The position numbers and the translations under genes were made by a program. A DNA stretch of 48,835 bases from Rhodobacteraceae bacterium F11138 (GTDB taxonomy: Bacteria > Pseudomonadota > Alphaproteobacteria > Rhodobacterales > Rhodobacteraceae). The DNA is taken from the NCBI GenBank assembly GCA_016521575.1, contig JAEKDP010000008.1, forward strand, positions 85,419-134,253, given 5' to 3'. A model generated the notes under the pieces. That model worked only from the letters and a program-made list of their open reading frames with translations. It had not been told where the DNA came from and made no database searches. This document shows, one piece after another, positions 1-48,835 of this stretch. Every line of letters begins with the position of its first letter. The first letter of the stretch is position 1.

Positions 1-2
1 GG

Positions 3-118
3 TGTCGCGTAGCCCTTAATTGTGAGATGGGAAATCCAACGAAATCAACGGCCACCCTTTGCCCTTAAATATGAGATTTTGTCTTTAATTCCGATATTTT
101 TGCCCTTAACCCTGAGAC
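3..118 (+). repeat. Transposon left end: TIR and subterminal repeats
   Basis: The terminal repeat occupies 3-26. Four related 18-bp sites follow in the same orientation at 11-28 (inside the TIR), 60-77, 80-97 and 101-118, each built on (T/A)G(C/T)C(C/T)TTAA and most ending GAGA(T/C). Such arrays are where the TniA/TnsB class of transposase binds. The array runs almost to the tniA start, so the transposase could also repress its own promoter; that is inference. Confidence 0.8.
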
Positions 119-133
119 AGGGTTCGCAGCTTC

Positions 134-1783
134 GTGTGGCAAATATTGATGGATGATGATCGCGACGACTCCGTTGCCGCTGGTGCTGAGGAGGCGCGCA
201 GGGCGGCCGTTCTGCGTCCGCTTGTTCAGGCATATCTCAAAGGAACTGGCAGTCTGGAAAGTGGCATCAATGACGCCGTTTGGGAGCTTGGTGTCAGCAG
301 GGCGACTGTGTGGCGCTGGATAAAGCGTCTGGCCGAAGAGGGTGGGCGCACCAGCGCTCTGGTACCGCGGAAACGGGGCCGCCCGACTGGTACCACCTTG
401 ATATCCGGCAAGGTGGAAGCGGTGATTGAAGAACATCTTCGCCGTTATTTCTTAAGGCGGGAACGTCCAAGCCTGTCGCGCGTCGTGACAGAAATTCGCA
501 GCGCGTGCTGGCAGCAGGGCTTGCAACCGCCGACACGTCGGACGGTTCAGCGCAGGCTGGATGCAATGGATGCCCGCGAAATTGCCAAGGCACGCGAAGG
601 CGCAAAGGCGGCCCGCCAGAAGTTTGCGCCGGTCGTAGGCGACAACAAGGCAAACCAGCCACTGGAGGTCGTGCAAATCGACCATACGCCTGCGGACATC
701 ATTCTCGTCGACAGTTTTGAACGCCAACCAATTGGGCGGCCTTGGGTCACGCTGGCGATCGACGTCGCAACGCGGATGGTGACCGGATATTACACCTCTC
801 TCGAGGCACCTTCGCGTCTGTCGGTGGCGCTTTGCCTGACACAGGCTGTGGCCCCCAAGGCGGAACTTCTGGCGGAATTGGTGTGCAATGTTCCTTGGCC
901 CGCGCAGGGTAAACCGCATAGGATCCACGTCGATAGAGGGCGCGATTTCCGGTCGCAAGCCTTTCGGTCGGCATGTGCGGAATGGGGGATCGATCTGGTC
1001 TATCGGCCGCCAGGCAGTCCTCATTTCGGAGGGCACATCGAACGATTGATCGGCACGATGATGGGGGCCGTGCACCTGTTGCCTGGAACAACGCAATCCT
1101 CGGTCGTGGCCAAGGGCGACTATGACGCCGAGGGCATGGCCACGATGACCTTAAGCGACTTCGATCGCTGGTTTGCTCTGGAAATCTGCCGCTACAACAA
1201 CAGCATTCATTCAAGTCTTGGCTGTACGCCCGTCGCCAAATGGGAGGCACTCTCAGAGCAAATGACAGGCGACATCCCCTTCGAGATGGAAGCTTTTCGG
1301 GTGAGCTTCTTGCCGAGCGAACTGCGTAAGGTCAGGCGTGACGGCATCCATCTGTTCCAGATACGGTACTGGTCGGATGCGCTTGCAGGCCACATTGGGC
1401 GCGGCGATGGGAAGGTGGTCGTTCGCTACGACCCTCGCGATATCTCAATGATCTGGGTCGAATTGGACGATGGCCGGTATGTTGAGGCGCGTTACAGAAA
1501 CTTGGAAATTCCGCCCGTGCCGCTCTGGGAATATCGCGAAGCCATGAAGAAGGCCCGTGCCCTTGGCAAATCCGGGTCCAATGAGTTGGTCTTGGCTGAG
1601 CTGATCCGACAGCAACGCCAGATCGAGTTTGAAAGCCGGGGCCTAACGAAGGCCGAACGCCGATCCCGTGAAAGAAAAGGGACATTGGAGGGCACCAACT
1701 CGGCTGTCTCGAAAACCGAAAGGCTGCGCCCGATCGACACGGGTGATACATCGCGCCCATTGTTCAAAGTGGAGAGATGGTGA
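134..1783 (+). CDS. tniA: TniA-type DDE transposase, copy 1
   Basis: This is the catalytic transposase that joins the element ends to target DNA. The 549-residue length is normal for TniA. A helix-turn-helix lies at about residues 48-66 (ELGVSRATVWRWIKRL). The rve/DDE core follows, with D183 in VVQIDHTPAD, D267 in RIHVDRGRDF and E303 in FGGHIERLIG, then a Mu-type C-terminal beta-barrel region and a basic tail. The GTG at 134 is the longest start; an in-frame ATG at 149 is equally plausible because neither has a clear Shine-Dalgarno. tniB starts two bases after the stop, so the genes are probably translationally coupled. The left-end binding sites sit just upstream and may regulate it. Confidence 0.9.
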   Translation: MWQILMDDDRDDSVAAGAEEARRAAVLRPLVQAYLKGTGSLESGINDAVWELGVSRATVWRWIKRLAEEGGRTSALVPRKRGRPTGTTLISGKVEAVIEEHLRRYFLRRERPSLSRVVTEIRSACWQQGLQPPTRRTVQRRLDAMDAREIAKAREGAKAARQKFAPVVGDNKANQPLEVVQIDHTPADIILVDSFERQPIGRPWVTLAIDVATRMVTGYYTSLEAPSRLSVALCLTQAVAPKAELLAELVCNVPWPAQGKPHRIHVDRGRDFRSQAFRSACAEWGIDLVYRPPGSPHFGGHIERLIGTMMGAVHLLPGTTQSSVVAKGDYDAEGMATMTLSDFDRWFALEICRYNNSIHSSLGCTPVAKWEALSEQMTGDIPFEMEAFRVSFLPSELRKVRRDGIHLFQIRYWSDALAGHIGRGDGKVVVRYDPRDISMIWVELDDGRYVEARYRNLEIPPVPLWEYREAMKKARALGKSGSNELVLAELIRQQRQIEFESRGLTKAERRSRERKGTLEGTNSAVSKTERLRPIDTGDTSRPLFKVERW

Positions 1784-1784
1784 A

Positions 1785-2666
1785 TTGAGGGCAGGGACAA
1801 CAGAGGAAGACGGTCGGATCGCCCTCATTCAATCGGATATCTGGATTGGCTTTCCGCGGGCCGAACAAGTTCTGGACCGTTTGCAGGGTATGATCGAAGC
1901 GCCAAGGCAAACCCGTATGCCTGGCCTTCTTGTGCATGGCGCGTCTGGGATCGGCAAGACGATGATCGCCCGCAACCTGTCGCGCAGATATGCACCGGAA
2001 TATGACCCAGCATCGGGAATTACGCGAACGCCGCTCTTGCTGTTACAAGCACCGCCAGCTCCCGACGAACGGCGGTTCTATCTGCACATCCTGGCGTCCG
2101 TCGGGGCACCGGCCACGGCACTGGGCGCGCGCGCTCAAAATGTGGCCTCCCTCGAAGTCCGTGTTATTGCGCTTTTGCGCGACCTTGGCCTGCGGATGAT
2201 CATGATCGACGAGGTCCACAACCTCTTGGCCGGGACCCACCGCGAACAGCGACGCTTTCTCAATGTTCTTCGTTATCTCAGCAATGAGCTCGAGGTGTCA
2301 CTGATCTGTCTTGGGGTCAGCGAGGCCGTCGACGCCATCCGTGGTGATATCCAGCTTGTCCGACGGCTGGACGAACATCACTTGCCAAACTGGCGCGACG
2401 ATGCCGAGTTCTCGGACATGATCCAGACCCTTATTGCTGCCATGCCACTGGAAAAGAAGTCCAACCTGAAGGTCAAGTCACTCAAGCAGATACTTGCACT
2501 GACCGGTGGGGTGACCTCGCGCATTTTCGCCCTGATCAAGGATCTTTCCATCGACGCCATTATCACAGGCGAGGAATGCATCACCGATGACGCAATCGCA
2601 AAATGGACGCCGGTTTGGTCGCGCCATGCGAACCCCCATCGGCGGCTCCAGAAGTCCCGGGTGTGA
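1785..2666 (+). CDS. tniB: TniB AAA+ ATPase, copy 1
   Basis: This is the ATP-dependent transposition regulator of the TniB/TnsC/MuB class, which selects and marks target DNA for TniA. Walker A is GASGIGKT at residues 52-59, and Walker B is MIMIDEVHN with D142 and E143; a sensor-type LICLGVSEA stretch follows. The frame opens upstream inside tniA, but homologous sequence begins about here. I chose TTG at 1785 because GGAGAG lies about 10 bases ahead of it and it directly follows the tniA stop. An ATG start at 1668 would add 39 low-complexity residues read antiphase to tniA and is unlikely. The 3' end overlaps tniQ. Confidence 0.88.
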   Translation: MRAGTTEEDGRIALIQSDIWIGFPRAEQVLDRLQGMIEAPRQTRMPGLLVHGASGIGKTMIARNLSRRYAPEYDPASGITRTPLLLLQAPPAPDERRFYLHILASVGAPATALGARAQNVASLEVRVIALLRDLGLRMIMIDEVHNLLAGTHREQRRFLNVLRYLSNELEVSLICLGVSEAVDAIRGDIQLVRRLDEHHLPNWRDDAEFSDMIQTLIAAMPLEKKSNLKVKSLKQILALTGGVTSRIFALIKDLSIDAIITGEECITDDAIAKWTPVWSRHANPHRRLQKSRV

Positions 2667-3460
2667 AGCCGCACCCGCTGCCCAAGACTGTCGCGCCGCT
2701 GCCAGACGAGTTGTTGTCAGGTTGGTTGTCTCGGCTGGCGGCGGCCAATTACTGTGATGATGCGGAACTACTGGCTCATCTCAGAATCGATACCGCGCAT
2801 GGCACCGCCTTGAACTTCAACGTCGACGCGGCTGCGGCGGCGGCGGCGAAGATTGCCAACGCCGCACGGGTTGATCCAGATGTTGTGCGATCTTTGACCT
2901 TTCCAGCAATGACGACACGAGAAGCCTCGCTGACGGCCCAGATGCCATTCCAGCATTGCCTGCAATGCTCCAGAGAGGGCCTTTCGCTCAGGCATTGGAG
3001 GCGGGCCTGGGCATTTGACTGCCAGGTTTGCGGGACGAGACTTGTGCAGACCCTTGGCAAACTCCGTGAGGAACAAATATCTGGAAAACTGATATACCGA
3101 GCGCGCCGCGGGGCAGAGATGCTTGAGTGCGCCGCGCGCTCGCGCGGCCCCAAGCAACTTCGGCGCGCAATGCGCGCAGTCACCTTTGCCATGTCACTCA
3201 AAACCTTCCGCGGGGATCCGTCGTTCGCTGTCCAGAACCCCAGATCGGAAGTTAGGCTGTTCTGCCTCGCCGCAATCGCCGCCGCTCGATCTCATCCCTT
3301 GGCTAAGGCAGCCATCGTCAGCAAAAGCATCGACGACTATGCAAGGGTTGCTCTCTTGCGCGCCTTCGAGAAGGAGCCTCGATTGCTTGCCGCGGTTGAT
3401 CACATCGCGCAAAGGTGCGCGAGAAACAGGGGCCCCATGACAGCCGTATCTCACAATTAA
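2663..3460 (+). CDS. tniQ: TniQ zinc-finger targeting protein, copy 1
   Basis: TniQ/TnsD-family proteins bind DNA and recruit the ATPase to the target. The N-terminus has the typical LPDELLSGWLSRLA segment. A zinc finger follows, with Cys pairs C99/C102 (HCLQC) and C120/C123 (CQVCG). The GTG start at 2663 overlaps the tniB stop as GTGA. An ATG at 2603 gives 20 extra residues that do not look like family sequence. At 265 residues this is a short TniQ. Its stop codon lies inside the innermost right-end transposase site, so the gene and the element end are packed together with no spare DNA. Confidence 0.82.
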   Translation: MKPHPLPKTVAPLPDELLSGWLSRLAAANYCDDAELLAHLRIDTAHGTALNFNVDAAAAAAAKIANAARVDPDVVRSLTFPAMTTREASLTAQMPFQHCLQCSREGLSLRHWRRAWAFDCQVCGTRLVQTLGKLREEQISGKLIYRARRGAEMLECAARSRGPKQLRRAMRAVTFAMSLKTFRGDPSFAVQNPRSEVRLFCLAAIAAARSHPLAKAAIVSKSIDDYARVALLRAFEKEPRLLAAVDHIAQRCARNRGPMTAVSHN

Positions 3461-3514
3461 GGGCAAAAATTGTCGCCAAACGGGTCGCGTCTCAGATTAA
3501 AGGGCAACGCGACA
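3448..3514 (-). repeat. Transposon right end: TIR and subterminal repeat
   Basis: Read on the minus strand, the terminal repeat at 3491-3514 begins TGTCGCGTTGCCCTTTAATC and contains one binding-type site. A second site at 3448-3465 reads TGCCCTTAATTGTGAGAT. The right end therefore has two sites against four on the left, the usual asymmetry of Tn7/Tn5053-type ends. Confidence 0.8.
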
Positions 3515-3583
3515 CCAGGATCTATGGTTTGGATGCGGCAATTGCTCGGAGAAGCCAGTCAGCGAGACTCAATCACTTGCTTT

Positions 3584-3603
3584 ATGTCTACTTATGCATA
3601 CAT
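3584..3603 (+). promoter_or_regulatory. Palindromic operator over the hipB start
   Basis: ATGTCTACTTATGCATACAT is an imperfect inverted repeat that begins with the proposed hipB start codon. It matches the palindrome after hipA (5233-5252) at 15 of 20 positions. HipB-type antitoxins repress their own operon, so an operator here is expected. That HipB binds it is inference. Confidence 0.5.
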
Positions 3604-3973
3604 AAAGGCCGCAATAAGACCGAGGATAGAAGCATTGCCTGCGTCATACCTTCCGCCCCCCGCAGCCAAGCGGGCGATCCGCAAGCTCGGGTCCGATATC
3701 CGTGACGCACGTTTGCGCCGCGGCTTGCCGGCGTCTGTTGTCGCCGAGCGGGCGGGTATTGCGCGCTCAACCTACCACAAGATCGAAAAAGGTGATGCTG
3801 GTGTGTCCATCGGCATCTATGCGGCTGTGCTGCAAGCATTGAACCTGATGGATGGATTTGCAGATCTCGCTGATGCCAGGAACGATCCCCAAGGTGCACA
3901 TGCAGCTCTTGAGCGCTTGCCGAAACGCGCTGTTCTTGCGCGCAAGAAGCCTGGCTCCAAGGAGAGCAGCTAG
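3584..3973 (+). CDS. hipB: HipB-like XRE antitoxin / repressor
   Basis: This is a small DNA-binding protein of 129 residues with an XRE/Cro-type helix-turn-helix at about residues 36-90 (SDIRDARLRRGLPASVVAER and IARSTYHKIEKGD). It lies three bases before hipA on the same strand. Members of this family neutralise the HipA kinase and repress the operon. The frame stays open to 3470, into the transposon end. The ATG at 3584 was chosen because it opens the family-like N-terminus MSTYAYIK; no strong Shine-Dalgarno is visible. The C-terminal tail is basic (RKKPGSKE). The gene starts only 70 bases from the transposon end, so its original promoter may have been displaced. Confidence 0.8.
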   Translation: MSTYAYIKAAIRPRIEALPASYLPPPAAKRAIRKLGSDIRDARLRRGLPASVVAERAGIARSTYHKIEKGDAGVSIGIYAAVLQALNLMDGFADLADARNDPQGAHAALERLPKRAVLARKKPGSKESS

Positions 3974-3976
3974 GCC

Positions 3977-5233
3977 ATGGCAGAACGGGTCGTCGAAATC
4001 GACATTGAGCTCGATGGAGCGATGGTGCCTGTCGGCACCATGCGTTGTGTGCCATCCCGGGCGCGCGAAACCGTCGTTTTCGAATACTCGGACGATTGGC
4101 TGAACCGGCCAGAGCGGTTTGCTATTGATCAGGGCGTGCCTCTCTCGCCTGGGCCGTTTGTGCCATCAGGCAACGGAGAGATGTTTCCAGCCCTTGGTGA
4201 CAGTGCCCCAGACAACTGGGGTCGTGCCTTGATGCGGCGTCGGGAACGGCGCCGCGCTGCGCGGGAGGAACGACCGGTTCGAACCTTGTTCGAGACGGAT
4301 TATCTTATGGGTGTCTCCGATGTCAGCCGCATCGGAGCCTTGCGGCTGCGATGGCGTGGCGATGCCGACTATGCAGCACCCATCCAAGATGGCGTTCCAG
4401 GGTACATCGCGCTCCAGCGTCTTCTCGACGCAGTCGGGCGTTTCGAAGCTGGTGAGGAACGAGACGAGGACCTCGATCTCATTTTTGCGCCCGGGGCATC
4501 GCTTGGCGGCGCACGCCCGAAGTGCTCGGTCTATGATGTGCAGGGCAAGCTCTCGATCGCCAAGTTTCCCAAGACTGACGACGATTACAGCAAGGAACGC
4601 TGGGAGGAAGTCGCCGCGCGATTGGCAGATCGGGCCGGCCTGACCATGGCTGACCACTCTCTGGCAAACATCGGTGACCAGCCGGTCTATCTGAGCGCCC
4701 GGTTTGACCGACGCGCAGCAGGCGAACGCATCCCGTATATGTCAGCCATGACCATGACCCAGAACCGGGATGGCGTATCTGGCAGCTATCTCGAGATCGT
4801 AGACGCGATCACCAGGACTGGCAGCCAGGCTACCAGGGATCGTGAAGAACTCTATCGCCGCCTTGTCTTCACTGTTCTGGTGTCGAATACGGACGACCAT
4901 ATGCGCAATCACGGGTTTCTATGGGATGGGCCAGCTGGATGGCGGCTGTCGCCGGCGTTCGACATCAACCCGACGTCCCAGTTGGAAAAACCGCGTGTTC
5001 TGCAGACACGGATCGATTTCGACGACGGGACCTGTGACATTGACTTGGTGTTGGCCGTGGCACCTGAATTCGGCCTCCGCACCCAACACGCCCGGGAAAT
5101 TGTCGCTGAAGTGGCGAGGGCGACAGCGACGTGGCGCGAAGTTGCGCATCAGGTCGGGGCTCCGGCACGCGAGCTCGACTATCTCGAAAGTGCTTTCGAG
5201 CACGACGATCTGGAGAAGGCTTTGACGCTTTAA
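3977..5233 (+). CDS. hipA: HipA-family serine/threonine kinase toxin
   Basis: HipA kinases arrest growth; the E. coli member phosphorylates glutamyl-tRNA synthetase. This 418-residue protein has the full set of motifs: a small N-terminal domain, the phosphate-binding loop SLGGARPK (175-182), the catalytic loop NTDDHMRNHG (304-313), and the metal-binding SPAFDINP (325-332). No truncation is visible, so it should be active. It forms an operon with hipB (gap of three bases). ATG 3977 follows a weak AGGAGAGCAG ribosome site at the hipB end. The stop codon TAA runs into a palindrome resembling the one at the hipB start. The particular target of this HipA cannot be read from sequence. Confidence 0.88.
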   Translation: MAERVVEIDIELDGAMVPVGTMRCVPSRARETVVFEYSDDWLNRPERFAIDQGVPLSPGPFVPSGNGEMFPALGDSAPDNWGRALMRRRERRRAAREERPVRTLFETDYLMGVSDVSRIGALRLRWRGDADYAAPIQDGVPGYIALQRLLDAVGRFEAGEERDEDLDLIFAPGASLGGARPKCSVYDVQGKLSIAKFPKTDDDYSKERWEEVAARLADRAGLTMADHSLANIGDQPVYLSARFDRRAAGERIPYMSAMTMTQNRDGVSGSYLEIVDAITRTGSQATRDREELYRRLVFTVLVSNTDDHMRNHGFLWDGPAGWRLSPAFDINPTSQLEKPRVLQTRIDFDDGTCDIDLVLAVAPEFGLRTQHAREIVAEVARATATWREVAHQVGAPARELDYLESAFEHDDLEKALTL

Positions 5234-5252
5234 TGTCCGTTTATGCGGACAT
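5233..5252 (+). promoter_or_regulatory. Palindrome after hipA, matching the hipB operator
   Basis: ATGTCCGTTTATGCGGACAT is a near-perfect inverted repeat directly after the hipA stop (extended arms TAATGTCCG and CGGACATTA around a 6-base loop). It could be a second HipB site or a weak terminator without a T run. It also opens a short frame, MSVYADIKFI then stop, that mirrors the HipB start MSTYAYIK, so it may be the relic of a duplicated hipB 5' end. Confidence 0.45.
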
Positions 5253-5305
5253 TAAATTCATATAGTGTCTGCTTTCAAAGTCTCCAACATGGAGACGACG
5301 AAGAG

Positions 5306-5584
5306 TCATTCCAATATCTCGACCAGCCTTCCGTAGTCCCGGCTAACCTCCTGTGCCTCGTGAAAGGCGCGTTGGCGCTCGGCGTCCAAGCAGCGGAAGT
5401 ATTCTTGTATGTCGGCAATGTAGCCCTCGAAATCAGAACGGAGCAGATCGGCATATTCTCGAATGTCTTCGGACCGCTCAGGCAGGAAGGGCCGTTCCGG
5501 CGCGGTACATGCATTGGCGATTTGGCCAATCGACGCGAGAGGCACAACAAGACCAAGCAAACCGTATCGAAATGCACAAAACAT
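5306..5584 (-). CDS. Small exported protein, function unknown
   Basis: This protein of about 92 residues has an N-terminal hydrophobic signal (YGLLGLVVPLASIGQIANA) followed by a Cys and then a charged, probably helical domain (SEDIREYADLLRSDFEGYIA, EYFRCLDAERQRAFHEAQEV). It looks like a family of small periplasmic proteins I associate with virB regions of Rhodobacterales plasmids. That match is from memory and moderate. The ATG at 5584 has AAAGGAG 13 bases upstream; a TTG at 5614 is the longer alternative. It points away from the virB remnants. The sequence IANAC is only a weak lipobox, so lipoprotein status is doubtful. Confidence 0.6.
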   Translation of the reverse strand: MFCAFRYGLLGLVVPLASIGQIANACTAPERPFLPERSEDIREYADLLRSDFEGYIADIQEYFRCLDAERQRAFHEAQEVSRDYGRLVEILE

Positions 5585-5768
5585 GCGCAGGGCAAAACTC
5601 CTTTGCCACTTCAAATTTATGGTTTCGTGCGGTAGCTACCTATTGCAGCCAAAGACGGTTCGTCAACTCAAATAAATCGTCTTGCAGTCAATTATGTTGT
5701 CTTGTATCGCCCGTGTGGAAATGTCCCCGCGGGCCGATACTCATGATGAGGAGGGCCCTGGGGAGGTC

Positions 5769-6095
5769 ATGATAGAAGAAGCACCGAATGTGGTCACCGA
5801 AGACGGACTGCGCGGCTTGCTCGCCGAGGGCTACCTCATTGAGGTGGTCTGCAAGGAGAGAGCGGAGAAGCGCCATAACAGCTGGTACGGCTCGTGGGTC
5901 ATCCGCGCCGTCGCCTCTGATGGGCGTGACGACAAGATGCTCGTCACCAGCCGAAGCGTCCTCAAGCTCCGCGACTTCAAAACCATCGTTGGCCTTGTCA
6001 GTTTCCTGGCCGACATGGGCTGTACGACCGCTAACATTCCACTTGAAGAAGGTGGCCGCGAGCGCCACGCCGCGCCTCCGGTCAAAGGCAGCTGA
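5769..6095 (+). CDS. Conserved hypothetical protein upstream of virB1
   Basis: This is a soluble protein of 108 residues with no signal peptide or membrane segment. Its middle, IEVVCKERAEKRHNSWYGSW then VIRAVASDGRDDKMLVTSRS, looks like a small beta-rich fold. I do not recognise a named family. ATG 5769 was chosen over the ATG at 5682 because a strong GGGGAGG ribosome site lies directly ahead. Its 3' end overlaps the probable virB1 start, which places it at the head of the former virB operon. Confidence 0.6.
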   Translation: MIEEAPNVVTEDGLRGLLAEGYLIEVVCKERAEKRHNSWYGSWVIRAVASDGRDDKMLVTSRSVLKLRDFKTIVGLVSFLADMGCTTANIPLEEGGRERHAAPPVKGS

Positions 6096-6192
6096 CCGCG
6101 CGACTGCGCTCGTCGTTGCTTTGGGTACAGGCGTTTGTTCCGCGCCCCCGGCCCTGGCCGACGGTTTCATCTTTTGGCGATTGTATACTTGA
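6052..6192 (+). pseudogene. virB1: virB1 5' fragment (lytic transglycosylase signal peptide)
   Basis: Starting at GTG 6052, overlapping the upstream gene, the frame encodes a basic N-terminus and an export signal (TALVVALGTGVCSAPPALAD), then ends after a few more codons at the IS1595 element. VirB1 is a periplasmic muramidase that opens the wall for the secretion channel. The 3' part of the same gene reappears at 7044-7271. The central catalytic domain, with its glutamate, is missing, so this was insertion followed by deletion. The assignment rests on the 3' fragment and on position before virB2. Confidence 0.55.
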
Positions 6193-6218
6193 CAAACCAC
6201 GCGGGATTCCCATATAAC
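6189..6218 (+). promoter_or_regulatory. Promoter of the IS1595-family transposase
   Basis: TTGACA at 6189-6194 and TATAAC at 6213-6218 are separated by 18 bases, a near-consensus sigma-70 promoter. The palindrome CTAAC-ATATA-GTTAG (6218-6232) overlaps the expected transcription start and could be an operator. Confidence 0.6.
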
Positions 6219-6243
6219 TAACATATAGTTAGAGGAATCCGCC

Positions 6244-7056
6244 ATGTCCGTTCTGTCCGCCAAATACATGCACGACGAAGCCGCCGCATTTGAGCATGTG
6301 GAAGCGATGATCTGGGGTGACGAACCGGTATGCCCGCACTGCGGCACCGTGGGCAACGCTGGCAAGCTGGAAGGTGTTCGCACCAAGCCGAGCAAGAAGA
6401 ACCCGGAAGGCAAAGCGCGCCACGGTCTGTGGAAGTGCCGCGAGTGCCGCAAGCAATTCACCGTGCGCAAGGGCACGATCTTCGAAGAAAGCCACATCCC
6501 GCTTCACCTGTGGCTGCAAGCGATCCACCTGATGGTGTCCAGCAAGAAGGGCATTAGCAGCCACCAACTTCACCGCGTCCTGGGCATCACCTACAAAAGC
6601 GCTTGGTTCCTGTCCCACCGCATTCGCGAGTGTATGCGTGATGGCGCGCTGGCACCGTTTGGCGGCAATGGCGGCACGGTTGAGGTTGATGAAACCTTCA
6701 TCGGTCAAAACCCTGACAAGCCCAAGAAGAAAGGCGCGCGCGGCTTCGCTCATAAGAACGCGATGCTGACCCTTGTGGATCGGGACACCAAGCAAGCCAA
6801 GTCCATCGTGGTTGACGATATCAAGAAGGACACACTGGTGCCGATCCTGCGCGAGAACATCGCCAAGGAAGCCGTGATCTACACAGACGAAGCCAAGCAG
6901 TACACGCGCCTGTCTGACGACTTTGCCGATCACGACTTCACCACGCACAGCAAGGGCGAGTATGTGAAGCGCGAGAAACCCGAGGTTCACACCAACACCG
7001 TCGAAGGCTTCTACAGCATCTTCAAGCGCGGCATACCGCCCGCGACCTCGGCGTAG
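6244..7056 (+). pseudogene. IS1595-family transposase, 3'-truncated
   Basis: The N-terminal zinc ribbon has CPHC (about residues 32-35) and CREC (about 65-68), followed by the helical segment SSKKGISSHQLHRVLGITYK. The DDE-type core shows GGTVEVDETFIG, VIYTDEAKQY and [16 protein letters not shown], all typical of the ISXO2-like/IS1595 family. Family members continue for about 40 more residues after FKRG. Here the frame runs into virB1 sequence and stops after IPPATSA. The right end of the insertion sequence is therefore gone. The catalytic motifs remain, but the element cannot move by itself. A good promoter precedes it, so a truncated protein may still be made. Confidence 0.8.
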
Positions 7057-7271
7057 ACCCACATGACATTGCGCAGAACCTCGACGGATCAGCCCGCTAC
7101 TTGCTGATGATGCTCGACCAGTTCGGCGAAGGCTCTCTGGCCCTTGCGGCCTACAACGCTGGCCCTGAGGCGGTCACACGCCACGGCGGCATCCCCCCTT
7201 TTCGAGAAACCCAAGGGCATGTGGCCCGTGTGACTGCCGTGTTTGAGCGGCTCAGAGGAGATCTTTCATGA
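7044..7271 (+). pseudogene. virB1: virB1 3' fragment (lytic transglycosylase C-terminus)
   Basis: The frame [20 protein letters not shown] then [18 protein letters not shown] matches the C-terminal part of SLT/VirB1 lytic transglycosylases, including the AAYNAGP signature. It ends [17 protein letters not shown] with a stop that overlaps the virB2 start (ATGA). Only the 3' third survives, joined at about 7030-7044 to the truncated IS1595 transposase. It has no start codon of its own. Confidence 0.75.
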
Positions 7272-7558
7272 CATCGAGACCTTCGATCGTCGCGCTCGGC
7301 GCGATGGCCCTTATCGTGCTGGCGGGTCCAGCGCTTGCACAGAGCATCGACCTCTCGCCGGTACAGACCCTGCTTCAAGGAATTGTCGATGCGATCACCG
7401 GTCCCTTGGGGATCGTGATTGGCACGCTCGCACTGATCGGGGTGTTCCTTTCCTGGCTCTTTGGCATCCTCGACTTTCGTCAGGCGCTCTGGGTCGTGGT
7501 TGCAATCGCCGGCATCGCCGCAGCACCCACCATCGTCGCCGCCATCTGGACCACCTGA
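7268..7558 (+). CDS. virB2: VirB2/TrbC-type pilin
   Basis: This is the pilin subunit of a type IV secretion/conjugation system. The 96-residue protein has a signal peptide (residues about 1-25, ending GPALAQ), a short periplasmic loop, and two hydrophobic helices ([19 protein letters not shown] and [20 protein letters not shown]), the classic VirB2 plan. The ATG overlaps the virB1 stop and is preceded by AGAGGAG. The gene is intact but its operon is broken on both sides, so no working apparatus is encoded here. Confidence 0.85.
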
Positions 7559-7567
7559 GCTCTATCC

Positions 7568-7846
7568 ATGGCTGACCAGTCCCGCGTGTTCATCGGTCTT
7601 CTCAGGCCACCCAAGCTGATGGGCTTGCCGATCATGTACGCCATGGTCTGGCTCTTCGGCTCAACGCTTCTGTTCCTCTGGGTGCAGAGCTGGGTGGTGG
7701 CTGTGTTCGCGGGGCTGGCCTGGCCGGCGCTCTGGAAGGCCGCAGACTGGGATCCGAACTTCCTCGATGTCCTGGTGATCACCCTGCAGGAAACCCCGCC
7801 CACGACGAACCGCAAGCTGCACGGAGGCGACAGCTATGCCCCGTGA
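7568..7846 (+). CDS. virB3: VirB3 inner-membrane protein
   Basis: This 92-residue protein starts 10 bases after virB2. It has the VirB3 pattern: a short N-terminus with RVFIGLLRPPKLMGLPIMYA, two membrane segments, and a C-terminal soluble stretch ending KLHGGDSYAP. VirB3 anchors the VirB4 ATPase at the inner membrane. Its stop overlaps the virB4 start by 11 bases. It appears complete. Confidence 0.85.
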   Translation: MADQSRVFIGLLRPPKLMGLPIMYAMVWLFGSTLLFLWVQSWVVAVFAGLAWPALWKAADWDPNFLDVLVITLQETPPTTNRKLHGGDSYAP

Positions 7847-7940
7847 TGGAATTGTCGATGAGGTTGAGAACGCCATCGATCCGCTGACCGCGCTACCCGC
7901 ATGGGTCAAGGGCGAGACGGGTTCATCGAGATTGTGGTGA
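7836..7940 (+). pseudogene. virB4: virB4 5' fragment
   Basis: ATG 7836, with GGAGGCGACAG upstream, opens MPRDGIVDEVENAIDPLTAL then PAWVKGE, the start expected of a VirB4 ATPase in this gene order. After about 25 codons (around 7912) the sequence changes to the flavoprotein reductase fragment read in another frame, and this frame stops at 7940. About 97 percent of virB4 and all later virB genes are missing. Confidence 0.65.
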
Positions 7941-8455
7941 GAAGGCATCCCGGCGGCCTCTGCTCGGGCCAGCTCATGGCTTTGCAACCGGGCGACACGG
8001 TCACGGCATTTCTACGCCGAAACCCCGGTTTCCGTCCGGGCCGAAACCGTGCGCCACTGATCCTGATCGGCGCCGGAACCGGGATCGGGCCGCTCGCGGG
8101 CCTCATACGCGGCAATGCGCACCGCAGGGCGGTCCACCTGTTCTTCGGCATGCGCCATCCCGACAGCGATTTCTTCTTTGGCGAGGAATTGACCGCTTGG
8201 CAGGAAGAGGGGCGGTTGACCAGGCTGGTTACGGCCGTCTCGCGCGGGGCACGGCCCCACTACGTGCAGGACGCCTTGCGCGCCGAGGCCGCTCAGGTCG
8301 CGGAGCTCATTCGCGACGGAGCCCGCGTGATGGTCTGCGGCGGGCGCGACATGGCCGCGGGTGTGGCCGATGCGCTGGCCGAGATCCTCGCGCCTTCTGG
8401 GCTCACGCCTGCGGTTCTAAAGGCGGAGGGACGGTATGTCGAAGATGTTTACTGA
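7901..8455 (+). pseudogene. NADPH-flavoprotein reductase, 3' fragment
   Basis: From about 7914 the frame encodes the NADPH-binding half of a CysJ/cytochrome-P450-reductase-type protein: the end of the FAD domain (GDTVTAFLRRNPGF), the nucleotide motif LILIGAGTGIGPLAG, HLFFGMRHPDSDFFFGEEL, VMVCGGRDMAAGV, and a terminal YVEDVY typical of the family. The flavodoxin part, any membrane part and most of the FAD domain are missing. The junction lies inside virB4. An ATG at 7901 lies in frame but has no ribosome site. It overlaps apbE by 20 bases, so the two were once an operon. Confidence 0.75.
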
Positions 8456-9413
8456 CCTGCAACGCCGCGCCCTGAACGGCCCGACGATGGGCACGCGCTG
8501 GTCGGCCACGTTCTTTGCGGAGCCGGGCTACGATCCCGGCCCGCTCCGCACCGCGCTGCAAGCGGCCGTGGACGAGGTGGACGCGCAGATGTCGACCTGG
8601 AACGCAGGCAGCGACCTGATGAGGCTCAACGCGGCGCCGGTGGGCGACCTTGTGGCCGTGCCCGAACGGCTTCGTGCGGTCCTGTCTCTTGGCCTGGAAA
8701 TCGGCTGTGCGTCCGGCGGGGTGTTCGATATCGGCATGGGCGATGCGGTAACGGCCTGGGGTTTCGGGCCGGAGGCTGCGACGCCCAAGGGCATCCGGGC
8801 AGCCATGGCGGCCCCGCGTCGCCCGGCGCAAGAGGTGCTGGAAATCGACGGCACCCATGCGCGCAAGTCCGCGCCCATAGCGCTCGATCTGAACGGCATC
8901 GCCAAGGGGTACGGCGTCGACCGGCTGGCCGAGACCCTGCGCGACCACGGGATCACAGATGCCCTCGTCGGAATCGACGGCGAGACACGGGCGATGGGCC
9001 TCCGGCCGGACGGAGAGGCATGGACCATCGCGGTCGAGGCGCCCGATCCAGAGCGCCGCGCACCCCATTCCATTCTCGCGCTACAGGATGCTGCAGTGGC
9101 AACCTCGGGCGACTACCGCCACTGGGTCGAGGTGCAGGGACGACGCTTGTCGCACACGATGGACCCGGAACAGGGTGCGCCGCTGATCGCCTCACCGGCC
9201 TCCGTCACCGTGGTGGCCCAAACCTGTGCTGAGGCCGATGCCTGGGCGACGGCCCTGATGGTGGCTGGGCCCGAGAGCGGAGCCGAGCTTGCAAAACGAC
9301 GCGGGCTCGACGCCCTGTTCCTCATGCGCGATGGTAAAGGCAGCACAAGCGGTGTGGGAGTCGGACGACTTTTTTCCGGAGAGCCAGGGCCAATGATTGC
9401 CGGACCCGCGTAG
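8436..9413 (+). CDS. apbE: ApbE FAD:protein FMN transferase
   Basis: ApbE attaches FMN covalently to threonine in periplasmic or membrane-facing flavoproteins. The 325 residues cover the full domain: GPTMGTRWSATF near the N-terminus, FDIGMGDAVTAWGFG, LDLNGIAKGYGVDRLAETL, VATSGDYRHWVE and HTMDPEQGAPL. No clear signal peptide is seen. A good ribosome site (GGAGGG) precedes ATG 8436. It overlaps the reductase fragment, so its natural partner was probably a flavinylated membrane redox protein whose gene is now cut. It may lack a promoter since the deletion. Confidence 0.88.
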   Translation: MSKMFTDLQRRALNGPTMGTRWSATFFAEPGYDPGPLRTALQAAVDEVDAQMSTWNAGSDLMRLNAAPVGDLVAVPERLRAVLSLGLEIGCASGGVFDIGMGDAVTAWGFGPEAATPKGIRAAMAAPRRPAQEVLEIDGTHARKSAPIALDLNGIAKGYGVDRLAETLRDHGITDALVGIDGETRAMGLRPDGEAWTIAVEAPDPERRAPHSILALQDAAVATSGDYRHWVEVQGRRLSHTMDPEQGAPLIASPASVTVVAQTCAEADAWATALMVAGPESGAELAKRRGLDALFLMRDGKGSTSGVGVGRLFSGEPGPMIAGPA

Positions 9414-9660
9414 GGCCAGCCGATATTGGTCGCTGAAACAAGCACCTCCGATAACCTTTGCGATCAGTCTTGTCAGGCTGATTGGCTCTATTCGCAGCCT
9501 GTAGGCTGCCAGCGACTTACCTTGCGCATCGCCTTGCCGGTCAGGAATTGCCCGCAGAACTCCATCTTCAATGCGCAGGAATCAGTACGGCGGCCAAAGG
9601 CTCGAGAACGAATGCCCCGGCCTGGACCAATACGGGATCTCTTTCGCCACGCATTCTGGG
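9414..9660. other. Junction region without a recognisable gene
   Basis: Between apbE and the metallo-beta-lactamase homology (which ends near 9662) I see no convincing coding sequence, RNA or repeat. The three minus-strand frames are open only in short stretches and resemble nothing I know. The region probably contains the deletion point that removed the 3' end of the neighbouring gene. Confidence 0.5.
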
Positions 9661-10289
9661 GAACACCGTGACCAAATGGGCGTGGGATCCCGCAGGATTG
9701 GCCGCCCAGGCTGCCCCAGATCGCCGCTGAACACGATCTTCGTTGTTTCGCCGTCCCCTTCTGATATCCAGACTTCGATGATCGCCGAGCCGAGGATATG
9801 GCCCGCGTCGCGGAACCGGCAGCACACTTCTCCATGCGGGGTGAGCTTGGTGTTGTAGCTGATCGCGTGAACCTGCCGCAGACAAAGCCTGACATCCTTC
9901 ATGGTATAGATTGGCTCTGTCGAAGCGGCTGCACCGCGCTTGGATCTGCGCCAGTGCTTTCGAGCGTCCGATTCCTGAATGTGGGCGCTGTCTGGCAGCA
10001 TGACGCCCAGCAGATTCGCTGTCGCTTCGGTTGCGAAAATCGGCCCGGTGAAACCTGCCTTAGTCAGTTTTGGCAGCAGACCGCTGTGGTCGATATGCGC
10101 ATGTGTCAGAAGAACGAAATCAATTGATTCCGGGTCGAAACCGAAGGGTTTTCGATTACGGGCAGGCGCTTTCCGCCCGCCTTGAAACATGCCGCAATCG
10201 ATCAGAAACCGGACTTCGCCGGTTTCGACGAGGAAGCAGGAGCCGGTGACTTCGCGCGCCGCGCCCAAAAAGCTGATCTTCGGCGCCAT
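9582..10289 (-). pseudogene. Metallo-beta-lactamase-fold protein, 3'-truncated
   Basis: The start MAPKISFLGAAREVTGSC and the metal motif LLTHAHIDHSG (HxHxDH at 63-68) with DAGHILGSAIIEV belong to the RNA-processing/beta-CASP type of metallo-beta-lactamase proteins (Ysh1-like, about 450 residues or more). Homology ends after GDLGQPGRPILRDPTPI near residue 209. The next 25 residues are unrelated and the frame stops. The whole beta-CASP and C-terminal half is therefore absent. ATG 10289 lies one base after the tetR stop, so they form one transcript. In related islands such genes often accompany phaC. Confidence 0.75.
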
Positions 10290-10290
10290 G

Positions 10291-10941
10291 TCACTCCTGC
10301 TCCTCGGCATCGCCCGCCTTAGAAATGCCGTGTAGATAAATGTCAAAAACACGTGGCGCATCGGCGCGCATTTTATCCATGTCGCCGGCGATCAGGGATT
10401 GCATGACGAGGCCCTGAATGGTGCCGATGAACAGCGTGGCCGCCGCCTCGACATCAAGATTGTCGCGCAATTCGCCGCATTCCTTGCCACTCGTAATCAT
10501 GTCGCGCAGGCGTGCCGCGTATTGTTTCATCATACTCTGCGCGAGACGCTTGGCCGGCGTCGGCCGGGCACCCTGAAGCTCTCCGAACAGCATGCGTGGT
10601 GCGCCCGGATGATCGGCAACAAATGCGATGTGGGCGAGAAACATCGCCTCCATCTTTCCCGTAGGCGAAGTAATGTCTTTGGCCGCGCGATCGATCCGGG
10701 CCATCAGGTTCTTGGCCACCCAGTTCATGACCGCTTTCCAAATCGCGTCCTTGTTCGGAAAGTGGCGAAAGATCGCGCCCTGTGTCAGCTTCATGTGCTT
10801 GGCAATGGCCGCGGTCGTAATGCTGTCCGGGTTGGAAGAGCCGGCCAAGTCGATGACCGCTTCGACGGTAATGTTGCGGCGCTCTTCCGCCGGGATCTTT
10901 TTTGGTTTCGTTTTGGTCAATGAAACGTCTCCGTTTGCCAT
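10291..10941 (-). CDS. TetR/AcrR-family regulator (PHA island)
   Basis: This is a transcriptional repressor of 216 residues. The N-terminal helix-turn-helix spans about residues 35-60 (ITTAAIAKHMKLTQGAIFRH then FPNKDAIWKAV), followed by the helical ligand-binding domain. ATG 10941 was selected because upstream sequence in this frame is antiphase to the membrane-protein gene and low in family likeness. It overlaps that gene by 25 bases and precedes the truncated metallo-beta-lactamase gene by one base. The 20-bp palindrome at 11388-11407 is the likely operator; the regulator near 22 kb has a related one. Confidence 0.85.
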   Translation of the reverse strand: MANGDVSLTKTKPKKIPAEERRNITVEAVIDLAGSSNPDSITTAAIAKHMKLTQGAIFRHFPNKDAIWKAVMNWVAKNLMARIDRAAKDITSPTGKMEAMFLAHIAFVADHPGAPRMLFGELQGARPTPAKRLAQSMMKQYAARLRDMITSGKECGELRDNLDVEAAATLFIGTIQGLVMQSLIAGDMDKMRADAPRVFDIYLHGISKAGDAEEQE

Positions 10942-11324
10942 ACATGTGTAGCCGTCCATATCATCGCGGCGACCATTGAAATGCCGCCGGCCATGACGAA
11001 GATCGGCGGAGCACCAAAAAGCACCTCTGCCAGAATGCCTAGAGGCATCAGCAGCCCGAGCAGTGCCAACGCGGATATCCAGCGCCTGGTCCGGGTGTCC
11101 GGGGCGCGCAACAGGGCGAGACCGACCGCGATATTGATGAGCGCGAACAGGTTGCCGTGAACATGCGCAAGCCGCGATTCGAAATGCGTACCCACCGCAT
11201 AGTCGGCGATCCACTGCTCCTTGCCCGGTGCAAAATCGCGCAAGAAGATCAGCACGAACCCGTACAGCATGAAGAGCGCCAGGAACGCGAAGCCCGTCAC
11301 GACATTCGTCTTGCCCGTCAGCAT
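10917..11324 (-). CDS. Four-helix membrane protein, unknown function
   Basis: This 135-residue protein has four predicted membrane helices (VVTGFAFLALFMLYGFVLIF, LFALINIAVGLALL, ISALALLGLLMPLGILAEVL and IFVMAGGISMVAAMIW) and a conserved-looking HFESRLAHVHGNLFAL stretch between the first two. ATG 11324 follows a very strong AAGGAGGAG site. It is the first gene of an operon with tetR and the metallo-beta-lactamase gene, divergent from phaC. I do not recognise the family. The His-rich first loop might bind metal or haem; that is a guess. Confidence 0.75.
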   Translation of the reverse strand: MLTGKTNVVTGFAFLALFMLYGFVLIFLRDFAPGKEQWIADYAVGTHFESRLAHVHGNLFALINIAVGLALLRAPDTRTRRWISALALLGLLMPLGILAEVLFGAPPIFVMAGGISMVAAMIWTATHVWQTETFH

Positions 11325-11387
11325 GGGTCTCCTCCTTGGCCAATCGCGGCACTTACCTGCCTTGCCGCGCATCATGGCTTGAATAAA

Positions 11388-11407
11388 TATAGTAATCAAT
11401 TACTATC
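11388..11407. promoter_or_regulatory. TetR operator between the divergent operons
   Basis: TATAGTAATCAATTACTATC contains perfect 8-bp arms ATAGTAAT and ATTACTAT around CA. It lies 64 bases ahead of the membrane-protein start and 79 bases ahead of phaC, so one repressor bound here could control both directions. It shares 16 of 20 positions with the site at 22230-22249. Confidence 0.7.
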
Positions 11408-11485
11408 TTGATTCGAGATTGTCCAGCGGTGCCGGTGCCATTGATCATCGTCTTGAGATCGCCGGCCGGACATCAGGAAATATCG

Positions 11486-13372
11486 ATGGAGCCGCAAATG
11501 TCGGACCAGGTGGTAAAACTGCGCGATGCGCAAGGAAAGCAGGGGACAGCGCGAGCGGTGCCTGACCGCTCTACACGCGACATGTCAGACGCCAAGGCCG
11601 AGCCGGAACGGGATGCGGCGATGACGTCTGACACCGATGATCGTCCGGATACACATGATACCCGTCACGAAGCGTTCGACCATGCGGCACAGGTTTGGCT
11701 TTCGCGCTTCACGCATGGGTTGTCGCCCGCTGCCCTCATGAATGCCTGGTTCGATTGGGCGACGCATATGGTCGCTGCTCCGGGAAAACAGTTGGAAATC
11801 GCAGAAAAGGCTGGAGAAAAGTTCGGTCGGTACACGCGCTATGCAATGGCATGCACAGGTTCGACCAACGCGGTGGCGCCCTGCATTGATCCACTGCCGC
11901 AAGACAACCGGTTTCGCGGCGATGCCTGGAAAATGCCCCCCTTCAATCTGATTCAGCAAGGTTTTCTGCTGCAGCAGCAATGGTGGCACAACCTGGTCAC
12001 TGATGTACCCGGTGTGACTGTTCAGCACGAGCGCGAATTGCAATTCCTGACGCGCCAGATGCTTGATGTTCTCTCTCCATCCAACTTTCCCGGAACCAAC
12101 CCCGAGGTTCTGAAAAAGACGCAACAGACCGGCGGTCTGAACCTGATCCGGGGGTTCCAGAACTACATGGAGGACCTGCAGGACCTCATGGCAGGAGAGG
12201 CCCCCGATGGCGCCGACTCCTTCCAGCCAGGCCGGGACGTGGCGGTAACGAAAGGCAGCATCGTTTACCGCAATCAGTTGATCGAACTCATCCAGTACGC
12301 CCCACTCACGGACAAGGTACGACCTGAGCCGATCCTGATCGTCCCGGCCTGGATCATGAAATACTATATTCTCGACCTCTCGCCGCAAAACTCGTTGGTG
12401 CGCTATCTGGTCGAGCAAGGCCACACCGTCTTCATGATCTCGTGGAAGAACCCCGATGCGGACGACCGCAACCTGACGCTAGACGACTACCGCCGGCTGG
12501 GGGTGATGGCGGCCCTCGATGCGATCGGCGGGATCGTCCCGGATCGGAAGGTTCATGCCGTCGGTTATTGCCTCGGCGGTACGCTCCTGTCGATCACCGC
12601 CGCGGCGATGGCGCGCGATGGCGACGAACGGCTGGCCTCGCTGTCACTGCTGGCCAGTCAGGTCGATTTCACCGAACCGGGCGAACTGGCACTATTCATC
12701 AACGAAAGCCAGCTCGCGTTCCTTGACAGCGTGATGTGGAAGCAGGGCTATCTTAATGCCACGCAAATGGCCGGCGCCTTCCAGATGCTGCGCTCGAACG
12801 ATCTGATCTGGTCTCGGATCGTGCGCGAATACCTGATGGGAGAACGCGCCCAGATGAATGATCTTATGGCCTGGAACGCCGACGCGACACGTATGCCGTA
12901 TCGAATGCATTCGGAATACCTTCGCAAGCTCTATCTCAACAACGACCTTGCCGAGGGTAGGCTCAAGGTTGATGGCCGTCCGGTACATGTTTCGGATATC
13001 CGAGTGCCGATCTTTGCCGTGGGCACGGTAAAAGATCATGTGGCACCTTGGCGATCAGCCTTCAAGATCGACATGCTCAGTGACACCGACGTGAGTTTCG
13101 CGCTGACCAGCGGTGGGCACAATGCCGGGATCGTCTCCGAGCCGGGCCACCCGCGCCGAACCTACCGGGTGCGGCACCGCAAGGCCGAGGATTTGCACAT
13201 GGATCCCGACACGTGGCTGAACGAGACATCCGAGCGGGAGGGGTCATGGTGGCCGGCCTGGTTCGAATGGCTGGCTGTCCGCTCGGGCGACATTATTAGC
13301 CCGCCCTCGATGGGCCGAAAAGATCGTCCGGCGTTCGACGACGCGCCGGGAGCCTATGTGTTTCAGAAATAA
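11486..13372 (+). CDS. phaC: Class I poly(3-hydroxyalkanoate) synthase
   Basis: PhaC polymerises hydroxyacyl-CoA into storage polyester at the granule surface. From ATG 11486 the protein has 628 residues, usual for class I. An extended charged N-terminus precedes the PhaC_N domain (about residues 70-260). The alpha/beta-hydrolase core carries the lipase-like box GYCLGG with C362, D517 in VKDHVAPW and H545 in GGHNAG, the complete Cys-Asp-His triad. The frame is open to 11408; 11486 was picked for AGGA upstream and the loss of similarity before it. No phaA, phaB or phasin gene is nearby, so precursors come from elsewhere. It heads a four-gene run toward the haemoglobin. Confidence 0.93.
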   Translation: MEPQMSDQVVKLRDAQGKQGTARAVPDRSTRDMSDAKAEPERDAAMTSDTDDRPDTHDTRHEAFDHAAQVWLSRFTHGLSPAALMNAWFDWATHMVAAPGKQLEIAEKAGEKFGRYTRYAMACTGSTNAVAPCIDPLPQDNRFRGDAWKMPPFNLIQQGFLLQQQWWHNLVTDVPGVTVQHERELQFLTRQMLDVLSPSNFPGTNPEVLKKTQQTGGLNLIRGFQNYMEDLQDLMAGEAPDGADSFQPGRDVAVTKGSIVYRNQLIELIQYAPLTDKVRPEPILIVPAWIMKYYILDLSPQNSLVRYLVEQGHTVFMISWKNPDADDRNLTLDDYRRLGVMAALDAIGGIVPDRKVHAVGYCLGGTLLSITAAAMARDGDERLASLSLLASQVDFTEPGELALFINESQLAFLDSVMWKQGYLNATQMAGAFQMLRSNDLIWSRIVREYLMGERAQMNDLMAWNADATRMPYRMHSEYLRKLYLNNDLAEGRLKVDGRPVHVSDIRVPIFAVGTVKDHVAPWRSAFKIDMLSDTDVSFALTSGGHNAGIVSEPGHPRRTYRVRHRKAEDLHMDPDTWLNETSEREGSWWPAWFEWLAVRSGDIISPPSMGRKDRPAFDDAPGAYVFQK

Positions 13373-13410
13373 CGCATTAGCAAACGCTGAGCAGAATTGG
13401 AGTAAGAAAC

Positions 13411-13827
13411 ATGCAAAACAGACGATGGGATATCCTGATTGCCGCGGTTATCGTCACGCTGTTCGGCTTGCTGACGGTGTTGTCAGGCGGGCGCGCACTT
13501 TTCGGTGGCGCGGAGGCCCGTGCGGCGGTCGGCGAAGCGGTCCCCTTCGTTCTATGGTTCAACTTCCTGGCCGGGTTTGCCTATGTTACCGCAGGTATCG
13601 GGCTCATTTTGCAAAAAAGCTGGGCGGCCAAGCTCTCGATCGCAATCCTCGTCGCCACCGTTCTGGTAATGATCGCCTTCGGAGCCCACGTTCTGCTTGG
13701 CGGCGCCTATGAGATGCGAACGGTATGGGCCATGAGCCTGCGAACCGTCGTCTGGGGCGTCGTTGTCGGCCTCGCGGTCCGCCGCCCGGACGAGTCCGCT
13801 CCAGAGCCGCTAGACGAACGTCCGTGA
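13411..13827 (+). CDS. Four-helix membrane protein downstream of phaC
   Basis: This 138-residue protein has four hydrophobic segments: about 8-26 (ILIAAVIVTLFGLLTVLSGG), 45-66, 71-95 and 105-122. It has a short charged tail. ATG 13411 is preceded by TTGGAGTAAG. The gap to phaC is 38 bases, so it is probably in the phaC operon. No conserved catalytic residues are evident and I cannot name a family with confidence. Confidence 0.75.
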   Translation: MQNRRWDILIAAVIVTLFGLLTVLSGGRALFGGAEARAAVGEAVPFVLWFNFLAGFAYVTAGIGLILQKSWAAKLSIAILVATVLVMIAFGAHVLLGGAYEMRTVWAMSLRTVVWGVVVGLAVRRPDESAPEPLDERP

Positions 13828-13863
13828 AACAGTGATATGACGCAGAACTAGGAGGGTTTGAAA

Positions 13864-14352
13864 GTGTCAAGCTATGGAAAGACAGGCCGGTTCCCGTTCA
13901 TTGCTCCTGCGTTGGTAATAGCGGTCGGTCTGGGATTTGGTGTGCCAGCGACGGGGCAGGATACAGGGCCGGTTTCCCCGGATCTGACGCCGAAGCTGCG
14001 CGATTTGCTGCGCCAGGAGATGCTGTCGATCGAACAGGCCAGCAAGGACATCCTCTCGGCGCTGATCGCCGGAGACGACGCCCACGTCGCGGGTTTGGCA
14101 CAACAGATCCACGACAGTTTCATCCTGCAGCAATCCATGACGCCCGAAGACAAACAGGATCTGATGGCCGCCGTGCCGAAGGAATTCGTGGAGCAGGATC
14201 AGGCATTTCACGAACTGTCGGCCGATCTCGCGCAAGCAGGGCGTGATGGCGACCGGGATGCGCAACACGCGGAATTCGGCCGGATGATCGAGGCCTGCAC
14301 CGCCTGCCACGCCTCTTATGCAACGGACCGCTTTCCGATGTTGGCCGAGTAG
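13864..14352 (+). CDS. Cytochrome c'-like monohaem protein
   Basis: The protein has an N-terminal signal (APALVIAVGLGFGVPATGQ) and a mostly helical body. A C-terminal haem-attachment motif CTACH lies about 15 residues from the end, the place it occupies in cytochrome c'/c-556-type four-helix cytochromes. Such proteins are periplasmic and bind NO or CO or transfer electrons. GTG 13864 has GGAGGG seven bases ahead; the TTG at 13858 is too close to that site. With the downstream truncated haemoglobin it suggests a gas-responsive or microaerobic role for the operon, which is inference. Confidence 0.75.
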   Translation: MSSYGKTGRFPFIAPALVIAVGLGFGVPATGQDTGPVSPDLTPKLRDLLRQEMLSIEQASKDILSALIAGDDAHVAGLAQQIHDSFILQQSMTPEDKQDLMAAVPKEFVEQDQAFHELSADLAQAGRDGDRDAQHAEFGRMIEACTACHASYATDRFPMLAE

Positions 14353-14406
14353 GGAAACCGCGATTCCAGCATGACCCCCAATCACTGCGGATCGTGGCGG
14401 TGTGGT

Positions 14407-14442
14407 GGCGCTGATGGCAGGGAGGACGAGGCCATCAGCGCC
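14407..14442 (+). promoter_or_regulatory. Perfect 12-bp hairpin between cytochrome and haemoglobin genes
   Basis: Arms GGCGCTGATGGC (14407-14418) and GCCATCAGCGCC (14431-14442) pair completely around a 12-base loop. No T run follows, so it is not a standard intrinsic terminator. It ends 47 bases before the haemoglobin start. Transcript stabilisation, partial termination or an operator are all possible. Confidence 0.55.
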
Positions 14443-14489
14443 GCCATGCTATGAATTCACGTTTGAACCTGCCGCGAGGGAGGCGCGAA

Positions 14490-14933
14490 ATGAGCACACT
14501 GCTGGGTGTCGAACAAGACTATCCCGCCAAAACGCGCGCTCAACTGCGGCAGGCGGCGGAGGTCATGGGAATCGACGAGGAATACATCTCGCGCATGGCC
14601 AGGTTTTTCGCAGCGCGCATCGCGGCCGACCGGCAACTGGGAAAGACCTGCGCGAGATATGCTGGATGTGGTGGCAAGAAACAGGTCGAGCGGATGATTG
14701 CCTTCTGGTCCTCGATCGCGTTGCACACAGACGCCTATTGCGGCGACCTGGTCGCGGCCCATCGAAACCTGCACGATCTCGAACGGCAGGACTTTGCTCG
14801 GTGGCTGGCGCTTTTTCGCGCGACGCTCGATGAGACGGCGCCGACGCAGGCAGCGGCCAACTATCTGATGTCCCGCACCGAGCGCATCGCGAAGGATCTG
14901 GAAGCCGCGCTTTTCGAACACGCCGGTAGATAG
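14490..14933 (+). CDS. Group III truncated haemoglobin
   Basis: This 147-residue protein resembles group III truncated haemoglobins (often labelled TrHbP). It shows KKQVERMIAFWSSIALHTDA then YCGDLVAAHRNLHDLERQDF and ARWLALFRATLDETA, matching the family's FWSS, pocket-loop and F-helix His (AAHRNL) segments. These proteins bind oxygen or NO. The residues before KKQVERM, including TCARYAGCGG, diverge from the usual pattern. ATG 14490 has GAGGGAGGCG upstream; the ATG at 14451 lacks a site. It is the last gene of the phaC run. Confidence 0.75.
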   Translation: MSTLLGVEQDYPAKTRAQLRQAAEVMGIDEEYISRMARFFAARIAADRQLGKTCARYAGCGGKKQVERMIAFWSSIALHTDAYCGDLVAAHRNLHDLERQDFARWLALFRATLDETAPTQAAANYLMSRTERIAKDLEAALFEHAGR

Positions 14934-15076
14934 AGCAAACGGAACCGCCGAACAAAGCGGAATGGAGACAGACGAAGAGCCCCGGTCCCGCACATTGGCG
15001 TGATGACCATTCGAGTCAGCCGTCTGATGCTTGCAGCACCCGGGTGGTTTCTGTGGTCGATTCCGTCGCGGCGACC

Positions 15077-15550
15077 CTATTCCACCGGGGTCAAACGCAA
15101 GCCATTGGAGGCACGATAGACTCCGTCCGTCTGGCGCGTGAATGTCAGGCATTCGTTCACCTTCTTCAGCCCTGTTTCCATTTTGACGCAGAGTTGGTCG
15201 CCCGACAGAGTCCAGCGGCCCGTTCCGGTGCCAAGCGGCGAGCGCATCGTGACCGCACCATCGGTGCCATACTGCAACGAAACTGACAGGATGCCCTTCC
15301 GCCCCTGGAAGGCGTGACCGATAATCCGATCTTCGATTGCTGCAGCTGACAGCGCTTCCTGAGCATCGCTCCTCATGCAGAGTGCGATCAGAATGGCAGC
15401 CGCCAGGAGGGCGATTTTCAGGTATTGCGGTAACGGGCATCCCCTGTTGGCTGGACGCCGACCAACTTTGGGTTCGGCCTCAAGGGGCATCCTTGAAGAA
15501 AGTCTGTCGGCAAAACGTCCATGAAGTCTGCAATATGCTTCAACCGGCAT
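15077..15550 (-). CDS. Small exported protein, last gene of the RND-BCCT operon
   Basis: This protein of 157 residues has an internal hydrophobic stretch (LKIALLAAAILIALCMRSDA) that would serve as a signal or anchor. A small beta-rich domain follows, with ILSVSLQYGTDGAVTMRSPL then GRWTLSGDQLCVKMETGLKK. It is probably periplasmic. ATG 15550 lies inside the end of the BCCT gene and has a strong AAGGAGAA site, which supports this start and coupling. An ATG at 15490 is possible. The family is unnamed as far as I can tell. Confidence 0.7.
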   Translation of the reverse strand: MPVEAYCRLHGRFADRLSSRMPLEAEPKVGRRPANRGCPLPQYLKIALLAAAILIALCMRSDAQEALSAAAIEDRIIGHAFQGRKGILSVSLQYGTDGAVTMRSPLGTGTGRWTLSGDQLCVKMETGLKKVNECLTFTRQTDGVYRASNGLRLTPVE

Positions 15551-17168
15551 TATGTTCTCCTTCCTGCTTCGTATCGATGCCTGTCCATGGCTCGGTGGGC
15601 AGGCGTGTTTTCTCGGGATCGCGTGGAGCTTGAGGTTCGCTTCGGAGAGCTTTCAGGAATCCGATCACCATGGCCAAAACGACGAGCGAAAATGGCAGCC
15701 CCGCGATCACGACAGCTGACTGCAGCGTGGTCACGCCGCCGCCTGCCAACAAGACAGCCGTCAATGCGCCGATACCCACGCCCCAGACGATCCTAGGTGT
15801 GACCGGCGGGTCAGATTCTCCGAGCGTAAGAATTGTGGTGATCACGAGAATGCCCGAGTCCGCCGATGTGACGAAGAACGTCGCAATCAGAACTGTCGCG
15901 ATGATGGCCGCCACGGTCGAAAGACCGGGGGTCGCGATAACATCGATGGTTTCATACAGCGCCAGGGTGACGTCGCGGGTGACGGCGTCGGCTATTCCTC
16001 CGAGTCCGTAGAGTTCATTGTGCAATGCTGTGCCACCAAGACCGCCGATCCAGATCAGGCTGAACAAGGTCGGCACCAGGAGCACGGCGAACACGAACTC
16101 GCGCAAGGTGCGCCCGCGCGAGATCCGCGCGATGAACATTCCGACGAACGGTGTCCATGAAAGCCACCAGCCCCAGTAGAACACGGTCCAGGACTGTTGC
16201 CACCCGGACGTACCGGTCACATTGGTCCAGAAGCTCATCTCAATGAGGTGTTGCCCGTAGCTGCCGGCGCTCTGGATTATGAAGCGCAGAAGCCAACTCG
16301 TCGGTCCGACGATCAGAAAGAACATAAGCAACCCGACACCGAGCCACATGTTTCCGATACTGAGCCAGCGCACACCGCGGCGTACTCCGGAAACCACCGA
16401 AAAGATCGCCAAACTCGTTACAAGTAAAATGATCATCAACTGACGGCCAACAGAAATATCGATGCCGATCAGCCAGTGGAGCCCGGCATTCATCTGCGTG
16501 GCGCCAAGCCCGAGCGTCGTGGCGATTCCGAAGACCGTACTGACGACGGCGAAGGTATCCACCAGATCCCCGCGCCAGCCGTAGATGCGTTCACCGATCA
16601 GCGGATAGAGAGCGGAACGCGTCGTCAGCGGCAGGTTTTCGCGATAGCTGAAATAAGCCAGCATTGCGCCCATCAGGGCAAAGATGGCCCAACCGTGCAG
16701 GCCCCAGTGGAACAACGTCAGCCGCGCGGCATCCACCGCCGCCTCTGGTGTTCCGGGGTTGTCGCTGAACGGATTACCCTGGAAATGGCTGATGGGTTCG
16801 GCGATACTCCAGAACAGCAGCCCGACTCCGGTGCCGGCCGCGAAGAGCATCGCAATCCATGATACCATCCCGAATTCGGGCCGATCATCATCCGCACCCA
16901 GGCGTACATTCCTGTAGCGCCCGAGACCGAGCCATAGAACGATGGCTAGAATGACCGTGACGAGCAGCACATAGTACCATCCAAGCGTGGGCCCGGTTGC
17001 GGATCGGACATCGGACAGGGCCTCTGCAACCAGATCCGGGTGCCACATTCCGAGGATGACCCAAAGCCCGACCAGACCCGTGGCCGCGGTGGTCGCGCGA
17101 GTGTTCAACCCTCGAAACGGTCCTTTTGGAAAGACATGCGGGCGCCGGACCGGCGGTGTCTCGATCAT
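15540..17168 (-). CDS. BCCT-family betaine/choline-type transporter
   Basis: BCCT carriers bring in quaternary ammonium compounds such as glycine betaine or choline, driven by sodium or protons. The 542 residues match the family length, with about 12 membrane helices. Family marks are WYYVLLVTVILAIVLWLGLG, GTGVGLLFWSIAEPI, and the Trp-rich signature WGWWLSWTPFVGMFIARISR. The C-terminal tail is short and charged, without the long osmosensory extension of BetP. ATG 17168 overlaps the RND stop as ATGA. Substrate cannot be inferred. Placement in one overlapping operon with an efflux pump is unusual. Confidence 0.92.
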   Translation of the reverse strand: MIETPPVRRPHVFPKGPFRGLNTRATTAATGLVGLWVILGMWHPDLVAEALSDVRSATGPTLGWYYVLLVTVILAIVLWLGLGRYRNVRLGADDDRPEFGMVSWIAMLFAAGTGVGLLFWSIAEPISHFQGNPFSDNPGTPEAAVDAARLTLFHWGLHGWAIFALMGAMLAYFSYRENLPLTTRSALYPLIGERIYGWRGDLVDTFAVVSTVFGIATTLGLGATQMNAGLHWLIGIDISVGRQLMIILLVTSLAIFSVVSGVRRGVRWLSIGNMWLGVGLLMFFLIVGPTSWLLRFIIQSAGSYGQHLIEMSFWTNVTGTSGWQQSWTVFYWGWWLSWTPFVGMFIARISRGRTLREFVFAVLLVPTLFSLIWIGGLGGTALHNELYGLGGIADAVTRDVTLALYETIDVIATPGLSTVAAIIATVLIATFFVTSADSGILVITTILTLGESDPPVTPRIVWGVGIGALTAVLLAGGGVTTLQSAVVIAGLPFSLVVLAMVIGFLKALRSEPQAPRDPEKTRLPTEPWTGIDTKQEGEHNAG

Positions 17169-20100
17169 GAGGACTTTGTCTCCTTCATGTCTGACGCAAT
17201 CGGGTTTTTGTCATCCTTCGCCCGCGCAAGCCCGAGGTCGCCGAGAATGGCGTAAAAGGCCGGCAGGACGATCAGGACAAGGACGGTGGCAGAAAACAGG
17301 CCAAAGACGACCGAGATCACCAGCGGTTTCAACGTCTGGGCCTGAGTGCTGGTTTCAAGCAGCAGTGGCACAAGCCCCATCATCGTCGTCGAGACCGACA
17401 TCAGGATCGGGCGAAACCGCGCGCGGCTGGCCTGTCCCGCGGCACGGGCCAGATCCATGCCCTCCGCGGCGCGCGCCTTGATGACCTGCACCAACAGGAT
17501 GGCGTTGTTCACCACGATGCCGGCCAGCGACGCGGCGCCGATCAACGATGGCATTGAGATGTTGTAGCCCATGATCAGGTGCCCCAGCACCACGCCGATG
17601 AACGCCAACGGGATCGACAGCATGACGATCACGGGTTCCACATAGCTGCGGAACTGGAAGGACAACACCACGTAGATACCGATCAATCCTATGAGGAAAC
17701 CACGCAGGATCGACACGACGGTTTCCGCCGAATTGGCGCTCTGCCCGGCAACCTCGAAACCAAGACCCGGGAACTCAGCAGCAAGCCGTGGTAGAAAGCT
17801 GTTCGACAATTCGGATACGATCGCGTCGGCGTTGCCAATGCGCGTATCGACATCGGCCTGCACCGTCACGGTGCGCTGCCCGTCCACATGGGCGATGGAA
17901 GACCAGCCGCGTGCCTCGTCGATCAGCGCAACGGTCGAAAGCGGTACTGTGTGGCCATCCGGCAAGGTGATGGTGAAGTCGCGCAGATCGTCGTAGGAGT
18001 CCCGATCTTCCGCGACCTGCTCAAGCTCGATCTCGTGGGCGATGTCGCCTTGCTGCACGGTAGTTATCACCCGGCCCAGATAGGCGGCGCCGATCTGATC
18101 GGCCACGTCGCGTGCGGTCAGTCCCAGCCCGGTCGCACCCTCGGCGAGACGCAGCCAGAGTTCCGGCTTGCCGGGGCGCAGGTCATGGGTGGCATTGAAT
18201 ACTCCGGAATAGGTCTGGACCTCGGCAAGAAGGCTATTGCCGGCCCTGGCCAGTTTCTCCAGATCCGGTGCCGACAGCCGGATCTCGATGGCGATCCCTT
18301 GTGGACCGATGCTCGGTTCCATCAGCAGGATCGCCAGGGCACCGGGCACATCTCCGATCTCCTCGCGCCAAAGCGTCACGATCTCATCCAGCGTCACGGT
18401 GCGTGTCTCGGCGCCCAGCAGATCGGCGCTGATCGTGGCAACATGCGGGCCGGATTCGCCGGCGGTGGGATTGTAGTTGAAGCGCGTCTGGACGGACTTC
18501 ACCAGTGCCGCGCCGCCCGGCTGATCGGGCGCAAAGGCGGCATCCACCCGGCCCAATGCGGCGCTCACCCGATCGGCCACCTCTGCGGTGCGCGCAAACG
18601 GCGTGCCCTGCGGCATGAGTATGCGTGCCTCCAGCACGTCGCCGTCGATGGCCGGGATCGCCTCGCGCTTGAGATACCCGCCACCGAGAAGCCCGAAGGT
18701 GACGATCAGGGCCGCGATCGTCGCGCCGGTAACGAGGTATCTTCTCCGGATCGCCATGTCCGCCATGGCACCGATCCGCTTCTCGCGAAACCGTTCGAAA
18801 CGTGCATCGAATCCCGCGCGGAACCGCGATGGCGGCTTTTCCGCGCCCTTCAATCCGTGGCTCAGGTGATGCGGCAGCACCCAGAAAGCCTCGGCGAGGC
18901 TCGCCGCCAGTGCTGCGATCAGCACCATGGGGATCACCTCGAGGATGGCGCCCAGTTCGCCTACCAGAAAGGCCAGCGGGCCGAAGACCGCGATGGTGGT
19001 GGCAAAGGACGAAAGCACCCCTGGCATCACCGCCATTGTGCCTTTCACCGCTGCCTCGGTGCGAGAGGCGCCATCCGCCGCGGCTTCTGCGATGGCGTCG
19101 GAAATGACGATCGAGTCGTCCATCACGATCCCGATTGCCATCAACAAAGCCACCAGCGTCATCATATTCAACGACAGGCCCTGCAGTGCCATCGCGGCGA
19201 ACGCGCCCATGAATGCCACCGGAAGGCCCATCGCCGCCCAGATCGCAAATCCGGGGCGGAAGAAAAGGCTCATCACCGCAACGACCAGGATCAGTCCCAG
19301 AACACCGTTTTCCACAAGCATCGTCAGCCGGTCACGCACGATGCTGGTCATGTCCTTGACGATGTCCAACCGCAGCGTGTCGGGCAGGGCGGCACGCTCG
19401 GATGCGACCAGCCTCTCGACGCTGTCGAAGACCTCCAGCGCGTCGGCTCCAAGCGCCTTGTCCACTTGCAGGTAGACAGCGCGTTGCCCGTCGAGATAGG
19501 CGCGTTCCTCCTCTGGCGAATAGCGCTCGGAGATCGACGCGATCTGTCCGAGGGTAAGCTCGGCGCCGTTCGGCCGGGACAGGACGACAAGGCCGGCGAG
19601 GCCGGCCGCGCTGCGCCGCTCATCGGTGAAACGGAGGCTGATCTCACGGTCGGCGGTCTCAAGCGTACCGAGGGGGCGGTCGAGGCTCTGTGCGCCGATT
19701 GTTCCGGCAAGTTGCGTGACGGTCAGGCCGTGTTGTTCCAGCACCGCCCGAGGCACCGTTATCCGGAACTGGCGCGTTCCGAAGCCGGACATCGTGACCT
19801 TTGCCACCCCGGGAAGGACCGACAATTTGTCCTGTAGATCTGCCGCATAGTGCTCCAGATGCGCGGGTGGCAGATCCCCCGCCACGGCGACCGAGGTAAC
19901 GTTGTCGGTGCGGTGAAGTTCGCGCACGATCGCGGGATCTGCCTGGTCGGGAAAATCGTCCACCGCCGTGACCTCGGTGCGAAGGTCGTTGACAAACCGC
20001 GCGCTGTCGCCAGCCGGAGCCATTGTGGCGATGGCGCGTGCGACACCGCCCTGCGCTGTGCAGGTCAGTTCCTCCAGGTTCTCGACGCTTTCGACCGCAT

Positions 20101-20299
20101 CCCAGATACGCCGACAGATGGCGTCCTCGACCTCTTCCGCCGTGGCGCCGCGATAGACCACACTGATTTCCGCCTCGACAGGACGGAAATCGGGAAAGGT
20201 CTCACGCTTCAGCGTCGGCGCGGCCATGAGGCCGGCCGCGAATATGAGCACAAGCAACAGATTGGCGGCAGTGGGATGCCCGGCGAACCAGCGGATCAT
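17165..20299 (-). CDS. RND-family efflux permease
   Basis: This is the inner-membrane pump of a tripartite, proton-driven exporter. At 1,044 residues it has the AcrB-type plan: TM1 at the N-terminus (AANLLLVLIFAAGLMAAPTL), a large periplasmic loop, the TM4 proton-relay pair in AIGIVMDDSIVISDAIAEA, a second periplasmic loop, and C-terminal helices. ATG 20299 overlaps the adaptor stop as ATGA, and its own stop overlaps the BCCT start. No outer-membrane factor gene is present, so a channel encoded elsewhere is needed. Substrates are unknown. Confidence 0.93.
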   Translation of the reverse strand: MIRWFAGHPTAANLLLVLIFAAGLMAAPTLKRETFPDFRPVEAEISVVYRGATAEEVEDAICRRIWDAVESVENLEELTCTAQGGVARAIATMAPAGDSARFVNDLRTEVTAVDDFPDQADPAIVRELHRTDNVTSVAVAGDLPPAHLEHYAADLQDKLSVLPGVAKVTMSGFGTRQFRITVPRAVLEQHGLTVTQLAGTIGAQSLDRPLGTLETADREISLRFTDERRSAAGLAGLVVLSRPNGAELTLGQIASISERYSPEEERAYLDGQRAVYLQVDKALGADALEVFDSVERLVASERAALPDTLRLDIVKDMTSIVRDRLTMLVENGVLGLILVVAVMSLFFRPGFAIWAAMGLPVAFMGAFAAMALQGLSLNMMTLVALLMAIGIVMDDSIVISDAIAEAAADGASRTEAAVKGTMAVMPGVLSSFATTIAVFGPLAFLVGELGAILEVIPMVLIAALAASLAEAFWVLPHHLSHGLKGAEKPPSRFRAGFDARFERFREKRIGAMADMAIRRRYLVTGATIAALIVTFGLLGGGYLKREAIPAIDGDVLEARILMPQGTPFARTAEVADRVSAALGRVDAAFAPDQPGGAALVKSVQTRFNYNPTAGESGPHVATISADLLGAETRTVTLDEIVTLWREEIGDVPGALAILLMEPSIGPQGIAIEIRLSAPDLEKLARAGNSLLAEVQTYSGVFNATHDLRPGKPELWLRLAEGATGLGLTARDVADQIGAAYLGRVITTVQQGDIAHEIELEQVAEDRDSYDDLRDFTITLPDGHTVPLSTVALIDEARGWSSIAHVDGQRTVTVQADVDTRIGNADAIVSELSNSFLPRLAAEFPGLGFEVAGQSANSAETVVSILRGFLIGLIGIYVVLSFQFRSYVEPVIVMLSIPLAFIGVVLGHLIMGYNISMPSLIGAASLAGIVVNNAILLVQVIKARAAEGMDLARAAGQASRARFRPILMSVSTTMMGLVPLLLETSTQAQTLKPLVISVVFGLFSATVLVLIVLPAFYAILGDLGLARAKDDKNPIASDMKETKSS

Positions 20300-21600
20300 T
20301 CCGAGCCCTCCGCCGGTTTGACGATCATGCCCGGGATCGCCGGCATCAGATCGTCGACGATAACGTCTTCGCCCGTTGCGATACCACCATCCAGCACCAC
20401 AATGCCCGACTGCCGCCAGTCTACCGATACCGTGCGCACCTCCAGGCGGCCTTCTTCGTTTCGAAGATAAACGACATTGCCCTCATGGATTGCACCATCG
20501 GGCAGAGTGATGCGCGCCGGTTCTTCGGGCCCGGTGAGGATGACCTCGACATACATGTTCGGCACCAGTGGCAGGCGCAGCGGCGGGTTCGCGCCGGCAT
20601 AGGGATCATCCACCGCGATGACAGCGGGAACCGACCGGGCCTGCGGATCGAGTGCGCTTTCCACCCGCACCAGCCGGCCCGTCCATGTCTGGGATGGGTC
20701 GGACACAAGACGCACCTCTGCGGCAATGTCTGCGAACCGCTCGGAAAGATTCGGGATCGTCATTGGGCCGTTTCCCGTAGCGCCACTCAGCAGGCGGCGG
20801 AACGAGTCCACGGGAATCTGTGCCGTGATCTCCGCCTGGCCGATGTCGTCGGCCGCGACCAGAGATTGGCCGGCGCTCACAAACTGGTGGTGCTCGACAC
20901 GCACCTCACTGATCCGGAGATCGAATGGTGCCGAGATATCAGTCTTGTCGAGGTCACGCGTTGCGCGGGCCAGAATGGTTCTCGTCCGCGCAACCTGGGC
21001 CTCAAGTCGTGCGCGGCGTGAGGGAATCAGCGCGTTGGCATTGCGCAACTCCTCCACACCCCGACGCACCTGCAAGGTGGTGCGTTCCTGGGCGTCGAGC
21101 GTAGACTGGGCTGCGACTCCACGCTCGGACAGGTCGCGCACCCGCGCTAGTTCGGCCTCTGCCAGCGTCAGCCGGTCTTCTTCCAGGGCCAGGAGACGGC
21201 TGGTGTTTGCCTCGTCAACGCCCAGTTGCGCGGCGTCCGCTTCCAATGCGGCCAGATCGGCCTCGGCCTGCGCAATGGCCAGTTCGTAACCCGCTGGGTC
21301 GATCCGGAGAACCGTTGTCCCTTCGCCGATAACATTGCCGGTCTCCAGATCGGGATGACGCCAGACGATCGTTCCTGCAACCTCGGCCACCGCTTCCCAG
21401 TTTCGCGCCGCCTGCACATTGCCGTACCCCCGCACGGTGGTCCGCACACGCGTCATCTCAGCGATCACAATGCGGGCAACTACGCTGCGCTCGGATTGGT
21501 CTATCCGCGCCGGAGGTTCTGCCGTTGAGATAAGCCATGCAGCGGCGCCGACGCCGAGGGCGATCGGTGGTGCAAGCTTTAGTAAACGTGGAATTTTCAC
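20296..21600 (-). CDS. RND periplasmic adaptor (membrane fusion protein)
   Basis: This 434-residue HlyD/AcrA-type adaptor links the pump to an outer-membrane channel. The N-terminal hydrophobic segment (LKLAPPIALGVGAAAWLIS) is a signal or anchor without a lipobox. The barrel-sandwich lipoyl half follows (ETGNVIGEGTTVLRIDPAGY), then a long alpha hairpin at about residues 95-205 rich in Ala, Leu and Glu, then SAPFDLRISEVRVEHHQFVS and the beta-barrel domain. It overlaps both tetR (ATGA) and the permease by four bases, showing translational coupling. Confidence 0.92.
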   Translation of the reverse strand: MKIPRLLKLAPPIALGVGAAAWLISTAEPPARIDQSERSVVARIVIAEMTRVRTTVRGYGNVQAARNWEAVAEVAGTIVWRHPDLETGNVIGEGTTVLRIDPAGYELAIAQAEADLAALEADAAQLGVDEANTSRLLALEEDRLTLAEAELARVRDLSERGVAAQSTLDAQERTTLQVRRGVEELRNANALIPSRRARLEAQVARTRTILARATRDLDKTDISAPFDLRISEVRVEHHQFVSAGQSLVAADDIGQAEITAQIPVDSFRRLLSGATGNGPMTIPNLSERFADIAAEVRLVSDPSQTWTGRLVRVESALDPQARSVPAVIAVDDPYAGANPPLRLPLVPNMYVEVILTGPEEPARITLPDGAIHEGNVVYLRNEEGRLEVRTVSVDWRQSGIVVLDGGIATGEDVIVDDLMPAIPGMIVKPAEGSE

Positions 21601-22214
21601 GATCTGTCTCCCCAGGCTTCCAGTCCGGACAGGCGAAGCTGCAGCCCGATCAGCCGATCACCTTCTGCCACCAAATCGAAACCGCGTCCGGTCAGCGACC
21701 AGCGCAATACGCAATCCTGAACCACTCCGAGTAGTAAGGACTCCAAATCGAGTGTATCGATCTGGAGGTGGCGGCCGCATTCCTGCGCCGCTGCGGAGAG
21801 TTCTTCCGTGATGCGCAATCGGAGCGCCGTCATGATACGAACATGTATCGGATGGACGACTTCTTCGGCGGCGAGACGTCCGGTTGAAAACAGCAGAGTC
21901 GGGATCGCCGGATAATCTTCGATCAGCTTGAGTTGTGCCAAAAGAGTCTTGCGGACTCGGACGACTGCCGGGTCGCCTTCCTGACTCGAACATTCCCAGG
22001 AGTGGCGGGCAAGTCGCTCGATTTCCGTCAGAACTGCAATCCAGAGATCATTCTTGGTGGGGAAGTGCCGGAAGAGGCCGGCTTGGGTGATGCCAATATG
22101 ATCGGCAATCGTCTGAGTGGACAAACCACCTTCACCCAGTTCGGACAGCAAACGAAGGGTCATTTCCACGATTTCCTGTTGACGCTCAGCCGCTGGTTTC
22201 CTGGCAGTGGTCAT
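21597..22214 (-). CDS. TetR/AcrR-family regulator of the RND-BCCT operon
   Basis: This 205-residue repressor has its helix-turn-helix at about residues 32-53 (LSTQTIADHIGITQAGLFRH then FPTKNDLW). It is the first gene of the overlapping tetR-adaptor-permease-BCCT operon, so it probably represses itself and the pump. A 20-bp near-palindrome sits 16 bases ahead of the ATG. DNA-reading residues (ITQAGLFRHFP) closely resemble those of the regulator at 10291-10941 (LTQGAIFRHFP), in keeping with their similar operators. Confidence 0.9.
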   Translation of the reverse strand: MTTARKPAAERQQEIVEMTLRLLSELGEGGLSTQTIADHIGITQAGLFRHFPTKNDLWIAVLTEIERLARHSWECSSQEGDPAVVRVRKTLLAQLKLIEDYPAIPTLLFSTGRLAAEEVVHPIHVRIMTALRLRITEELSAAAQECGRHLQIDTLDLESLLLGVVQDCVLRWSLTGRGFDLVAEGDRLIGLQLRLSGLEAWGDRS

Positions 22215-22229
22215 CTGATTGCCTCTAAA

Positions 22230-22249
22230 GATAGTGATTAGTTACTATC
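22230..22249. promoter_or_regulatory. TetR operator ahead of the RND-BCCT operon
   Basis: GATAGTGATTAGTTACTATC is an inverted repeat (arms GATAGT and ACTATC, 16 of 20 symmetric positions) lying 16 bases before the tetR start. It shares 16 of 20 positions with the site at 11388-11407. Confidence 0.7.
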
Positions 22250-22346
22250 TAATTTGCCGTGATGCAATAGCGTTCAGGAACGACGACAAAACGGGTTCGA
22301 AACTGGTGAGCGGAGCGAGTGGAATAAATATGTAGTTGCATAATAC

Positions 22347-22359
22347 ATAGGAGTCCTAT
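22347..22359. promoter_or_regulatory. Palindrome ahead of the marR gene
   Basis: ATAGGAGTCCTAT is a perfect 6+1+6 palindrome in an AT-rich leader, 22 bases before the marR start. MarR proteins usually bind such sites over their own promoter. It differs from the TetR-type sites, so control is probably separate. Confidence 0.5.
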
Positions 22360-22381
22360 TTATTATACGTGGAGGATCGAA

Positions 22382-23005
22382 ATGGATTCAGATTCGAAGC
22401 ACATTATCATGGCATTGCAACGGCTTGCGATGTTCTGGCGCGCGAACCAGTGGCTCGTGGCCAAGGATTTCGCCCTGAACCCAACCCAATGCGAAGTCCT
22501 GACGCGCGTGGCGGCGAAGCCAGAACGAGCGATCGTTTTGGCGGATGCGCTTGGAATCTCGCAGGCTAGTCTGAGCGACAGCATCGCGGCGCTCGATCGC
22601 AAGGGGCTTGTACGGCGCCGACGTGATCCCGATGATGGCCGGGCGCGAATGATCGAGGCGACGCGGGCGGGTACATCCCTGGCCGAGCGGATCCCGGATG
22701 CTCCTGCGGTGATACAAGAGGCGATTGCCGGGCTTGCCGAGGATGATCGTGCGGGGCTGCTTCGCAGCCTGTCATTGATTATTCGTGCGCTTCAGGAGGC
22801 AGAGGCGATTCCGATACAGCGGATGTGTCTCACCTGCCACTTTTACCACCCGCATGTCCATGCTGACCCGGTGCGGCCGCATCACTGCGGCTTCGTCGAC
22901 GCCGCTTTCGGCGACGGCGGCCTGAGGATCGACTGTGCCGATCACGAGACCGCCACGGAGGAGGAGGCCGCCCGCAATCGGACGGGCCTGTCCGCCGTGG
23001 GGTGA
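22382..23005 (+). CDS. MarR-family regulator with Cys/His-rich tail
   Basis: Residues 1-145 form a MarR winged helix; the recognition region is VLADALGISQASLSDSIAAL with the wing RRRDPDDGRAR. The remaining 60 residues are unusual: C149, C152, H153, H156, H158, H160, H167, H168, C169, C185 and H188 (MCLTCHFYHPHVHADP onward). This could bind zinc, another metal or a redox cofactor and act as a sensor. ATG 22382 follows GGAGGATCG. It is divergent from the tetR-RND operon and lies upstream of an exported protein and a thioredoxin-like protein, both plausible targets. Confidence 0.85.
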   Translation: MDSDSKHIIMALQRLAMFWRANQWLVAKDFALNPTQCEVLTRVAAKPERAIVLADALGISQASLSDSIAALDRKGLVRRRRDPDDGRARMIEATRAGTSLAERIPDAPAVIQEAIAGLAEDDRAGLLRSLSLIIRALQEAEAIPIQRMCLTCHFYHPHVHADPVRPHHCGFVDAAFGDGGLRIDCADHETATEEEAARNRTGLSAVG

Positions 23006-23081
23006 ATGGAGCGCCCGGATAACCGCTGCAACGGCCCGGACGCCCCGAATGCAACCCCTCTGTCACGAAAGGAAGCTTCCC

Positions 23082-23822
23082 ATGATTACACGAAACCGAA
23101 GACTTTGCCATGCCACCGCGATCTGTGTTGCGCTTGCTGCGGGCACGGCGAGCGGGCATGAATTGCCTGGGGCAACGGGCAACGCAGAACGCACCGCCTT
23201 CGACATAGTCGCCGCGAATATCACCACTGAGGGCCGCAACGCGGTCTTCACCATGTCGGTCGCGGGCACGCCGGGCGAAGAAATGCCGGACCCCGTCGGC
23301 GCTCTCGGCGGCGCGCCGGTCTTCTCCTATGTCTGGCCGACGACGCTTGACCCCGCCGAGGTGGGCTTCGAGGCTGGCGCGGGCATCCTCGCCTTCGCCG
23401 TCACGATCCACCCCGATTTCGACGACACCCCTCTGTTCGACGAAACCGGCTCCGGCACAACGGACGGCGATGGTGGCGCCTGGCACAGCCATTGGGTCGT
23501 GCTTGGCCCCGATGAGGCCTGCGGGCCCGGCGCGCTCAAGGTCATCGACATCCCCGAAGGGGCCTCGCCGGCGCTGCCGCTGACCTGGCCGGGCCTGCCG
23601 ATCCTGATCGATTCTCCCGGTTGGTCGCCGGTCTTTGCCGGGCCGAAATTGAGCGTGACAGTGCCGTTCGCCGATATTGGTGCGGTGGACGCGGCGCGCT
23701 TCGACGGCGTGACAGCGGCCTTGCGGGTCAACGCCAATGTCCATGCGCCGCTGCTTTGCGTGACGGACGTGCTCGACGTCGCCTCGGGCGATCTGAGCCT
23801 GCCAGGCAGGGTCGGAGAATGA
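23082..23822 (+). CDS. Exported protein of unknown function
   Basis: This 246-residue protein has a signal peptide (CHATAICVALAAGTASG, cleavage near residue 23). The mature part is beta-rich and acidic, with NITTEGRNAVFTMSVAGTPG, GAWHSHWVVLGPDEACGPGA and a C-terminal FDGVTAALRVNANVHAPLLC. ATG 23082 follows AAAGGAAG. Its stop nearly touches the next gene. I recognise no catalytic family. Two Cys residues, one in DEACGPG and one in PLLCVTD, could pair in the periplasm, which would fit the thioredoxin-like neighbour. Confidence 0.72.
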   Translation: MITRNRRLCHATAICVALAAGTASGHELPGATGNAERTAFDIVAANITTEGRNAVFTMSVAGTPGEEMPDPVGALGGAPVFSYVWPTTLDPAEVGFEAGAGILAFAVTIHPDFDDTPLFDETGSGTTDGDGGAWHSHWVVLGPDEACGPGALKVIDIPEGASPALPLTWPGLPILIDSPGWSPVFAGPKLSVTVPFADIGAVDAARFDGVTAALRVNANVHAPLLCVTDVLDVASGDLSLPGRVGE

Positions 23823-23875
23823 CAGATTGGGGCGCGGGCCGGTGCCCGCGCCCTCCAACGCAAAGGCAGCATCGC

Positions 23876-24340
23876 ATGGACGACATTCCCTTCCACGCCG
23901 CCCACTGGCTCAACACAGACCGCCCGCTGACATTGGAAGATTTCCGCGGCCGAGCGCTGGCCGTCGAGGTCTTTCAAATGCTCTGCCCCGGCTGCGTGCT
24001 GAACGGCCTGCCGCAGGCGCAGCGCCTGGCGCAGACCTTCGACGAAAAGGATCTCGCCGTGATCGGCCTGCACAGCGTGTTCGAGCATCACCAAGGCAAC
24101 AGCCGCGAAAGCTTGGCCGCCTTCCTGCATGAGTGGCGCATCCCCTTCCCCGTCGCCATCGACATGCAGGGAGAGGGTCCGTTGCCCCGAACGATGGGGG
24201 CCTGGGGCCTGCAAGGCACACCGAGCCTCGTCCTCTTCGACCGCACGGGCAGGATGCGGGCGCGCCATTTCGGGCAGGTCGCGGACATGGCGCTTGGTGC
24301 CCAGGTGATGGGGCTGATCGGAGAGGGAGAAGCGGGATGA
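23876..24340 (+). CDS. Thioredoxin/TlpA-like redox protein
   Basis: This 154-residue protein has the AhpC/TSA-TlpA fold pattern: LTLEDFRGRALAVEVFQML then CPGC (C37, C40), VIGLHSVFEHHQ, and the cis-proline segment QGTPSLVLFDRTGRMRARHF. No signal peptide is seen from ATG 23876. An ATG at 23819, overlapping the upstream stop, would add 19 residues that are Arg/Pro-rich and not a signal either. It follows the exported protein on the same strand and overlaps the MOSC remnant by four bases, so it sat in a longer operon. Confidence 0.78.
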   Translation: MDDIPFHAAHWLNTDRPLTLEDFRGRALAVEVFQMLCPGCVLNGLPQAQRLAQTFDEKDLAVIGLHSVFEHHQGNSRESLAAFLHEWRIPFPVAIDMQGEGPLPRTMGAWGLQGTPSLVLFDRTGRMRARHFGQVADMALGAQVMGLIGEGEAG

Positions 24341-24492
24341 GGGCATTCCGGATTGCCGAACTGCGCATTGGCAAGGTCCGGCCGCTCGGCCCGAATGCCG
24401 TTCCCTCCGGCATCGACAAGGCGGCTGTCGCCGGGCCGCTCATGGCCCGGGGCAAAGGGTTTGAGGGCGACGAACAGGGGGATAGGCGCTTC
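24337..24492 (+). pseudogene. MOSC-domain protein, 5' fragment
   Basis: The frame MRAFRIAELRIGKVRPLGPN, then AVPSGIDKAAVAGPLMARGK and GFEGDEQGDRRF, matches the start of YiiM-type MOSC proteins (molybdenum-cofactor-related). It overlaps the upstream gene as ATGA. The similarity breaks off around 24492. The catalytic Cys region is absent. The open frame continues through unrelated sequence, so any protein made would be a nonfunctional hybrid. Confidence 0.65.
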
Positions 24493-24529
24493 CTCAGTGG
24501 ACTCTTCAGCAGCATTCGCCGTGCGGAAC

Positions 24530-24745
24530 CTAGGCGAGCTTCCAGTCCCAGGCACCGGTCGCATCGGAACCGCCAAAGGCATGTTCCATCTCGCGGCGCA
24601 GGCGCAGCGCGTCGATCTGAAGCCCTTGCGCCAGATCGGGCTGCAGCGCTTCGGCAACAGCAACGATCGCAGGGGCAGGATTTGCTGCCAACGGGACAAT
24701 GGGCGCAGGCAAGGACGCCTGCGCAACAGGGGCAAGATGGGTCAT
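24530..24745 (-). pseudogene. Strawberry-notch-like gene, 5' fragment
   Basis: The minus-strand frame ends REMEHAFGGSDATGAWDWKLA with a stop. The GGSDATGAWDWK segment is a hallmark of the N-terminus of large plasmid-borne strawberry-notch-like helicase/methylase proteins (over 1,000 residues) as I remember them. ATG 24745 has GGAGTTTCCCG upstream. The coding sequence is cut within about 72 codons at the junction with the MOSC remnant. In many alphaproteobacterial plasmids this gene lies next to the large ParB-like gene found here at 26606-28915. Confidence 0.6.
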
Positions 24746-24873
24746 CGGGAAACTCCGGAATGAAGGACAGGATCAGGCCCGGACACCCTCTCTCGGGCAG
24801 CCTCGGACCTGATCTTTCCCGGCCCCTCTCTCCCTCTCGAATCCGACGCGTCCCGGAAGCTCGGCTTGATTTT

Positions 24874-24888
24874 GTTCTTGTTATGTTC
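24874..24888. promoter_or_regulatory. Putative LexA (SOS) box, GTTC-N7-GTTC
   Basis: GTTCTTGTTATGTTC fits the direct-repeat LexA site of alphaproteobacteria. It lies in the 178-base space between the divergent strawberry-notch remnant and the 98-residue gene, 36 bases ahead of the latter's start, so it could act on both. Eight fixed bases can occur by chance in a window this size. Confidence 0.5.
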
Positions 24889-24923
24889 TATTTTCTGAGC
24901 CAAGCCAGAAAGGGGGTTCCACC

Positions 24924-25220
24924 ATGGAAAGCACCACGCACGCCCTGCCCGCGACGCCCAAGCAGATCGCCTATGCGCGGTCGCTCGCCCTGCGCAACCG
25001 GACGCTCCTGCCCTGGGAGGTTCAGCAAGACCGGCGATCTTTGAGCGCTTGGATCGAGGCTCAGGCCCGGCTGAAGCCGGTATCGGACATGGACCGGCTG
25101 CCCACGTCCAAGCAGGTGGCCTTCGCTGAGAAACTCGCCCGGATCAAACGGCGCGCCGTTCCGGACGAATGCTTCCGCGACAAGGGGCTCATGTCGAAGT
25201 GGATCGACGGGAACAGGTGA
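24924..25220 (+). CDS. Small plasmid protein under a putative SOS box
   Basis: This basic protein of 98 residues contains two related halves: PKQIAYARSLALRNRTLLPW followed by DRRSLSAWIEAQ, and SKQVAFAEKLARIKRRAVPD followed by DKGLMSKWIDGN. That internal duplication suggests a two-lobed fold that may bind nucleic acid. ATG 24924 has AAAGGGGGTT ahead. Similar genes stand beside strawberry-notch and ParB-like genes on related plasmids, as I recall. Function is unknown. Confidence 0.7.
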   Translation: MESTTHALPATPKQIAYARSLALRNRTLLPWEVQQDRRSLSAWIEAQARLKPVSDMDRLPTSKQVAFAEKLARIKRRAVPDECFRDKGLMSKWIDGNR

Positions 25221-25226
25221 CGGGTG

Positions 25227-25403
25227 TCAGCTGGTGGATGGCTTGTCGGCGCAAGAATCCACCAGAGTTTCCCTCCGCCTACGAAATGCTGCCCGTAGCG
25301 CTTCTGTCGGTAAAGGTGGAGAATCGAACGCCTCAAAGAACGGCTGATGGTCACATGGCTTCAAGTTCGTGACGTCCACGCTGTTGTCGTTTGCCTGTTT
25401 CAT
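25227..25403 (-). CDS. Possible small protein, unknown
   Basis: From ATG 25403 the 58-residue frame begins MKQANDNSVDVTNLKPCDHQ and has an Arg-rich helix (LRAAFRRRRETLVDSC). A purine-rich GGGGGTCCGAAGAA precedes the ATG. It lies on the same strand as, and just downstream of, the RES toxin gene. Coding status is uncertain because the frame is short. Confidence 0.4.
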   Translation of the reverse strand: MKQANDNSVDVTNLKPCDHQPFFEAFDSPPLPTEALRAAFRRRRETLVDSCADKPSTS

Positions 25404-25440
25404 TTCTTCGGACCCCCAAAGGCGCATGCGCTGTAACTTG

Positions 25441-26142
25441 TCAGCCGACGGCCGCAATCGAGTAGTGCGGTGTCCCATCCCACACAAGATCCCAAGACGC
25501 GCCCGGACGAACGTTCTGAATTGCGTGGGGCTCGAAGCAGACCAAGCAATTCCCGCCCGATGCAGGAGCCCGGACCGAAGGGTAAATCAGGCCCTTGGAT
25601 CCGCCCCGACGCAGATGCTGTGCCAGGCTTTGGCCCTCGGGATACCCGACAGCCGGATCCGGATGCAGCGCCGGATGACCTGCCTCATCGGTCATGTCGT
25701 CGAAGACGCCGATGAAGTCGGCCAGCAATTCCACATAGCGGGCGCTATCGTGGAAGCTGCCGGTAAAGCCGAGTTCGCGTGTGCGGTGCCAAGCCACTTC
25801 GCTGACAGAAACCATCACATCCCATGCGCAGTACCACGCGCCGCGCTCCTCGGCGTTGAAGCGGTTTCCGCCGGCGCGGGTGTAAGTGAAGGCTGCGTTG
25901 ACGTGACTGTCCCCATAGATGCGCAGATCGCGGCTGCGGCGTTGCCAAGCGAGTTCGCGCGGGTCCAGATGCGGGTTGCGCCCGCGTTCGGCCTGTAGAC
26001 GTCCACTGGTCAGGCCCTCGATCTCTGCCAAGATCTCCATCTCGTCATCGGTATCGACGAGACCGCGCAGCGATGGTGGCTTGTGGTAGGTGGCGGGCAG
26101 GAGACGAACGAGACCGCGATCGGAAATCTCGGTCTGCTTCAT
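25441..26142 (-). CDS. RES-domain toxin
   Basis: RES toxins of RES-Xre pairs consume NAD+ and stop growth. This protein has 233 residues. The RES fold is indicated by GNRFNAEERGAWYCAWDVMV, EVAWHRTREL, and the C-terminal GLIYPSVRAPASGGNCLVCF. The Arg, Tyr, Glu and Ser/Asn positions expected of the active site are present in these segments. It is placed after the antitoxin with an ATGA overlap, the standard order. It looks full length. Confidence 0.85.
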   Translation of the reverse strand: MKQTEISDRGLVRLLPATYHKPPSLRGLVDTDDEMEILAEIEGLTSGRLQAERGRNPHLDPRELAWQRRSRDLRIYGDSHVNAAFTYTRAGGNRFNAEERGAWYCAWDVMVSVSEVAWHRTRELGFTGSFHDSARYVELLADFIGVFDDMTDEAGHPALHPDPAVGYPEGQSLAQHLRRGGSKGLIYPSVRAPASGGNCLVCFEPHAIQNVRPGASWDLVWDGTPHYSIAAVG

Positions 26143-26528
26143 GCCCCACCACGCAACGCATCAAGATAGGTCCGAACCGCGAGGATCTGCGGCAAACCCC
26201 CGTCGATGGCGGTGTCAACTGGCCGACTTCCACCAAAGAGCGGCCCCTTGTTCGGTCGGGTGAACCAGCTTTTTGCCAGAGGCTCCGAGAAGTAGAGTTC
26301 GAGCGACTTGAAGATGCCAATTACAGCGCTGAGCCGCAGCAGTTGGTCCTTGGTCAGTTCCCCCGCAAAGTCAGGCTTCTTGGCGCGCTTCCACGTGCTC
26401 TCTGACATGTCGGCAAGGCCAGCCGCCTCCTTGAGGCTGAGACCCCAAGCATCAGCCACGCGCGCATAGGCCTTCAGCGCGACGGCGTTGATCTGTGCGG
26501 GTTCCCGGATCTTCTCTGCAACGTACAT
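26139..26528 (-). CDS. Xre/MbcA/ParS-type antitoxin
   Basis: This 129-residue partner of the RES toxin has an N-terminal Xre-like helix-turn-helix (GLSLKEAAGLADMSESTWKR) and a C-terminal DUF2384/ParS-MbcA-type toxin-binding domain (YFSEPLAKSWFTRPNKGPLF, then PVDTAIDGG). The ATG at 26528 is preceded by GGAGG, which favours it over ATG codons at 26540 and 26549. The operator-like palindrome at 26553-26566 lies 25 bases upstream. Confidence 0.85.
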   Translation of the reverse strand: MYVAEKIREPAQINAVALKAYARVADAWGLSLKEAAGLADMSESTWKRAKKPDFAGELTKDQLLRLSAVIGIFKSLELYFSEPLAKSWFTRPNKGPLFGGSRPVDTAIDGGLPQILAVRTYLDALRGGA

Positions 26529-26552
26529 GGCGTCCTCCATTGGCTTCAATAT

Positions 26553-26566
26553 AGTCCATATGGACT
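26553..26566. promoter_or_regulatory. Operator palindrome of the RES-Xre module
   Basis: AGTCCATATGGACT is a perfect 14-bp palindrome directly upstream of the antitoxin start. Xre antitoxins of this class repress their own promoter, so this is the probable binding site. Confidence 0.65.
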
Positions 26567-26605
26567 TACTGTAAAGATCAAATGAACCTTACGCTTTGAT
26601 CTCTG

Positions 26606-28915
26606 TTACCCGAACCGCCGCCCTGCTTCCGTAAACGTATACGCGTTCGCGATGATCCCCTCCTCGATGGCCTCGTCCGAGGTGAGGTGGTCGTATTCGG
26701 CCTCAAGCTCGCGGTAAAGCCAGCGGGCCAAATCTCGCAGCGCTTCGGTCACGACATCTTCCGCGTCCTCGGTCGGCGGCTGCCAGGTCGGGCTGTCCCG
26801 CGTGACGTCGATCGACATGGTATATTCGTGGTAATAGTGGCCACGGTGGCTGGCCTCCGCGGCGAGCTGGTAGAAGTTCTGGCGCTGGATGGCCTGCAGA
26901 CGGTCGGCGATGCCATGCAGCGTCGCGTCGGTCGGGGCGTAGTCCCGGATGCGCGCGGCCGCACCCTTGGCGTGGGACCAATAGCCCTCGAAGCAGGCCC
27001 CGTCGCCCTGGCTCCAGAAGCCGGAGATCCGTGCCTTGGGCACGCGGTTCAGGTAGGTATCGGCGGTCGGCTGCCAACCCGCCTCGACCATGTCGAGTTC
27101 GACCGCCTGTGCGACCACGTCAGCCTGGGTCATCCGCTTGGTCAAACCGCTGGCCGAGATACCAGCACCATAGGGGTTCACCTTCTCGTGGAGCGCGTTG
27201 ATCCCGAAGCTGAGGCAATGCGCGAGCAGGGACAGCCGGCTCGCCTGATCGAGGGAAGCCAGGTAGTCCCAAAGAACGGCATCGTCGCCGAGCGGCAAGT
27301 CGGCCTCCCACTCGGCGTGGCGATCATCCACCAGCTTGGCCACCACGCTATCCTTCAGACCGCTCGCCTGCGCCGACATGTAGACGTGACGCACCGAAGC
27401 CTCGAGGCAGCCGCCGGCCGAACTGGACGTCCGGAAGGTGTCGCTGACGAGCTTCAGGAGCAGCAAGGTCAAGGCGACGTCAGGCGAACGCCCGACAGCT
27501 TCCCGCAATGCCAGGGTGCGGTGCGCCGTCAGTTCCATGACCAACCGCTCGGGCAAGGGCTTCAACGCACCATCGTCCTCGTCGTCGGGCACGTTGGCGC
27601 CAAGCGCCTGACCGGCAGAGGTGATCACCGTGCCGTGGCCGATACCATCCACATTGCTCCCCGCTGAAAGCTCAACGCCCTGCCCGTCTGCCGCCTGTTC
27701 ACCGCTGTGGACGTCGGCATCTTCCCGAGGCTCATCCTCGGGCCGCACGAAGCCCCGATAAACGGCAAGCTCGCCATAGCGATCAAGCGTCACGAAAGCC
27801 CCTGCCCGTGCGATCTCCTCATCGTCGAAGATCAGCGGCCGGGCCTCGAGCTTCTCCATCGCGACTTCCAACTCGCCAAGTCGCGCGTCGATCTCTTCGG
27901 GGAATTCATCCTGGCCCCCGTATTCCTCTTCGAGCGCTCGGTATTCGGCAAGCAGCTTGGCGTGGGCCGCGCCTTCGTCATCTGTCATCGGCGCCGGGTC
28001 TCCGCTCAGCCGCCGCAAACCGTGGCTGTAGCCATAGGGCAGATCGAGCGAGACCTCGATCCATTTCCAACCTTCGGTCGCAATCGCTTCGGCTTCAGCC
28101 TGTAGCTTTTCGCTGACCAGACGATCCAGCAAGGCAGGGTCTTCCAGCCAGCCTCCATCGTCGCCCTGGAAGAGGTCGTGCAACATGGTGCCGCCAGCAA
28201 CCTCATAGGCCGCGACGCCAACAAAGACGGCACGACGATCGGAGGCCCGCACCGTAGTTTCCGTCAGCATGCGTCGGATCTGATAAGGCTCCTTGTTCCA
28301 GGATGACCGGATCGCCTCCCAAACCTGAACCTGACGCTCGTGATCCGGATTGACCGTGAAAGCCATCAGCTGCTCCAGCGTCATTTCGTCCTCGGCATAA
28401 AGCTCGAGCAGGGCAGGGGCCACGGCGGCGAGTTTCAGGCGCTGTTTGACCACCTGCGGTGTGACGAAGAAGGCGGCTGCGATCTCTTCATCGCCCTGTC
28501 CCTTCTCCCGCAGCGCCACGAAGGCACGGAACTGATCGAGCGGGTGCAGGGCCGCACGCTGCATGTTCTCAGCCAGAGAGTCGTCTTCGGCAAGGATCGT
28601 GGACTTGGCATCCCGCACGATGCAGGGAATGGGCGTCGTCTTGGCCAGACGTTTCTGTTTCACGAGCAGAGACAGGGCTTGGAAGCGCCGACCGCCAGCG
28701 GGGATCTCGAACTTGCCGGTCTCGGAACCATCATCAGCCAGAACGGGCCGGACGCTCAGGCTTTGCAGCAACCCGCGGCGGGCGATGTCTTCGGCCAGTT
28801 CCTCGATGGAGATGCCGGCCTTGATGCGCCGGACGTTGGCCTGGCTCAGTACGAGCTTGTCGAAGGGAATGTCCCGGGACGGGGACAGGGTGACTTTCTG
28901 GGCAGATTTCGCCAT
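26606..28915 (-). CDS. Large ParB/Spo0J-like plasmid protein
   Basis: This protein has 769 residues, far longer than a partition ParB. The N-terminal third carries ParB features: RDIPFDKLVLSQANVRRI, the ParB-box region IPAGGRRFQALSLL, the LAENMQRAALHPLDQFRAFV motif and a helix-turn-helix (DEEIAAAFFVTPQVVKQRLK). The rest is an acidic domain typical of the ParB-like proteins on alphaproteobacterial plasmids. ATG 28915 has GGAGAAGATCTG; the frame extends upstream over the palindromes but that part is not family-like. It is separate from RepB, so the plasmid has two ParB-type proteins. It may act as a nuclease or regulator; its role is not established. Confidence 0.82.
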   Translation of the reverse strand: MAKSAQKVTLSPSRDIPFDKLVLSQANVRRIKAGISIEELAEDIARRGLLQSLSVRPVLADDGSETGKFEIPAGGRRFQALSLLVKQKRLAKTTPIPCIVRDAKSTILAEDDSLAENMQRAALHPLDQFRAFVALREKGQGDEEIAAAFFVTPQVVKQRLKLAAVAPALLELYAEDEMTLEQLMAFTVNPDHERQVQVWEAIRSSWNKEPYQIRRMLTETTVRASDRRAVFVGVAAYEVAGGTMLHDLFQGDDGGWLEDPALLDRLVSEKLQAEAEAIATEGWKWIEVSLDLPYGYSHGLRRLSGDPAPMTDDEGAAHAKLLAEYRALEEEYGGQDEFPEEIDARLGELEVAMEKLEARPLIFDDEEIARAGAFVTLDRYGELAVYRGFVRPEDEPREDADVHSGEQAADGQGVELSAGSNVDGIGHGTVITSAGQALGANVPDDEDDGALKPLPERLVMELTAHRTLALREAVGRSPDVALTLLLLKLVSDTFRTSSSAGGCLEASVRHVYMSAQASGLKDSVVAKLVDDRHAEWEADLPLGDDAVLWDYLASLDQASRLSLLAHCLSFGINALHEKVNPYGAGISASGLTKRMTQADVVAQAVELDMVEAGWQPTADTYLNRVPKARISGFWSQGDGACFEGYWSHAKGAAARIRDYAPTDATLHGIADRLQAIQRQNFYQLAAEASHRGHYYHEYTMSIDVTRDSPTWQPPTEDAEDVVTEALRDLARWLYRELEAEYDHLTSDEAIEEGIIANAYTFTEAGRRFG

Positions 28916-29026
28916 CAGATCTTCTCCACGACGGGCGCCGGAAGCCACTCTTCCGATCTCACTTCCTGTCACCCCTCCAACCAACAAACCTTTCCCTCTC
29001 CTGTTCTGACACTCCCGAGACAGGAC

Positions 29027-29042
29027 CTTAACAGCTGTTAAG
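29027..29042. promoter_or_regulatory. parS: parS-like palindrome 1
   Basis: CTTAACAGCTGTTAAG is a perfect 16-bp palindrome. It equals the repABC parS pattern GTTnnCnGCnGnnAAC except for the outermost base on each side. It sits between repC and the ParB-like gene, 58 bases from an identical copy. RepB is the expected binder. Confidence 0.7.
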
Positions 29043-29084
29043 TCGTCAATCCTGAGGTGGCGGAACAGTACGCAGTCTCTCAAC

Positions 29085-29100
29085 CTTAACAGCTGTTAAG
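29085..29100. promoter_or_regulatory. parS: parS-like palindrome 2 (over the repC stop)
   Basis: This is a second exact CTTAACAGCTGTTAAG. The repC stop codon (29096-29098) lies within it. A centromere directly downstream of repC is a known arrangement in repABC replicons. Confidence 0.7.
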
Positions 29101-30307
29101 CTGCAGATCGTCGTCCAATCAATGCCATGACCATCGGCCCACAGGAAAACTCACCGGCCACAGCTTTGGCAGTCAGAGCTCGCAAGTATCCACCAGGCGA
29201 TCTGATGTCCTCAAAGCGTTCCAGCATGGCAGAAACGACGATCGACGCTTGCTCCGGACCCATGAACCGCTGCGCTTCTTCCCATGCAGATGCACTGATC
29301 CCCATGGCTGGTCGCACATGGCATGCCGCATCGAAAAGCTGGTGCCAATGCCGGATTTCGCCTTGGTAGAAGGTCTTGAGCGAGGGACATGCCGCGATCA
29401 CCAGGTGCAGCGGGATCTTTGGCAGGTGTCTTGTGTCCTGTTCATCGACGTCAGCCACGGGCTCATCCCTGTCCACATCTGGCACGCCAGCCGCCGCCCC
29501 GCTTTTTTCTAAAGCAGGTTCAAGATCTATAGATTCTTTATTTGAATTATGATGGTGACGCTCAGATCGAGCATCATTGGTGTTCATTTCTTCTGTTTCA
29601 GAGCCATCAATGATGTTGCGTGCCTGATCGAGGAGAGCTTCAAGATCGGCTCGACAGGCCGCGAGGTCATCAATTGAAAGCTTGCGGCGAAGCGCGCGCG
29701 CTGTGAGGATAGCCTTGTCACGAAGCTGGTCCCAGATGCCTAGGCTTGGCTGCATCTCATCTCCGAACTCCGCGAGGGCCGCGAGATCACGCCGCATGAG
29801 GCTTACAACCTCTCTCAGACGCCTGACGCGCTCCTCAGCCTCACGTACGGCCTCTGCGGCCCGTGCTATCTCCTCGGACTGGCAGTAGAGCGGGGAAAGA
29901 TCGAAGCCAAAGGCGACGCGCTCTTCGCCGTGCTTGCGGACGTAGCGCTTTCCATTGGGGCTATCACGCCGCTGGAGCAAACCAGCCTCGACAAGACGCG
30001 CGAGGTGACGACGCATAGTGGAGCAGGGCATACCATTCAGGCGCTCACAGATCGACTTGTTCGAGGGGAAGACTACCATCTCGGCGTTCCCGCCAAGTGC
30101 ATCGTCTGGAAAGAAGCTGAGGAGCCCCTGCAAAACAGTCAAATCACGTTCTGACACGCCAAAGGCCGCTTGCGCCTTGGAGAGCTCGCGCAGGAGTTCC
30201 CACTTGTTGACGGGTCTGCCCGGAACAGATGCCTCGGGTCGCTCGATCACGCGCAGATGGGCGTGCGAGATCGGCCGCATAAACGGCGAAATCGGTGTGT
30301 ACTCCAT
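29096..30307 (-). CDS. repC: Replication initiator RepC
   Basis: RepC starts plasmid replication; in repABC plasmids the origin lies within repC itself. From ATG 30307 the protein has 403 residues, the family norm. It shows winged-helix segments VSERDLTVLQGLLSFFPDDA and SNKSICERLNGMPCSTMRRH then LARLVEAGLLQRRDSPNGKR, and a C-terminal domain with YQGEIRHWHQLFDAACHVRP and SPGGYLRALTAKAVAGEFSC. A GTG at 30319 is an alternative start. The AT-rich stretch at about 29505-29580 inside the gene is a candidate origin. Expression is probably held down by the antisense RNA upstream. Confidence 0.93.
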   Translation of the reverse strand: MEYTPISPFMRPISHAHLRVIERPEASVPGRPVNKWELLRELSKAQAAFGVSERDLTVLQGLLSFFPDDALGGNAEMVVFPSNKSICERLNGMPCSTMRRHLARLVEAGLLQRRDSPNGKRYVRKHGEERVAFGFDLSPLYCQSEEIARAAEAVREAEERVRRLREVVSLMRRDLAALAEFGDEMQPSLGIWDQLRDKAILTARALRRKLSIDDLAACRADLEALLDQARNIIDGSETEEMNTNDARSERHHHNSNKESIDLEPALEKSGAAAGVPDVDRDEPVADVDEQDTRHLPKIPLHLVIAACPSLKTFYQGEIRHWHQLFDAACHVRPAMGISASAWEEAQRFMGPEQASIVVSAMLERFEDIRSPGGYLRALTAKAVAGEFSCGPMVMALIGRRSAA

Positions 30308-30357
30308 GAAAACGTTCACGAAGGCAAAATTTCTGCGGCCCGCGAATCGCTTTGCGC

Positions 30358-30386
30358 TTGCGGGGTAGGGGCCAGAACGCTACATT
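30358..30386 (+). promoter_or_regulatory. Promoter of the repABC antisense RNA
   Basis: TTGCGG (30358-30363) and TACATT (30381-30386) are 17 bases apart on the plus strand, opposite to repABC. The pair would start a transcript at about 30392 that ends at the terminator 30442-30483. Confidence 0.6.
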
Positions 30387-30391
30387 CAGAA

Positions 30392-30483
30392 GTGCGAAAA
30401 CTGAGATTTTGTAGCGGACTAATCCCGGTGCGAAACCTTACAAAGGTCTCGTGAAGCTAGCTTCTCGGGGCCTTTTTCTTTTT
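30392..30483 (+). ncRNA. Counter-transcribed RNA (incompatibility RNA) of repABC
   Basis: The repB-repC gap (30308-30520) of repABC plasmids encodes a small antisense RNA that blocks repC expression and sets copy number and incompatibility. Here the plus strand has a good promoter and, about 90 bases on, a strong intrinsic terminator. The 5' end is estimated from the -10 box. Confidence 0.7.
30442..30483 (+). terminator. Intrinsic terminator of the antisense RNA
   Basis: Arms AAAGGTCTCGTGAAG (30442-30456) and CTTCTCGGGGCCTTT (30461-30475) pair with G-U tolerance around CTAG. The run TTTTTCTTTTT follows. Read on the other strand, the same hairpin lies in the repC leader and could occlude its start when the antisense RNA pairs. 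Confidence 0.8.
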
Positions 30484-30520
30484 GCCTGTATCGTGCCTCC
30501 TTCTTGTTGGTTGCTCTTCC

Positions 30521-31450
30521 TCAGTCTCCTGAACGCTTCCAGCGCTCATGAAGCTCGGTAATCAGCTTTGGGGCGTTGCCCTCCAACCAGCTGATAAAAT
30601 CAGGTTCATCCGTAGTCAGATCGAGTTTAAGCTGCTTGCCTTGGCGGCCGGTCTTGACCGTCGCAGCTCCGACACCGGGGATCGCCAAAGCAGGCACGCC
30701 CTTTCTAGACGGGTTTGCTTTCTTCTCTGGGCTCTTCGCAGCTGCCAGAACTGCGAGAAACGCACGCTCAGAAACCTCATCGACCGAGCCGGAACTTTCG
30801 GACTTGGCTGCATGAGCTACGGCTTGCAGTTGGTCTCGATCACCGTCGTAGGCACCCAAGGCCTTTTTGAGCTCTTCCCATCTCGGGCGACCAATCCCGG
30901 GAGCCGCACCAATTGCCTGGATGAGTTCCTCGCCGACCGTCCGAACGACACTCAAGAGTTGTGAAACCCCAGCTTCGTGGAGGTTAAGGACTTCAGCGAC
31001 ACCTCGATTGGTGCGCTCAGCCCCTTCCAAATGGTCACCGTCCAGAAGCGCCGTCGCAACAAGCGCACGTTCAATAAAGCTCAGATCACGACGCTCTTGG
31101 TTCTCGAGAAGCTGATCTCGAAGCGCTTGATCACCATCAACTTCCGTGACGATGGCTCGAACTTTGATACCGAGTTCGCGACATGCTTCCAGGCGTCTGC
31201 GGCCATAGATCAGGTTGTAGCGATCGCCTTCCAGTGGGCGGACCAAGACAGGCACACGCTGACCGTTCTTGGAGATTGAATTCTTCAGGCCCTCAATTTC
31301 AATCTGAAGCCTGTCATCCAATCGTCCTTCGGTAATAATCTGCGCCGGATCGATCTCAAATACACCGCCACGCAGTCGGCGCCCTTGAAGAGCGTCAGGA
31401 GCGTTGCGAAGGGTCTGCAGCGGCAGGCCAAGTTTAGGCTTTCTTGCCAT
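30521..31450 (-). CDS. repB: Partition protein RepB (ParB family)
   Basis: RepB binds parS and pairs with RepA to segregate plasmid copies. The 309 residues show the ParB core: NSISKNGQRVPVLVRPLEGD, the box YNLIYGRRRLEACRELG (GRRR), LLENQERRDLSFIERA and the helix-turn-helix RGVAEVLNLHEAGVSQLLSV. ATG 31450 starts the family-typical MARKPKLGLPL and overlaps the repA end by 17 bases; upstream residues in frame belong to the overlap. The long gap to repC contains the antisense RNA. Confidence 0.93.
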   Translation of the reverse strand: MARKPKLGLPLQTLRNAPDALQGRRLRGGVFEIDPAQIITEGRLDDRLQIEIEGLKNSISKNGQRVPVLVRPLEGDRYNLIYGRRRLEACRELGIKVRAIVTEVDGDQALRDQLLENQERRDLSFIERALVATALLDGDHLEGAERTNRGVAEVLNLHEAGVSQLLSVVRTVGEELIQAIGAAPGIGRPRWEELKKALGAYDGDRDQLQAVAHAAKSESSGSVDEVSERAFLAVLAAAKSPEKKANPSRKGVPALAIPGVGAATVKTGRQGKQLKLDLTTDEPDFISWLEGNAPKLITELHERWKRSGD

Positions 31451-32627
31451 TCCGCCCCCATGTGTTCTGGATGATTTCAGCGATCTCATCGTTCACTGCG
31501 TTCATGGATTCGATCGCACGATCAAACGTCTGACGCGTGAAGTCCTTCTTGTCAGCTTCGTAGAGCGTTTGCTTGGTCAAGCCGGCATCAGAAATTGCGG
31601 TCGATTCAACCATGTGATTGGTCAGGACCGACCTCCCGAACAGTCCGCGAATGAAAGCGATGACTTCGGTTTGTGGCGCGTCGCCGACTTTGTATCGCGT
31701 TGGCAAAAAGCGCAGCCAATCGAAGCGCAGATTTGCGCCTGCATCCCTGATCACTCCCAGGAGATCCGCGGTCATTCGCAAGAATTGGGACATCGACATG
31801 AGGTCAAGCATTTGCGGGTGAACCGTCACGAGGACACCCGAGGACGCGGAAAGTGCTGACATCGTCAAGAAACCAAGCTGCGGCGGGCAGTCGATCACAA
31901 CAACGTCGTAGTTCGCTTCAACACTATCGAGTGCGTCATGAACTCGCGCGAAGAACGCTTTCGCTCCGCCTCGCTGGATAGCAGCAGGCGTCTCGTGCTC
32001 GAACTCCATGAGTTCTAGGTTGCCCGGGATAAGATCAAGGCCGCGGATGTAGGTCTTGCGGATCACTTCGGCGATCGGAACCGGATCGTCATAGCGAACG
32101 GCATCATAGAGGGTTCCGCCCTCCATAAGGTCGAGTTCTGGCTGGATTCCGTGAAGAGCCGAAAGAGATGCTTGGGGGTCGAGATCGATCGCAAGAACCC
32201 TGTACCCCTTGAGCGCCAAGCGCTGAGCGAGGTGAGCAGACGTCGTCGTTTTGCCGGACCCGCCCTTGAAGTTCACCACTGAAACAACTTGAAGCTCGTC
32301 ACCGTCGCGACGCCCAGGCACGTAAGTTCCAGACTTTTTTGCGTTTCCTTCAAGCGTCTGCCGGATTTCCCAGATATCGTCGAGCGTATAGCGACGATGA
32401 CTTCCAGCCGTCGTCTCAACGTCAACGATCTTTCCTTCTCGATGAAGCTTCCGAAGATAGGTATGGTCGACGCCAAGGAGCTCAGCAGCTTCGCCGCTAG
32501 TCAAAGTGCGCATCACCTTCTTTGCATCCGGAGGGAAGTGTGCGGCGCGCTGAGCATGCAGGTTCGACGCGAGAAGTTCCGCGTAGTGCCCGATGGCGAT
32601 GTCTAGATCCTGCTCTACTTCGCTCAT
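31434..32627 (-). CDS. repA: Partition ATPase RepA (ParA family)
   Basis: This is the ParA-type ATPase of the repABC system; it also represses the operon. At 397 residues it has an N-terminal winged helix (LTSGEAAELLGVDHTYLRKL), the deviant Walker A FKGGSGKTTTSAHLA at about residues 120-135, LAIDLDPQASLSALHGI, and VVVIDCPPQLGFLTMSALSA. ATG 32627 follows TCGGGGCAGAC. It is the first gene of repABC; the 130-base AT-rich leader up to the resolvase stop should hold the promoter, and contains a direct repeat GCGCGTT (about 32647 and 32663). Confidence 0.94.
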   Translation of the reverse strand: MSEVEQDLDIAIGHYAELLASNLHAQRAAHFPPDAKKVMRTLTSGEAAELLGVDHTYLRKLHREGKIVDVETTAGSHRRYTLDDIWEIRQTLEGNAKKSGTYVPGRRDGDELQVVSVVNFKGGSGKTTTSAHLAQRLALKGYRVLAIDLDPQASLSALHGIQPELDLMEGGTLYDAVRYDDPVPIAEVIRKTYIRGLDLIPGNLELMEFEHETPAAIQRGGAKAFFARVHDALDSVEANYDVVVIDCPPQLGFLTMSALSASSGVLVTVHPQMLDLMSMSQFLRMTADLLGVIRDAGANLRFDWLRFLPTRYKVGDAPQTEVIAFIRGLFGRSVLTNHMVESTAISDAGLTKQTLYEADKKDFTRQTFDRAIESMNAVNDEIAEIIQNTWGRNGKKA

Positions 32628-32761
32628 GTCTGCCCCGATCCGTGGGCGCGTTTTTTATGTGACCGCGCGTTATTTTTCGAGACTATTGCCCGACCAACCA
32701 GATTCGTGCAAGCACTTTCTAGATTTAGTGGCAATCGGTTAGGCCAACACAAGTGTGATCC

Positions 32762-33643
32762 TCAGAGGAGCCCCAGCTTTTCAGCACGCTCCAGCAGCAT
32801 TCTGACTGAGGAAGGCTGCCAGCTGGTGCGACCGCGAGGGGTGCGCTCACGCATGGATTCCAGTCGGTCGCAGATTGCCTGCAAGGTGATCTCGGGGTCA
32901 GCACCTTTGATTGCGGCGACAATCGCAGGCAGGCGATCGTCGGTTTCGCGACGTCCAGCGCGTCCAAGCACTTCAGCGGGCAGGAATCCGTCCGCCACGT
33001 ATGCCTTCACGGCGCGGAGCAGGCGGCTTTGCGTCCAGCGCCGATCATGGGGCAGGGGGCCATTGATGATCCGCAGGACATCTTCCCAAGCCATATCGGG
33101 GCGCAAACGGCGCACATGGGGCACCCAATCCTGTGCAGTTTCGTTCAAGCGCTCCATGTAGCCGTCCTGTCGCGCCAGCCGCACCTTGCGCAGCGCTTCA
33201 GGGTCCTTGACGCGAAGACCCGGGTTGCCGCCGACGCGGCCCTTTGAGCGTGCCGAGGCAAGCCCAGCCTTTGTGCGCTCACGTATCAGCGCGCGCTCGA
33301 ACTCGGCCGCGGCGCCCAGAACCTGCAATGTGAATTTTCCTTGAGGGGAGGCGGTGTCGATCGGGTCCTGGAGCGAGCGGAAGAACGCCCCCTTGCCCTC
33401 CAGTCTTTCGATCACCTCAAGTAGGTGCGACAAAGACCGCGCAAGCCGGTCGATCCGCACGACGACCAGCGTGTCGCCCTTGCCAATCCGCTCCAGCACA
33501 CGTGCAAGCACGGGCCGCGCGCGATTGCCGCCCGAGGCGTGCTCTTCAAAGATCTCGGCGCATCCCGCAGACTGCAGTGCCTCAGACTGGGGCAGGGGGG
33601 TCTGATCCTCGGTGGAGACGCGCGCATAGCCAATCAGGGGCAT
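32762..33643 (-). CDS. Serine recombinase (resolvase/invertase family)
   Basis: This protein has 293 residues. The catalytic domain begins MPLIGYARVSTEDQ, with S10 as nucleophile, and includes VVVRIDRLARSLSHLLEVIE and FTLQVLGAAAEFERALIRER. The C-terminal part is longer than in gamma-delta resolvase, with extra helix-turn-helix segments (AWEDVLRIINGPLPHDRRWT; TLQAICDRLESMRERTPRGR). ATG 33643 is taken because upstream codons are AT-rich and not family-like. It may resolve plasmid dimers or belong to a lost transposon. The upstream 33644-33760 region has res-type repeats. Confidence 0.88.
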   Translation of the reverse strand: MPLIGYARVSTEDQTPLPQSEALQSAGCAEIFEEHASGGNRARPVLARVLERIGKGDTLVVVRIDRLARSLSHLLEVIERLEGKGAFFRSLQDPIDTASPQGKFTLQVLGAAAEFERALIRERTKAGLASARSKGRVGGNPGLRVKDPEALRKVRLARQDGYMERLNETAQDWVPHVRRLRPDMAWEDVLRIINGPLPHDRRWTQSRLLRAVKAYVADGFLPAEVLGRAGRRETDDRLPAIVAAIKGADPEITLQAICDRLESMRERTPRGRTSWQPSSVRMLLERAEKLGLL

Positions 33644-33760
33644 GAAACGGGCCGTTTGCAATTTAATATATTGCCAATAAACGACCGTTTGTAAACGGAT
33701 GCAAGGGCACTCTCTGTGGCGGTGTTTACCGGAATGCCCTTGGTTTCTATACAATGAGCG
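33644..33760. repeat. Candidate res site ahead of the resolvase
   Basis: The region contains GGGCCGTTTGCAATTT, a half-inverted partner CAATAAACGACC, and the perfect palindrome CCGTTTGTAAACGG (33685-33698). Clustered inverted repeats just upstream of a serine resolvase gene are typical of res sites. Subsite boundaries are not certain. Confidence 0.45.
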
Positions 33761-33868
33761 CGATCAGAGAGCCCACGCCGACCATCGCCCGCGCGTGCTA
33801 TATAAGGAGCTCTGGCGCATTCCGACAAAACCCTTGGGTAAAATGCAAATTTCCAGTATTTTGCACAT

Positions 33869-34936
33869 ATGAAGCTTCAAGCGCCTGCTTTTCATGATGC
33901 ATCTGATGCTCTCTACCTCGACGTTGAGGAGGTGGAACAGTCGTCCGAGGACGATCTTTGGTTCCTGCCCGGTCCCATGGAAGAGGAGCCAGATTATTTG
34001 CCGCCCGGACCACGGGCCGAATCGTGTGAAACCGAGGTCCTCGACGATTGGCGGAAAGCTGAGGCGGGTCATGCCGCGCGTCTTGCTCGTGTGGCCGGTC
34101 GCGTCGGTGCGCTGGACGACCGCCTGAAGCGCGGCCCGGAAGGATGGCGGCACAGGCTTGCCCTGATCGAGGCTGCCGACCTCAGCTGGTTCGCGGGTGA
34201 TCGCATTGGCCCGGATCGGCTGGCGCTCTGGATTTCCATGCGCCTGTCCGGCGCGCACGACGACACCGCAGCCCTTGCACGTGTCGGTTGGGCGGTACGT
34301 CGTCTGACAGGGGGGCCAGGCCCAGAGGTGGATCTGTCTGCCTTCCTCGACCGCCGCGATCCTGAGAACATGGCAGATGAAGCCGAGCCCTTCGCGGACC
34401 GCGCGGGCGGTTGGCTCGACCTGATGGCACAAGCCGCCGATCTTCATCCGATAACCCGCGCCTGCGTGGGCTTTCACTTTTGGAGCCTCGCGGGCCTTGG
34501 GCAGCAGGGCGATCGAATGGAAGCGGCAGTCACGGCCGCGCGGATCGGGGCTAGCGAGGGCAAGGGAGCGGTCTTTTCACCTCTGGCCATGGGTGGGGCA
34601 GGGGGGCTGCGCGCTGGCGGCTCACCCGCTGACCGTCTGGCGCGATGGCTTGACGGGATGGAGACCGCCTGCCTGACCGCCGTGCGCCACCTAGACGATA
34701 TCGAAGCATGGTCAGCGCGGGCAAAAACCGAGATGATCCCACTCTCGGGCCGCACGCCCCCAGCCTTGTGCGCAGTTCTGACCGAATGGCCACTCGTCTC
34801 CGCCCCGATGGCCGAGGCTCTGACCGTCGCCAGTCGCGCTGCGGTCCAGCGCAATCTTGCCTGGATGGAGGAAAAGGGTCTGGTCCGCGAGATGACCGGG
34901 CAGGGGCGGTATCGGATGTGGCGTGCGGCGAACTGA
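33869..34936 (+). CDS. DUF1612-like protein with C-terminal winged helix
   Basis: This 355-residue acidic protein has a middle region (WRHRLALIEAADLSWFAGDR, then RLALWISMRLSGAHDDTAAL and ARVGWAVRRL) that I associate with the DUF1612/RHE_PE00001 family of rhizobial plasmids. A C-terminal winged helix ends it (ALTVASRAAVQRNLAWMEEK, GLVREMTGQGRYRMWRA). It is probably a plasmid DNA-binding protein. The upstream space holds a res-like region and an AT-rich leader. Family assignment is moderate; no catalytic residues are evident. Confidence 0.6.
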   Translation: MKLQAPAFHDASDALYLDVEEVEQSSEDDLWFLPGPMEEEPDYLPPGPRAESCETEVLDDWRKAEAGHAARLARVAGRVGALDDRLKRGPEGWRHRLALIEAADLSWFAGDRIGPDRLALWISMRLSGAHDDTAALARVGWAVRRLTGGPGPEVDLSAFLDRRDPENMADEAEPFADRAGGWLDLMAQAADLHPITRACVGFHFWSLAGLGQQGDRMEAAVTAARIGASEGKGAVFSPLAMGGAGGLRAGGSPADRLARWLDGMETACLTAVRHLDDIEAWSARAKTEMIPLSGRTPPALCAVLTEWPLVSAPMAEALTVASRAAVQRNLAWMEEKGLVREMTGQGRYRMWRAAN

Positions 34937-34977
34937 AGACCGCAAAGGCCCGCACAACCCTTTGGTCAGCCGCTTTG

Positions 34978-35442
34978 TTAACCGGGTAGGTCCCCATCAG
35001 CGAACAGGTTCGGAAAAAGGCGTTCCCGGCAGTCGAGAGGAAACGCTAGTCGCACCGGCGTCTTTGACGAGGCAGATGACAGGTAGCCGACTGAAGTCAG
35101 CTTGCTCAACGTGTTGCGCGCTGTGCGCTCGGATGTCTTGAGCACGATCTGTGCTTCACCGCGTTCCAGCGTGCCATAGCGAAGGACCGCCGAGATGAGG
35201 TCGGGCGCACGCTTGTCGTCGATCGTGTCTTCGACCAAACGCCGGTAGCGTTTTTCCAGACCACCAAGGTCGAAGAGCTTGGCCGAGAAGATGATCTGAT
35301 CCAGCATCACCTTCAGGAACCATTCGCAATAGGTTTTCAGAGCGGCCTCGGACAGATTGCCCCACCCGTCGCGATCCCCACGGCGAGGGTGACCTGCCAC
35401 TGAACTTTCATCCAGTCGGAACCGGAGCCCTTTGGGTGGTAC
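34978..35442 (-). pseudogene. Fic-family protein, 3' fragment
   Basis: The frame PRRGDRDGWGNLSEAALKTY, then CEWFLKVMLDQIIFSAKLFD and a winged helix (ETSERTARNTLSKLTSVGYL close to this), matches the region after the Fic core in Fic/DOC proteins of about 380 residues. The AMPylation motif HPFxDGNGR is missing because the 5' part is cut at the IS3-family remnant (35445). A GTG at 35400 is not a genuine start. The fragment is inactive as an AMP transferase. Confidence 0.6.
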
Positions 35443-35444
35443 AG

Positions 35445-36304
35445 TCAGAGGAATTGGACTTGAGTGGACCTGTCCCGTTTTCGTGCCGCTCCAAGTGCTC
35501 GTTCATGCCACCTTCCGTTCGAAGGCGACCGGACTTTTCCAGCCCATGCTGAGTGGCGTCGACGCGGATTGTAGAAGCCGTTGATGTATTCGAAGATTGC
35601 CATCTCGGCTTGCCGCCTGGTTGTCCATGACCGCCGCCAGATCAGCTCGGCCTTGATGGTTTTGAAGAACGTCTCGACGGCCGCATTGTCATAACAATTA
35701 CCTTTGCCGCTCATGGAGACTCTGAAGCCATGCTGGCGCCGGATCTTCTGGTAGTCAAGCGAACAGTATTGCGATCCACGATCCGTGTGGTGAATGCAGC
35801 CTTTGGGCGGTGACCTGAAGGCAATGGCCATCTTCAAAGCCCGGATCGCCAGATCGCGCTTCATGCGGTTGCTGACAGCCCAGCCGATCACGCGGCGGGA
35901 ATGCAGGTCCAGGATGACTGCAAGATATAACCACCCCTCGCGGGTCCAGATGTAGCTGATGTCGCCCGCCCATTTCTGGTTCGGCCCGGCCGCACTGAAG
36001 TCGCGATCCAGCAGGTTCGGGGCGATGTTGAACGTATGATCGCTGTCTGTAGTCGTCTTGAACTTGCGCGTTCTTTTAACGGTGATCGCGTTTTCGCGCA
36101 TCCATTGCCCGGCAGGCGATTGCGAAGCAATCTGCCGAGAGGGGGACGACCGACGCGCCGGTGCCCGATATCGACACCGATCTCCTTCAGTTCTTCGGTC
36201 ATTCGTGGCCTGCCGTAGCTGCCCAGGCTCAGACGCGACTGTTCCTTGATATGCGCCAGAACAACCATATCCGTGCGCTGCCTGCGGCTGGCCGGGCGGC
36301 TGCG
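35445..36304 (-). pseudogene. IS3-family transposase OrfB, broken
   Basis: The catalytic half is clear: NQKWAGDISYIWTREG (first D), GCIHHTDRGSQYCSLDYQ (second D) and SGKGNCYDNAAVETFFKTIK (E). The 5' part lies in another frame: SRPASRRQRTD, MVVLAHIKEQSRLSLGSYGR and PRMTEELKEIGVDIGHRRVG. The two frames are separated by a short hairpin-bearing insertion at about 36105-36150. OrfA and the first part of OrfB are missing, replaced near 36304 by an unrelated scrap. The element's end near 35445-35480 (TGGACTTGAGTGGACC) is visible but no partner repeat remains. Confidence 0.8.
36110..36137. repeat. Hairpin insertion inside the IS3 transposase
   Basis: Arms CGGCAG...ATTGC and GCAAT CTGCCG fold around GAA, with a three-base bulge (GCG). 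The block sits between residues that are normally adjacent in OrfB (HRRVGR and MRENAITV) and shifts the frame. It resembles a mobile short palindromic repeat rather than drift. Confidence 0.6.
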
Positions 36305-36396
36305 GAAATGCGTGGCAGGCCTCGATGGGGGCGGAAATGAAAGCCCACGGCGCCACGTTCAAGCAGTTCCCGCCCAAGGATATCGGCCTGAACTGA
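36304..36396 (+). pseudogene. 3' scrap of an unidentified gene
   Basis: The plus-strand frame NAWQASMGAEMKAHGATFKQ then FPPKDIGLN and a stop looks like the C-terminal end of a helical protein, perhaps a periplasmic solute-binding protein. It is followed by a GC-rich hairpin (arms at 36404-36413 and about 36423-36432), as after a gene. The 5' part was lost at the junction with the IS3 remnant. Identity is a guess. Confidence 0.3.
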
Positions 36397-36562
36397 CGGC
36401 GCGGCGGGGCGGCATCGAAAGCGTCGCCCCGCAACGGCATGGAGCGATCCCGCATCGGGCGATGTCGCGCCGTGCCGCGCCGGGATCGGTCCCAATGTCC
36501 GGGACTGCGGCGCGTTACACCGATGAACGCGCGGAAATCGAACCATATCCTCTAGGCCCCAG

Positions 36563-36583
36563 GTGATCAGGAATCCGGATCAC
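36563..36583. promoter_or_regulatory. Operator-like inverted repeat ahead of the sulfatase operon
   Basis: Arms GTGATCAGG and CCGGATCAC (8 of 9 paired) flank AAT, 67 bases before the sulfatase start. The spacing and symmetry suit a LysR-type (T-N11-A) or GntR-type regulator. The LysR gene at the end of this cluster is the obvious candidate. Confidence 0.45.
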
Positions 36584-36649
36584 GATACACAGTTTGATGC
36601 TATTGCCGTTGCAGCGCCCCTGCTAGCCTGAGGCCAAAGGGGAGGTTGC

Positions 36650-38347
36650 ATGACCGTCAAGAATATCCTGTTCATCATGTGCGACCAGCTTCGGTGGGAC
36701 TACCTGAGCTGCTACGGGCACCCGCATCTCGAGACGCCCAATATCGATGCGCTGGCCGCGCGCGGCGTCCGGTTCGACCGCGCCTATGTGCAGTCGCCCG
36801 TCTGCGGACCCTCGCGCATGTCCACCTATACGGGCCGCTATGTGCACTCGCATGGCGCCAGCTGGAATTTCGTGCCGCTCAAGGCCGGCGAGATGACCAT
36901 CGGCGACCACCTGCGCCCGTCGGGGGTGAAATCGGTGCTCATCGGCAAGACGCATATGCGCGCCGACACCGCCGGCATGACGCGCCTTGGCATCGACCCC
37001 GACAGCCAGATCGGCGTGCGCATCAGCGAATGCGGCTTTGACCCGTTCGAGCGTGACGACGGCATTCACCCCTATTCCGGGCATGATCCCGACCCGACCT
37101 ACAACAACTATCTGCGCGCCCGAAACCTGGGCGGCGACAACCCCTGGGAGGAATGGGCCAACGCCGCCGAGGACGAGGATGGCGACCTCTTGTCGGGCTG
37201 GTTCCTCAAGAACGCGAACCGCCCCGCGCGGGTGCCGGACGAGCATTCCGAAACCCCCTATATCACCAGCCGGGCGATGGATTTCATCGACCAGGCGGGC
37301 GACCAGCCCTGGGTCGCGCATGTCAGCTATATCAAGCCGCACTGGCCCTATATCGTGCCCGAGCCCTATGCCAGCATGTACGGCCCCGAGCATATCCTGC
37401 CGGTCAGCCGCAGCGAGGCCGAGCGCAGCGACCCGCATCCGGTTTTCGGCGCCATGCAGGACCACCGCGTCAGCCGTAATTTTGCCCGCGACGAGGTGCG
37501 CGAGCGCGTGATTCCCGCCTATATGGGCCTGATCAAGCAGATCGACGACCAGATGGGGCGACTGTTCCAGCATCTCGAGGATCGCGGCATCGCCGACGAG
37601 ACGATGATCGTCTTCACCTCGGATCACGGCGATTACCTGGGCGATCACTGGATGGGCGACAAGGACCTGTTCCACGAACAGGCGATCCGCGTGCCGCTGA
37701 TCATCCACGACCCCGATCCGCGCGCCCATGCGACCCGCGGCACGGTCAATACCGACCTGATCGAGATGGTCGACCTCGCGCCGACCTTTCTGGATGTCTA
37801 TGGCGGCGCGCCGGTGCCGCATGTCATGGACGGCCAGTCGCTGCGGCCCGCGCTTTTCGGTCAGGATGCCGCCAAGCGCGATCACGTGATCTGCGAATAT
37901 GACTATTCGTTCCAGGATGCCCGTCTCACGCTGGGCACCAAGTCGCGCGATTCCTGGCTGCGGATGATCTTTGACGGGCGCTGGAAATACGTCATCGCCG
38001 AGGGCTATCGCCCGATGCTGTTCGATCTGGAAAACGACCCGGAGGAGTTCCACGACCTTGGCGGAGAGACCGGCCATGAGGACACCATCGCGCGGCTGCA
38101 CGAGGCGCTCTTTCGATGGGCCCGCCAGCCGCGCCAGCGGGTGACGGTGGCCGACGGGGCGATCGAATCGACCTTCGTGCAGGAAAGAATCGCCGAAGGC
38201 GGTATCCTGATCGGATACTGGGACGAAGCGGAGCTGGAACATGCGGTGCGCGAGGAATGGCACCCGCGATTCGCTGCCGCCAACCCGATCATCGGGCCGA
38301 CGCTGAAGAAACTGCTGCGCAAATCCGACGAAAGGAAAACATCATGA
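36650..38347 (+). CDS. Sulfatase / phosphonate monoester hydrolase-like enzyme
   Basis: This alkaline-phosphatase-superfamily hydrolase cleaves sulfate or phosphonate esters. The 565 residues begin with the metal motif NILFIMCDQLRWDYLS (D12). The formylglycine site is SPVCGPSRMSTYTGRY, with C52 in the CxPSR motif, so a maturation enzyme from elsewhere is required. A second metal site is VFTSDHGDYLGDHWMGDK. The long C-terminal segment and absence of a signal peptide suit cytoplasmic phosphonate monoester hydrolases or related arylsulfatases. ATG 36650 follows AAGGGGAGG. It overlaps the cupin gene by four bases. The TRAP transporter downstream would import the ester. Confidence 0.88.
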   Translation: MTVKNILFIMCDQLRWDYLSCYGHPHLETPNIDALAARGVRFDRAYVQSPVCGPSRMSTYTGRYVHSHGASWNFVPLKAGEMTIGDHLRPSGVKSVLIGKTHMRADTAGMTRLGIDPDSQIGVRISECGFDPFERDDGIHPYSGHDPDPTYNNYLRARNLGGDNPWEEWANAAEDEDGDLLSGWFLKNANRPARVPDEHSETPYITSRAMDFIDQAGDQPWVAHVSYIKPHWPYIVPEPYASMYGPEHILPVSRSEAERSDPHPVFGAMQDHRVSRNFARDEVRERVIPAYMGLIKQIDDQMGRLFQHLEDRGIADETMIVFTSDHGDYLGDHWMGDKDLFHEQAIRVPLIIHDPDPRAHATRGTVNTDLIEMVDLAPTFLDVYGGAPVPHVMDGQSLRPALFGQDAAKRDHVICEYDYSFQDARLTLGTKSRDSWLRMIFDGRWKYVIAEGYRPMLFDLENDPEEFHDLGGETGHEDTIARLHEALFRWARQPRQRVTVADGAIESTFVQERIAEGGILIGYWDEAELEHAVREEWHPRFAAANPIIGPTLKKLLRKSDERKTS

Positions 38348-38799
38348 GTCTCACCCCCGGTATCGCCCGCAAGGGCGAAGGCATCGACGGCGCCCATTGG
38401 AACATCCTGGGCCAGGTCTATACGCCCAAGCAGATCACCGAGGAGTGTTTTTCCTGGCACGCGACCTTTCCCATCGAGACCTTCGTGCCGCCGCATATCC
38501 ACCCGACGCAGGACGAATACATCCTGCTGCTGGACGGCACGCTTGACCTGGTGCTGGGCGGCAAGTCGCTGCAGGCGAGCACTGGCGATCTGGTGTCGAT
38601 GCCGCGCGGCATTCCGCATGGCATCTTCAACAACTCCGGCCGGGATGTGCGCTGCTTTTTCTGGGTGACACCCACCGGCAAGCTGGTGGACCTGTTCCGC
38701 AAGATCCACAACATGGCCCGTCCCGACGAGGTCACGGCGCTGGCGCCCGACTACGAGGTGGAATTCCTGCCCCCGGTCAAGGCCGCCGCACAATTGTGA
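38344..38799 (+). CDS. Cupin-domain protein
   Basis: This is a single-domain cupin of 151 residues. Metal ligands are visible in FVPPHIHPTQDEYILLLDG (motif 1: HIH, then E) and PRGIPHGIFNNSG (motif 2: His). ATG 38344 overlaps the sulfatase stop. It could isomerise or oxidise the product released by the sulfatase, or act on a sugar. The neighbourhood supports a catabolic role but no reaction can be assigned. Confidence 0.82.
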   Translation: MSLTPGIARKGEGIDGAHWNILGQVYTPKQITEECFSWHATFPIETFVPPHIHPTQDEYILLLDGTLDLVLGGKSLQASTGDLVSMPRGIPHGIFNNSGRDVRCFFWVTPTGKLVDLFRKIHNMARPDEVTALAPDYEVEFLPPVKAAAQL

Positions 38800-38849
38800 C
38801 GGCAGCATAAATCATAACGCAGCAAGGCTGCATCACAGGGAGTAGAACG

Positions 38850-39890
38850 ATGCGCAATTTCATGATTTCCGGTGCCCTGGCACTGACCGCCGGTCTCGCG
38901 ATGCCCGGCAAGGCCGCCGCCGCCGAGAACATCCTTTTCAACTGTTTCTTTCCGCCGCGCCATTATGTCTGCACGGATTTCCTGCCGGAGCTGGGCCAGC
39001 GCATCGAGACCGCGACCGAGGGCCGGGTCAAGCTGCGCACCCCGCCCAAGACGCTGGCCGCACCCCCCGACCAGATGGACGCGGTGGCCAATGGCGTGAT
39101 GGACGGCGCGGTGCAGTTCAACGGATTTCTGCGCGCGCAGGTGCCGGGCATCCAGTTCTCGATGCTGCCCTTTGTCGGCAACGCGGATGCCGAGGCCACC
39201 AGCGTGGCGCTGTGGGAGACCTATCAGAAGCACTTTGCCGACAAGGAGGAATACGGCGAGACCGTGTTGCTGGCGCTCTTCGCGCTCAATGGCGGGGACA
39301 TCTTTTCCGTCACCGATGAACCCATCGTCGCGGTTGACGATCTGGCCAAGCGCAAGATCTGGTCCGTTCCCGGCGTGACCGCGAACGTGGTGGCCGAAAC
39401 CGGGTCCTCGGTGGTGTCGGGCCCCGCGGTGCAGATGCTCGAGGTCGTGTCGAAAGGCGTGGTCGATGGCTATGTCGGGATGCCGCAGAGCGAGGTGACG
39501 CAATACAAGCTCACCGGCTATACCAAGTCCGCGACGATCTTTGACGAAAAGGTGTTCCAGGCGACGTTCTCCTTCTTCGTGTCGCGTGACAAGTGGGAGG
39601 CGATCTCGGAAGAGGACCGCACAGCAATCCATGCGGCGCTCGGGTCCGATTTCTCGCGGTGGATGGGCGCGTTCCAGGACGACATCTTTGAAAGGGCACA
39701 TCAGGAAATGGGCGAGGAAGGCGTGACCTTCATCGAGGGCAGCGATGCGTTCCTGGCCGATCTCAAGACGCTTGGTGCCCCCCAGATCGAGGCATGGAAA
39801 GCTCAGGTCGGCGAGATGGGCGTGGATGGCCAGGCGGTGCTGGACGATTACCGCAAGGCGCATGACGCCGCGTTGACGGCAGGCCAGTGA
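38850..39890 (+). CDS. dctP: TRAP transporter solute-binding protein DctP
   Basis: This 346-residue periplasmic receptor has a signal peptide (ISGALALTAGLAMPGKAAAA). The DctP fold is seen in ENILFNCFFPPRHYVCTDFL, ATEGRVKLRTPPKTLAAPPD, the conserved Arg/Trp region LAKRKIWSVPGVTANVVAET, and DGYVGMPQSEVTQYKLTGYT. The aromatic and Cys-rich NCFFPPRHYVC start is typical of receptors for organic acids or larger ligands. A GGGAG site precedes ATG 38850. Its stop overlaps the dctQ start. Confidence 0.9.
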   Translation: MRNFMISGALALTAGLAMPGKAAAAENILFNCFFPPRHYVCTDFLPELGQRIETATEGRVKLRTPPKTLAAPPDQMDAVANGVMDGAVQFNGFLRAQVPGIQFSMLPFVGNADAEATSVALWETYQKHFADKEEYGETVLLALFALNGGDIFSVTDEPIVAVDDLAKRKIWSVPGVTANVVAETGSSVVSGPAVQMLEVVSKGVVDGYVGMPQSEVTQYKLTGYTKSATIFDEKVFQATFSFFVSRDKWEAISEEDRTAIHAALGSDFSRWMGAFQDDIFERAHQEMGEEGVTFIEGSDAFLADLKTLGAPQIEAWKAQVGEMGVDGQAVLDDYRKAHDAALTAGQ

Positions 39891-40381
39891 CCACCGCCCC
39901 GAAACAGGCCGCCGTCGTCGTCCGCCACGGCCTTGCCGTGGCGGCGGGGGGCGCGATGCTGGTGATGGTGATCCTGACCTGCGTCGACGTGATCGGGCGC
40001 TATGGCTTCAACAACTCGGTCTTCGGCGCGTCCGAGATGATCGAGCTGCTGATGGTCGCGGTGGTCTTTGCCGGGCTGGCCTTTGTCACCGCGTCGAATG
40101 AGCATATCTGCGTCACGCTGTTCGATCATCTGCTGGATGCACGGATGCCGCGCGCAATGCGCTGGCTGCGGTTCGGGTTCTCGCTGGCGATCTACGGGCT
40201 GCTTGTCTGGGTGCTGTGGCGCATGGCGCTCGGCGCCTGGGAGGACGGGCGCGGCACCATCGTCCTTGCCCTGCCGTTGTGGCTCTTCTCCGGGTCGGCG
40301 GCGGTGCTGTCGACCGCCGGTTTCCTGATCTACATCGCGACTGCGCGCCCGCAGGCCGACACCGCGAGGGCTGCGCCATGA
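39887..40381 (+). CDS. dctQ: TRAP transporter small permease DctQ
   Basis: This 164-residue small membrane subunit has four helices: AVAAGGAMLVMVILTCVDVI, MIELLMVAVVFAGLAFVTAS, the pair around LRFGFSLAIYGLLVWVLWRM, and SAAVLSTAGFLIYIATAR. The DVIGRYGFNNSVFGASEMIE segment between helices 1 and 2 is the DctQ signature. The start is GTG 39887, overlapping dctP as GTGA, and the stop overlaps dctM. Confidence 0.9.
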   Translation: MTTAPKQAAVVVRHGLAVAAGGAMLVMVILTCVDVIGRYGFNNSVFGASEMIELLMVAVVFAGLAFVTASNEHICVTLFDHLLDARMPRAMRWLRFGFSLAIYGLLVWVLWRMALGAWEDGRGTIVLALPLWLFSGSAAVLSTAGFLIYIATARPQADTARAAP

Positions 40382-41676
40382 TCGCCGCACTCTGGGGATT
40401 CGCCGCAGTCCTGCTGTTCAGCTTCATCGGGTTGCCGCTGGCTTTCGTCACGCTGATCGTGGGGCTGGTGGGCTTTGCCTGGCTGAGGGGCTGGAACTGG
40501 TCCGGCGCGTTGGCCACCACCGGCCAGCAGGTGATGGAGGCGGCGGCCAATTACGGGCTGTCGGTCATTCCGCTGTTCCTGCTGATGGGCATTTTCATCC
40601 ACCGCTCGCATGTGTCCGAAGACCTGTTCCGCGCCGCCTATGCCGCCGTCGGCGCGCGGCGCGGCGGGCTGGCGCAGGCGTCGGTGCTGGCCTGCGCGGG
40701 GTTCTCGGCGGTGTCGGGGTCGTCGCTGGCCACCGCGGCCACGATGACCCGCGTGGCCATGCCGCACATGCGCCGCTATGGCTATGACGACCGGCTCTCG
40801 TCGGGGGTGGTCGCGGCGGGCGGCACGCTGGGCATCATGATCCCGCCCTCGGTGCCGCTGATCCTCTACGGGCTGGTCGCGGAACAGGATATCGGCAAGC
40901 TGTTCGTGGCCGGCATGATCCCCGGCGTGCTGCTGATCGCCGTCTACATGGGCGCGGTCTGGCTCACGGTAATGCGCAACCCCGAGATCGGGCCTGCCGG
41001 CGAGCCGCTCTCGCGCGCCGAGAAGATCTCAGCCTTCCTGCGGGTATGGCCGATCCTGCTGCTGTTCGGCATCGTGCTGGGCGGCATCTATTTCGGCATC
41101 TTCACCCCCACCGAGGCCGCCGGGATCGGCGCGGGCGGGGCAGGCATCTTTGCGCTGCTGCGCGGCGGCATCCGCAGCTTTGGCGACCTGTCAGGCATGC
41201 TGATCGAGGCGACGCGCACCACCGCCATCCTCTTTGCGGTGATCTTCGGCACGCTGGTCTTTGCCAATTTCATCAACCTCAGCGGGTTGCCCTACGATTT
41301 GCTGGACCTGACCGAGACGCTGGGCCTCGGGTCGATGGGACTGGTGCTGGCGATTTGCGTGATCTGTGTGCTGCTGGGCATGATCTTTGAAACCATCGGC
41401 CTCTTGCTGCTGATCGTGCCGGTCTTCCTGCCCGCGCTCTACGGAATGGGCGTCGATCTGATCTGGTTCGGCATCGTCATGGTCGTTGTGATCGAGCTGG
41501 GCCTGATCACACCGCCCATCGGCATGAACGTGTTTACCGTCAAATCCGTCATGCCGGATATCGCGCTTGGCCGCATCTTTCGCGGCGTGATGCCCTTTGT
41601 CCTTGCCGACCTGGTGGCGCTGGCGCTGATCCTCATCTTTCCCGTCATCGCAGTGGGGCTGGTCGGCCTGATGTGA
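40378..41676 (+). CDS. dctM: TRAP transporter large permease DctM
   Basis: This 432-residue, roughly 12-helix sodium-coupled permease shows family marks SVIPLFLLMGIFIHRSHVSE, GFSAVSGSSLATAATMTRVA, GTLGIMIPPSVPLILYGLVA, FTPTEAAGIGAGGAGIFALL and GLITPPIGMNVFTVKSV. ATG 40378 overlaps dctQ as ATGA. With dctP and dctQ it forms a complete TRAP importer coupled to the sulfatase and cupin genes. Confidence 0.93.
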   Translation: MIAALWGFAAVLLFSFIGLPLAFVTLIVGLVGFAWLRGWNWSGALATTGQQVMEAAANYGLSVIPLFLLMGIFIHRSHVSEDLFRAAYAAVGARRGGLAQASVLACAGFSAVSGSSLATAATMTRVAMPHMRRYGYDDRLSSGVVAAGGTLGIMIPPSVPLILYGLVAEQDIGKLFVAGMIPGVLLIAVYMGAVWLTVMRNPEIGPAGEPLSRAEKISAFLRVWPILLLFGIVLGGIYFGIFTPTEAAGIGAGGAGIFALLRGGIRSFGDLSGMLIEATRTTAILFAVIFGTLVFANFINLSGLPYDLLDLTETLGLGSMGLVLAICVICVLLGMIFETIGLLLLIVPVFLPALYGMGVDLIWFGIVMVVVIELGLITPPIGMNVFTVKSVMPDIALGRIFRGVMPFVLADLVALALILIFPVIAVGLVGLM

Positions 41677-41718
41677 GGCGGAACTTGACGCAATGGGTGC
41701 GGGATGCATGGTGATTCC

Positions 41719-42618
41719 ATGCAGATCACGCAGCTTCAGGCCATCGTGGAAATCGCGCGCGCGGGCAGCTTTCGCAAGGCCGCGCAGGCGCTCGGGCGCA
41801 GCCAGCCGTCGCTGACGCGGCTCGTGCTGCAGATCGAGGAAGAGATCGGGATCACGGTCTTTGACCGCGCCCCCACCGGCGTGCGCCTGACCGCCGCCGG
41901 AGAGCGTATCCACCAGCGCGCGAAGAGCGTGCTGGACGAGGTCGCACGCCTTGCCGACGAGGCCGCGCAACTGAAGGGCATCCAGCGCGGCACGCTGCGC
42001 GTCGCGGTCTCTCCGGCGATCGGGTCGGCCTTCCTGCCCGGCGCGCTCGGGCCCTTCCGGCGCAAATGGCCGGGGGTGCAGCTCGAGGTGCTGAACGTGC
42101 TCTACCCCGACTCGCTGCGCATGTTGCGCGACGGGCAGGTCGAACTGGTGATCGGACCGGTGCCCGAGCGGATCTCGGACCCCGCGATCCTGGTCGAGCC
42201 CCTGTCGGAGCTGCGCGTGGTGGTGGTGACGCACCATCGCAACCCGCGCCGCAAGACCGCCTGCCTGCGCGATCTGTCGGATGCGAACTGGCTGGTGCAT
42301 GGTCCGGCGGACGGTCCCAGCTCTCTCTTTGCGCCGCATCTGCCGTCGCTGCCCGGCATCGGCTTTACCCGCTGTCATTCGCTGACGACGCTACTGGCCG
42401 TGATGGTGGAAAGCGACGGGTTCGCGCTGCTGTCGGACAGGCTGCTGACCCAGCTTGCCGCGCGCTATGACCTGGTCGAGGTCCCGGTGTCGGACCCTCT
42501 GCCGACCTTCACGCTGTCCATCATCACCCGCCGGCACACGCCGATCACCCCGGCGGCCGACACGCTGATCCGCAATCTCAAGGAACAGGCGGGTCGATTG
42601 ATCACCAGGACGCAGTGA
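41719..42618 (+). CDS. LysR-family transcriptional regulator
   Basis: This 299-residue regulator has the N-terminal helix-turn-helix (MQITQLQAIVEIARAGSFRK, then AAQALGRSQPSLTRLVLQIE) and a periplasmic-binding-like effector domain beginning about residue 90 (GTLRVAVSPAIGSAFLPGAL). ATG 41719 fits the family start; ATG 41704 adds five residues. It follows dctM by 42 bases on the same strand. It probably senses the imported compound or its product and controls the sulfatase-TRAP operon through the repeat at 36563-36583. Confidence 0.88.
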   Translation: MQITQLQAIVEIARAGSFRKAAQALGRSQPSLTRLVLQIEEEIGITVFDRAPTGVRLTAAGERIHQRAKSVLDEVARLADEAAQLKGIQRGTLRVAVSPAIGSAFLPGALGPFRRKWPGVQLEVLNVLYPDSLRMLRDGQVELVIGPVPERISDPAILVEPLSELRVVVVTHHRNPRRKTACLRDLSDANWLVHGPADGPSSLFAPHLPSLPGIGFTRCHSLTTLLAVMVESDGFALLSDRLLTQLAARYDLVEVPVSDPLPTFTLSIITRRHTPITPAADTLIRNLKEQAGRLITRTQ

Positions 42619-42786
42619 GTGCGGAGGCTGGATCGACACATATGTACCGGCTTGGTCGGAGTTGGTGCGGATGCTGCATCACGACGCGGACCCGGCGGGG
42701 TGTCAGGTTTCTTCATGAACTGGCAAGAACAGGTGTCGAGTTTTGACAGCAGGCGGATGCCCACTGCCAAAGAACCCGCGCGACCT

Positions 42787-44010
42787 CTATAGCCCGTCGA
42801 ACCAGAGTTTCCATTGCGGAACGGCGGTGGCGTAGGTGCCGCGATGGCTGGTGTCGCCGGTCGAGATCGCTTCGACGAGGGTGTTTCCGCGCCCCATCGC
42901 GCCTTGATAGGTCATGGCAAGCCGTCCGATGCCGGGAGTTATCGCCTCGTCGGCTTCGCCGTAGTAGTTCCGGACGGGGCTTTGGATCACCCAGCGATAT
43001 GCCTGCGTCTCCGCCAGAAGCCGGCCATAGGCCGAGCCTGCAAAGAATTTCGGATCGAAATACTCGGGACGGATCAGGTCGTGGAGATCCGTCGGAATAT
43101 CGGCCGGGTCGAAGGGGCGGCGTTCATAGGCCGCTCGGGAGACCTCGCAATGGGCCTCGTTGAGCAATGCGCGTGCCAGCCCGGGCACCCGATAGTAGTT
43201 CTCGAACGAAAAGGAGGACAGGATGAACAATGTTGAGATCCAGCTGGCGTCGTTCTCGCGCGGGAAATTCAGAAAGCCGCTCAACGCGGCCATGACATCG
43301 AGCGGCGCGCTCGCGGTCGCTGCGGCGGCCACCGGAATCCCTGCGCTTTCCAGCTTTTCCAGGAACGCCATGGTCACGAAACCGCCCTGTGACCACCCCG
43401 CGATGAACAGCTTGGGTGCCGACAGTTCCATCTGATCGAGCACGGCACGGCTGGCGACCAGCATGTCATAGGTTGCCTGCTGATGGCTGCGCTTGACCAT
43501 GTAGCCTTCGGGCTCGCCGGACAGGCCCATCCCGAAGTAATCCGCGCCGATCACCAGATAGCCCTGGCCTGCGAATTGCGCGATCATCAGTGCCGTTTCC
43601 GGCGAGTGTTCCGGAAAGGACGGCACCTGTTCCTTTTCGTAGACGGTTCCGTGCTGATAGGAGACAAGCGGGAAGGATGTCCCGCCGGTGTCGGGTACGG
43701 CCAGCAATCCCGTTGCAACCGTCGGCTGGTTGTCCCGTTCCGGAATGACCGAGCTGTAGGTCACACGATAGAGCCGCGCGCCATTCTGTGCAGGCGTATA
43801 GGGCACCGTGATTTCAAAGAACTCGGGGGTCTCGACGGTGAGGATCCGGTTGAGCCTGTCGGCTTCCCAATGTCCGATGAGCTCGTAGCTCACGCCCGGG
43901 GCCACTGATACCGGCGGCTCGCTTTGCGCCGCTGCGATAGCCGGAGTCAGTGCGACGCCAATACCAATGATGAACAAGAACGAATGGATCTTTCGAAGCA
44001 GCTTCGTCAT
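42787..44010 (-). CDS. Secreted alpha/beta hydrolase (esterase/lipase-like)
   Basis: This 407-residue protein has a signal peptide (HSFLFIIGIGVALTPAIAAA) and an alpha/beta-hydrolase fold. The nucleophile elbow is GWSQGG in KLFIAGWSQGGFVTMAFLEK. YQHGTVYEKEQVPSFPEHSP supplies the oxyanion region, with the acid in YYGEADEAITP and the His in STGDTSHRGTYATAV. The pattern resembles secretory lipases and cutinase-like esterases that act on bulky esters. ATG 44010 follows AAGGGACC. It stands alone, convergent to the LysR gene. Confidence 0.82.
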   Translation of the reverse strand: MTKLLRKIHSFLFIIGIGVALTPAIAAAQSEPPVSVAPGVSYELIGHWEADRLNRILTVETPEFFEITVPYTPAQNGARLYRVTYSSVIPERDNQPTVATGLLAVPDTGGTSFPLVSYQHGTVYEKEQVPSFPEHSPETALMIAQFAGQGYLVIGADYFGMGLSGEPEGYMVKRSHQQATYDMLVASRAVLDQMELSAPKLFIAGWSQGGFVTMAFLEKLESAGIPVAAAATASAPLDVMAALSGFLNFPRENDASWISTLFILSSFSFENYYRVPGLARALLNEAHCEVSRAAYERRPFDPADIPTDLHDLIRPEYFDPKFFAGSAYGRLLAETQAYRWVIQSPVRNYYGEADEAITPGIGRLAMTYQGAMGRGNTLVEAISTGDTSHRGTYATAVPQWKLWFDGL

Positions 44011-44398
44011 GGTTTGGTCCCTTGTACTGCGACAATTCTCAAATGCTGTGGGAATGTCCGAAAGCCTGTGTATCCGAGCCTGCCCAAGCGGTTACCGGAT
44101 ACGGATCGGCGCCGAGGCGCCCGGTGAACACTATGGCCAGCTGCCTGCGGGCTGCAAGCCATTCCGGACGGCGCGCCCACCCGTTTCCGGGTTTCGGATG
44201 ACCGGCCTGACCGTGGCGACCGCCGTGGGGCCCGGACCGTTGGGTTTCAGCGTCCTGGGCAGACCGCTTTACAGCTGTGACAGGGCGCCCCGGCATAATC
44301 AGGGCTGCACATGCCGGTCCCGCTCAAGTCCCCGAATGACGACCCGGCAACGATGCCTTTTTGTTCACCTGCCACGTCCTGTCATGGCTCGAACAGGG
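44011..44398. other. Intergenic region, nothing recognised
   Basis: This 388-base space upstream of the hydrolase and downstream of livF has no convincing gene. Small inverted repeats occur (for example GGCGCCGAGGCGCC near 44108), too weak to name. It probably contains the hydrolase promoter and the liv operon end. Confidence 0.5.
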
Positions 44399-45100
44399 TC
44401 AAACACCGATATATTTCAGGACACGGTCACGGTCCCGATCCAGGTCCGCGTTCACACCGGACCAGACCACCTGGCCTTTCTCGAGAATGTAATGCCGGTC
44501 TGCCAGACGCTTCAGCGCCGAGAGGTTCTTGTCGATCAGCAGGATCGATTGCCCTTCACCCTTGAGCAATTCGAGAACCCGCCAGATTTCGTCGCGGATG
44601 ACCGGCGCCAGACCTTCGGTGGCCTCGTCGAGGATCAGCAGCAGCGGATTGGTCATCAGGGCGCGGCCCACGACAAGCATCTGCTGTTCGCCGCCCAAGA
44701 GGGTTCCGGCGTTCTGGTTGGCGCGTTCCCTCATGCGCGGAAAGAGGTCATAGATGCGCTCGAGGGTCCAGGGGTTGGACCGTTTCAGGCGATTGGAGGC
44801 CGTCGCCACAAGGTTCTCGCGCACTGTCAGCGTCGAGAAGGTCTGCCGCCCTTCCGGCACCAGCCCGGCACCAAGCCGGGCCACCCGCTCCGGCGTCGCG
44901 CCGGTGATGTCCTGGCCGGTAAAGGAGATGCGGCCGCCTTTCGGCTTGATCAGCCCCATGATGGATCGCACCGTCGTCGTCTTGCCCATGCCATTGCGGC
45001 CCATCAGGGTGATGACCTGGCCGGCCTCGATATCCAGCGAGACATCGAACAGAACCTGGCTGCTGCCATAGCCTGCCTCAAGGTTTTCGACTTTCAGCAT
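44399..45100 (-). CDS. livF: Branched-chain amino-acid-type ABC transporter ATPase LivF
   Basis: This 233-residue ATPase has Walker A GRNGMGKTTT, signature LLGGEQQMLVVGRAL (an LGGEQ variant of LSGGQ) and Walker B LLLILDEATEGLAP. The family-specific GLVPEGRQTFSTLTVRENL is present. ATG 45100 shares one base with the livG stop (TGATG). It normally pairs with LivG and the LivHM permeases to import amino acids or amides. Because livG is cut, this operon is broken and livF may not be transcribed from its own promoter. Confidence 0.92.
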   Translation of the reverse strand: MLKVENLEAGYGSSQVLFDVSLDIEAGQVITLMGRNGMGKTTTVRSIMGLIKPKGGRISFTGQDITGATPERVARLGAGLVPEGRQTFSTLTVRENLVATASNRLKRSNPWTLERIYDLFPRMRERANQNAGTLLGGEQQMLVVGRALMTNPLLLILDEATEGLAPVIRDEIWRVLELLKGEGQSILLIDKNLSALKRLADRHYILEKGQVVWSGVNADLDRDRDRVLKYIGV

Positions 45101-45323
45101 CACGCGTCCTCCGTGCCGAGGTAGGCTTCGCGCACTGTGGGGTCGTTCTGGACCTCCTCGGCGGTGCCGGTCATGATGATGCGCCCATAGACCAGAACCG
45201 AAATCCGGTCCGCCAGCGCATAGACCGCTTCCATGTCGTGTTCGACCAGCAGCATCGCACAGCTGCCGCGCAGGTTGTTCAGAAGCTCGATCATCTGCTG
45301 GCTTTCGTACTGGCCAAGCCCGG
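45100..45323 (-). pseudogene. livG: livG, 3' fragment cut by the transposon
   Basis: The frame GLGQYESQQMIELLNNLRG, then SCAMLLVEHDMEAVYALADR and VLVYGRIIMTGTAEEVQNDP, is the C-terminal third of LivG, beginning just after the Walker B/D-loop region. The transposon's left terminal repeat starts at 45324, exactly where the frame is lost. The 5' part of livG is not found next to the other transposon copy. Confidence 0.85.
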
Positions 45324-45454
45324 TGTCGCGTAGCCCTTAATTGTGAGATGGGAAATCCAACGAAATCAACGGCCACCCTTTGCCCTTAAATATGAGATTT
45401 TGTCTTTAATTCCGATATTTTTGCCCTTAACCCTGAGACAGGGTTCGCAGCTTC

Positions 45455-47104
45455 GTGTGGCAAATATTGATGGATGATGATCGCGACGACTCCGTTGCCG
45501 CTGGTGCTGAGGAGGCGCGCAGGGCGGCCGTTCTGCGTCCGCTTGTTCAGGCATATCTCAAAGGAACTGGCAGTCTGGAAAGTGGCATCAATGACGCCGT
45601 TTGGGAGCTTGGTGTCAGCAGGGCGACTGTGTGGCGCTGGATAAAGCGTCTGGCCGAAGAGGGTGGGCGCACCAGCGCTCTGGTACCGCGGAAACGGGGC
45701 CGCCCGACTGGTACCACCTTGATATCCGGCAAGGTGGAAGCGGTGATTGAAGAACATCTTCGCCGTTATTTCTTAAGGCGGGAACGTCCAAGCCTGTCGC
45801 GCGTCGTGACAGAAATTCGCAGCGCGTGCTGGCAGCAGGGCTTGCAACCGCCGACACGTCGGACGGTTCAGCGCAGGCTGGATGCAATGGATGCCCGCGA
45901 AATTGCCAAGGCACGCGAAGGCGCAAAGGCGGCCCGCCAGAAGTTTGCGCCGGTCGTAGGCGACAACAAGGCAAACCAGCCACTGGAGGTCGTGCAAATC
46001 GACCATACGCCTGCGGACATCATTCTCGTCGACAGTTTTGAACGCCAACCAATTGGGCGGCCTTGGGTCACGCTGGCGATCGACGTCGCAACGCGGATGG
46101 TGACCGGATATTACACCTCTCTCGAGGCACCTTCGCGTCTGTCGGTGGCGCTTTGCCTGACACAGGCTGTGGCCCCCAAGGCGGAACTTCTGGCGGAATT
46201 GGTGTGCAATGTTCCTTGGCCCGCGCAGGGTAAACCGCATAGGATCCACGTCGATAGAGGGCGCGATTTCCGGTCGCAAGCCTTTCGGTCGGCATGTGCG
46301 GAATGGGGGATCGATCTGGTCTATCGGCCGCCAGGCAGTCCTCATTTCGGAGGGCACATCGAACGATTGATCGGCACGATGATGGGGGCCGTGCACCTGT
46401 TGCCTGGAACAACGCAATCCTCGGTCGTGGCCAAGGGCGACTATGACGCCGAGGGCATGGCCACGATGACCTTAAGCGACTTCGATCGCTGGTTTGCTCT
46501 GGAAATCTGCCGCTACAACAACAGCATTCATTCAAGTCTTGGCTGTACGCCCGTCGCCAAATGGGAGGCACTCTCAGAGCAAATGACAGGCGACATCCCC
46601 TTCGAGATGGAAGCTTTTCGGGTGAGCTTCTTGCCGAGCGAACTGCGTAAGGTCAGGCGTGACGGCATCCATCTGTTCCAGATACGGTACTGGTCGGATG
46701 CGCTTGCAGGCCACATTGGGCGCGGCGATGGGAAGGTGGTCGTTCGCTACGACCCTCGCGATATCTCAATGATCTGGGTCGAATTGGACGATGGCCGGTA
46801 TGTTGAGGCGCGTTACAGAAACTTGGAAATTCCGCCCGTGCCGCTCTGGGAATATCGCGAAGCCATGAAGAAGGCCCGTGCCCTTGGCAAATCCGGGTCC
46901 AATGAGTTGGTCTTGGCTGAGCTGATCCGACAGCAACGCCAGATCGAGTTTGAAAGCCGGGGCCTAACGAAGGCCGAACGCCGATCCCGTGAAAGAAAAG
47001 GGACATTGGAGGGCACCAACTCGGCTGTCTCGAAAACCGAAAGGCTGCGCCCGATCGACACGGGTGATACATCGCGCCCATTGTTCAAAGTGGAGAGATG
47101 GTGA
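45455..47104 (+). CDS. tniA: TniA-type DDE transposase, copy 2
   Basis: This protein is identical to the 549-residue transposase at 134-1783, with D183, D267 and E303 retained. Start alternatives are GTG 45455 or ATG 45470. Its promoter would lie in the left-end repeat array and drive transcription away from livG. Confidence 0.9.
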   Translation: MWQILMDDDRDDSVAAGAEEARRAAVLRPLVQAYLKGTGSLESGINDAVWELGVSRATVWRWIKRLAEEGGRTSALVPRKRGRPTGTTLISGKVEAVIEEHLRRYFLRRERPSLSRVVTEIRSACWQQGLQPPTRRTVQRRLDAMDAREIAKAREGAKAARQKFAPVVGDNKANQPLEVVQIDHTPADIILVDSFERQPIGRPWVTLAIDVATRMVTGYYTSLEAPSRLSVALCLTQAVAPKAELLAELVCNVPWPAQGKPHRIHVDRGRDFRSQAFRSACAEWGIDLVYRPPGSPHFGGHIERLIGTMMGAVHLLPGTTQSSVVAKGDYDAEGMATMTLSDFDRWFALEICRYNNSIHSSLGCTPVAKWEALSEQMTGDIPFEMEAFRVSFLPSELRKVRRDGIHLFQIRYWSDALAGHIGRGDGKVVVRYDPRDISMIWVELDDGRYVEARYRNLEIPPVPLWEYREAMKKARALGKSGSNELVLAELIRQQRQIEFESRGLTKAERRSRERKGTLEGTNSAVSKTERLRPIDTGDTSRPLFKVERW

Positions 47105-47105
47105 A

Positions 47106-47987
47106 TTGAGGGCAGGGACAACAGAGGAAGACGGTCGGATCGCCCTCATTCAATCGGATATCTGGATTGGCTTTCCGCGGGCCGAACAAGTTCTGGACCG
47201 TTTGCAGGGTATGATCGAAGCGCCAAGGCAAACCCGTATGCCTGGCCTTCTTGTGCATGGCGCGTCTGGGATCGGCAAGACGATGATCGCCCGCAACCTG
47301 TCGCGCAGATATGCACCGGAATATGACCCAGCATCGGGAATTACGCGAACGCCGCTCTTGCTGTTACAAGCACCGCCAGCTCCCGACGAACGGCGGTTCT
47401 ATCTGCACATCCTGGCGTCCGTCGGGGCACCGGCCACGGCACTGGGCGCGCGCGCTCAAAATGTGGCCTCCCTCGAAGTCCGTGTTATTGCGCTTTTGCG
47501 CGACCTTGGCCTGCGGATGATCATGATCGACGAGGTCCACAACCTCTTGGCCGGGACCCACCGCGAACAGCGACGCTTTCTCAATGTTCTTCGTTATCTC
47601 AGCAATGAGCTCGAGGTGTCACTGATCTGTCTTGGGGTCAGCGAGGCCGTCGACGCCATCCGTGGTGATATCCAGCTTGTCCGACGGCTGGACGAACATC
47701 ACTTGCCAAACTGGCGCGACGATGCCGAGTTCTCGGACATGATCCAGACCCTTATTGCTGCCATGCCACTGGAAAAGAAGTCCAACCTGAAGGTCAAGTC
47801 ACTCAAGCAGATACTTGCACTGACCGGTGGGGTGACCTCGCGCATTTTCGCCCTGATCAAGGATCTTTCCATCGACGCCATTATCACAGGCGAGGAATGC
47901 ATCACCGATGACGCAATCGCAAAATGGACGCCGGTTTGGTCGCGCCATGCGAACCCCCATCGGCGGCTCCAGAAGTCCCGGGTGTGA
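47106..47987 (+). CDS. tniB: TniB AAA+ ATPase, copy 2
   Basis: This is identical to the ATPase at 1785-2666, with Walker A GASGIGKT and Walker B MIMIDE intact. It begins at TTG two bases after the tniA stop and overlaps tniQ by four bases. Confidence 0.88.
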   Translation: MRAGTTEEDGRIALIQSDIWIGFPRAEQVLDRLQGMIEAPRQTRMPGLLVHGASGIGKTMIARNLSRRYAPEYDPASGITRTPLLLLQAPPAPDERRFYLHILASVGAPATALGARAQNVASLEVRVIALLRDLGLRMIMIDEVHNLLAGTHREQRRFLNVLRYLSNELEVSLICLGVSEAVDAIRGDIQLVRRLDEHHLPNWRDDAEFSDMIQTLIAAMPLEKKSNLKVKSLKQILALTGGVTSRIFALIKDLSIDAIITGEECITDDAIAKWTPVWSRHANPHRRLQKSRV

Positions 47988-48781
47988 AGCCGCACCCGCT
48001 GCCCAAGACTGTCGCGCCGCTGCCAGACGAGTTGTTGTCAGGTTGGTTGTCTCGGCTGGCGGCGGCCAATTACTGTGATGATGCGGAACTACTGGCTCAT
48101 CTCAGAATCGATACCGCGCATGGCACCGCCTTGAACTTCAACGTCGACGCGGCTGCGGCGGCGGCGGCGAAGATTGCCAACGCCGCACGGGTTGATCCAG
48201 ATGTTGTGCGATCTTTGACCTTTCCAGCAATGACGACACGAGAAGCCTCGCTGACGGCCCAGATGCCATTCCAGCATTGCCTGCAATGCTCCAGAGAGGG
48301 CCTTTCGCTCAGGCATTGGAGGCGGGCCTGGGCATTTGACTGCCAGGTTTGCGGGACGAGACTTGTGCAGACCCTTGGCAAACTCCGTGAGGAACAAATA
48401 TCTGGAAAACTGATATACCGAGCGCGCCGCGGGGCAGAGATGCTTGAGTGCGCCGCGCGCTCGCGCGGCCCCAAGCAACTTCGGCGCGCAATGCGCGCAG
48501 TCACCTTTGCCATGTCACTCAAAACCTTCCGCGGGGATCCGTCGTTCGCTGTCCAGAACCCCAGATCGGAAGTTAGGCTGTTCTGCCTCGCCGCAATCGC
48601 CGCCGCTCGATCTCATCCCTTGGCTAAGGCAGCCATCGTCAGCAAAAGCATCGACGACTATGCAAGGGTTGCTCTCTTGCGCGCCTTCGAGAAGGAGCCT
48701 CGATTGCTTGCCGCGGTTGATCACATCGCGCAAAGGTGCGCGAGAAACAGGGGCCCCATGACAGCCGTATCTCACAATTAA
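47984..48781 (+). CDS. tniQ: TniQ zinc-finger targeting protein, copy 2
   Basis: This is identical to the protein at 2663-3460, with both CxxC pairs present. The GTG start overlaps tniB; the stop lies inside the inner right-end binding site. ATG 47924 is the longer alternative start. Confidence 0.82.
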   Translation: MKPHPLPKTVAPLPDELLSGWLSRLAAANYCDDAELLAHLRIDTAHGTALNFNVDAAAAAAAKIANAARVDPDVVRSLTFPAMTTREASLTAQMPFQHCLQCSREGLSLRHWRRAWAFDCQVCGTRLVQTLGKLREEQISGKLIYRARRGAEMLECAARSRGPKQLRRAMRAVTFAMSLKTFRGDPSFAVQNPRSEVRLFCLAAIAAARSHPLAKAAIVSKSIDDYARVALLRAFEKEPRLLAAVDHIAQRCARNRGPMTAVSHN

Positions 48782-48835
48782 GGGCAAAAATTGTCGCCAA
48801 ACGGGTCGCGTCTCAGATTAAAGGGCAACGCGACA

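Follow-up and report, generated by a model that had tools for sequence, protein, structure and literature searches.

Identical tniABQ elements bounding a repABC contig of Rhodobacteraceae bacterium F11138: an apparent assembly effect and a probable larger plasmid ring

Genes at the locus and the terminal element

The window analysed here is the whole stretch of 48,835 nucleotides (61% G+C) at C27:85419-134253, where C27 is a scaffold in the F11138 assembly of 4,478,742 bases in 28 contigs. A profile search found repA, repB and repC together, as in a repABC plasmid (Table 1), and ARAGORN found no tRNA genes in the window. As the first-pass annotation had stated, bases 1-3514 recur as bases 45322-48835, with agreement at 3514 of 3514 positions; comparison of prefix and suffix over the whole window gave agreement at no other size up to 9,999 bases. 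The element proper starts after GG at either end, both copies lie in direct orientation, and the interior between them is 41.8 kb long. It was likewise correct that livG is incomplete, only its 3' remnant being present at the right copy, and that the inner flanks of the two copies, CCAGG and CCCGG, form an imperfect match at four of five bases.

Table 1. Coordinates of features in the window
Feature	Position	Strand	Evidence
GG, two bases common to both assembled left contexts	1..2	.	context comparison
Left copy, 3,512-bp tniABQ element	3..3514	+	identity, genome search, gene profiles, terminal repeats
tniA, transposase	134..1783	+	Mu-transpos_C 2.9e-21, rve 5.2e-09
tniB, ATPase (predicted start)	1785..2666	+	TniB 4e-58
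tniQ (predicted start)	2663..3460	+	TniQ 1.1e-09
Four 19-base repeats at left end (9-27, 58-76, 78-96, 99-117)	9..117	.	68-84% to reference copy
Two 18-base repeats at right end (3449-3466, 3490-3507)	3449..3507	.	
CCAGG, right flank of left copy, present also at uninterrupted Sagittula stellata site	3515..3519	.	
HTH and HipA-like genes adjoining left copy	3635..5233	+	
repC, replication initiator	29096..30319	-	RepABC_RepC 6.2e-144
repB, partition	30521..31489	-	2e-62
repA, partition	31434..32627	-	2.7e-179
Serine recombinase (resolvase) gene; close relative divided by C27 scaffold gaps	32762..33754	-	
178-base stretch identical to ends of both C27 halves (assembly tangle)	33399..33576	.	
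livF-like ABC transporter ATPase	44399..45124	-	
livG 3' remnant, cut at right copy	45112..45323	-	residues 177-247 of 251-residue LivG, 62%
CCCGG, left flank of right copy	45319..45323	.	
Right copy, tniABQ element	45324..48835	+	identity, genome search

The profile search placed tniA, tniB and tniQ consecutively in this order within the element, whose terminal inverted repeat matches at 21 of 25 bases. Because these three genes fill 134-3460 of the 3,514 bases, there is no space for a resolvase gene. Arrays of subterminal repeats are a feature of the Tn5053/Tn402 (res site hunter) family, and by analogy we take the 19-base repeats to be putative transposase binding sites. The element resembles this family in its gene order, in its imperfect inverted repeat and in the 5-bp duplications found at some of its relatives, and differs from it in that neither a res site nor tniR was seen, in having no cargo and in being only 3.5 kb long; it is a Tn5053/Tn402-like, resolvase-less element of a type fairly common in marine bacteria. 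According to passages in one account of the family (PMC7765201), the family has the layout tniABQ-res-tniR, its inverted repeats measuring 25 bp and its direct repeats 5 bp. The same passages state that Tn5053-type elements transpose replicatively via cointegrates and have 5-bp repeats at their flanks, that resolution is by res-TniR, and that cointegrates are long-lived where the site offers no external resolvase. Our search of open-licence papers found none on this element in Rhodobacterales. The family inserts at res sites beside resolvase genes; when three recombinases were used as queries, a serine recombinase match was found within 1.5 kb of the element in 8 of 130 flanks, of which 98 extend over 1 kb or more, in all 8 cases on the left side and with the start of the gene pointing to the element.

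The repeat in the assembly and the placement of the window

A genome search with the repeat gave seven matches (40 of 45 candidates scored). Four are full and identical, at both ends of the window and at both ends of contig C13, and all of these lie at contig ends or gaps; the sole other full copies found besides the window ends are thus those that bracket C13, a contig of 22,794 bases. The remaining three are two matches at 65-66% within C27:160569-162472 and a 105-base piece at 79% in contig C8. The C13 interior (15.8 kb) carries amidohydrolase and peptide-transporter genes. Its scan covered 14 proteins picked as likely genes rather than all reading frames, and these include four amidohydrolase-family proteins, one of which looks like a hydantoinase, together with LysR, an Asp/Glu/hydantoin racemase, a nitrilase, a glyoxalase, a serine recombinase and an oligopeptide transporter of five genes; no replication protein was found among the 14. 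The first 6 kb of this interior has partial matches in 26 of 394 family genomes, F11138 itself included, and plasmids cover the interior to at most 5% (15 of 101 records, among the matches listed).

The left contexts of the repeat in the assembly are ..AAGCCCGG in the window and ..GTGCGGAGG in C13, with ..AAGCCC/GG and ..GTGCGGA/GG as the bases nearest to the repeat at the respective right ends, and the right contexts begin with CCAGG in the window and GCGAG in C13. Because the left contexts agree over GG only (the next base is C vs A) and the right contexts over nothing (C vs G at the first base), the repeat measures 3,514 and not 3,512 bases. The GG at positions 1-2 is unreliable as a local flank of the left copy because the window ends adjoin gaps of 50 N, and it is uninformative on the true left flank because both assembled left contexts end with it; its fit to CCAGG, which had been noted for the model with two recent copies, is thus an assembly by-product. 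Perfect identity of the ends is no independent sign of recent duplication either, since one collapsed repeat written twice gives the same result. It appears that a mobile element was collapsed into one sequence, which the assembler placed at both ends of a plasmid contig; the pattern would thus be mostly an assembly effect, and the end overlap of the window coincides exactly with the repeat common to C13. Other assemblies show similar behaviour: contigs of the element's own size occur in Croceicoccus gelatinilyticus (3,507 bases, with a coverage of 861.9 in the contig name), Pelagimonas phthalicica (3,506) and Maritimibacter dapengensis (3,506 bases), a contig of Pontibrevibacter nitratireducens (3,508 bases) is the element with GG before it, and contig C7 of Croceicoccus mobilis (83,175 bases) is bounded on either side by a full direct copy. 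Perfect direct repeats around a contig therefore need mean neither a composite transposon nor a circle, and the size of such a repeat, including the two extra bases here, can reflect the context in which an assembly repeat was collapsed.

Exactly 50 N stand at either side of the window (C27:85369-85418 and 134254-134303) and scaffold C27 has no other N, so that the window is a single assembled contig inside this scaffold. The C27 sequence next to the gaps matches the window resolvase gene, at 92% over the 713 bases that precede the left gap and at 99% over the 138 bases that follow the right one. The left half of C27 ends with the first 95 bases of the 178-base stretch in the window and the right half starts with its last 95 bases, the adjoining base differing from the window in each case, and the two halves overlap each other by 12 bases. 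From these alignments the halves read as one resolvase gene. The 95-base ends are probably what remains at a 178-base repeat when a de Bruijn assembler works with k near 95. We reject a genuine target duplication of 12 bases at the gaps, because either half enters the 178-base stretch by exactly 95 bases. The left half also has a repC, a repB and a repA of its own, ordered as in the window, at identities of 57, 41 and 66%. Because the halves abut within one resolvase gene and C27 has a repABC of its own, the placement looks wrong, and most likely the window is a separate plasmid that scaffolding wrongly inserted into C27.

Relatives on Rhodobacterales plasmids and their flanks

At least 80% of the element was found in one place in 54 of 72,556 plasmid records, with identities of 91.7-93.2% in 30 of these 54, among the matches listed. 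The relatives on Rhodobacterales plasmids (Phaeobacter, Salipiger, Sulfitobacter, Celeribacter) have the same three genes and ends, and differ by about 8% DNA divergence and in length, most intact ones having 3,506 bp against 3,512 bp in the window. For a comparison of flanks we used 63 distinct intact relatives of about 88-96% identity, that is, copies whose alignment is unbroken over their full length, those with the same 12-base flanks on both sides being counted once; two copies without a clear end were left out, and 13 distinct copies reaching a contig end were listed apart. The left and right 5-base flanks agree at 0, 1, 2, 3, 4 and 5 positions in 9, 14, 21, 14, 3 and 2 relatives, respectively, and cross-pairing of the same flanks gives shares of 0.104, 0.275, 0.354, 0.196, 0.063 and 0.008. 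The observed distribution thus follows that of cross-paired flanks, with targets favouring NCNGN. We have accordingly rejected target duplication as a test between models, and the 4/5 match of CCCGG and CCAGG in the window is uninformative because the NCNGN preference yields such matches. Among 51 left flanks of 12 bases, five recur with differing right flanks (6, 4, 3, 2 and 2), and three of 60 right flanks recur with two left flanks each. On this pattern of flanks, the copies look like exchange points.

Direct pairs of copies on one contig may retain traces of fusion. Thirteen such pairs, some sharing copies and some not being neighbours, gave 26 comparisons, in which three perfect 5-base matches were found across the pair against 0.22 expected from the cross-pairing share: the outer CCAGG in Sulfitobacter pontiacus pDSM110277_d, the outer ACCGT in Roseovarius aestuarii NODE_33 and the inner CCTGA in Salipiger abyssi pPABY3. 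Perfect duplications of this kind are those expected of cointegrates. The other 10 of the 13 direct pairs have no perfect 5-base match, which counts against a cointegrate origin and against the single ring discussed below.

We compared the 13.7-kb segment between the two copies of pDSM110277_d with bases 23000-60000 of NZ_CP139705 (91,780 bases), another S. pontiacus plasmid. The segment opens with 1,413 bases identical to the final 142 bases of the NZ_CP139705 element together with the DNA to the right of that element, and its last part aligns over 9,995 positions at 98.3% and ends exactly at the left border of the same element; a middle stretch matches at 75%. As judged from these alignments, the segment is apparently a plasmid opened at its element, joined into another and in part deleted or replaced. 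No replication gene appears in the incomplete gene table of the segment, which in this respect resembles the unit in F11138, two direct copies around cargo. It differs in its perfect outer CCAGG and its closed record, while the F11138 unit has at best a 4/5 match and is not closed.

Topology of the plasmid

Two copies of the element are the minimum. With two copies and the four known flanks, the only possible closings are one ring of 64,601 bp, or two rings of 45,321 and 19,280 bp. One ring is favoured because no replication protein was found among the C13 proteins scanned and a lone C13 ring should not persist. We consider it somewhat probable that the real molecule is one repABC plasmid, closed as a ring of 64,601 bp and carrying two direct tniABQ copies; we infer the ring size, the copy number and the link between the window and C13. 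The window interior with repABC would then be one arc of the ring and the C13 interior the other. Against one ring, a perfect 5-base duplication is absent from every pairing of the four flanks in a comparison by hand, and C13 could have an undescribed replication function. The flanks pair at 2/5 and 3/5 copy by copy in one ring and at 4/5 and 2/5 in two rings; the outer flanks around the C13 unit in the one-ring layout, CCCGG and CCAGG, match at 4/5, where a composite transposon moving as one unit would carry a single duplication.

A circular repABC plasmid of 45,321 bp with one copy, the other copy lying on a 19,280-bp circle or elsewhere with C13, appears rather unlikely to us, although it has repA, repB and repC in its favour, its flanks agree at four of five bases, and a one-ended (adjacent) deletion by a resident element gives such a junction and explains the missing livG half. 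This 4/5 agreement occurs in 6.3% of cross-pairings of real element flanks, the separate C13 circle, with no replication protein among the 14 C13 proteins scanned, should not persist, and one copy on 45.3 kb leaves C13, with the same element at both of its ends, unexplained. A circle, as in one model of the first-pass annotation, is favoured, but not with a single copy on 45.3 kb. More than two copies, the element lying also elsewhere with flanks that were unassembled or end with GG, would remove the need to join the window and C13. Collapsed repeats do hide copy number, and the element stands alone as a 3.5-kb contig elsewhere, with coverages of 861.9 and 528.1 in the names; against this, no other contig with a near-identical piece of the element was found (40 of 45 candidates scored), contigs adjoining the repeat should probably retain about 95 bases of it, and a third left context would have to end with GG. 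We regard this arrangement as improbable.

Still less credible, and in our judgment very improbable, is the arrangement as scaffolded, in which the C27 replicon holds the window as a large inserted pseudo-composite unit and the DNA beyond it is unrelated on either side. The scaffold does have the window at that place, and fused plasmids with two replication systems exist. The C27 halves, however, make one resolvase gene with a 12-base overlap, as a break at a 178-base repeat with k near 95 predicts, and C27 has its own repABC. The livG 5' half, for which a search had been proposed, also failed to appear: a Paroceanicella LivG query matched the 3' remnant at the edge of the window as well as numerous full-length paralogues in the genome, and no piece for the 5' half was seen among the matches listed (150 of 170 candidates scored). 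On these grounds, and with GG no longer a clue, the pseudo-composite model of the first-pass annotation lacks support in that form. Leaving the choice between two models open was justified, but the pair was incomplete, since a combination of both, a 64.6-kb circle with two direct copies, fits best.

For the 64.6-kb ring, the history may be outlined as follows. Replicative transposition without a resolvase would give cointegrates with two direct copies, and such a cointegrate would persist until host recombination or deletion alters the copies; long-lived fusions with direct copies would be expected because the element has room for three transposition genes only. The hip region of Sagittula stellata has no interruption, and it becomes homologous with the window precisely from base 3515 on, at CCAGG, which argues that the left copy or its ancestor inserted at the hip site. 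Of 2.5 kb upstream of the S. stellata site, the F11138 genome has matches only to stretches of 151 bases (80%) and 512 bases (65%), and beyond these two weak matches the original neighbour of the hip genes was not found in that genome. One-ended rearrangements at the copies may have led to the loss of this neighbour and of the livG 5' half, and adjacent deletion or exchange between copies would account for both losses.

IS26 fuses replicons and shuffles flanks in a comparable manner. We tentatively propose, as a possibility somewhat short of even, that the tniABQ element fuses replicons and shuffles flanks across the plasmids of Rhodobacterales, that its cointegrates stay unresolved, that its copies serve as exchange points whose flanks lose matching duplications, and that the window with C13 is one 64.6-kb product. 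If this cointegrate reading is true, a widespread element contributes to plasmid mixing among marine Rhodobacterales.

Repeated and diverged modules of the surrounding scaffold

The scaffold around the window (C27) carries another repABC-resolvase block, whose layout is as in the window's block. The resolvases of the two blocks share 98% protein identity over 243 residues, and their RepC proteins share 57%. Similarity to the window resolvase gene ends at C27:134441 and starts again at 135848, and the reading frame lying between these points looks by eye like that of an IS110-type transposase. A diverged relative of the tniA and tniB regions of the element, the 3,512-bp tniABQ transposon, is also listed in the table.

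Locations of repABC-resolvase, recombinase and transposase features
Feature	Location	Remark
Second repABC-resolvase block	G000:C27:80101-85368 and 134304-134441	
Diverged relative of tniA and tniB regions	G000:C27:160569-162472	65-66% DNA identity
IS1595-type transposase	Window 6244-7056	Inside type IV secretion remnant
Serine recombinase match near element	C13 (L011) 18494-19282	
Other flanks with serine recombinase match	L045, L058, L063, L077, L084, L108, L137	

Other window genes and short two-copy units

Window positions 5306-7917 are what is left of a type IV secretion region, with genes named from plasmid annotation as transglycosylase, VirB2, VirB3 and partial VirB4. Beside the window's repABC block, positions 25441-26549 hold a possible RES/Xre toxin-antitoxin pair, the RES toxin of which was named from the annotation of similar plasmids, while the antitoxin match (3.7e-06) lies under the family's cut-off.

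Two direct copies of the element, spaced 3.0-3.8 kb apart, were found on each of NZ_CP123975, NZ_CP014803 and NZ_CP010611. The short unit of NZ_CP014803 encloses the hypothetical protein WP_024099412, which occurs close to the element also in NZ_CP010590 and NZ_CP045624.

Serine recombinases beside the element

When three recombinases were used as queries, 8 of the 130 element flanks gave a serine recombinase match within 1.5 kb of the element, all on its left (tniA) side and with the gene start pointing to it. The matches of L058, L063 and L077 reach the element border and are truncated there. C13, a 22,794-base contig of the same genome, also has a catabolic island (3547-18010) with the element at both borders, which contains amidohydrolase-family enzymes, a racemase, a nitrilase and a peptide transporter. 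The recombinase open frame of C13 ends 123 bases from the element, and this gap could provide room for a res site.
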